This document shows, piece after piece, positions 1 through 32,288 of a DNA stretch of 32,288 nt. The first letter of the stretch is position 1; the number at the start of each line of letters is the position of its first letter. A program made the translations under genes and the position numbers. Origin of the DNA: an uncultured Lachnospiraceae bacterium. GTDB taxonomy: Bacteria; Bacillota; Clostridia; Lachnospirales; Lachnospiraceae. A model generated the notes under the pieces. The model worked only from the letters and a program-made list of their open reading frames with translations, did not search any database and was not told the origin of the DNA. The DNA lies in contig CANDKY010000040.1 in assembly GCA_947385425.1 (NCBI GenBank), positions 1 to 32,288 of the forward strand, written 5' to 3'.

Positions 1-114
1 TTGAGATATATGGTCTGCAGCACCCCGAAAAGCTTAAGTTAATGACATTGGTTCATAAAGGTCGTACCTTTTGACATTTTTTATTCCGCATCGTGAATAA
101 TACATTTCCGTCCG

Positions 115-3100
115 TCACCCTATAAGGAAACATCCATGCACCACCGTCTGCCTGCCGCCCTCCTTATAAACCCGCACATCCAATATAAATTTCCCTCCTG
201 CCCTCTGTCCTGCCCTGTTCCCGGCTATCCAGTCATTCAGGTTATCCGCGATTTCCTGCGGCGTCCTGGCATCCCAGAAAATCGTTACCGGGATACGCAC
301 ATTGACCCCGCCCGGGTGCATAACCGCCGGATATTCATAAAATACCGCCGCATTTACCGCCAACCCGTAATTACTGATTTGCAATAGCCCGAAAAGCTCC
401 GTGACGGCCGTTTCCACTGTCGTTCCCGAAAGTACATACGGCGTTGCATAATCCGCGCAGATTTCAAGGGGCGCAAGCCCTGTCTCTTCCGTCCGGAATA
501 CAAATTCCCCGCTTACCTCTGCACCGCAGTCCCCGAATAAATTCTCATTCCTTATCAAACGTGACTTTACCTGCATCCGGCTGCATAAATATATAGGCAG
601 GCTTTTAAGCGCCATGGGAATGGAAACCCAACCGTTTCCATCCCTTTGCACCTTATCCGGCAGGGATAAAGCCGCGCCGGTTTCCTTTAGCTGCCTGTCC
701 ACCTCCTGCCGGTTCAGAACCTTTAACACAGCTTCCTCCCCGTCCACGGCAAACCCAAGCTTCAGCGTTATGCTCCCGCCGGTTCCGGCTCCGGCCGCCC
801 TACCCGCATCTTCCGGGCAGCAGCGCAGCCTTTCATCCGTATAATATTCTGCGTAAGCTGCCAGCTTCCGGTATCCTTCCTCCTGCGTACCGTCAGCCCC
901 AAGCATACCCAAAATACTGTCGCGTTCCAACTGGTAATGTGCCAGCACATCAATCGGATCCTCCCATACATTTGTCTGCGCAGGCAGCTCTTCATAGCAA
1001 AACCGCACTTCAAGCATGTCCTGGTTATAAACCTGGGCGGCAACAGTCCCTTCATAATAATAATGCAGCAGTTCTTCCCCGTCCGTTCCATTGCGCTGGC
1101 CCGTCATCTGCGGCGGCAGCGGGCACTCTTTCTTTGGAAAAGGCACCGGGATCTGCGCTGTCAGGTCTGTCTGCCCCGTAACCGGCTCTACAAGCCGCAG
1201 CCAGTCAGACCTTTCGTATCCCCCGATTCCTTCACGGATGTGATATTCCAAATACGGGAAACGGATGCTAAGCTGTTCCGGGCTGCCTGCCGTTTCCGGC
1301 AGAAACAGGCAGAACACACCGCTTCCGTCCGTACCTTCCGATTCCGGCTTGGATGCCAGGATCCCTTTCCCGTCCTGAATCTCCGGCTCCAGGCGGTATT
1401 TCCTTTCCTGTTTCCAACCGGACCGATAGGCACAGATAACACCTGTTCCATATGCCGATGTCAAATTATCCAGAAACCGTTCCCGCACCATATCCCGGAC
1501 TGTCTCGGACACAGCCGCGCCGCCGTCCCGTACAGGGCAAATCCTGTATGACAACTGCCCTGCCAGTTTTTTCTTACTCCCAACCAGCCGGCTGACCGTC
1601 TCCGGACAGACCGCCGAAGCCCGGCAGGCCAGGCCCACATCCAACGCCTGCTCGATATCCGAAAGGAACTGCTTCTCCCATTGGTTGACATCCGCATCTA
1701 CAAATTGCGCCGCCCCGTATCCTCCATCCCTGTCCGGAATCCGGATTTCCTTAGTCAAAAGCGAAACAGACAGCGGTTTCAACGCGTAATATTCCGGGCA
1801 TCTGACCGTTGCGCCTGATAGCGGGACTGCATACGGCGCAATACGGAAATTATCCACAACACAGTCCCCAACGGCATAGGGCTGCCCCTGCGTATCATAA
1901 GCAAGCCTGTAGCCCTTTACAGACTGCGCAAACCCTGTATGGAATGCTTCCTCTGGTTCCAGCGGCATGACTGCCGTTTTCGCTGCCAGCGCCGGATCCT
2001 TTTCCGTACCGCCAGCGCCCCTCTGCAAATACAAATCGAAACGCAGCGGGATAATCTCCTCCCGCTTCGCCTGGATATCCACCTCAAACATAACGGACGG
2101 TGCATCCCTGCTTTCGCCGCATTCCCACCGGTAAAGCATCTCTACATATTCGCAGATCTGCCCTTTTACACTGCCCGGCAGGATACTCCGGCAATCCGAA
2201 AGCGTACACTCGGCATAAACACGCAAATCATCCTGTGAGAACTGGTCGAGGGCAGACAACAGGAGCCCGCATTCCGCTGTCTTCATCCCCCGTACATCAC
2301 CCGCTAAATCACTGGCTGCCACGGAATCCCTCACTGCTTCCGGCTTCCCGCCCGCCACAGCGTCCTTCACTGGCCCAGAATCCCTGTCTGCCGCAGGCTC
2401 CCCCACTGCTTCCGGCTTCCCGCCCGCCACAACGTCCTTCACTGGCCCAGAATCCCTGCCTGCCGCAGGCTCCCCCACTGCACCACACGTAACAAAAATC
2501 TTCACGGCTCCGGCTTCCCCCCTGCCAAAGCCATAAGTCACCTTAGTATCCGGCAGTTCATGCAAACCGATGAGAAGGTCATTATATTTCCCCTCCGCCA
2601 GGCAGGAACCACAGGCAGTCTGGTTCCCCAGCACATCACGCAGCATGAGGGAAAGCACGCTGCGTTTCCCCACTGCCCCATAACGGCTCGGACCGTACAT
2701 TTTCCACGCAGGGAATACAAACTGATAACCCATCTGCCCTGTATCCGCTGTGCTTACGGTTCCATTATCCGCTGCTCTGTCCGCCGTACTGCCTGTCCCT
2801 CTGTCTGCTGCCCCGTCCGTACCGCCGTCCGACGCGCCTCCTGTTCCGCTTTCCATACCGCCGCCTGTCTCCCCCGACATGGACGGCAGGATGGGACGGG
2901 ACTCATATGCCCTCTTCTCCCCGTATTCCGATTCCGCCGTATAACCCAAAATCTGGAACAGCATTTGGAACCGGTTATCGGGTTTATATGGGCGGGCCAG
3001 CGTAAATCCGGCACAACCCGGCGGCAGAAGCGGCACTTTATCCCTTTCCTCATCACCATAAAACGTTATACCGCCCGGCTCCTCCCGCAGGCAGACCGCA

Positions 3101-6100
3101 CGCACTGCATCCCCGCATGCCTGCCCGTCAAAACGCACTGCCAGGATCAGTTCCCCATATCCCTCCTCATTGAAATGATCTTCGGGCACAAAATCCTGCT
3201 CCCCATACATCCATAAATTCTCTCCCGTAACCGTACTTTCCCATAAAAGTCTCAAAAATGCGGGCATATCCGTTAAGTCCGCCAGGAAATCATTTCTTCC
3301 CGTTTCCCTGTTCCCCAAAGAAGCCGTTCCGAAAACGGAGTGGGTTACTGTAGACAATTTCGTCTGGATCACCCTGCACACGCCGCCTAATGCCGGAAGC
3401 AGCATTTTCTGCCCGCTCTGAAGCCGATCCGGGAAATAAAAGAAAAACCCGCTCAACCCCTCCGCCCCGAGCAAAGTATACAGCAATTCCGTCTCATCCC
3501 CCCGTACACCGGCCACCGCATAAATGCCCTTTTCCTTCCTGTACAGGCGGACGTTCAATACGGAGCCCCACCAAAGCGGATCCACCCCGGCGCCTTCCTT
3601 TTCCAACCGCAGCGCGCAGGAATGCCTGCCCAGATATCCATACATGGAATCCGGCAGCATCCCCAAATATTGCCTCATATCACCGCCCCCGGCAATCTCC
3701 CATCCGGAAACGCCCGTCCAGCACTTCGGACGGTAATCAAAATCCGGAATCTGCGCTATCCCGCCCAAAGCCTCCGTTTTCTCTTCCGGCAGCCAGGATG
3801 AAATCAAACCGGCCGGAATTTCCAGTAATTCCGTATCCACCGCAATCCATGCCGCATCCGGGCGGGCGCCAAGCCGCAGCCTGCAGTCCGTAACCGGACA
3901 CGGGAGCGGAAACTGCTGCCGCAATACCTCATACAACGGTTTTAAGCCAGTGTCCGTATTGGCAGGCAAACCGGACTGCGGTTCAAAGATTCTCGTCCCC
4001 TGCAAAAATGCCCTTGATATCACAGCGCCGATTTCCTTCACGGAGGTATTCCCCATCAGCCGGCTTCTCAATACATGTACCGGGATTTCCCGCGGCTCTG
4101 CTATATGCAGTGTCTGCCTTCCGTCCAAAGAAGCAGTCCCCCCATAAATGCACCCTGCCAGGGCCTCCATACCGAACCTTTCGGCAAAATACCCTGCATC
4201 CGCCCGCTGCCTTCCCTCTTCCATCTGCACATTTTCCAGCTCTATCCTGCATCCGGGCCGTAGGCAGGCCGTCTCCCAAAGCGGGAATTCCCACGGCCTG
4301 CCGTTAAAATACGGATACAGCCGCCGGAATACGGACGCTGCCGTGCCCATATCCAGAATTTTATCCAAATTTCTGCCAAGGGACAACATACTCTCCCGCA
4401 GCATACCCTGTACCTTTTCTTCCGTCCGGCTTTCCGCTTCCCATGCATACGGCTGTTTCCTTCTCTCCGTCCGGCTTTCCGCTTCCCATGCATACGGCTG
4501 TTTCCTTCCTTCCGTCCGGTTTTCCTCACCTCCGGCATACGGCTGCTTCCTTCCTCCCGTCCGGTTTTCCTCACCTCCGGCATACGGCTGCTTCCTTCCT
4601 CCCGTCCGGTTTTCCTCCTCTCCGGCATATGGCCGCAGCTTGCCTAAAACAGCCGCCTCTTTCGCCAGGCGCACTACGGTATCCCCCGCAAATGCCCGGC
4701 GGACCGATCCATCCGGCATTTTAACTGCCGTTTCCCCATATCTCTGACATTCCCACTGCAGATCAATATGCGGATTGTCCTTCAGAATCCGCTCCGCATA
4801 GGAACTGAAATAAACCTCCCCCTCCGAAAAACGGGCCGCATACATTGCCGCTTCCCCGGCCCGTGCATGGTCCAGGGCATCCCCCATGCCAAACAGGCCG
4901 GCCGCAGCAACCCCCGGATTTTCCGCAAAAAGTCCGCCACGGTGCGCAATTCCCTGCCAAAGCTGCTCCGGTGCCAGGCCGTACCGCAGGGCAAGATCAT
5001 TTAAAGTATCTCCCGGCCGCGTTTGGATGACAAGCTTCGGTACGGAAGCAACAACAAGGCTCATATCCGGGTTCCCGGCAAGCAGCGCCTCCGCCGCTAT
5101 GCCGTAATCTTCCAGGGCTTCCGCAAGCGTACCGCATTCCGCATCCAGCCCCCGGAACAGTTCCGCGGTTTTTCCGGTTAACTGCTCCGCGGCCAGCCTC
5201 ACCCAGTCCGTCAGTATCACGCCGCAGAGCGGAACCTTCTCCTGCCCGTTTCGCGCCTGCATGATTTCCTGCGGCAGTTCATAAGACGGATTGGCATTCA
5301 GCCATGCGTAATACTCCGCCAGCTTCCGGAAATCATCTTCTCCCGCCATTTTCTCATCATAACAAATAACGGTTTCATTTACCTGCAAAATAAGCTCGGG
5401 CAGCATAGGAAACAGGATACCTCCCGTCTCACTGCAGCCATCCTCATCGACAGATTCCTTTGACATCCTGACATGCACCCGGATATGCTCCGCAAAAAGC
5501 TGCCGGACAAATGCATAATCAATGGTTTCCGCCCGCAATGCTTCCTGCAGCGCACACAGATATTGCCGCCCCATCCGTTCCATTCCCTCAGGGCATAAAA
5601 TACGAAACAGCAGATCCGCCAATGAAGCCATATCCTCTTCACTGATAAACAAGGGGAATGCCATACAATAATCCCCGCCTTCCGTCAGTGAACAAAAGGG
5701 GAGCAGGACCGCCGTAATACTTATCCGCCCCTGCGCACTGTCCGGATGCAGGCAGACATTGGTTAATCCGCTTCTGTTTCCATTTTCCCCCGCCCCCGTC
5801 TCCCTTCCTGCCGGGACCGACTTTTCCGCCGCTAAAGACACCTTCCCCCCTGCCGGGGCCGGCCTTTCCGCCGCTAAGTTCTCCCTCCCCTTTGCCGGAA
5901 CCGGGATTTCCTCTGCCGATCCTGACGGATTTTTAAGCTGCCACGGCGTACTTTCCTCCGACCCGAACGAAAATTCCGCACGCTGGTGGAAATGGAATGA
6001 AAAAGAAATTTTAATAAACAATATTTTTATGTAGGCACTGAGTTCCAGTTCCAAATCCACTGCAAGAAGCGCGCGGCGATAGCTTTCCAACGTCATCTCG

Positions 6101-9100
6101 CAGAACGCCGTTATCTGTGCGGAAGCGCTGACGGCAATGATTTTAAAGTCAACATCCAGGAAGACAGTCCCCGATACTCCGGCCATCGCATAAACCTTAT
6201 AATAAAACCCCTGCCGTGCGCCGGTATCTTTGGGCTGGAATACGGCAAACACCCCCTCAAACATCCCAAATGCCGTCAGCGACACCCCGCCCCTGGCAAT
6301 TCCCAGATCAAAAGAACGCGATAACCCCACGGACAGCCCGATCCCTATTTTCACGACCGGGGAAAATGCCCCGTTTGTAATCTCCGGCACAGACTGTACG
6401 GCATCGCCATGGAAAACACCAAAATATATGCCCCCTTTCCCCATATAAATTCCAAACGCCATTCCCCATGACCTGGAAAAATCCCCGTTATGCGGGAATC
6501 CCAAATCCAGATAAAAACTCCCGTCCGTATACACTTCCACCAATATTTCCCCAAGGTAAAAGCGCACCGCACCCAAATCAATCTCTGAATACTGTTTCGG
6601 AAGTGTCAGCCTGCAATGGAACATGCCTGTTTCATCACTGATTTTTTTGTAAAAAAGTTCCAGGAACAGCCCCTGGAAAACCGCCAGCGGAGACTTATCC
6701 GGCACATCAATCCGGATAGCCGCGCCGTAGATTTCCGGGTCATACAATAACAGCCATATATGAAACAAATCCTGATAGGAAAAGTCCGAGGCAATAAGCC
6801 ACCCGCCCTGCTTCCTGCAGGAAAAATCCGGGATGCCGGAACACGGCGCCAGTGCCTTGCGGATATTTACGACCATATCCTGTATGGAATCCCCCTCCGC
6901 TTCTAACTCCAGACGGCTGCCAATGCCCAGATAGGCAATGTGGAATTTCTGCCCGTCCGTAGCCGCATTATCAGCCGGGCTTCCGTTCTGCGCATCCCAG
7001 GAAAGCGGTTCCTCCGGGGTATATTTCTGCCCGAGGCATGACCCGGTCACAATATAACGTATCTGCCCGTCTTCGTAAGAAACCCCGATTTGCTCGATAT
7101 CAACCAGGCCCGCTATGCTGCGGTTCACCTGATACAGGAAAAAAGCGGTTGTCCTTTCCCCGTCCCAGTCAATCCGGAACAGAAAATCCGACAATTTAAT
7201 CCGGTCCAGCACATCCCATGGCGGCGGAAGATAGTTACGCGCATTCGGATTTACCAGACGTATCAGGCCAAGGACAATGTCGCCAAGGGTCGTATTCCCA
7301 AGGGAAACCCGAAGGCTGTGGCGGGACTGCTCCTTCTTATATACCGCTTCCAGATACTTGTCCATAAGCCCGATGCGGAACAGATATGCCTTATCCTTCC
7401 GGTAAACATTATCCACCTGCGCCAAAGCGGTAAAAATCCCAAGCTGCAAATAGACCGCCAATGCCGCTTCCTTTTCTTCCCCGCACAGCCTCAGCCGCAG
7501 CCGCGCGCCGGCTGTCGGGCGTATTCCCAGGATATCAAACCACAGTTCACAGGACACAAACAAACAAAACTCTCTTTTTTCTACCGCATAAGACACAAGA
7601 AAGTCCTGAAGCCTGACCCCGGCGGCGGCAGTGTCCGTCACTTCCCTTCCCAGCACCGCCTGTATCAATGCGCCGAGATCTACTGTCCCGTATGCCAGAC
7701 CTCCCAAAAGCATCCACTCTTCCTTTTCATACACGGCAGACACGGAAAAAGCAAACTTCTGCCTGCTGCCGCCCTGCTCATAGGAAAAGGCAAGCCTGCC
7801 GGAAATCCCAAACCCCTTTTCCCCGCCGGAATAATCGAGAAATGCATGGATATTCTCCAGTTGGAATAAAAGCGTATCCGTAACCGGCAGGCTCAGCGCA
7901 TCGCAAACATCCATGGAAAGCCGCAGGCTGCGCATAATCGCATTTCCCTCGATCTCCATTGAAGTAATTGCATTTGCCCCCTGCCAGAAACCGGGAAGCC
8001 GGATCCCGCTTTGGGCTGCAATCCCCTGCAAAGTTTCATCCCCCTGCAGGATAAGCCTCCCCTGGAACTGCATCTGCGGTATATAAGCCGATACCTCGCC
8101 GTACAGCTTTAACTTCCCAAGCCCCAAAGCCGCGCCTGCGGCCAAAAACAGCGTTGCGGAGGGCTTTGCACCCTGCGGCCTGCTTGCCTCCCATACCGCA
8201 TCCAACCGTTCCAGCGTAAGATTAGGCAGGAAAATCTCCAGCGGCCCGTCAAGGGAGAAAATGCCCCTCGCATACTGCGGCAGGATACTGTCAAAAGTAT
8301 TGCCGCCGTCCCTGCACTGGTACACCAGATCCAGGCGTTTCAGCCCAAAAGAAGAGAAAAATGCCCCTTGCGGCAAAAATATCTGCTGCGCCGGCAGGGA
8401 AAGCAGCCCGCCCAGCATTTCCATAATATCCGGGACGGCAAGCGGCGGATTGGAAACCGCCGAATACTGCCAGACATCCTGCGCCCCTCCGAACAGCCCC
8501 GTATAAAACGTTACGGCCCTGTCCTGCCCCTTCACTGCGATTTCCCATTGCATATAGGCCCTGCTAACCATCTGCGGCCCTTCGGCGCGGCGGTTTTCCT
8601 CCGTGTCCAGGACAAGCATTCCCGTCCCTTCCCCAATCGGCAGCGACACGCTCTGCCCGGCCTGCAGATTCAGTTTTAGCTGTGTATAATCAAACCGGTA
8701 CGGCGCCAAAACCCCCTCCGTGGGCATGGCATCCGCCAGAAGCCATGCATAACTGTCCCACCGTGTGTCGGATTTCTTCCGTCCGGCCAGCCCTTTTAAC
8801 GATACATCCGTTAATTCGCTGCCATAGGAAAGCGTCAGGTTCGTCATGGAAAATCCGGCAAACAGGCTTTCCTCCGGCTTGCCCCCGCCTGGCAGAAACG
8901 GCGCAGGGCTGCACAAAAAATCCGCCAGATCCACATTCCCCGGAACAGACAGCAGCGCCCGATAGGAAAGCGTATCTTCCGTTTCCTGCATAGTTTCTAT
9001 GGAAATTCTCCCTTTCGGGATATGCAACGAAGCGTTTATGGAAGGCAGCTCCCCTTCTATGCGGACAAACTGCCCCGCATCCTGCAGGCTGCAGTCCGAT

Positions 9101-9243
9101 AAAGACAGCGTATCCACCCCCAGCCATAAAAACAGGCTGTTGTACAATTTTGCCGCCATGCCATATTCCAGCCGTAACTGCCTGCCGCTGTATCTTCGGG
9201 TTAATTCCCGGTACAATTCCTCCATCCCTATCTTTACTGCCAC
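115..9243 (-). CDS. Giant beta-rich protein with LysM motif, function unknown (3042 aa)
   Basis: Last and largest gene of the leftward giant-protein operon. I chose the GTG at 9243 because GGGAGG lies 7 nt upstream; the frame stays open 47 codons further but without a comparable site. Residues 1-1100 are dominated by short alternating hydrophobic/polar strands, with a glycine-rich block near 930-1100 (KIGIGLSVGLSRSFDLG type). A Pro/Ala/Glu/Gly linker follows at about 1098-1161. One LysM-like motif (TRPGDTLNDLALRYGLAPEQL) lies at about 1402-1445. A five-copy 15-residue repeat (unit PYAGGEENRTGGRKQ) spans about 1534-1611, and further Gly/Ala/Asp-rich linkers lie near 2118-2171 and 2252-2311. 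No signal peptide or clear membrane helix is visible. LysM folds bind N-acetylglucosamine polymers in wall proteins and also occur in phage-tail and injection-system parts. The glycine-rich strand pattern recalls giant DUF6603/LysM proteins, which is recollection only. Function is not assigned. The reading frame is certain; the role is not. Confidence 0.85.
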   Translation of the reverse strand: MAVKIGMEELYRELTRRYSGRQLRLEYGMAAKLYNSLFLWLGVDTLSLSDCSLQDAGQFVRIEGELPSINASLHIPKGRISIETMQETEDTLSYRALLSVPGNVDLADFLCSPAPFLPGGGKPEESLFAGFSMTNLTLSYGSELTDVSLKGLAGRKKSDTRWDSYAWLLADAMPTEGVLAPYRFDYTQLKLNLQAGQSVSLPIGEGTGMLVLDTEENRRAEGPQMVSRAYMQWEIAVKGQDRAVTFYTGLFGGAQDVWQYSAVSNPPLAVPDIMEMLGGLLSLPAQQIFLPQGAFFSSFGLKRLDLVYQCRDGGNTFDSILPQYARGIFSLDGPLEIFLPNLTLERLDAVWEASRPQGAKPSATLFLAAGAALGLGKLKLYGEVSAYIPQMQFQGRLILQGDETLQGIAAQSGIRLPGFWQGANAITSMEIEGNAIMRSLRLSMDVCDALSLPVTDTLLFQLENIHAFLDYSGGEKGFGISGRLAFSYEQGGSRQKFAFSVSAVYEKEEWMLLGGLAYGTVDLGALIQAVLGREVTDTAAAGVRLQDFLVSYAVEKREFCLFVSCELWFDILGIRPTAGARLRLRLCGEEKEAALAVYLQLGIFTALAQVDNVYRKDKAYLFRIGLMDKYLEAVYKKEQSRHSLRVSLGNTTLGDIVLGLIRLVNPNARNYLPPPWDVLDRIKLSDFLFRIDWDGERTTAFFLYQVNRSIAGLVDIEQIGVSYEDGQIRYIVTGSCLGQKYTPEEPLSWDAQNGSPADNAATDGQKFHIAYLGIGSRLELEAEGDSIQDMVVNIRKALAPCSGIPDFSCRKQGGWLIASDFSYQDLFHIWLLLYDPEIYGAAIRIDVPDKSPLAVFQGLFLELFYKKISDETGMFHCRLTLPKQYSEIDLGAVRFYLGEILVEVYTDGSFYLDLGFPHNGDFSRSWGMAFGIYMGKGGIYFGVFHGDAVQSVPEITNGAFSPVVKIGIGLSVGLSRSFDLGIARGGVSLTAFGMFEGVFAVFQPKDTGARQGFYYKVYAMAGVSGTVFLDVDFKIIAVSASAQITAFCEMTLESYRRALLAVDLELELSAYIKILFIKISFSFHFHQRAEFSFGSEESTPWQLKNPSGSAEEIPVPAKGRENLAAERPAPAGGKVSLAAEKSVPAGRETGAGENGNRSGLTNVCLHPDSAQGRISITAVLLPFCSLTEGGDYCMAFPLFISEEDMASLADLLFRILCPEGMERMGRQYLCALQEALRAETIDYAFVRQLFAEHIRVHVRMSKESVDEDGCSETGGILFPMLPELILQVNETVICYDEKMAGEDDFRKLAEYYAWLNANPSYELPQEIMQARNGQEKVPLCGVILTDWVRLAAEQLTGKTAELFRGLDAECGTLAEALEDYGIAAEALLAGNPDMSLVVASVPKLVIQTRPGDTLNDLALRYGLAPEQLWQGIAHRGGLFAENPGVAAAGLFGMGDALDHARAGEAAMYAARFSEGEVYFSSYAERILKDNPHIDLQWECQRYGETAVKMPDGSVRRAFAGDTVVRLAKEAAVLGKLRPYAGEEENRTGGRKQPYAGGEENRTGGRKQPYAGGEENRTEGRKQPYAWEAESRTERRKQPYAWEAESRTEEKVQGMLRESMLSLGRNLDKILDMGTAASVFRRLYPYFNGRPWEFPLWETACLRPGCRIELENVQMEEGRQRADAGYFAERFGMEALAGCIYGGTASLDGRQTLHIAEPREIPVHVLRSRLMGNTSVKEIGAVISRAFLQGTRIFEPQSGLPANTDTGLKPLYEVLRQQFPLPCPVTDCRLRLGARPDAAWIAVDTELLEIPAGLISSWLPEEKTEALGGIAQIPDFDYRPKCWTGVSGWEIAGGGDMRQYLGMLPDSMYGYLGRHSCALRLEKEGAGVDPLWWGSVLNVRLYRKEKGIYAVAGVRGDETELLYTLLGAEGLSGFFFYFPDRLQSGQKMLLPALGGVCRVIQTKLSTVTHSVFGTASLGNRETGRNDFLADLTDMPAFLRLLWESTVTGENLWMYGEQDFVPEDHFNEEGYGELILAVRFDGQACGDAVRAVCLREEPGGITFYGDEERDKVPLLPPGCAGFTLARPYKPDNRFQMLFQILGYTAESEYGEKRAYESRPILPSMSGETGGGMESGTGGASDGGTDGAADRGTGSTADRAADNGTVSTADTGQMGYQFVFPAWKMYGPSRYGAVGKRSVLSLMLRDVLGNQTACGSCLAEGKYNDLLIGLHELPDTKVTYGFGRGEAGAVKIFVTCGAVGEPAAGRDSGPVKDVVAGGKPEAVGEPAADRDSGPVKDAVAGGKPEAVRDSVAASDLAGDVRGMKTAECGLLLSALDQFSQDDLRVYAECTLSDCRSILPGSVKGQICEYVEMLYRWECGESRDAPSVMFEVDIQAKREEIIPLRFDLYLQRGAGGTEKDPALAAKTAVMPLEPEEAFHTGFAQSVKGYRLAYDTQGQPYAVGDCVVDNFRIAPYAVPLSGATVRCPEYYALKPLSVSLLTKEIRIPDRDGGYGAAQFVDADVNQWEKQFLSDIEQALDVGLACRASAVCPETVSRLVGSKKKLAGQLSYRICPVRDGGAAVSETVRDMVRERFLDNLTSAYGTGVICAYRSGWKQERKYRLEPEIQDGKGILASKPESEGTDGSGVFCLFLPETAGSPEQLSIRFPYLEYHIREGIGGYERSDWLRLVEPVTGQTDLTAQIPVPFPKKECPLPPQMTGQRNGTDGEELLHYYYEGTVAAQVYNQDMLEVRFCYEELPAQTNVWEDPIDVLAHYQLERDSILGMLGADGTQEEGYRKLAAYAEYYTDERLRCCPEDAGRAAGAGTGGSITLKLGFAVDGEEAVLKVLNRQEVDRQLKETGAALSLPDKVQRDGNGWVSIPMALKSLPIYLCSRMQVKSRLIRNENLFGDCGAEVSGEFVFRTEETGLAPLEICADYATPYVLSGTTVETAVTELFGLLQISNYGLAVNAAVFYEYPAVMHPGGVNVRIPVTIFWDARTPQEIADNLNDWIAGNRAGQRAGGKFILDVRVYKEGGRQTVVHGCFLIG
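2334..2480 (-). repeat. Two-copy 72-bp tandem repeat inside the giant gene
   Basis: Two nearly identical 72-bp units, starting at 2334 and 2406, encode a 24-residue segment with the core EPAAGRDSGPVKD and a following AGGKPEAV. The copies differ at only a few bases, which points to recent duplication. The segment is Gly/Pro/Ala/Asp-rich and is probably a linker between folded domains. Confidence 0.85.
4416..4635 (-). repeat. 45-bp tandem repeat inside the giant gene
   Basis: About five copies of a 45-bp unit encode the 15-residue motif PYAGGEENRTGGRKQ and variants (AWEAESRTERRKQPY in the copies nearest 4416). The period is a multiple of three, so copy number can change without breaking the frame. 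The encoded stretch is charged, with Tyr-Ala anchors, and lies between the LysM region and the next folded region. It is probably a flexible linker. Confidence 0.9.
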
Positions 9244-9410
9244 TTTCCTACCTCCCAAAACCATAGACTCTTGGAAACTCCCATAAAATTTAATCCCTCC
9301 AGGCGCGCATCCCCCACAAATTGCATCGCATATCTGTCGGAAAGTATTTTTAAGACACGCTCCAGTTGTCCGCGAAACAGCCATCCGGAGGGGTTATTAA
9401 CCTTTTGCAT
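9234..9410 (-). CDS. Possible small coupled gene between the hydrolase and the giant gene (58 aa)
   Basis: A third reading frame across the hydrolase/giant junction gives a protein-like sequence: MQKVNNPSGWLFRGQLERVL, then a segment with KILSDRYAMQFVGDARLEG, ending SLWFWEVGKWQ. It overlaps the last 61 bases of the hydrolase gene and runs 10 bases past the GTG start of the giant gene, which would suit translational coupling. The start at 9410 has only a weak ribosome binding site. An internal ATG (MGVSKSLWFWEVGKWQ) is preceded by GGAGGG at 10 nt. It could be a real small protein, a leader peptide, or the original C-terminus of the hydrolase displaced by a frameshift. No family is recognised. 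Confidence 0.4.
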   Translation of the reverse strand: MQKVNNPSGWLFRGQLERVLKILSDRYAMQFVGDARLEGLNFMGVSKSLWFWEVGKWQ

Positions 9411-10966
9411 CCGTCTGGACGCCCGGAAAACAACAGCCCGCCGTCCTCCACAACAATTTCCGGCCTGCCCAGCAATTCCGTAACGGTTTCCGTGGAATAA
9501 ATGGGATCGCATATAGATAAAGTCTCGAACCCGCTTCCCACCGTCATTCCCAGTTCATGCAAACCGACCTTATTCGTCAATACCGCCCCCGCCCTCATCA
9601 CAAAAGAAGCGTCCGGATGCCCGAATTTTCCATGCCAGGAGCTGATAACCAGACAGGCAGGATCCGCCTCTCCCAGGAAATTTATCACCGGCTGATCCGC
9701 CGCTTCCACCACAGCCCCGTCTTCCGCCGACTCCCATACAATATTTGTATTCCCCGAGCCATGATGCGGGGCAAGCATCACCTCCGGCTTACAGGAAGAA
9801 AACCCTGTCTTCCTCCACAATTCCAGAAAGCTGTTAAATGCATGTACCGTGGAATCGCCCGGAAATACAATACATTTCCCCGGCTGCCCGTACAGGGAAT
9901 AACAGACAATCAGCGATGTCGCATTTCTGTATATCTCAATGTTGTTTAGAGAACCATTCTGGGCGTCTTCCGCCAGTTCCGTTAACGCAAGCTCCCGCGC
10001 CGACACACCTCCGTTTCCGATGTTTAAGAAAGTCCCCGTATCAAAGGTCTGTAAGTTCCCGTAAAACCTCATCTGCGTCTGTAACTCACAATAACTCTGT
10101 CCGCACATCCCTCCGCCCATATAAATATCCGGCCCCTTTGGCAGGACTCCCGCCCCGTCAATATAGCCGGGGACATTCCCTATATTTCCCGCATCCGAAG
10201 CCTGAAACAGAACCGCAAATATACTCTTTATCCTATCCACATACCTCTTATAACTCCAATACTTCCTTCCAAGCTGCTCTTTGAGCATCTCAAAGAAAAG
10301 CGTAACCTGCTCTTCCGCCAACTGTACATAATTATCCGCCTCCGCAAAGCATTCCTCATACGACAGGCCGCAGGCGTCTATCTTTATTTTAATTCCTTCA
10401 AATGTAAAGGAGGAAGGCTGGGAATTTAAACACGAATAAAAAGTAAACCGGAAAACAGTATCTAACGCGGGCAAAGGGTATTGTATGGCGTACTTACATT
10501 TCAGTGTTTCCCTTCCTAAGAACCCGGTATAAGACACCTCCGCGCTTTGCCTGCATGCCGTCCGGCACGGCGTGCCATCCTCATAGCTTTCTTTAAAATA
10601 AACATTGTGACAGCACCCTAAGGGGTTTACGCTGCATTCATGGTAATGCCCATTCCCGTCCAGCATTTTCGCGGTCTTTAATGTGCCTTCCCCTTTATAC
10701 CACACGCCCCTTTCATACCCGGGATACAGCTCCCTCATCAGGCGTTCCAGAAAAGACCAATGGTCAATATCCTGATGCGATATCGTAACGGCATTCAGTC
10801 CCCCCGCACAACGGATAATTTCAGCCGCATACTGCAAAACATCCTCCGGGCTGACTGCAGGGTTCTGTTCCAGCGTCCCGCAGTCAGCCAGCATACAAAA
10901 CCCGTTATCAACCAGTAAGGTAAACAGCCCCTGCCCGATATTGAAAACATGGAGTTCATATGCCAT
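9350..10966 (-). CDS. ComEC-like metallo-beta-lactamase-fold hydrolase (538 aa)
   Basis: Probable metal-dependent hydrolase. The N-terminus (LHVFNIGQGLFTLLVDNG, then LADCGT) matches the opening strands of the ComEC/Rec2-type MBL domain. The metal motif HxDxDH is seen as H64-Q-D66-I-D68-H69. A later Gly-Asp (PGDS, D371), a His pair in APHHGS (H401, H402) and GHPDAS (H450) match the remaining conserved positions of that class. Between residues about 90 and 340 there is a large insertion with several cysteines that I do not recognise. No membrane segments are present, so it is not the ComEC channel itself. The start at 10966 has GGAGGTGA five bases upstream and overlaps the preceding gene by 11 bases. 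Family members cleave nucleic acids or phosphodiesters; the substrate here is unknown. It may process or regulate its giant neighbours. Confidence 0.85.
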   Translation of the reverse strand: MAYELHVFNIGQGLFTLLVDNGFCMLADCGTLEQNPAVSPEDVLQYAAEIIRCAGGLNAVTISHQDIDHWSFLERLMRELYPGYERGVWYKGEGTLKTAKMLDGNGHYHECSVNPLGCCHNVYFKESYEDGTPCRTACRQSAEVSYTGFLGRETLKCKYAIQYPLPALDTVFRFTFYSCLNSQPSSFTFEGIKIKIDACGLSYEECFAEADNYVQLAEEQVTLFFEMLKEQLGRKYWSYKRYVDRIKSIFAVLFQASDAGNIGNVPGYIDGAGVLPKGPDIYMGGGMCGQSYCELQTQMRFYGNLQTFDTGTFLNIGNGGVSARELALTELAEDAQNGSLNNIEIYRNATSLIVCYSLYGQPGKCIVFPGDSTVHAFNSFLELWRKTGFSSCKPEVMLAPHHGSGNTNIVWESAEDGAVVEAADQPVINFLGEADPACLVISSWHGKFGHPDASFVMRAGAVLTNKVGLHELGMTVGSGFETLSICDPIYSTETVTELLGRPEIVVEDGGLLFSGRPDGCKRLITPPDGCFADNWSVS

Positions 10967-13900
10967 ATCCTTCACCTCCATCCTGATCCGGCCCGCTTTT
11001 CCCGTCCTCATACGCCGCACACCATGCCGCGTCCCCATGCTCCCCAAGAATAAACACATCCACACCGCGCTTCGGGAAGGTAAGGCCGAGCGCGCGCAGC
11101 GCAAAACTATGCAGCCGGAAAAACAGCTTTCCGCCCTTGCCCTGTATCATCGTAATCCCGCTGAAACCTGCGTTCAAAATACCCTGGATGGAAAAAGCCT
11201 TCCCGAAAATACCGTCCGTCCGGACACCGATATAATAACCGCCCCCGCTCCATGCACCGAGCAGATAAAGGCATAACGGTTCGTTTCTCCCAAGCTGCCC
11301 GGAGGAATTTAAAGATACTTTCCATACCAGCCCATTCCATTTTCCGCTCAGCGCCCCCTGTTTTAACGGGGCATTGACGGACACATATCCCAGGCCATCC
11401 GGGCTTTCACCCTCCCTTTCAAACAGGACAGCATCTATTTTCGCTCCAAAAGCTTCCGCGAACGAATCCGGACGGATCTCTGCCTTGTCCTCCGACAGAC
11501 GCATACTGCTGTAATACACCTCATACTTTGCGGCATCCTTACAGATAAGCTGCAGCCCCGCGAAACCAATCCGCCCGTAGGAAAACAAATCAAGCCCTTC
11601 GCATTTTTCAAAGGAAAGAAAACCCTTTAATTCAAAGGACAGCACATCCCCCGCCACAGTCAATACGGCATCCCTTACCTGTACGGAAGCAACCGGCGGA
11701 TCCGCCGCCGTATATGCAGCCTGCGTTTCCACACCGAACTTATAGGACGTCCCGGCGCCCGTACATTCCATCCTGCCGGAAAGAACAATCTGCCCGCTGT
11801 CCCATCGGCTCTCCGGCGCAAGCCTGGCGCCAAATATATGGTAAAGGGACAGCTCCAGGCGGCTCTGGAAATATATTACCGCATTCTGTCCTATCACCGC
11901 TGTCAGCTCCCTTGTACAGGCGGTAAACGGCGCGCCGTCACTTTGCTGTGCCGGCGCTCCTTCATAGTAAACCAACGCGTCAATGGCGGAACGCCCGATG
12001 GAAATACCGGACGCGCCCGAAGTAATCCTTCCGTTGGAGACGGCGGCATAAACGGCCTCCGCCTTCCCGCCCCGGACAAGCCGGAGCGCCGCCTGGAGCT
12101 GAGGGGAAAGGGAATATATGCCTGCAGTCCCCCCTAACAGGAAAACCCCCTGGAACGACTTATCATCCAGCACCTTAAGCAGCGGCCCGTAACCCTTCCG
12201 AACGGCACCGTCCTTATCATACGCCATATTAAGCACCCGTTTTAACTGGGGCGTATCCGCAAGGCAGGAACGCAGCGTTACGGTTTCCGTCGCTTTCAAC
12301 ACAAACAGCCTATGACTGTCCCAATCCTGCGCGGAAAAGGAAAGAAGCCACCCATCCGCCGGAAGGGAAAAAGAGAGCTCCTTTTCCCCTAACCGCAGAA
12401 ATTCTTCTTTCGATTGTGCCATAAGTATGCAGTCCGGTTTCTGCAGTTCCTTCCTGGCCCATCCGGACGGATGCTCCAGCCGGATATCCGGCAGGCCCCC
12501 TTCACCCGTCTGAGCAAGCCCGGCCCAGTTCCAGATCCCGTTTTCCGGCTGCAGGCCGATGCAAATGCCGCATGGGGCAACCAGCAGTTTTTCCGTTTTC
12601 CCGGCCTGCCCGCCGGACTGCGCCGCATTATCTGTCCCCGCAGACAACAGCCGGTAGCGTTCCTGTGCCAGGATCTGTTCCAGCCGCTGTATGTCCTCCG
12701 CCAACTGTTCCCAACCTGCAGAATGCATATGCCCGTCCGGCATTCCCTGCCCGGCCCTCTGCGCACCCTCTGCCAATTGCCCCGGCCCGGCCGGCTGCAT
12801 ACATCCGCCAAACAGCTCCTCACCTGTGCCAATACCGCTCCAAGGCATCACCGGAAACGGAGCCGCCCATTCCCTAAACTCCTGTACTTTCGGAATATAT
12901 GCCCGTGAATAGTAAGTCCCAACATCAAAAAAAGGCATCGCGGCCGGCGCTGCGTAATAAGCGCCCCGGAAAGAAATCCATGAGGTTTCTGCCGCCCCTT
13001 CCCCCACCATAACGAACTTCCCTTCCGGCTGGCCGTCTCCTGCAGCTATCAGCCCGCTTTGGCCTGTAACAAATGCTATTCTGTCTATATCCGCACAATA
13101 TTCTGTTCCCGCCAGCCCGGGCATCAGCACGGTATCCTTATTTACCAGGAACTCCCCTTCCAAACCCAGATACCATTTATAAAGCGGCGCCAAATACTGC
13201 TGCCTGACGCTGTCATAAAAATAAACCTCCGCTCCCGTCTGGAACACCAGACGCACATTACCTGCAGACTTAAGCAAAACATTTTCCCCCTGGAGGGATA
13301 AAAAAGAGCTGTCCCAGTCTTTGCCGGCAGGAAGCCCTAGGTAACTTCTTGCACTATCGCCAACCGCTGCGGGGCATATACTGCACCTGCAGTCCATATC
13401 CCCGTCCGCATGCGGTGAAATAACCGGGCAGTATACCTGCCTTGTAAAATTGCATAATTCCCCCTTTGGCGTATCCTCCGGCAACATATACCGAAAGCGG
13501 ATACCGCTGCCCAGCCTGCCAAACCCATCCTTTGAAACGGTAAGCGAAAAGGACAGCGTCCCATAACTGTCTGCAAGGGAAAGCGCCGCTTTCTCCCCTG
13601 ATACTTTAAACGCATCACCGTTTCTGCCAAATATCCCCCTGAAATTTACCTGCGCATCCGACTCCATGGCGCCGCAGTACAAGGCAATCCAGTATTCGCC
13701 AACCATAATCTGAGGATTTTCCCCTATGCCTGCCGTAAACGACCAGCATTCCATCTCATCGCCAGGGTTTTCAATCCAAAGCAGGCGCATATCCATCTTA
13801 TCCGCCAATTGCTCCAGCTTCCTGCAAAATACCGTATCAGGCGTAAATCCTTCCGGAAAAAAAACCAGGCAATTGCCAGCCTTCCAGACATCGGCGGCAG

Positions 13901-14159
13901 CGCCTCCGGCATCCTTACCGGGGGTATTCCCGCTGATGGCGTTCTCTCTGATGGCATTCCTGCTGGCGGCATCCCTGCTGATAGCATTCTCTCCGGTGGC
14001 ATTCCTGCTGGCGGCATTCCTGCTGATGACATTCTCTTTGGCGGCATTCCTGCCGATGGCATCCCTGCCATTCACCTCCCTGCTTAGCAGGCACCATCCG
14101 TTTTTGCTTCTGTACAATGTTATCCGGTTTTGATAAATAAGCGTCATGTCCTGCATCAT
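10956..14159 (-). CDS. Large beta-rich protein of unknown family (1067 aa)
   Basis: Third long gene of the operon. The frame is open further upstream, but the ATG pair at 14159/14156 is preceded by GAGGGGG, so I start there; an upstream ATG at 14198 (MPENGSS) lacks a good site. Residues about 29-81 are a degenerate five-residue repeat (SRNAA, GENAI, SRDAA). The rest is beta-strand-rich, with many Gly/Tyr/Phe strands. Residues about 690-1050 resemble in texture the N-terminal half of the 3042-aa protein, e.g. LSGKWNGLVWKVSLNSSGQL and YYIGVRTDGIFGKAFSIQG. A CxCxxC cluster (DCRCSICP) lies in the first third. No signal peptide is visible. It ends with a TGA lying inside the start region of the hydrolase gene. 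I recognise no family. It could be a structural partner of the giant protein, but this is inference. Confidence 0.8.
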   Translation of the reverse strand: MMQDMTLIYQNRITLYRSKNGWCLLSREVNGRDAIGRNAAKENVISRNAASRNATGENAISRDAASRNAIRENAISGNTPGKDAGGAAADVWKAGNCLVFFPEGFTPDTVFCRKLEQLADKMDMRLLWIENPGDEMECWSFTAGIGENPQIMVGEYWIALYCGAMESDAQVNFRGIFGRNGDAFKVSGEKAALSLADSYGTLSFSLTVSKDGFGRLGSGIRFRYMLPEDTPKGELCNFTRQVYCPVISPHADGDMDCRCSICPAAVGDSARSYLGLPAGKDWDSSFLSLQGENVLLKSAGNVRLVFQTGAEVYFYDSVRQQYLAPLYKWYLGLEGEFLVNKDTVLMPGLAGTEYCADIDRIAFVTGQSGLIAAGDGQPEGKFVMVGEGAAETSWISFRGAYYAAPAAMPFFDVGTYYSRAYIPKVQEFREWAAPFPVMPWSGIGTGEELFGGCMQPAGPGQLAEGAQRAGQGMPDGHMHSAGWEQLAEDIQRLEQILAQERYRLLSAGTDNAAQSGGQAGKTEKLLVAPCGICIGLQPENGIWNWAGLAQTGEGGLPDIRLEHPSGWARKELQKPDCILMAQSKEEFLRLGEKELSFSLPADGWLLSFSAQDWDSHRLFVLKATETVTLRSCLADTPQLKRVLNMAYDKDGAVRKGYGPLLKVLDDKSFQGVFLLGGTAGIYSLSPQLQAALRLVRGGKAEAVYAAVSNGRITSGASGISIGRSAIDALVYYEGAPAQQSDGAPFTACTRELTAVIGQNAVIYFQSRLELSLYHIFGARLAPESRWDSGQIVLSGRMECTGAGTSYKFGVETQAAYTAADPPVASVQVRDAVLTVAGDVLSFELKGFLSFEKCEGLDLFSYGRIGFAGLQLICKDAAKYEVYYSSMRLSEDKAEIRPDSFAEAFGAKIDAVLFEREGESPDGLGYVSVNAPLKQGALSGKWNGLVWKVSLNSSGQLGRNEPLCLYLLGAWSGGGYYIGVRTDGIFGKAFSIQGILNAGFSGITMIQGKGGKLFFRLHSFALRALGLTFPKRGVDVFILGEHGDAAWCAAYEDGKSGPDQDGGEGYGI
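13917..14074 (-). repeat. 15-bp minisatellite near the 5' end of the 1067-aa gene
   Basis: About ten degenerate 15-bp units; on the plus strand the unit reads like GATGGCATTCCTGCT. They encode five-residue blocks with Asn/Asp-Ala cores. The array begins about 28 codons after the start. It does not fit the A(D/N)LxX pentapeptide-repeat fold because the central Leu/Phe is missing. Confidence 0.85.
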
Positions 14160-14220
14160 ATCCCCCTCTTCATAAGCGCTGGATCCATTTTCAGGCATGG
14201 CATGCCGCTGCGCCCGAAAA

Positions 14221-16404
14221 CTATACGGCAAAACAAATCCGATCCCCTGCAAGCAGCATAATATCTTCCGGATGGCCGGCAAAGGACAAATACACCGGCG
14301 CTTCACCGCCCCCTGCCGTCTGCCGGAACATTTCCACGCCCTGTATACCGATCCTGCCATACAGCCGCAGGATATCGCCAAGCGCGGATGACATTGGCAC
14401 CATCTGCCGTGTCCCGTTAACCAAGACAGGAATATTTAACGAAAGGCTGCTCCTGCCCCGGAATATGATAACCGGAAGACCCGGATTATTGATGCATGCC
14501 GGGTTTTCGGAAATTGCATCGCATGCAGACTGCATTTTTTGATAACAGTCCGCTGCCAAAAGAACAAAATTATTGGAAGGATACGGATTTTCCGTATCCA
14601 TGGCAGACGTAAAATGCCCCGGGTACAATACGCGGTAATACGGCTGGCGCAGCACAGGGTGCATCAGATCCATGCCGTTCGATACATAATATATGGAAGA
14701 CCCTCGGTTCCCGCCGCCGGAAACCGCCATATACTGCGCCATCCGGGAAGCAAAAGGATCAAATTCCAGATATTTCCCATCCCTTCCCAGCAATATCGGA
14801 TAAATCCTGGTATCCGCCGCGGAAAATCCCGTTGTATTTCCTGCATTCGTCTGGTACTGCGGCATATATACCGCGGATGTCACCTGAAGCCCCATGCCTG
14901 GCAGTACATCTGCCCAGCGTTTCTGCTCATCCATGGAACAGTAAAAATACGCCATATCCTTTTGCGCACAGCGCATCATCCTCACAAGGCATTCCCTGAC
15001 ATAATAAAATCCATATACAGACACCGTATCCCGGAGCCCCAGAATAAATTGCTCAAAATCCGCCCTTTGCATACTCTCTTCTGTACCGACTGTTAATCTA
15101 TAGCCAGTCCGCCCCTTTGCTAATGTAATCGGCCCGGCGCCGATCTTTTCTACGGACGTCCCGATAACATCACCGGAAATAACATGGGCCAGTCTGGCTT
15201 CCGTATAGGCCCCGCTCCTGTAAACCATCTGCAAAGTTCCGTCCTCAGCTTCCTGCGGATAAAACCCGCTGCAAAACAGCCGTATCCGGGCGGACGGCCC
15301 CATACGCTGTTTCCCGCCGCAGTTGTACATTGTACGCACCACCAGCTCCTTATCCCGGAATGCCTCAAACCCAAACGACATGTCCCGCCAGAAAACCCTG
15401 TCCCCCGATACCCAAAAGCCCGTTACCGGACAGGAACTATCCTCCAGATACATCGAGCAGCCAAACCCCTCCGGAGACACCCTGTCTATACATATTCTCG
15501 GTTTCTGCAGCGGAATACGCGTCCCGGCCTGCGCAATCCTGCTCCTGGCGCTCCCATGTATCTGAAAAATGCCCACATGGTATTGTCCCAGAAATCCGCC
15601 GCCCATATCATTAGGGCTGATTAGCGCCGTACAGGTGTAATACCCATCTTTATCGGCTTCCGCCGAGAGCGTAACCGGATCCGATTCAAAAATTTCTTCC
15701 CCGCCCTTCTCCAGCCAGACTACTGCCTGCGGCAAATCACGGTAGACAGAATAAACCTTCAGTAAAATAAAAGTACCTGCCTTACCCATTCTCCTCTCAA
15801 GCTCGGCTTCCAGAATCACCAGGCCGGATGCATCAAACCGCTGCACGGCGCTTTGAATCCCCACGGATACGCCGCCCCCCGTTTCATACAGGACTGCCTG
15901 CATGGAAGCGCCTTTCGCCGGCGCAGGCGGACGGAAAGAACATAACCTGCTTTGCGGGTTGATATCATAAAAATATTGCGTCCCGTCCGCATACTCTACC
16001 ATACATACACCGGTCCTGTTCCACGGGGAACTTATTTTCCAGAAAAGGCAGATCTCATTCCCGTCATAATACCCGCTGACATCCTGGAATATCCCGATTG
16101 GGACGGCAGCCTGCTCACTTATGGTTCCTCCCTGCCCTTCCGGCAGCCCGACAGATATCCGGTACAGCGGGTCGCCGCCGGATTTTTCCGTCTGTCTGCC
16201 AAAAGTTACTTCTGCACTGCATCTCCCGGATTTATCCGTGAATTCCCGGGTGTCCTCTATAGAACCATACCATTTTATGATATACGTCCCCATGTACAGC
16301 CCGGTTTCATCTGCTTCAAGCTTCCATTGCAGCCTGACAGAAACCTCTTTCTCCGTTATTTGTGTTACTTCCACACGGAAAAGATCTATCTGGTTTATAA
16401 TCAT
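14221..16404 (-). CDS. Beta-sandwich repeat protein of unknown family (727 aa)
   Basis: Second gene of the operon. Its ATG overlaps the TGA of the preceding Hint gene (ATGA), and AGGAGGG lies 6 nt upstream, so the start is well supported. Residues 1-380 look like four successive beta-sandwich modules of about 90 residues; the first reads DLFRVEVTQITEKEVSVRLQ then LQWKLEADETGLY. They are fibronectin-III-like in strand spacing, but no diagnostic motif is visible. Residues about 440-640 are more mixed, with helical segments and Tyr/Met-rich stretches. The C-terminal 90 residues include SLNIPVLVNGTRQMVPMSSA followed by LGDILRLYG, a beta-grasp-like pattern. No signal peptide or membrane helix is present. 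The role is unknown; position and coupling imply it works with the Hint protein and the larger downstream proteins. Confidence 0.8.
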   Translation of the reverse strand: MIINQIDLFRVEVTQITEKEVSVRLQWKLEADETGLYMGTYIIKWYGSIEDTREFTDKSGRCSAEVTFGRQTEKSGGDPLYRISVGLPEGQGGTISEQAAVPIGIFQDVSGYYDGNEICLFWKISSPWNRTGVCMVEYADGTQYFYDINPQSRLCSFRPPAPAKGASMQAVLYETGGGVSVGIQSAVQRFDASGLVILEAELERRMGKAGTFILLKVYSVYRDLPQAVVWLEKGGEEIFESDPVTLSAEADKDGYYTCTALISPNDMGGGFLGQYHVGIFQIHGSARSRIAQAGTRIPLQKPRICIDRVSPEGFGCSMYLEDSSCPVTGFWVSGDRVFWRDMSFGFEAFRDKELVVRTMYNCGGKQRMGPSARIRLFCSGFYPQEAEDGTLQMVYRSGAYTEARLAHVISGDVIGTSVEKIGAGPITLAKGRTGYRLTVGTEESMQRADFEQFILGLRDTVSVYGFYYVRECLVRMMRCAQKDMAYFYCSMDEQKRWADVLPGMGLQVTSAVYMPQYQTNAGNTTGFSAADTRIYPILLGRDGKYLEFDPFASRMAQYMAVSGGGNRGSSIYYVSNGMDLMHPVLRQPYYRVLYPGHFTSAMDTENPYPSNNFVLLAADCYQKMQSACDAISENPACINNPGLPVIIFRGRSSLSLNIPVLVNGTRQMVPMSSALGDILRLYGRIGIQGVEMFRQTAGGGEAPVYLSFAGHPEDIMLLAGDRICFAV

Positions 16405-17963
16405 TGGTTTCCCTCCTGAAAAATACCCGGATTATTCTGCGCCTCCATATTCCCCACAATAACCCCTTCCGCTATCATGGAATCCGCTCTGCCTCCTTCA
16501 CAGGAAAGATTGTAAACCGTAACCGGACGGTATTCTTTTTCCACGGCATCCACCTGTGCATACCCGCCATCCGCTAATGCGGCGGCATCCGCAGCGGCCA
16601 TATTCTCCGCCCTTTTCCAGCCCTCCCTTGATAAAACAGGGTGATTCCCGGTCAGATACAGGTTTTTCCCTCCTGTTTGAAGCCGGATAATATTGCTCTC
16701 CTCCCCCTTCCATATATTGATAACTTCCGCGCTCCCGTCCCTCGTCCGGATACGATCGCCGATCTTCACATCCTGTATCTTTTTTTCCGAACCGTCTTCC
16801 ATACGGATTGCGGTATTTTCCGCCACACAGCCCCACATAATGGAAATCGGGCTGATTGTCGTGTCATATTCGGACTCCAGAGGGAGCGATGTTACCTGAC
16901 GGCGGTACACATGGGAAACGCCGCCCCTATCCCTGCAGGTAATCAATATATCCAGCAGATAATCAAAAACATATTCTGTCCAGCCGCCGCCATACAGGAA
17001 AGAATTATCCCATTTGTTTTTATCATCCCATACAACCACATTATTGATAACCTTTACGGATATATTCTGGTTGGGATCCTGCAGCGCCGGAGCGGAAGCG
17101 AGCCGGTATCCCCCGTTTCCCTGCTTATAAATCAAATAACACCTGGCCGTAACATCGGTCACTTCAAAATAGTTTCCCGCTTTCAGGGAAACACTCCCCT
17201 CAGACGGCACTGTCAGGTTCGGGTTCCCCTGCGGATCCTTCCCGAATTTGCACAGATAATCCAAATCGGAAGTCTTGTCCGGTTCGCGGTACAGCGCAAT
17301 ATTTATTGTTCCTTCCTCCCCTGTTTCTCTTCCGTTTTGTATCAGCCCTCCGGCAAGCCCTGCTTCCGCCTTCGCGGCATCCCCTGCCGCCCAGTCCGCA
17401 TCCCCGTAGGTGATATAATTTTCCTGCTTCTGCGGATGCACCACCACCGGTTTATCAAACGGCTCTTCCGTCAGATACCCCAGCCGTGCCGCCCATTCGG
17501 GCCTGAAATCCCGGGCCGAATCCCAGGAAGCAATCATCAGGATAATTACCTGGTCTTCCCTTTTCCCCTGCAAAACGTCGGTTTTACAGGTAAAATCAGC
17601 CGATAGCTCAGAGCCGCTTTTTACCCGCTTCGTTCCCATATGGTAAAGAAAATTTTCCGTCTCCGTATCAACAATATAAGCATTAAATTCGATCGACTCA
17701 CAAAGTGGCAGTTGGACATGCGCCGCCGCGTAGACAAGGCCCAGTTCATAAGAACACGCACAGGTATAGGTAAACAAATAGTACTCTTTCCCCTGTTCCA
17801 ATGAACCCTCGGACAGAAAAGCAAGCCTGTCTTCCGCCTGGCTGCTGCGTATAAAATTTCTCCCTTCCTTATGGCTCTTCATACAATAAGATAAGATTTC
17901 CGTGCTTTTTGATTCCATGCTTTCCGAACCCATATTTTTTGATCCCATACTTTTGTGTTCCAT
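16401..17963 (-). CDS. Protein with C-terminal Hint (intein-like) autoprocessing domain (520 aa)
   Basis: First gene of the giant-protein operon. I start at 17963 because AAAGGA lies 9 nt upstream; an in-frame ATG at 17990 has no good site. Residues 2-20 are a five-residue repeat (KSMGS, KNMGS, ESMES). Residues about 20-375 are beta-rich and unrecognised. Residues 379-505 form a Hint domain: C379 in WGCVAENTAI, the turn VKIGDRIRT, TxxH as T438-G-N-H441, and a terminal block YNLSCEG...AEGVIVGN ending at N505. Inteins end His-Asn before Cys/Ser/Thr; here it is Gly-Asn followed by Met506, so protein splicing is unlikely. N-terminal thioester cleavage, or C-terminal Asn cleavage releasing a 15-residue tail, remains possible, as in bacterial intein-like domains. 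No homing endonuclease insert is present. No signal peptide is seen. The Hint assignment is strong; function is inferred. Confidence 0.85.
   Translation of the reverse strand: MEHKSMGSKNMGSESMESKSTEILSYCMKSHKEGRNFIRSSQAEDRLAFLSEGSLEQGKEYYLFTYTCACSYELGLVYAAAHVQLPLCESIEFNAYIVDTETENFLYHMGTKRVKSGSELSADFTCKTDVLQGKREDQVIILMIASWDSARDFRPEWAARLGYLTEEPFDKPVVVHPQKQENYITYGDADWAAGDAAKAEAGLAGGLIQNGRETGEEGTINIALYREPDKTSDLDYLCKFGKDPQGNPNLTVPSEGSVSLKAGNYFEVTDVTARCYLIYKQGNGGYRLASAPALQDPNQNISVKVINNVVVWDDKNKWDNSFLYGGGWTEYVFDYLLDILITCRDRGGVSHVYRRQVTSLPLESEYDTTISPISIMWGCVAENTAIRMEDGSEKKIQDVKIGDRIRTRDGSAEVINIWKGEESNIIRLQTGGKNLYLTGNHPVLSREGWKRAENMAAADAAALADGGYAQVDAVEKEYRPVTVYNLSCEGGRADSMIAEGVIVGNMEAQNNPGIFQEGNQ
17908..17953 (-). 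repeat. 15-bp repeat at the 5' end of the Hint gene
   Basis: About three 15-bp units immediately after the start codon encode KSMGS-KNMGS-ESMES. The plus strand shows repeated blocks like TTTTTTGATCCCAT. It has the same period as the arrays at 13917-14074 and 21017-21195. Confidence 0.75.
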
Positions 17964-18135
17964 ATTTTTTATTCCTTTCTGCTTACGCATTGTACCGCAT
18001 CCCTTGCCCCGGCCGGCCGGAAAACATTGCAGCTACCTGAATATCGTTGAAAAACTGTACCTGCTGTTTGCGTCAGAGCCGGATTCTCCCGTGCACCGCC
18101 TTAACTGCATACTTCCTCTGCATGGGGCTGTACGC

Positions 18136-18171
18136 AAAAAGGACACTGCCAAAGAGTCCGTAGCAGTGTCC
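18136..18171 (-). terminator. Terminator-like hairpin in the presumed leader of the giant-protein operon
   Basis: A perfect 9-bp stem, GGACACTGC at 18141-18149 paired with GCAGTGTCC at 18163-18171, is followed in the leftward direction by five T residues. It lies about 65-100 bases downstream of the promoter at 18237-18265 and 170 bases before the Hint gene. It could end transcripts from the SDR gene, or act as an attenuator for the giant-protein operon. Confidence 0.7.
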
Positions 18172-18236
18172 CAAACCATATATTGCCCCTGATTACCACT
18201 ATTCCACTAAAGATTCCCCTTCTACTTAATGGATAA

Positions 18237-18265
18237 ATTATAGCACTTTTTTGTATTTTATGCAA
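18237..18265 (-). promoter_or_regulatory. Leftward sigma-A-type promoter before the giant-protein operon
   Basis: Read on the minus strand: TTGCAT (18265-18260), a 17-bp spacer, then TATAAT (18242-18237) preceded by TG, an extended -10. The upstream DNA is A/T-rich. The -10 is perfect and the -35 matches in its TTG. It is the best promoter found upstream of the Hint gene. Confidence 0.7.
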
Positions 18266-18317
18266 TATTTTTTGAATATTTCCAACTCTGACGCTTAAAT
18301 TTTGTTTGTCTGTCTAA

Positions 18318-18478
18318 GAGCCTGTTTAAAATCTCATTTCCACCATCTGTACACCCCATTTTGCGAGATCTTTGCCCCTCATTCGGTCAACGTAGCCCCA
18401 CTACGCCTCCCTCATTCGGGGCAAACCTCTCACAAACTGTGGCGCATATCTGGCGAAAAGCAGATTTTAAACAGGCTC
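18318..18478. mobile_element. MITE-like element, 161 bp
   Basis: Perfect 17-bp terminal inverted repeats, GAGCCTGTTTAAAATCT at 18318-18334 and its complement at 18462-18478, are directly flanked on both sides by TAA (18315-18317 and 18479-18481), as expected of a 3-bp target duplication. The interior has no transposase. It contains a further hairpin (TTTGCCCC with GGGGCAAA, and CGTAG with CTACG at its centre). Three-base duplications of TNA type are typical of IS5-family elements, so it may be mobilised by such a transposase. Confidence 0.75.
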
Positions 18479-18526
18479 TAAGCCAAAAGATTTTAATAAA
18501 ACCCTCCAGGACAACAACGATACCGG

Positions 18527-19327
18527 TTACGGCCGAAGCCCCATGCCGCCTTCCAATGTTATTGTCTCGCCGGACATATACTTGAAATCAGGAGATGCAA
18601 GCTGTACGCACACACGCCCGATTTCCAGCTCCGTATCGCCGTAATGCCCCATAGGCGGCATATGTACATTCTGTTTAAAGGCTTCGGGATAAGCCGCCTC
18701 AAAATTTTCAAGCTGGGCGGTCCAGGCAAGAGGACAGATAATGTTTACGTTGATCCCGTCTTTTCCCCATTCGTTAGCCGCCACACGGCTGAGCCCCCTT
18801 ATGCCTTCCTTTGCCGCCGCATATGCGCATTGCCCGAAATTCCCGAACAGACCGGCTCCGGAGGCAAAGTTGATTACCGTACCCTTTGTCTCTTTCAGAT
18901 AAGGGTAACACGCTTTCATATAATGGAAAACCGCATACAGCCCCGAATACAGCGCCAGATCAAACTGCTGCGTCGTATGTTCGGCAAGAGGAACCCCCGA
19001 AGCGGATGCCTGCGCATTATTTATAAGCACATCAATCCTTCCGAATTTGCTGACAGTCTGGTCAACCACATTTTTCACCACTGCCTCGTTATCGTCACCG
19101 GCGTTCACGTCAGCCTGGACGGGCAGCACCTTTATTCCGTACAGCCTCTTCAGCTCTTCCTGCGCGTCCTCCAGCTTCTTTACATTTCTTCCCGTAATTA
19201 CGAGGTTTGCCCCTTCCTTTGCATAAGCAGTGGCAATCCCGTATCCGATGGAGCCGCATTTGCCGTCACGCAGCACGGCCCTTCCCCCTCCTGTAATAAT
19301 TGCTGTTTTTCCTTCCAGAAATCCCAT
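18527..19327 (-). CDS. SDR-family oxidoreductase (266 aa)
   Basis: Classical short-chain dehydrogenase/reductase, probably cytoplasmic and NAD(P)-dependent. The cofactor loop reads TGGGRAVLRDGKCGSIGYG (12-30), an extended form of TGxxxGxG with about eight extra residues. NNAQ at 103-106 stands where NNAG is usual. The catalytic residues are S156, Y169 and K173 (YAAAK). The C-terminus (SGETITLEGGMGL) is typical of the family. The length is normal. The start has AGGAGAG 6 nt upstream. It lies 43 bases downstream of the carboxylesterase and is probably co-transcribed with it. Substrate not determined; with an esterase and a glycosidase upstream, a role in plant-metabolite, steroid or sugar-derivative conversion is possible but inferred. 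Confidence 0.92.
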   Translation of the reverse strand: MGFLEGKTAIITGGGRAVLRDGKCGSIGYGIATAYAKEGANLVITGRNVKKLEDAQEELKRLYGIKVLPVQADVNAGDDNEAVVKNVVDQTVSKFGRIDVLINNAQASASGVPLAEHTTQQFDLALYSGLYAVFHYMKACYPYLKETKGTVINFASGAGLFGNFGQCAYAAAKEGIRGLSRVAANEWGKDGINVNIICPLAWTAQLENFEAAYPEAFKQNVHMPPMGHYGDTELEIGRVCVQLASPDFKYMSGETITLEGGMGLRP

Positions 19328-19370
19328 AGAAATCTCTCCTTCCTGTTATTCTACAGATATTTCCAATATA

Positions 19371-20972
19371 TTAATGCTGCACATCCTGCATCCGTTCTTC
19401 CATATTCCTGGCAAACACGGCCCCCATCTGCTTACAGAGGACAGGTATCAGCGCATGGTCAAAGTTCTCCCGCACCGCCGGCTCCTTACCGATAACCAGC
19501 GTAAACTCCTTCCCCGGCGCGCTGGCAGGCCATTCGGGCACTTCCGGGTTCTCCGGGTTCCCTGTTTTCGCGAATGCCATCACGGAATCAAAGATCAGCT
19601 TCTCCACACGCTCTGTCACCCCTTCCTCCTGGGTACAGGGCACCAGTTCCGTATTGTGGAAGAAATAAGGGATATCCGAACAGTGCCAGGGCGTCCGTCC
19701 TCCGTCAACGTTCATATCCAGGTTAAACAGATAAGGCCATGTCCCGCCGCTGCAGTTGCTCCTTGCCCTGATATATTCAATCTCCGGCGCCCGGAACATG
19801 AAGTCCATCGTCAGGATATCCACCGGATTCCTCTCGGGATAGGCTTTCTTAAACAATTCAATCAATTCGTCCGCGTCCGTCTTCCCTGTCCCCGTGCCTT
19901 CCTTTCCGGCTTCCCCGGCCGCTTTCCCTAACTCTGCCTTTACCAGCCGGATTCCTTCTTCCTCCGTCAGCCTGGATCGGTCATATGGCATAGGCGCAAA
20001 GGATCCAAATTCCCCGAACACACTGCCTACCATCAAAGGCACATGTGCCGTCTCCTTACGGAACCCGTTTGCAATCGGTTCCCCTCTATAAAAAGCATTG
20101 GGATGCGGCACCCCGCCCACATATTCCCCGGCCTTCTCCAGTTCCGGTTTTACTTTATTGTAAGCCGCCGCCAGCGCCGCATAGGGAACCGTTTCCAAAG
20201 CTTTCACATCATCCACTTTCAGTTCTTCCATCAGCGCCCGTCCCAGCTTCTCCCCGTCTCCCTTCGCGTCCGCCAGCACAGGCCCAATCACGCCGCTCAT
20301 ATTAATGCCCTTGGCATACAGCCCGTCCGCCGCAGGTGTCTGCAGTAAAGTAGTCACTTTCGCACCGCCGCCCGACTGGCCGAAAATCGTCACATTTTCC
20401 GGATCACCGCCGAACTTTTCAATGTTGCCGTGCAGCCATTTCAGGGCCGCTACCAGGTCGTCCGTCCCTGCATTCCCGGAATTGGCATATTCCTCTCCAA
20501 AAGGAGACAGATCGCAATAGCCCAGCACATTCAGCCTGTGGTTCACGGACACCACCACAACCTGCCCCAGCTTACACATATTCTCTCCCTCATAGGCAAC
20601 CTGCTCTATGGCGGAACCGGCGAAAAAACCTCCCCCATGAAGCCATACCATCACGGGCCTTTTCTCCCCATCCAGCCCCGGCGACCAGATATTCAGGTTC
20701 TGGCAGTCCTCATCCATCACCCAGTACCGGTGAGGCACCATCAGCTCCCCGTTCGGTTTGGGCATATCCAAAAGCGGGCATACGCAGCCATAGCTGGTAG
20801 CCTGGAACACACCCTCCCACGGTTCCACAGGCTCCGGCGCATGAAACCGCTTCGCCTTCGCATAAGGGATTCCCTTGAAGATATACACATCATCATAAAA
20901 ATAACCGCGCACCTTACCGCTTACCGTCTCCACTACGGCTGTCTCCGGGTCATAAATAAACTTTTTTTCCAT
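19371..20972 (-). CDS. Type B carboxylesterase/lipase family protein (533 aa)
   Basis: Alpha/beta hydrolase of the carboxylesterase type B family, which cleaves carboxylic esters. Visible: oxyanion-hole HGGGF at 112-116, the family signature DEDCQNLNIW at 87-96, nucleophile S200 in GQSGG (the family norm is GESAG), likely acid E321 in VFGEFGSF, and catalytic H430 in PWHCSD. The N-terminal ETVSGKVRGY...FKGIPYAK is also typical. There is no signal peptide, so it is probably cytoplasmic. I chose the ATG at 20972, which follows GGGGGT; the frame is open back to 21224 but only through a low-complexity 15-bp repeat. It sits between an AlbA_2 regulator and an SDR oxidoreductase in a probable operon. 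Substrate unknown. Confidence 0.93.
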   Translation of the reverse strand: MEKKFIYDPETAVVETVSGKVRGYFYDDVYIFKGIPYAKAKRFHAPEPVEPWEGVFQATSYGCVCPLLDMPKPNGELMVPHRYWVMDEDCQNLNIWSPGLDGEKRPVMVWLHGGGFFAGSAIEQVAYEGENMCKLGQVVVVSVNHRLNVLGYCDLSPFGEEYANSGNAGTDDLVAALKWLHGNIEKFGGDPENVTIFGQSGGGAKVTTLLQTPAADGLYAKGINMSGVIGPVLADAKGDGEKLGRALMEELKVDDVKALETVPYAALAAAYNKVKPELEKAGEYVGGVPHPNAFYRGEPIANGFRKETAHVPLMVGSVFGEFGSFAPMPYDRSRLTEEEGIRLVKAELGKAAGEAGKEGTGTGKTDADELIELFKKAYPERNPVDILTMDFMFRAPEIEYIRARSNCSGGTWPYLFNLDMNVDGGRTPWHCSDIPYFFHNTELVPCTQEEGVTERVEKLIFDSVMAFAKTGNPENPEVPEWPASAPGKEFTLVIGKEPAVRENFDHALIPVLCKQMGAVFARNMEERMQDVQH

Positions 20973-20974
20973 TT

Positions 20975-21226
20975 TTACCCCCATTTCCTTCTCTGTTTTA
21001 TCATACCTGCCTTTTTTGTATCCGCGTTTATTGTATCTGCTTTTGTTATATCTGCTTTTGCTACATCTGTTTTTGTTGTTTCTGCTTTTGTTGCATCTGT
21101 TTTTGTTGTTTCTGCTTTTGCTGCATCTGTTTTTGCTTCTTCTGCTTTTGCTGCATATGTTTTTGCTGCTTCTATTTGCGATGCTTCTGCTTTTGTTGTA
21201 TCCATGTTTGGAAGGACAGAGCACAT
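20975..21226 (-). CDS. Possible repeat-encoded small protein (83 aa)
   Basis: An 83-codon frame starts one base after the TGA of the AlbA_2 regulator and stops two bases before the ATG of the carboxylesterase, so it fills the gap exactly. It encodes MCSVLPNMD, then about 13 five-residue blocks of the type AAKAE, TTKTD, ATKAE, and a basic end MIKQRRKWG. The repeat part should form a charged helix. The ribosome binding site is weak (GAAGTG). The carboxylesterase frame is also open through the same DNA as KSRNN/KNRCS blocks, so openness alone proves little. It may be a coupling ORF, a real helical peptide, or only a minisatellite. Confidence 0.35.
   Translation of the reverse strand: MCSVLPNMDTTKAEASQIEAAKTYAAKAEEAKTDAAKAETTKTDATKAETTKTDVAKADITKADTINADTKKAGMIKQRRKWG
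21017..21195 (-). repeat. 15-bp minisatellite upstream of the carboxylesterase
   Basis: About twelve 15-bp units of the type TCTGCTTTTGTTGCA on the plus strand, strongly pyrimidine/G biased. No stop codons occur in at least two minus-strand frames. It separates the AlbA_2 regulator from the carboxylesterase. Confidence 0.92.
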
Positions 21227-21227
21227 A

Positions 21228-22655
21228 TCACTTCAATACCTTCCAATAGCCGGATTTGTTGGAGCCAACCCGTTCAATAAACCCATACTTTTTGAGCGCT
21301 GAAATTCCTTTGTCAATCGTTGTCCTTCCCACATTCAGTTTATCCGCCAGCTTAGGTTTCGTAATATCCGGCGAATTTCTGATTTCTTCAAGAATACGCA
21401 ATTGTGTCTGGTTTAAGTGGCAGGCTTTATTTTTATCACCCACTTTATCACCCACTTTATCACCCACTTTATCACCCACTTTATCATCCATTACATTGAT
21501 CCATCGGAATGGGATTTTTACCACAATTGAATTTTCCCTGAATTCATACACATCCCGGCCGTATTGTTCCGTAATTTTCGGCACACCTCTTCCTGTTTTC
21601 TCACTAATATGAAGCTGCAGGAAAATTTCAGATAACTTTTTGTTTACCGGAATGGATTCCCCTGCAAAAAAACCTTCCATAGTCTGTTCCGGAGGCAGGC
21701 AGCCGCGGGACAAAATTTCAATCCTGTCCGAAAATACTGTAATCATCGGCTCATTCCCGCTTACCCACTTATTATGGACAAAAGCATTAATGACAGCCTC
21801 CCGAAACGCATCATTCTCAAAAAGCGGGACCTCTTTCCTTTCAACAATACGATCTGCTTCATCCGCCTGTATAATATTCAGGACATCGCCATAACGGAGC
21901 ACCTCATCCAATGAATACAAAAGACACTGATTTCCAAACTCTCTCACGGAATACATATTATCCGCTTTGGTTTTTCCGGAGAAAATAGCAACCCTGACCG
22001 GCATATGGGAATCATCCGAAAGAAGCTGCGCCAAAATATTATATTTTCCATCCTCTGTATACAAAGACAGATTTTTCTTAAATGTATCCGGATTTAATTT
22101 CAATCCTTTCGCACCATAATAAATAAACAGCCTCTCAAAAGACAATTCCTGATAATCGGAGGGAGTATTTTCAATTGTCGGCATTCCATGCCTTAAAATA
22201 TCAAACAGAAATGATTCTTTCTCCGGGTACTTCCTCAGGTTTTCCTTACTCGAACCAATCCTGATATATCTCTCCCTTGCATAAGAAACCGGAATTGATT
22301 TTGCCGCAGGTATCGTCAGCAATACCACTTTCTTTCCTTCCACAAAAGCTTCTTCAAACGTGAAATTAACATCCGGGCTAAGCTGCCTTGCAAGATAATG
22401 CTTCAGTGGTTCATTTTTCACATCCTGATTATAATTAAATCCGGTGCCTTTAATCTCGTGGGTCGCATCATCCACTCCCCAAACGAAATAAGCCTGCTTT
22501 TTTCCTTCATAAGCCGCACTGTTTGACAATGCCGATATATATTCCCCCAATTCGTCCGGTTTATACCAGTTTCCTTTAAATTCAAACCATTCGCGTTCCG
22601 AATCATACGCCCTTAATGCATTGATGATTTCTACCGCATCACTTATCTCTACCAC
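21228..22655 (-). CDS. AlbA_2 (Schlafen-type) domain transcriptional regulator with winged helix (475 aa)
   Basis: Probable DNA-binding regulator of the AlbA_2/ATP-binding-like family common in Clostridia. The N-terminus (AYDSEREWFEFKGNWY) begins the AlbA_2 domain, which includes YFVWGVDDATHEIKGTGF. The middle (REAVINAFVHNKW, then SDRIEILSRGCLPP and KTGRGVPKI) is the conserved HATPase_c_4-like C-terminal region. A linker of repeated VGDK leads to a C-terminal winged helix (LNQTQLRILEEIRNSPDITK, then GRTTIDKGISALKKYGFIER). I start at GTG 22655, preceded by GGAG and AGG, because family members begin about ten residues before this motif; an ATG at 22724 is an alternative. It follows the GH3 gene and precedes the esterase, so it may regulate this operon. 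Confidence 0.85.
   Translation of the reverse strand: MVEISDAVEIINALRAYDSEREWFEFKGNWYKPDELGEYISALSNSAAYEGKKQAYFVWGVDDATHEIKGTGFNYNQDVKNEPLKHYLARQLSPDVNFTFEEAFVEGKKVVLLTIPAAKSIPVSYARERYIRIGSSKENLRKYPEKESFLFDILRHGMPTIENTPSDYQELSFERLFIYYGAKGLKLNPDTFKKNLSLYTEDGKYNILAQLLSDDSHMPVRVAIFSGKTKADNMYSVREFGNQCLLYSLDEVLRYGDVLNIIQADEADRIVERKEVPLFENDAFREAVINAFVHNKWVSGNEPMITVFSDRIEILSRGCLPPEQTMEGFFAGESIPVNKKLSEIFLQLHISEKTGRGVPKITEQYGRDVYEFRENSIVVKIPFRWINVMDDKVGDKVGDKVGDKVGDKNKACHLNQTQLRILEEIRNSPDITKPKLADKLNVGRTTIDKGISALKKYGFIERVGSNKSGYWKVLK
21435..21482 (-). repeat. 12-bp tandem repeat encoding the VGDK linker
   Basis: Four exact copies of ATCACCCACTTT (plus strand) encode VGDK repeats between the ATP-binding-like region and the winged helix of the regulator. 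Such GDKV or GDKT linkers are common in this protein family. Confidence 0.95.
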
Positions 22656-22710
22656 CTGCCTGCTGCTCCGCTTTTTTATTAAGCGGCATAACAAATTTCT
22701 GCTCCCGGCT

Positions 22711-22743
22711 CCTGCCAAAGCCATATACGGAAACTTTGGCAGG
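22711..22743. promoter_or_regulatory. Inverted repeat upstream of the AlbA_2 regulator, possible operator
   Basis: Perfect 10-bp arms, CCTGCCAAAG (22711-22720) and CTTTGGCAGG (22734-22743), with a 13-bp spacer. They lie between the GH3 stop and the regulator start. No T-run follows on either strand, so a terminator is unlikely. It would suit a dimeric regulator binding site, possibly autoregulation. Confidence 0.45.
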
Positions 22744-22800
22744 ACCGAAAGCGAGATTTCCGATATCGTTTACTATAACAGTCCGCTCCCTGCGCCGGAA

Positions 22801-25758
22801 TTACTCTTCCTCTTCTTTGACCGCCCTCATCGCCATAAATTCCTCTTCCATAGACTTCACCAGGACAAGCCGCGCTTCCTGTATCTCCATGCCGCTCTGC
22901 CCGAAGAAGAATTTCAGGAAAACCGTGTTATGGAAGGATGGATTGAGTTCCACTTCTTCCGTCCTCCATTCCTTATCCTCCCCGGTAAGGGAAACCGTCT
23001 TTAAGATCTGCTTATCCTGGGACAAAGTAACCGGAATCTGCGCCAGGCTCCCCTGCCCGACAACTCTGCAAACCAGCTCCAGACGGTAGACGCCACGTTC
23101 CCTGATATTCAGTTCAAAAGTAACGCTGCTTCCCTTTGCCGTCGGAATCTTATCCGCAGGCAGGCTGCTTACGGCCTCCGTCACAGGCAGGCGCACAAGT
23201 TCCCCGAACGCTCCTGTCATCTCCTGTTCCGCGATAGCTGCCAACTGCCTGTCCAGTTCCTCTTCCCTGCCCATCATCCTGCGGTAAGCAGGCGTCCGGA
23301 GCAGATACCGGCAGATATTCGCCGCACTGCGCAGATACTCGCCTCTGGTAACTGTCCCTTTTTCCAGGCTTGTCATCGAATTATCCTTCTGTGAATTCTC
23401 GCCGGCATTGGCAGTCACCATAAATAAATCATTCTGTGCCCGCACCATAGCCGCCATATTCTCCACTTTCCCGGCTTTGCCCTCATCGTTTCCTTTTGCC
23501 CACCAGTCAGTCATGACGATACCGTCATATCCCCACTCGCCCCTCAGGACCGTGGTCAGCATGTCATAATTGCTGGAAGACCAGAACCCGTTGATCGGAT
23601 TATAGGAAGTCATAATGGAATAAGCGCCGCCCTCGGCCACTGCAATCTCGAAACCCTTCAGATACAACTCCCGCAAAGCGCGCTCTGACACAACCGCCTC
23701 CACATCGTTGCGCTTAAACTCCTGGCTGTTGCAGGCAAAATGCTTGATTGTTCCTGTCACCCCATAACGGCCCATGCCCCTTAACTGGGCTGCCGCCATT
23801 TTCCCGGTGACAAAAGGATCCTCGCTGAAATATTCAAAGTTACGCCCGTTCAGCGGGTTCCTATGTAAATTGATCCCAGGCCCCAGCAGAGTGTCCACCT
23901 TGTTCTTACGCAGTTCCAAACCTTCCCACTCAAACAGTTCTTCCGACAACGCCTCATTAAAAGTACTTCCCAGACATGCCCCGTTCGGCATGGCAAAAGC
24001 AATACTCCCGCAGTCCATCCGTATGCCGCTCGGCCCGTCCGCACAGCAGGCCACCGGAATGCCGTAAGCCTGCAGGCTTTCCGTAACGCCTCCGAAAGCG
24101 CCTGCCGTACCCGGTGTCACCTTCGGGGAACACATTCCTTCACCCCTGACTATGCAGCATAATTCCTCATCCGACAACTGCGCCAGGAACGTTTCCATAG
24201 ATACCTTGCCGTTCTCCACATCGGAAAGCCTGTATCCCTTGTCCCCGGTACAGGGCACACTCTCCGGAAGCCTTTCCCCGCGCCTTGCGCCGGGATCCAT
24301 GGTACGCAAAGGGGCATCCTCATAACTTACCCGGAACCCGCCTTCCGCACCTGCTTCCGGCTTCATCCTCTGAAATGCCGTTACTGGCGCGCTGGCCTCC
24401 TCCGCTTCCTTCAGCACTTTGGTTTCTTCCAGAACCAGACTGCCTGCCGGGGCTGCGCTTCTTACATCCGTCCCTGCATAAAAGATATATTCCCCCGCTT
24501 CCAGCACCCAGCAGGACTTATGCCCGGCAGCCCCGCTGTCGTCATAGGATGCAAAACTATATTCCGGCACCGGTATATGCAATGTCTGCGACTCGCCGGG
24601 CGCCAATTCCTTCGTCTTTGCAAAACCGCACAGGCTTCTGGACGGTTTCCCAAGCGCTCCCTGGGGAGCCTGGCAGTAAACCTGCACAACTTCCTTTCCG
24701 GCAGCCGCCCCTGTATTTGTCACTTTCGCACAGACTGTAATTCCTTCGGCCTGCCCTGCCCCGCTTGCCTGCTGAGCTCCCGCCGCCTGTCCTGCGTCCG
24801 CTTCTTTGCCGGTCTGCCCCGCGCTGTCCGGATTGTCCTCCTGCGCCAGTTCTGCCTCCAGCGCAAAGGTGGTATAAGAAAGCCCGAAGCCGAAAGGATA
24901 AAGCACTCTGTCCTTTGCAAAAGTCTCAAAATACCGATAACCCACATAGATATCTTCCTGATACAGATTCCTTTTCTCATCCCCGTGATTGCAGGTGGAA
25001 GGATAATCGGCAATATCGCGGGCAATCGTATCCGTCAGCTTCCCGGAAGGCGACACCGTACCATCCAGAACATCCAGCACGCCGTTCCCGCCTTCCTGGC
25101 CCCCCTGCCATACATACAGGACTGCCGAAGGCCGGTAACGCTCCACCCATTTCATATCAATAATATTTCCGACATTCAAAAGCACGACAGTATGCTCAAA
25201 AGCCCCGCACACAAGCTGCAGCATCGCTTCCTCATCTTCTGTGAGCAGATAGCTGCCAGCCTCCGCTTTATTGTCCTGGTCTTCACCCGCCGTCCGGCCA
25301 ATGACAATCACCGCCGTTTCGGATTCCTCCCTGACACTGTCAACCAGCTCCGCCGTCAAAGGCATCTCTTTCTGGAACCACGGTTCATCCCCCCAGCCCT
25401 TGCCGGTATCGAACGGGTTGTCCTTCAGCCACTCTTCATAAGCTGCCGTCAATTTCCCATTGAGCACAAAACTGCTCTTCTCCAGCGCCTCTTTAATGCC
25501 TGTCACATAGCTGGTATTCACCAAACCGCCGGAACCTGTGCCGCTCTTATAATAATTAAACTGCCCCCTGCCGAACAGCGCAATTTTCTCGCCTTTTTTT
25601 ATCGGCAGTACACCCCCTTCGTTTCGGAGCATTACAATCCCTTCCGCAACCACAGCTCTGGCAGTCCTGGCATAGAGCGCGGTATCAAATACCTTGTTTT
25701 CCGCTTCTTTCTGCATATCCTTTTGCATATCCCTTTCTCCCTTCTTTTTTTGGTACAT
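22801..25758 (-). CDS. GH3 glycoside hydrolase with reversed domain order (985 aa)
   Basis: Family 3 glycosidase (beta-glucosidase type). The usual C-terminal alpha/beta domain comes first (ARAVVAEGIVMLRNEGG, then IALFGRG, about 25-280). A fibronectin-III-like module follows (about 300-460; LYPFGFGLSYTTF, then GKEVVQVYCQAP). The catalytic TIM-barrel domain comes last (about 540-870), with PVACCADGPSGIRMD, IKHFACNSQE and nucleophile D751 in GIVMTDWW. The last 100 residues look like a beta-sandwich carbohydrate-binding module. This reversed order is known from Butyrivibrio and Ruminococcus enzymes. There is no signal peptide, so it probably acts on imported oligosaccharides or glycosides. Start at 25758: GGAGG lies 5 nt upstream, but a TATAAT box lies so close that translation could instead begin at 25728. 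It heads a probable operon with regulator, esterase and SDR genes. Confidence 0.93.
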   Translation of the reverse strand: MYQKKKGERDMQKDMQKEAENKVFDTALYARTARAVVAEGIVMLRNEGGVLPIKKGEKIALFGRGQFNYYKSGTGSGGLVNTSYVTGIKEALEKSSFVLNGKLTAAYEEWLKDNPFDTGKGWGDEPWFQKEMPLTAELVDSVREESETAVIVIGRTAGEDQDNKAEAGSYLLTEDEEAMLQLVCGAFEHTVVLLNVGNIIDMKWVERYRPSAVLYVWQGGQEGGNGVLDVLDGTVSPSGKLTDTIARDIADYPSTCNHGDEKRNLYQEDIYVGYRYFETFAKDRVLYPFGFGLSYTTFALEAELAQEDNPDSAGQTGKEADAGQAAGAQQASGAGQAEGITVCAKVTNTGAAAGKEVVQVYCQAPQGALGKPSRSLCGFAKTKELAPGESQTLHIPVPEYSFASYDDSGAAGHKSCWVLEAGEYIFYAGTDVRSAAPAGSLVLEETKVLKEAEEASAPVTAFQRMKPEAGAEGGFRVSYEDAPLRTMDPGARRGERLPESVPCTGDKGYRLSDVENGKVSMETFLAQLSDEELCCIVRGEGMCSPKVTPGTAGAFGGVTESLQAYGIPVACCADGPSGIRMDCGSIAFAMPNGACLGSTFNEALSEELFEWEGLELRKNKVDTLLGPGINLHRNPLNGRNFEYFSEDPFVTGKMAAAQLRGMGRYGVTGTIKHFACNSQEFKRNDVEAVVSERALRELYLKGFEIAVAEGGAYSIMTSYNPINGFWSSSNYDMLTTVLRGEWGYDGIVMTDWWAKGNDEGKAGKVENMAAMVRAQNDLFMVTANAGENSQKDNSMTSLEKGTVTRGEYLRSAANICRYLLRTPAYRRMMGREEELDRQLAAIAEQEMTGAFGELVRLPVTEAVSSLPADKIPTAKGSSVTFELNIRERGVYRLELVCRVVGQGSLAQIPVTLSQDKQILKTVSLTGEDKEWRTEEVELNPSFHNTVFLKFFFGQSGMEIQEARLVLVKSMEEEFMAMRAVKEEEE

Positions 25759-25768
25759 CTTTCCCTCC

Positions 25769-25797
25769 ATTATATACCATCCGGAACGACAAAACAA
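25769..25797 (-). promoter_or_regulatory. Leftward promoter of the GH3 operon
   Basis: Minus strand: TTGTTT (25797-25792), 17-bp spacer, TATAAT (25774-25769). The predicted transcript start, near 25762, would leave out the GGAGGG before the ATG at 25758. This favours use of the ATG at 25728, which has GGGAG upstream, or a nearly leaderless message. Confidence 0.65.
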
Positions 25798-25810
25798 TTA
25801 ATTATTACAA

Positions 25811-25839
25811 TTGCCTAAAAAGCAAATATATCCTATACT
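25811..25839 (+). promoter_or_regulatory. Rightward promoter of the M15 peptidase gene
   Basis: TTGCCT (25811-25816), 17-bp spacer, TATACT (25834-25839). It is back to back with the GH3 promoter, so one short region of about 70 bases drives both directions. Confidence 0.6.
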
Positions 25840-25902
25840 TAAGGAATAACAGAACAGCAAAACAATCGAAAACGATGAAAAAAAGGAATAAAGGTTAGAA
25901 AA

Positions 25903-26946
25903 ATGAACAAAGACAAAATCATAAAACCACTCTTATTAATTGCCGCAATCATCCTCTTCTGCTCTGTTTTTGTACGCCTCTTTTCCGGTTCGGAAACATT
26001 GGCGGAATACGCGGCCAAACATCCGGGAACTGCGCAGCCGCCTCAGGCAGGTTCCTCCGCATCGGATACCGACGGCCCCGCAGGCAATAACAAAACCCAG
26101 AACACCCGGGACGGCAAAGCCGCACCGCAAAATCCTGCCATACCGGAAACAGCCGGAAACCCGGAAGGAATGCCATCCCCTCCCTCCGGTACTGTCCCGC
26201 CGGAACAGGAACAAAATAACGGGCATACCATATTACAGGAAGAACAGGAAAAAAACGGAGGTAATGATATGGAAGCCAACCCGGATCGGACAACGTACCA
26301 AAATGGGTTTTATTATGAGCCGCTCTCTGATGAAATAATAAAAAGGATAACCGGTATTTCCTATCCGGTAACAGAAGCCGAAAAAGATAGTCCCGCTGCC
26401 AAAGCTGTTAATATCGTCAAATCTGCCGGGGACATACAGATTTCTTATGATGACCTGTGCTATATGAGTGTACTGCATTACAATTTCCATGGTGTGGAGC
26501 GCACCGGGGAATTGATATGCAACAAAGCGATTGCCCAGGATCTGGTGGAAATCTTCTATGAATTATATCAAAACGAATACCGGATAGAACAGATACGGCT
26601 TATCGATGAATACAGCGGCGACGACACGCTTTCCATGCAGGACAACAACACTTCCTGCTTTAATTACCGTGTCGTGGACGGCACTTCCAGCCTGTCCAAA
26701 CACGCCATGGGGCTTGCCATAGATATCAACCCCTTCTTTAATCCTTACGTCGTGTTCCGCCCGGACGGCACCACATATATTTCCCCGCAGGGCAGCGAGG
26801 CATATGCCGACCGCTCCCAAAATTTCGCTTACAAAATAGACGAAAACGATTTATGCTACCGTCTGTTCAAGGAACACGGCTTTACCTGGGGCGGCCACTG
26901 GAATTCCTGCAAAGACTACCAGCACTTCCAGAAAGTACCCGGCTGA
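25903..26946 (+). CDS. Membrane-anchored M15-family D-Ala-D-Ala carboxypeptidase-like protein (347 aa)
   Basis: Probable cell-wall peptidase of the M15 (VanY/endolysin) group. Residues 7-27 form one hydrophobic segment after MNKDK, acting as a signal anchor or uncleaved signal. Residues 30-135 are a Pro/Gly/Asn/Gln-rich linker that may span the wall. The catalytic domain is C-terminal: SKHAMGLAIDINP gives zinc ligands H267 and D274, and FTWGGHWNSCKDYQHF gives the WGG turn and H341. Family members cut D-Ala-D-Ala or L-Ala-D-Glu bonds in peptidoglycan stem peptides. The start has AAAGG 8 nt upstream. It is monocistronic on the plus strand, divergent from GH3. There is no VanR/VanS or VanX nearby, so a role in wall turnover is more likely than glycopeptide resistance. 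Confidence 0.93.
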   Translation: MNKDKIIKPLLLIAAIILFCSVFVRLFSGSETLAEYAAKHPGTAQPPQAGSSASDTDGPAGNNKTQNTRDGKAAPQNPAIPETAGNPEGMPSPPSGTVPPEQEQNNGHTILQEEQEKNGGNDMEANPDRTTYQNGFYYEPLSDEIIKRITGISYPVTEAEKDSPAAKAVNIVKSAGDIQISYDDLCYMSVLHYNFHGVERTGELICNKAIAQDLVEIFYELYQNEYRIEQIRLIDEYSGDDTLSMQDNNTSCFNYRVVDGTSSLSKHAMGLAIDINPFFNPYVVFRPDGTTYISPQGSEAYADRSQNFAYKIDENDLCYRLFKEHGFTWGGHWNSCKDYQHFQKVPG

Positions 26947-27039
26947 TTTTGACTTACATTCCTGAAAATAGCTTTCCCCCAGGAAATCCCCCTCGCATAT
27001 GTGGCATCACCGGTAATAAAAAAATCCGGAAACCCAATA

Positions 27040-27642
27040 TTAGTTTTTCCTTACAATTCGTATAATCGTTACCGGCTCTGTCCCGTCCCTGCCATCCCGC
27101 CATTCCCGGCAAAAGCTGATATAACTAATCCCCCCATAGTCTTCTTCCCGGAAACCATGCCGGATACCCTCCCCCTGGAACACCTCCGCCAGAGGAGGCG
27201 TCCCGGCTCTCCTTCCTGTACCGGCCGCTCCCCTCTTCCCTCCATACCCTCCATACCGTCCTCTCTCTTCTAAGGCTCCCCCATCCCATGCCTGCCATTC
27301 CTCCATCCGGTACTTCCTGTACTTTTCCCTGTTTCCTTCACCGGGCTGAATCTTATCCTTATCCCTCCGCAGGCCGCCGGGATTTTTCTCCGTCAGAAGC
27401 GGTACAGCAATTCCCCTTTTGTCCCCGCGCATACCGCATGCTGCTTTCCCCTCCGGGGACAGCATACCAATGCGCGTCCCACCTCCCCGCATACCGCCGG
27501 CAGAGCCTGCGGTATTACACCAATAAGGACTTTGAAAGAAACTATCAGACTTCCCCTCCATTCCCCCATACTGCATAAGTAATGTCCCGCCGGCAAGCCA
27601 TACTCCTGCCGCCAGACAGGCAATAGGTATTAATTTCCTCAT
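27040..27642 (-). CDS. Small, possibly exported Gly/Arg-rich protein (200 aa)
   Basis: I do not recognise this protein. It starts MRKLIPIACLAAGVWLAGGT, a positive N-terminus and hydrophobic stretch like a signal peptide or anchor. The remainder is rich in Gly, Arg, Glu and Tyr (RGRYGGYGGKRGAAGTGR). It ends with a more structured tail (GISYISFCREWRDGRDGTEP, then VTIIRIVRKN). AAAGGA lies 9 nt before the ATG, and a consensus promoter with an operator lies about 100 bases upstream. These support expression, although composition is biased enough that the call stays moderate. It diverges from an XRE regulator, which probably controls it. A role in the envelope is only a guess. Confidence 0.5.
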   Translation of the reverse strand: MRKLIPIACLAAGVWLAGGTLLMQYGGMEGKSDSFFQSPYWCNTAGSAGGMRGGGTRIGMLSPEGKAACGMRGDKRGIAVPLLTEKNPGGLRRDKDKIQPGEGNREKYRKYRMEEWQAWDGGALEERGRYGGYGGKRGAAGTGRRAGTPPLAEVFQGEGIRHGFREEDYGGISYISFCREWRDGRDGTEPVTIIRIVRKN

Positions 27643-27743
27643 AAAGCAGCATCCTTTGCGTCATAATATGTACTGCGGACCGCCAGCCAGATACCTTTCG
27701 GATTGCGTTACTGTAAGTTCCGGCAGTCTGCAGTATCACTAAT

Positions 27744-27772
27744 ATTCTAGTAAAGATATTTACTAATGTCAA
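27744..27772 (-). promoter_or_regulatory. Consensus leftward promoter overlapped by the operator
   Basis: Minus strand: TTGACA (27772-27767), 17-bp spacer, TAGAAT (27749-27744). The -35 is perfect and the -10 is 5/6. The left arm of the large inverted repeat fills the spacer and the edge of the -10, so a bound protein would block this promoter. Confidence 0.8.
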
Positions 27773-27790
27773 TAGTAAATATCTTTACTA
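27748..27790. promoter_or_regulatory. Nested palindromic operator between the XRE gene and its divergent neighbour
   Basis: Perfect inverted repeat with 18-bp arms: TAGTAAAGATATTTACTA (27748-27765), a 7-bp spacer, TAGTAAATATCTTTACTA (27773-27790). Each arm is itself a dyad, TAGTAAA-N4-TTTACTA. That gives two adjacent binding sites for a dimer. A TATGAT box for the XRE gene starts at 27789, at the right edge. Confidence 0.85.
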
Positions 27791-27845
27791 TGATAAACTG
27801 TTGTTACTCAGTTCTTTCAAGAAAGCAATTAACAAAGGCAGAACC

Positions 27846-28070
27846 ATGGAGTATAGAACAAGAATCCGAAATCTCAGAGAAGATCATGACAGAACCCAAC
27901 AGGAGATTGCAGATTATCTCGGCACATCCCAGACTATGTACGCCCGGTATGAACGGGGCGCAAACGAAATGCCCATCCGCCATCTGATCAGCCTGGCCCG
28001 GTATTACAATGTAGATATGAATTATATCTGCGGCTTATCTTCCCGCCAAAAACCATTCCCCAAAAAATAA
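27846..28070 (+). CDS. XRE-family helix-turn-helix regulator (74 aa)
   Basis: Small Cro/CI-type DNA-binding protein, essentially one HTH_3 domain. It begins MEYRTRIRNLREDHDRTQQE, continues IADYLGTSQTMYARYERGAN with the recognition helix, and ends with NVDMNYICGLSSRQKP, the usual tail of the clostridial single-domain type. The ATG at 27846 has a weak AAAGG site 7 nt upstream; longer in-frame starts add non-conserved residues. It has no separate sensor domain. The nested operator immediately upstream overlaps the promoter of the divergent gene, so autorepression and repression of that gene are likely but not shown. The partner signal is unknown. Confidence 0.9.
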   Translation: MEYRTRIRNLREDHDRTQQEIADYLGTSQTMYARYERGANEMPIRHLISLARYYNVDMNYICGLSSRQKPFPKK

Positions 28071-28200
28071 ACCGCCTGCAGATACCCCGCAAAGTGAGCA
28101 GCCTCCGCCACGCCATGCCCCAGCAGGTAAACCCCCGCTTCCCGCCGGCCGGCAAATATCCGGGTTTCCCAATGGAATAGGAATATCTGCAGACAGTATG

Positions 28201-28249
28201 AAAAAACCGGCTATAAAGCCCACCTGCAGGTTTCTGCTTTACAACCGGT
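28201..28249 (-). terminator. Intrinsic terminator after rplQ
   Basis: Minus-strand stem: ACCGG with CCGGT outside, TAAAGC with GCTTTA inside, and a small ACCTGCAGGT palindrome at the tip. It is followed directly by six T residues. It ends the ribosomal-protein operon about 27 bases after the rplQ stop. Confidence 0.9.
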
Positions 28250-28275
28250 ACAAATCTATATCTTAGCCAATCGGT

Positions 28276-28881
28276 CTATACTAATTCAAGAACTACTTCC
28301 ATAGCAGCATCACCCTTGCGCTGCCCTATCTTTATAATCCTCGTATAACCGCCTTTACGCTCTGCGTATCTCGGCCCGTATTCGTCAAAAAGTTTAGCAA
28401 CCAGATCCACTTCTTTGGTAGCCCTCTTCTTTCCGGCATTCTTTGCCGGGACTTCTGTTACAGGATACAATACCTTTAACATCTTTCTCCTGACATGCAG
28501 CCTGGAAGGGAGATCCTTTTTGATTTCTTTCTCTACTTCATCATAAACGGTAACGGTAACACCGTTCTCAATTCTTAAAATCTTGCCGTCCTTGTCACGG
28601 TGCGTCTCGGAAAGAACTGCTTTTGTATCCTTGTCGACAATCTGCTTTACCCGCTTGCCGTCTGCATTTTTGCGCGGCACCTTTGCAGTTACTTTAACCA
28701 TCTCATAGTTATCTTTTTCCTTTACAGCCATTGCGATAAGGCCCTCTGCAATTTTCTGTACTTCCTTCGCCTTTGCCTGTGTCGTAATAATCTTTCCGTG
28801 ATACAGCAGATTCGTTACCTGATTCCTGAGTAATGCTTTCCTCTGGGAAGATGTCCTCCCAAGTTTTCTGTACTTTGCCAT
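28276..28881 (-). CDS. rplQ: 50S ribosomal protein L17 with internal insertion (201 aa)
   Basis: Large-subunit ribosomal protein near the peptide exit tunnel. The N-terminus [20 protein letters not shown] and the C-terminus [20 protein letters not shown] are diagnostic. The usual length is about 115-130 residues. Here roughly 65-70 extra residues, rich in Lys/Asp/Val ([16 protein letters not shown], then [19 protein letters not shown]), sit between the [13 protein letters not shown] region and LHVRRKML. Long L17 forms occur in some Clostridia. The start has AAAGGAG 8 nt upstream; the frame is open a further 59 codons without support. It is last in the operon, just before the terminator. Confidence 0.97.
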
Positions 28882-29169
28882 TTTTACGGCTCCTTTCTTT
28901 TTCAATTCCGCCAAATCCGCCCGCCCCTTTTCCGGTACAGGCAGACCCGGCCTTAGAACGTGTCTTAAATTCATTCCCGCAATTATCAAACACGCCCCGG
29001 GGAACTTGTCACAAAATAATATACGCAGATCATTTCGCGGCATATTCTCCCATGGCACATCCGGCCATGCCCTTCGGACTTACTTACCGAATGCGGCTGC
29101 CATCTATGAGCCCACATGCAAATGCCGTTCGGGCTTACTCTGCATGTGATTTCATCGTTGCCAGGAAAC
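28882..29169 (-). other. Structured 288-bp spacer between rpoA and rplQ with a duplicated motif
   Basis: No gene is supported. The minus strand carries AGTAAGCCCGAACGGCAT (29139-29122) and, 55 bases later, AGTAAGTCCGAAGGGCAT (29084-29067), 16 of 18 identical, each followed by a similar ATGTG...CAT context. A perfect hairpin, CACATGCA (29113-29120) with TGCATGTG (29141-29148), encloses the first copy. The arrangement looks like a degenerate tandem copy of a dispersed intergenic repeat. Confidence 0.6.
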
Positions 29170-30129
29170 TTACGCTTCTTCGCTCGGGTTAAGCTGCAGG
29201 CCAAGTTCCTTTAATTTAGCCAGCACTTCTTCTAAAGATTTGCGCCCGAGATTCCTTACTTTCATCATATCCTCGGAAGTCCTGTTGGTCAGTTCTTCCA
29301 CTGTATTGATACCGGCCCTCTTTAAACAATTGTAGGAACGGACAGACAATTCCAGTTCGTCAATGCTCATTTCCAATACTTTTTCCTTCTCATCGTCTTC
29401 CTTCTCTACCATGACTTCCGCCGTCCTGGCATTTTCGGATAAGTCGATGAAAAGATTTAAATGTTCGCTCAGCACCTTTGCAGCAAGGCTGACTGCTTCG
29501 TCGGGAACAAGAGTTCCGTTCGTATATACGTCCAGTGTCAGCTTATCATAATCGGTAATCTGACCGACACGAGTATTTTCCACTGTCATATTTACTCTCT
29601 CAACAGGCGTATAGATGGAATCTACTGCGATAACCCCTATCGGCAAATCTTCTGATTTATTCTTATCGGAACCTACATAACCCCTGCCTCTTGTAATGGT
29701 GAGTTCCATATACAGCTTGGTTTCTTTCCCGCTGAGGGTAGCAATAACCAGATCCGGGTTCAGTATCTCAATATCCTGATCTACCTGGATATCGAATGCC
29801 CTAACGACACCCTCCCCGTCATACTCAATGTACGCAGTCTTCGGTTCATTTGTATCGCTGCTGTTTTTGATGGCAAGGCTCTTGATGTTCATGATAATCT
29901 CACTTACATCCTCCTTGACTCCGGGAATGGAACTGAACTCATGCAATACGCCTTCGATTTTAATCTGGCTTACGGCTGCGCCCGGCAGGGAGGAAAGCAT
30001 GATTCTCCTTAAAGAATTGCCCAGTGTAATACCGTAGCCTCTTTCCAACGGTTCTACCACGAATTTGCCATACTTCTTATCTTCAGAGATTTCCACAACC
30101 TCAATATTGGGTCTTTCAAAATCAAACAC
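29170..30129 (-). CDS. rpoA: DNA-directed RNA polymerase alpha subunit (319 aa)
   Basis: Core RNA polymerase subunit that assembles beta and beta' and contacts promoters and activators. The N-terminal dimerisation domain (about 1-230) includes [20 protein letters not shown] and the following PGAAV. The C-terminal domain (about 245-315) includes [17 protein letters not shown] and [15 protein letters not shown], the helix-hairpin-helix that binds UP elements. The length is normal. Translation starts at GTG (30129) with AAGGAGGG 8 nt upstream. It lies between rpsD and rplQ as usual in Firmicutes. Confidence 0.98.
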
Positions 30130-30185
30130 TGCAAATACCCTCCTTTACGAACCATTGTTCCTAAATAAATGCGCCCCTGTGCAAT

Positions 30186-30304
30186 CGAGCAGGGGAGGCT
30201 TTTCCCCCTGCTCGCCGCGCGGGGTGCGTGCAGCAAAGCTGCTAATTTCCTTGCGCACCCCTGTGCATAAAAAGGTATGCAAACAAGCGGGTACAGCCCG
30301 CTTG
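30186..30304 (-). promoter_or_regulatory. Cluster of four hairpins between rpsD and rpoA
   Basis: Successive perfect stems: 30284-30291 with 30297-30304 (CAAGCGGG/CCCGCTTG); TGCATA 30264-30269 with 30276-30281; GGGGTGCG 30221-30228 with 30254-30261, holding GCAGC/GCTGC inside; and CGAGCAGGGG 30186-30195 with 30205-30214. None is followed by a clear T-run on the minus strand, so they are not standard terminators. They may stabilise mRNA, cause pausing, or mark processing sites. Confidence 0.65.
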
Positions 30305-30321
30305 CTGCAAAACACATCATT

Positions 30322-30915
30322 TTACTTAGAATACAACTCGACGATAAGCATTTCATCAACAGGAACATCAATCATCTCTCTGGTAGGTAATTCCTTAACC
30401 GTTCCTCTCATAGCTTCCTGGTCCACATCCATCCATTCAGGAACAAGCCTTCCTGATGTCACCTCGAGGATATCTTTATATCTCTGTAAGGATTTCGCCT
30501 TCTCCCTTACTTCCACTACATCTCCGGCTTTCACAAGATAAGAAGGAATCTGCACCGGCTTCCCGTTCACAAGGAAGTGCTGATGCCCGACTACCTGCCT
30601 GGCTTCCCTTCTTGTCCTCGCAAACCCCATACGGAACACTACGCTGTCCAGCCTGCGTTCCAGCATAACCATAAGGTTTTCACCGGTCATGCCTTTCATC
30701 CTGTCTGCCTTCTTATAATAATTCCGGAAAGGCTTCTCAAGGACGCCGTAAATAAATTTTGCTTTCTGTTTCTCACGTAACTGAAGGGCATACTCGCTCA
30801 TTTTCTTACCTGCCCTTGCAGATGTCCTGTTGGATTTCTTGTCATATCCCAGGTATGCAGGCTCAAGGCCCAACGCCCTGCATCTTTTTAATACCGGTAC
30901 TCTGTTAATTGCCAT
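30322..30915 (-). CDS. rpsD: 30S ribosomal protein S4 (197 aa)
   Basis: Primary 16S rRNA-binding protein of the small subunit and, in Firmicutes, a translational autoregulator. It starts MAINRVPVLKRCRALGLEPA with YLGYDKKSNR next. The S4 RNA-binding domain reads RLDSVVFRMGFARTRREARQ followed by VVGHQHFLVNGKPV. The start has AAAGGAG 7 nt upstream; an in-frame ATG nine codons earlier is not supported. The N-terminal zinc-site cysteines of some S4 types are not evident (C14 only), so it is the C-minus form. Length is normal. Confidence 0.97.
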   Translation of the reverse strand: MAINRVPVLKRCRALGLEPAYLGYDKKSNRTSARAGKKMSEYALQLREKQKAKFIYGVLEKPFRNYYKKADRMKGMTGENLMVMLERRLDSVVFRMGFARTRREARQVVGHQHFLVNGKPVQIPSYLVKAGDVVEVREKAKSLQRYKDILEVTSGRLVPEWMDVDQEAMRGTVKELPTREMIDVPVDEMLIVELYSK

Positions 30916-30937
30916 TTTGAGGCTCCTTTCAACAATT

Positions 30938-30965
30938 GCCATAAACTGCCGCGCAGTCCTATGGC
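30938..30965 (-). promoter_or_regulatory. Stem-loop just upstream of rpsD
   Basis: GCCATA (30938-30943) pairs with TATGGC (30960-30965), with an inner CTGC/GCAG stem. It ends about 15 bases before the Shine-Dalgarno sequence of rpsD. S4 autoregulation in Firmicutes acts at such leaders, so this may be part of an S4-binding site. It is a position-based inference. Confidence 0.4.
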
Positions 30966-31060
30966 TTACATTTCCTTATTGTTTACAACGCACAGCCACG
31001 TCCCATACTGCTATGCTGTATGCCGCTGCGTTTTCTTCCAACTTGTTATCCATGCCGCTG

Positions 31061-31459
31061 TTATACACGGCGGCGTTTCGGCGGGCGGCATCCGTTATGC
31101 GGAACAGGTGTCACGTCCCTGATGCTCGTAACATCAATACCGCATGCCTGAAGTGCCCTGATGGCTGCCTCACGTCCTGAACCCGGCCCCTTTACCATAA
31201 CATCAACGGTTTTCAGGCCATGCACAAGTGCAGCTTTTGCGGCAGTTTCCGCTGCCATCTGTGCTGCGTACGGAGTAGATTTCTTTGAACCTCTAAAGCC
31301 AAGACCACCGGCGCTTGCCCAGCTAAGGGCATTCCCTTCATTATCTGTCAATGTCACAATCGTGTTATTGAAGGAAGACTGGATATGCGCCTGTCCATGT
31401 TCAACGTTTTTCTTGACACGTTTTTTTGCTACTTTCTTTGTTGCAACTTTCTTTGCCAT
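31061..31459 (-). CDS. rpsK: 30S ribosomal protein S11 (132 aa)
   Basis: Platform protein of the small subunit, close to the mRNA exit and Shine-Dalgarno helix. A Lys-rich N-terminus ([20 protein letters not shown]) precedes the conserved [20 protein letters not shown] and the end [20 protein letters not shown]. Length is normal. The start at 31459 has only a moderate site (AGTAGG about 11 nt upstream). It lies 57 bases downstream of rpsM in the standard order. Confidence 0.98.
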
Positions 31460-31516
31460 TTTAAACTAACCTACTTTCTCTGTTTCTTGATCATTTGCTG
31501 TAACAGTTCAGTTCCC

Positions 31517-31885
31517 TTACTTCTTCTTATTAGCAACAGTACGCTTCGGCCCTTTCCTGGTTCTTGCGTTTGTCTTTGTCTTCTGCCCGCGCACCGGCAG
31601 CCCTTTCCTGTGACGGATACCCCTGTAGCATCCAATTTCCTGAAGCCGCTTGATATTCATGGCAACTTCTCTTCTGAGATCGCCTTCTACCATATATCCC
31701 GCGTCGATTACCTCACTAATCCTCTTTACTTCATCGTCTGTCAGCTCCCTTACGCGTGTATCAGGATTTACCTTTGCTGCTTCAAGAATTTTGTTTGAAC
31801 TTACCCGGCCTATCCCGTAAATATATGTGAGGCCAATCTCCACACGTTTCTCCCTGGGTAAGTCAACACCTGCAATACGAGCCAT
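31517..31885 (-). CDS. rpsM: 30S ribosomal protein S13 (122 aa)
   Basis: Head protein of the small subunit that contacts the large subunit and tRNA. It begins [20 protein letters not shown] with YIYGIG next, has the helix-two-turns-helix segment, and ends with [20 protein letters not shown] and a Lys-rich tail. Length is normal. The start at 31885 is chosen because GGAGG lies 8 nt upstream and all known S13 proteins begin MARI. It is the first gene of the cluster visible here. Confidence 0.98.
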
Positions 31886-32288
31886 TTGCATTTCCTCCAT
31901 TTACTATAATAGTTACTAAGCTGATTGGGGCACTCCCAGCACCCAACCGGAAAACCATTCCGGCCTTTCCGGAAAAGCCGCCGCGGGATCCGGACGCCTT
32001 AAGGCATTATTTCCCTGCAATAGCTTTTCTGGTATCAACAAGTAATCTCCGCAGGTTCCTTTGTTCAGTCAGATTCTATCAGCACAGCATCGGCGCAAAA
32101 TATATCCTGCTCCTGACCTGCCGCATATGGAAACCAATATGGCCTGGCTATCCGGCCCATTCATCTATTTAAACCGGCATATTTCCCACTAAATAGCAAG
32201 GACTTATGCCGCTGATTTCCATTTCGAACATATCCTAACCAAACAAGGTCCCTTTGCCGCCTGCAATAACACATTTTCCCGTTTATCA
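31886..32288 (-). other. 403-bp stretch upstream of rpsM, no gene found
   Basis: In most Firmicutes rpmJ and infA lie directly upstream of rpsM. Neither is encoded here: the L36 cysteine motif CEKCK has no coding match on the minus strand. The stretch contains a small perfect hairpin (CCGGAA-AACCA-TTCCGG, near 31948-31964) with partly complementary flanks, but no T-run or strong promoter that I can see. It may be a long leader or rearranged spacer; rpmJ could lie beyond the window. Confidence 0.6.

What the first reader, a model, noticed from the sequence alone, without database searches (positions are those of the whole stretch)
115..17963. Uncharacterised 17.8-kb operon: Hint protein, two beta-rich proteins, ComEC-like hydrolase, giant LysM protein
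Sequence: five long minus-strand genes, each with a strong ribosome binding site. Junctions are ATGA (16401-16404), a 61-base gap before 14159, an 11-base overlap at 10956-10966, and a 106-base gap that may hold a small gene. None has a signal peptide. No phage, sheath, secretion or toxin-immunity gene is adjacent. Known: Hint domains autoprocess, ComEC-like MBL domains hydrolyse phosphodiesters, LysM binds GlcNAc polymers. Inference: a single multi-protein machine or secreted assembly matured by Hint and controlled by the hydrolase. The combination does not match any system I can name.
Basis: partly seen in the sequence, partly recalled or inferred. Interest (0 to 1): 0.88.

Follow-up and report, generated by a model that had tools for sequence, protein, structure and literature searches.

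The report
Conserved giant-protein operon with swappable hydrolase
Five neighbouring genes in a gut-type Clostridia genome belong to a rare, widely scattered gene set, in which two very large beta-strand-rich proteins travel with an interchangeable, probably DNA- or RNA-cutting enzyme; no description of it was found in the papers that could be searched.

Summary
In detail: five long minus-strand genes with the stated junctions, on a contig ending 114 bases past the giant gene. Libraries recognise only the Hint domain and, below cut-off, a LysM and a ComEC-type metallo-beta-lactamase (MBL).

I collected 26 further loci from several phyla. The 1141-aa ORF's protein (P3) precedes the giant in 25 of 27 loci; the other two are on truncated contigs. 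The order Hint-P4-P3-MBL-giant occurs in 10 of 27. In 247 Bacteroidota genomes P3 occurs in exactly the 3 with a strong giant match; in 240 Alphaproteobacteria genomes P4 does the same (3 and 3). So this is one system.

The enzyme slot is swapped: MBL (15), EEP-type nuclease (3), a third domain (6), none seen (3). MBL and EEP motifs are kept. The giant is distantly related to DUF6603 repeat proteins. The Hint domain keeps its Cys and His but lacks the terminal His-Asn of splicing inteins.

Mechanism, inferred, at 0.4: a giant scaffold that holds and deploys a nuclease against other cells or foreign DNA. An intracellular anti-phage role is the main rival. Structure prediction never ran.

The parts
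16401..17963 (-). P0005, Hint protein: about 378 aa N-terminal region of unknown fold, a Hint domain (Cys379, His441, Asn485, block G VGN in the numbering from 17963) and a short tail; in-frame alternative start at 17990
   Evidence: Pfam Vint 36.4 bits against a cut-off of 27. Profile hits to inteins and a bacterial intein-like domain of the PDB.
14221..16404 (-). P0004 (P4 family), 727 aa, unknown fold; its C-terminal half is the best conserved part
   Evidence: Present in 14 of 27 loci. In 240 Alphaproteobacteria genomes found only in the 3 with a strong giant match; in one of these, G540, on another contig than the giant.
10956..14159 (-). P0003 (P3 family), 1067 aa from the ATG at 14159, unknown fold; constant partner of the giant
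   Evidence: Upstream of the giant in 25 of 27 loci; in 247 Bacteroidota genomes found only in the 3 with a strong giant match.
9350..10966 (-). P0002, ComEC-type metallo-beta-lactamase-fold hydrolase, 538 aa, motifs HQDIDH, PGDS, PHHGS
   Evidence: HxDxDH in 18 of 19 MBL ORF rows and HHG in 18 of 19; the misses are the two halves of a split L011 gene.
115..9243 (-). P0001, giant protein, about 3042 aa from the GTG at 9243 (open frame extends to 9384): DUF6603-like repeats in the N-terminal part, conserved core around aa 900-1140 (YTNGxFxxDLGFPxNxDF), degenerate LysM at 1456-1477 (numbering of the ORF from 9384)
   Evidence: hhalign with DUF6603 proteins: probability 98.1, E 1e-13.
9244..9349 (-). 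106-base spacer between the MBL and giant genes; no separate small gene supported

Best explanation
The five genes are one horizontally moving system. SHOWN BY COMPARISON: a two-protein core, P3 plus a giant DUF6603-related protein often bearing LysM, found together in every locus where the contig is long enough. Next to the core sits a slot for a hydrolase that is exchanged between unrelated folds with conserved active-site motifs: MBL of the ComEC type, or an EEP nuclease. A third, unidentified domain is fused to the giant or lies beside it in another branch. An accessory Hint-P4 pair occurs mostly in the MBL branch. INFERRED: P3 and the giant form a large beta-rich scaffold or shell. LysM domains attach it to GlcNAc-containing walls (peptidoglycan or chitin). 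The hydrolase is the business end and cuts nucleic acid. The Hint domain activates the Gly-Cys junction as a thioester in the manner of Hedgehog, releasing or covalently attaching the N-terminal domain of P0005. Together they would deploy a nuclease at or outside the cell surface against other cells or foreign DNA.
For: One system: the order is conserved in loci of several phyla. P3 occurs in exactly the 3 of 247 Bacteroidota genomes with a strong giant match, and P4 in exactly the 3 of 240 Alphaproteobacteria genomes with one. One genome of each three was the chosen centre.
Slot swapping: MBL in 15, EEP in 3, third domain in 6, none seen in 3 of 27.
Catalysis kept: HxDxDH in 18 of 19 and HHG in 18 of 19 MBL ORF rows; GDFN and SDHLP in 3 of 3 EEPs (by eye).
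Nuclease: the closest NCBIfam models are 6A-MBL and ComEC for the MBLs scanned and MnuA for the one EEP scanned, all far below cut-off.
Hint chemistry: Cys and block-B His in 8 of 8, terminal His-Asn in 0 of 8 (8 of the 10 Hint loci).
Outside the cytoplasm: the G558 MBL has a lipobox-like N-terminus (by eye), a small gene beside L029 has a Sec-like N-terminus (by eye), LysM is strong in 2 of 3 relatives scanned, and giants are clearly cysteine-poor relative to hand-picked flanking genes in 4 of 7 annotated plasmid loci.
Against: By eye no signal peptide was seen on P3 or the giant in the N-termini I read, and I noticed no secretion genes nearby; neither was searched for systematically. In 3 of 7 annotated plasmid loci the giant is not clearly cysteine-poor, and the window's giant has 56 cysteines. 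I noticed no recurrent immunity-like partner. In 3 of 27 loci no slot enzyme was seen (L026, L028, and L020, which is truncated). Hint was not seen in 17 of 27. The third domain is not a recognised nuclease; Pfam and NCBIfam give nothing for the one scanned separately (L018). No structure could be predicted and no substrate is known.
Confidence: 0.4

Rival explanations
1. Intracellular anti-phage (or anti-plasmid) defence: P3 and the giant sense infection and unleash the MBL or EEP nuclease on DNA. Hint or, in Paenibacillus, a trypsin-like protease is the activating processing step.
For: Scattered, single-copy distribution on chromosomes and plasmids. The nearest named MBLs belong to anti-phage systems or ComEC (6A-MBL; Avs1a for an MBL beside a DUF6603 gene). 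MBL nucleases activated by proteolysis in Hachiman and AVAST are published (PMC12799240, abstract and passages). L029 lies between SIR2-family and type III-B CRISPR genes with cas1, cas2 and a CHAT gene nearby; L028 lies about 10-13 kb from a nucleotidyltransferase-E2-JAB cluster. L026 has a Nal1-like protease before P3.
Against: No NTPase or other known sensor or switch domain was recognised in the window's operon, and no PADLOC model beyond a weak homing-endonuclease match to the Hint protein. Defence neighbours were noted in a few loci and no control was run. LysM domains and a lipoprotein-type MBL do not fit a cytosolic sensor.
Confidence: 0.3
2. A cell-surface or matrix machine of polymer metabolism, for example capturing and degrading extracellular DNA or wall polymer for nutrition or adhesion, with no conflict role.
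For: LysM; ComEC-type MBL as in DNA uptake; a gene beside the Azospirillum B510 locus that reads like a GH18 chitinase to me, though Pfam found no family in it.
Against: Very sporadic distribution among relatives (2 of 195). Swapping of unrelated hydrolases in one slot is more typical of effectors (general knowledge). I noticed no linked transport genes.
Confidence: 0.17
3. A protein-injecting toxin complex that works like Tc-type toxins: P3 and the giant form a translocating shell and the slot protein is the cargo.
For: Giant subunits and an exchangeable enzymatic cargo slot; no immunity partner noticed; the Hint domain of L013 matches Pfam 'Pretoxin HINT' above cut-off (37.3 against 27.7).
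Against: Apart from that Hint family, no Pfam match to a toxin or Rhs family in the proteins scanned. No credible profile match to solved structures for P3, P4 or the N-terminal 1109 aa of the giant. No fold was available.
Confidence: 0.08
4. Unrelated neighbours by accident, or prophage genes.
For: The Diplocloster locus lies next to phage-tail-like genes (by eye).
Against: 27 loci with conserved order; exact co-occurrence; no match in 50,697 phage records and none confirmed in viral contigs.
Confidence: 0.02

Closest known systems
DUF6603 repeat proteins (Pfam PF20248)
   Same: Distant homology of the repeat region (hhalign probability 98.1, E 1e-13). In 2 of 4 confirmed DUF6603 loci a ComEC-type MBL gene is the immediate neighbour (L067, L071).
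   Different: The window giant and four relatives score no DUF6603 match at E up to 1. My P3, P4, Hint, EEP and SH profiles hit no displayed gene next to the DUF6603 genes. DUF6603 is annotated as of unknown function, and a search for the name found no paper.
ComEC/Rec2 MBL nuclease domain
   Same: HxDxDH, GD and HHGS motifs; weak NCBIfam match.
   Different: 14.4 bits against a cut-off of 190; the P0002 sequence shows no competence membrane region by eye.
Anti-phage MBL proteins (6A-MBL; Avs1a; trypsin-MBL modules of Hachiman and AVAST)
   Same: Same MBL type, as part of a multi-gene locus.
   Different: 18.8 bits against a cut-off of 220 for 6A-MBL. No protease and none of the partner proteins of those systems recognised in the window operon.
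Hint superfamily: Hedgehog/Vint, bacterial intein-like domains, inteins
   Same: Pfam Vint above cut-off; Cys379, His441 and Asn485 invariant in 8 sequences; profile match to the solved bacterial intein-like domain 2lwy, E 2.3e-10.
   Different: No terminal His-Asn (0 of 8), so no intein-type splicing is expected; the N-terminal domain is of an unknown kind.

Membership tests
DUF6603 (PF20248) | Pfam model matched at its gathering score of 27 bits | tested here: not met
   No DUF6603 match at E up to 1 in P0001 or the L014, L015 and L018 giants, nor at E up to 10 in P0006.
DUF6603 (PF20248) | Common ancestry of the repeat region | tested here: met
   hhalign probability 98.1, E 1e-13; the core profile hits two Pfam-confirmed DUF6603 proteins (L034, L035) at E 1.2e-6 and 1.9e-6.
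Hint / Hog domain | Catalytic Cys1 and block-B His | tested here: met
   8 of 8 sequences; G1212 and G1341 were not in the alignment.
Splicing intein | C-terminal His-Asn followed by Cys, Ser or Thr | tested here: not met
   Gly-Asp in 7 of 8 and Gly-Asn in the window; the next residue in the window is Met.
ComEC-type MBL hydrolase | HxDxDH, GD and HHG metal-binding motifs | tested here: met
   HxDxDH and HHG each in 18 of 19 ORF rows; the misses are halves of one split gene. G558 has HxHxDH instead (by eye).
ComEC-type MBL hydrolase | Nuclease activity | not testable with these tools
   Needs an enzyme assay.
EEP nuclease (L014, L024, L029) | Pfam Exo_endo_phos above 24.5 bits | tested here: not met
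   22.4 bits for L024 and 21.4 for L029; no match for L014. Assignment rests on these near-misses and on GDFN and SDHLP motifs by eye; my EEP profile was built from these same three sequences.
6A-MBL anti-phage system | NCBIfam equivalog cut-off of 220 bits | tested here: not met
   18.8 bits for P0002; 22.6 and 19.4 for L013 and L022.
Trypsin-MBL defence module | Trypsin-like protease fused to a downstream defence enzyme next to the MBL | tested here: not met
   No protease recognised in the window operon. L026 has a Nal1-like protease but no recognised MBL.
Contractile or phage-tail-like injection system | Sheath, tube and baseplate genes | tested here: not met
   No such PHROGs match for the five proteins; none among the window ORFs of 115 aa or more upstream of the operon, by eye.
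LysM protein | PF01476 above 20.9 bits | tested here: inconclusive
   Window 15.6 bits; relatives L015 95.1, L018 57.7 and L014 17.2 bits.
Tc-type toxin complex | Homology to Tc toxin subunits and a translocating shell | tested here: inconclusive
   No such family match in the proteins scanned; structure not available.

The most novel reading that the evidence does not exclude
A new class of mobile giant-protein nanomachine, built from two very large beta-rich proteins instead of a tail or Rhs shell. It carries an exchangeable hydrolase and in one branch is matured by a Hedgehog-type Hint reaction that attaches a domain covalently. It belongs to a wider superfamily with DUF6603 loci, in which a giant beta-repeat protein is paired with a ComEC-type nuclease.
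Probability: 0.3. Interest if true: 0.9.

Novelty: categorically new. Interest (0 to 1): 0.72.

Why it matters
The window's operon spends about 18 kb on proteins that family libraries hardly name, yet the same set occurs in several phyla with its order kept and its enzyme exchanged. That pattern marks a functional module under selection. If the inference is right it is an undescribed way for bacteria to carry and deploy a nuclease, and it gives a first functional context (MBL pairing) to DUF6603 repeat proteins. Named carriers such as Diplocloster agilis, Tistrella mobilis, Azospirillum and Paenibacillus make it testable.

Tried and rejected
Phage or prophage origin: rejected. Small gene in the 106-base gap: rejected. 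P3 as a relative of the giant, and homology among P3, P4, Hint and SH: hhalign gave none. The GTB-GiantN match is trivial because the GTB seed contained the N-terminus of a giant. Matches of P4 to troponin and of P3 to WbpB in the PDB: chance level. A first LysM pattern was wrongly spaced and was replaced. 'Same chromosomal spot downstream of rplQ' in the window and Diplocloster looked striking, but about 10 kb of other genes intervene in the window and L010 has different neighbours, so I treat it as coincidence. 'GT-B-like' for the third domain is my reading of the sequence; no search confirmed it. The chitinase reading of L025:9441-10373 was not confirmed by Pfam. My EEP, third-domain and SH profiles were seeded with L014/L024/L029, L018/L021 and L021/L025/L027, so their hits on those loci are circular; the independent hits are the third domain in L019, L025, L027 and G644 and SH in G644. 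The MBL of G558 was found by eye; my MBL profile missed it. The weak match in G267 (17.8 bits) was dropped from counts. Weak matches (L033-L035, L047, L052, L053) were kept out of the 27 loci: L034 and L035 are DUF6603 by Pfam, L067 and L071 (the loci of L033 and L052) by my own profile; L053 was not looked at further and for L070 (L047) the matching ORF was hidden by a longer ORF on the other strand, so it is unconfirmed. L029 was left out of the tree (fragmentary core): 26 of 27 rows. Flanking genes for the cysteine comparison were picked by hand, 63 CDS in seven loci. Papers: PMC12799240 was seen as abstract and passages; no other paper was opened. 'Not described' rests on searches without hits and on 72 (6 listed) and 104 (10 of 38 listed), in whose titles I saw no matching system; the library is open-access only.
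Full report
OBSERVATION. The window is one entire contig of a 4.4-Mb draft genome in 198 contigs. Its right end carries the rpsM-rpsK-rpsD-rpoA-rplQ genes (by eye) and its left end stops 114 bases after the giant gene. Scans of the five proteins with Pfam, NCBIfam, PHROGs and PADLOC recognise a Hint domain in P0005 and, below cut-off, a LysM in P0001 and a ComEC/6A-MBL signature in P0002. P0003 and P0004 match nothing credible.

RELATIVES. A search with aa 1-1300 of the giant found 2 of 195 genomes: the window's own and one other, which proved to be Diplocloster agilis. The own genome has one copy. A search of 341 genomes of the class with the two-sequence profile gave the own genome and one weak match that I dropped. 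The alignment of the two, used on genome contigs, gave 12 loci, one of them Diplocloster again, the others in MAGs titled Lachnospiraceae, Clostridia, Blautia, Muribaculaceae, Pseudonocardiales, Bacteroidetes, Flaviaesturariibacter, Spirochaetales and Alphaproteobacteria. tblastn gave 8 of 72,556 plasmid records, the same eight with a second query, and none of 50,697 phage records. In viral contigs 19 stretches matched a pattern and none was confirmed. Profile searches gave 3 strong matches among 247 Bacteroidota, 3 among 246 genomes of the class of L014 (Actinomycetota), 1 among 148 of the class of L018 (Spirochaetota) and 3 among 240 of the class of L020 (Alphaproteobacteria), the centre genome counted each time; the same searches gave 3, 1, 0 and 2 weak matches. 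The six strong matches that were not centres were fetched. With the window that makes 27 loci.

ANATOMY ACROSS LOCI. Labelling with family profiles (with for slot genes) gives P3 before the giant in 25 of 27; L014 and L020 are cut by contig ends. P4 is in 14 and Hint in 10, each time next to P4. The full order Hint-P4-P3-MBL-giant is in 10: the window, L011, L012, L013, L016, L017, L022, L023, G1212 and G1341. A different small gene (SH, about 250 aa) precedes P3 in 4 (L021, L025, L027, G644). The slot holds one or two MBL genes in 15, an EEP-type nuclease in 3 (L014, L024, L029), and a third domain in 6, fused to the giant in 5 and separate in L018. Nothing was seen in L020 (truncated), L026 and L028; L026 instead has a Nal1-like protease gene before P3. 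Some of these labels are circular or by eye, as told under Tried and rejected: the three EEPs miss the Pfam cut-off or give no match, and the G558 MBL was found by eye. The giant is split into two genes in L015, L022, L026, L027, G1212 and G1341. A LysM-like pattern in the middle of the giant, or in its second gene in L026, was found in 14 of 27 loci and not in the window; Pfam finds LysM in L018 as well.

CO-OCCURRENCE TEST. In 247 Bacteroidota genomes P3 was found in 3, exactly the 3 with strong giant matches. In 240 Alphaproteobacteria genomes P4 was found in 3, exactly the 3 with strong giant matches. One genome of each three was the chosen centre. Leaving it out, chance would pick the same two genomes about once in 30,000 in each sample (my arithmetic). 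Two qualifications: the G558 P3 match reads through one stop codon, and in G540 the P4 match lies on another contig than the giant, so adjacency is not shown there.

HISTORY. The core tree (26 rows) has two main groups with 97/98 support; the root is for drawing only. Hint (10 of 10) and MBL (14 of 15; the exception is G558) fall in one group. SH (4 of 4) and the third domain (6 of 6) fall in the other. P4 is in both (13 and 1). Phyla are mixed in both groups, which points to horizontal transfer, with the caution that most contig loci are MAGs. L016 and L017 are near-identical although their MAGs are labelled Blautia and Muribaculaceae, which suggests a binning error.

WHAT THE PARTS ARE. Giant: profile-profile comparison links it to DUF6603 repeat proteins (probability 98.1, E 1e-13; repeated at 97.8), although it fails the DUF6603 model itself. 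MBL: HxDxDH in 18 of 19 rows and HHG in 18 of 19. EEP: GDFN and SDHLP by eye in 3 of 3. Hint, 8 of the 10 loci aligned: Gly-Cys in 7 of 8 and Ser-Cys in L023, block-B His in 8 of 8, terminal His-Asn in 0 of 8. From general knowledge of Hint chemistry (recalled), this fits N-terminal thioester formation of the Hedgehog type without intein splicing. No credible solved relative was found for P3, P4 or the N-terminal 1109 aa of the giant.

WHERE IT ACTS. Evidence is mixed. For the surface or outside: a lipoprotein-type MBL in G558 (by eye), a Sec-like small protein before P3 in L029 (by eye), LysM, and cysteine depletion of the giant against flanks in L022, L024, L025 and L029. Against or neutral: no clear depletion in L026, L027 and L028, high cysteine in the window, and no signal peptides noticed on P3 or the giant. 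For defence: L029 sits among SIR2 and type III-B CRISPR genes and L028 lies about 10-13 kb from a nucleotidyltransferase-E2-JAB cluster; these are uncontrolled observations. A published precedent for MBL nucleases recruited by unrelated immune systems and activated by proteolysis is PMC12799240 (abstract and passages). For a toxin: the Hint domain of L013 matches Pfam's Pretoxin HINT above cut-off.

A SISTER SET. Five loci of weak matches were examined. Four hold a DUF6603 gene by my profile (L067, L068, L069, L071); for L070 it was not displayed. Two, L067 and L071, have a ComEC-type MBL gene as immediate neighbour (Pfam Lactamase_B above cut-off). Large unknown proteins recur beside them: an opening 'LQLYDNY' in L067 and L068, similar proteins in L069 and L070, and an 'LHW' motif in roughly 1100-1300-aa proteins of L068, L069 and L070 (by eye); those scanned match no Pfam model. 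A giant beta-repeat protein paired with an MBL may therefore be a wider theme.

VERDICT. The system is real, conserved and, as far as I could search (without hits; without a matching system in the listings; open-access papers only), undescribed. The mechanism is inferred: a giant scaffold with an exchangeable nuclease, probably used in conflict, location unsettled.

Noticed in passing
L067:6318-12513 and L071:6982-13504: DUF6603 genes with an adjacent ComEC-type MBL gene (same strand in L067, divergent in L071); large unknown proteins with 'LQLYDNY' (L067, L068) or 'LHW' (L068, L069, L070) motifs recur in this set (by eye).
   Followed up: partly
L021:1466-2206 and L037:2485-3177: Response regulators (LytTR/AgrA-like by eye) upstream of the operon in Diplocloster and in the L013 genome, suggesting regulated expression.
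   Followed up: no
L029 (Azospirillum lipoferum AZO_p2, about 55-110 kb of the record): The P3-EEP-giant operon sits between SIR2-family genes, a type III-B CRISPR module with cas1, cas2 and cas6, a CHAT-domain gene and several transposases.
   Followed up: partly
L026:14207-15187: A Nal1-like protease gene abuts P3 in Paenibacillus sp. 37, reminiscent of protease-activated nuclease modules.
   Followed up: no
L016 and L017: Near-identical operons in MAGs labelled Blautia and Muribaculaceae from similarly named isolates; probably one organism mis-binned.
   Followed up: partly
window 21000-21224: The esterase-like ORF (19371-21224) has a long N-terminal extension of repeated NKSR/NKNRC units, probably upstream of the true start.
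   Followed up: no
window 21228-22724: ORF that reads like an ATP-binding regulator, with an in-frame VGDK tandem repeat before a C-terminal winged-helix-like region (by eye).
   Followed up: no
L011:6347-8178: The MBL gene is split into two overlapping ORFs, each with half of the metal motifs; a frameshift or an assembly error.
   Followed up: no
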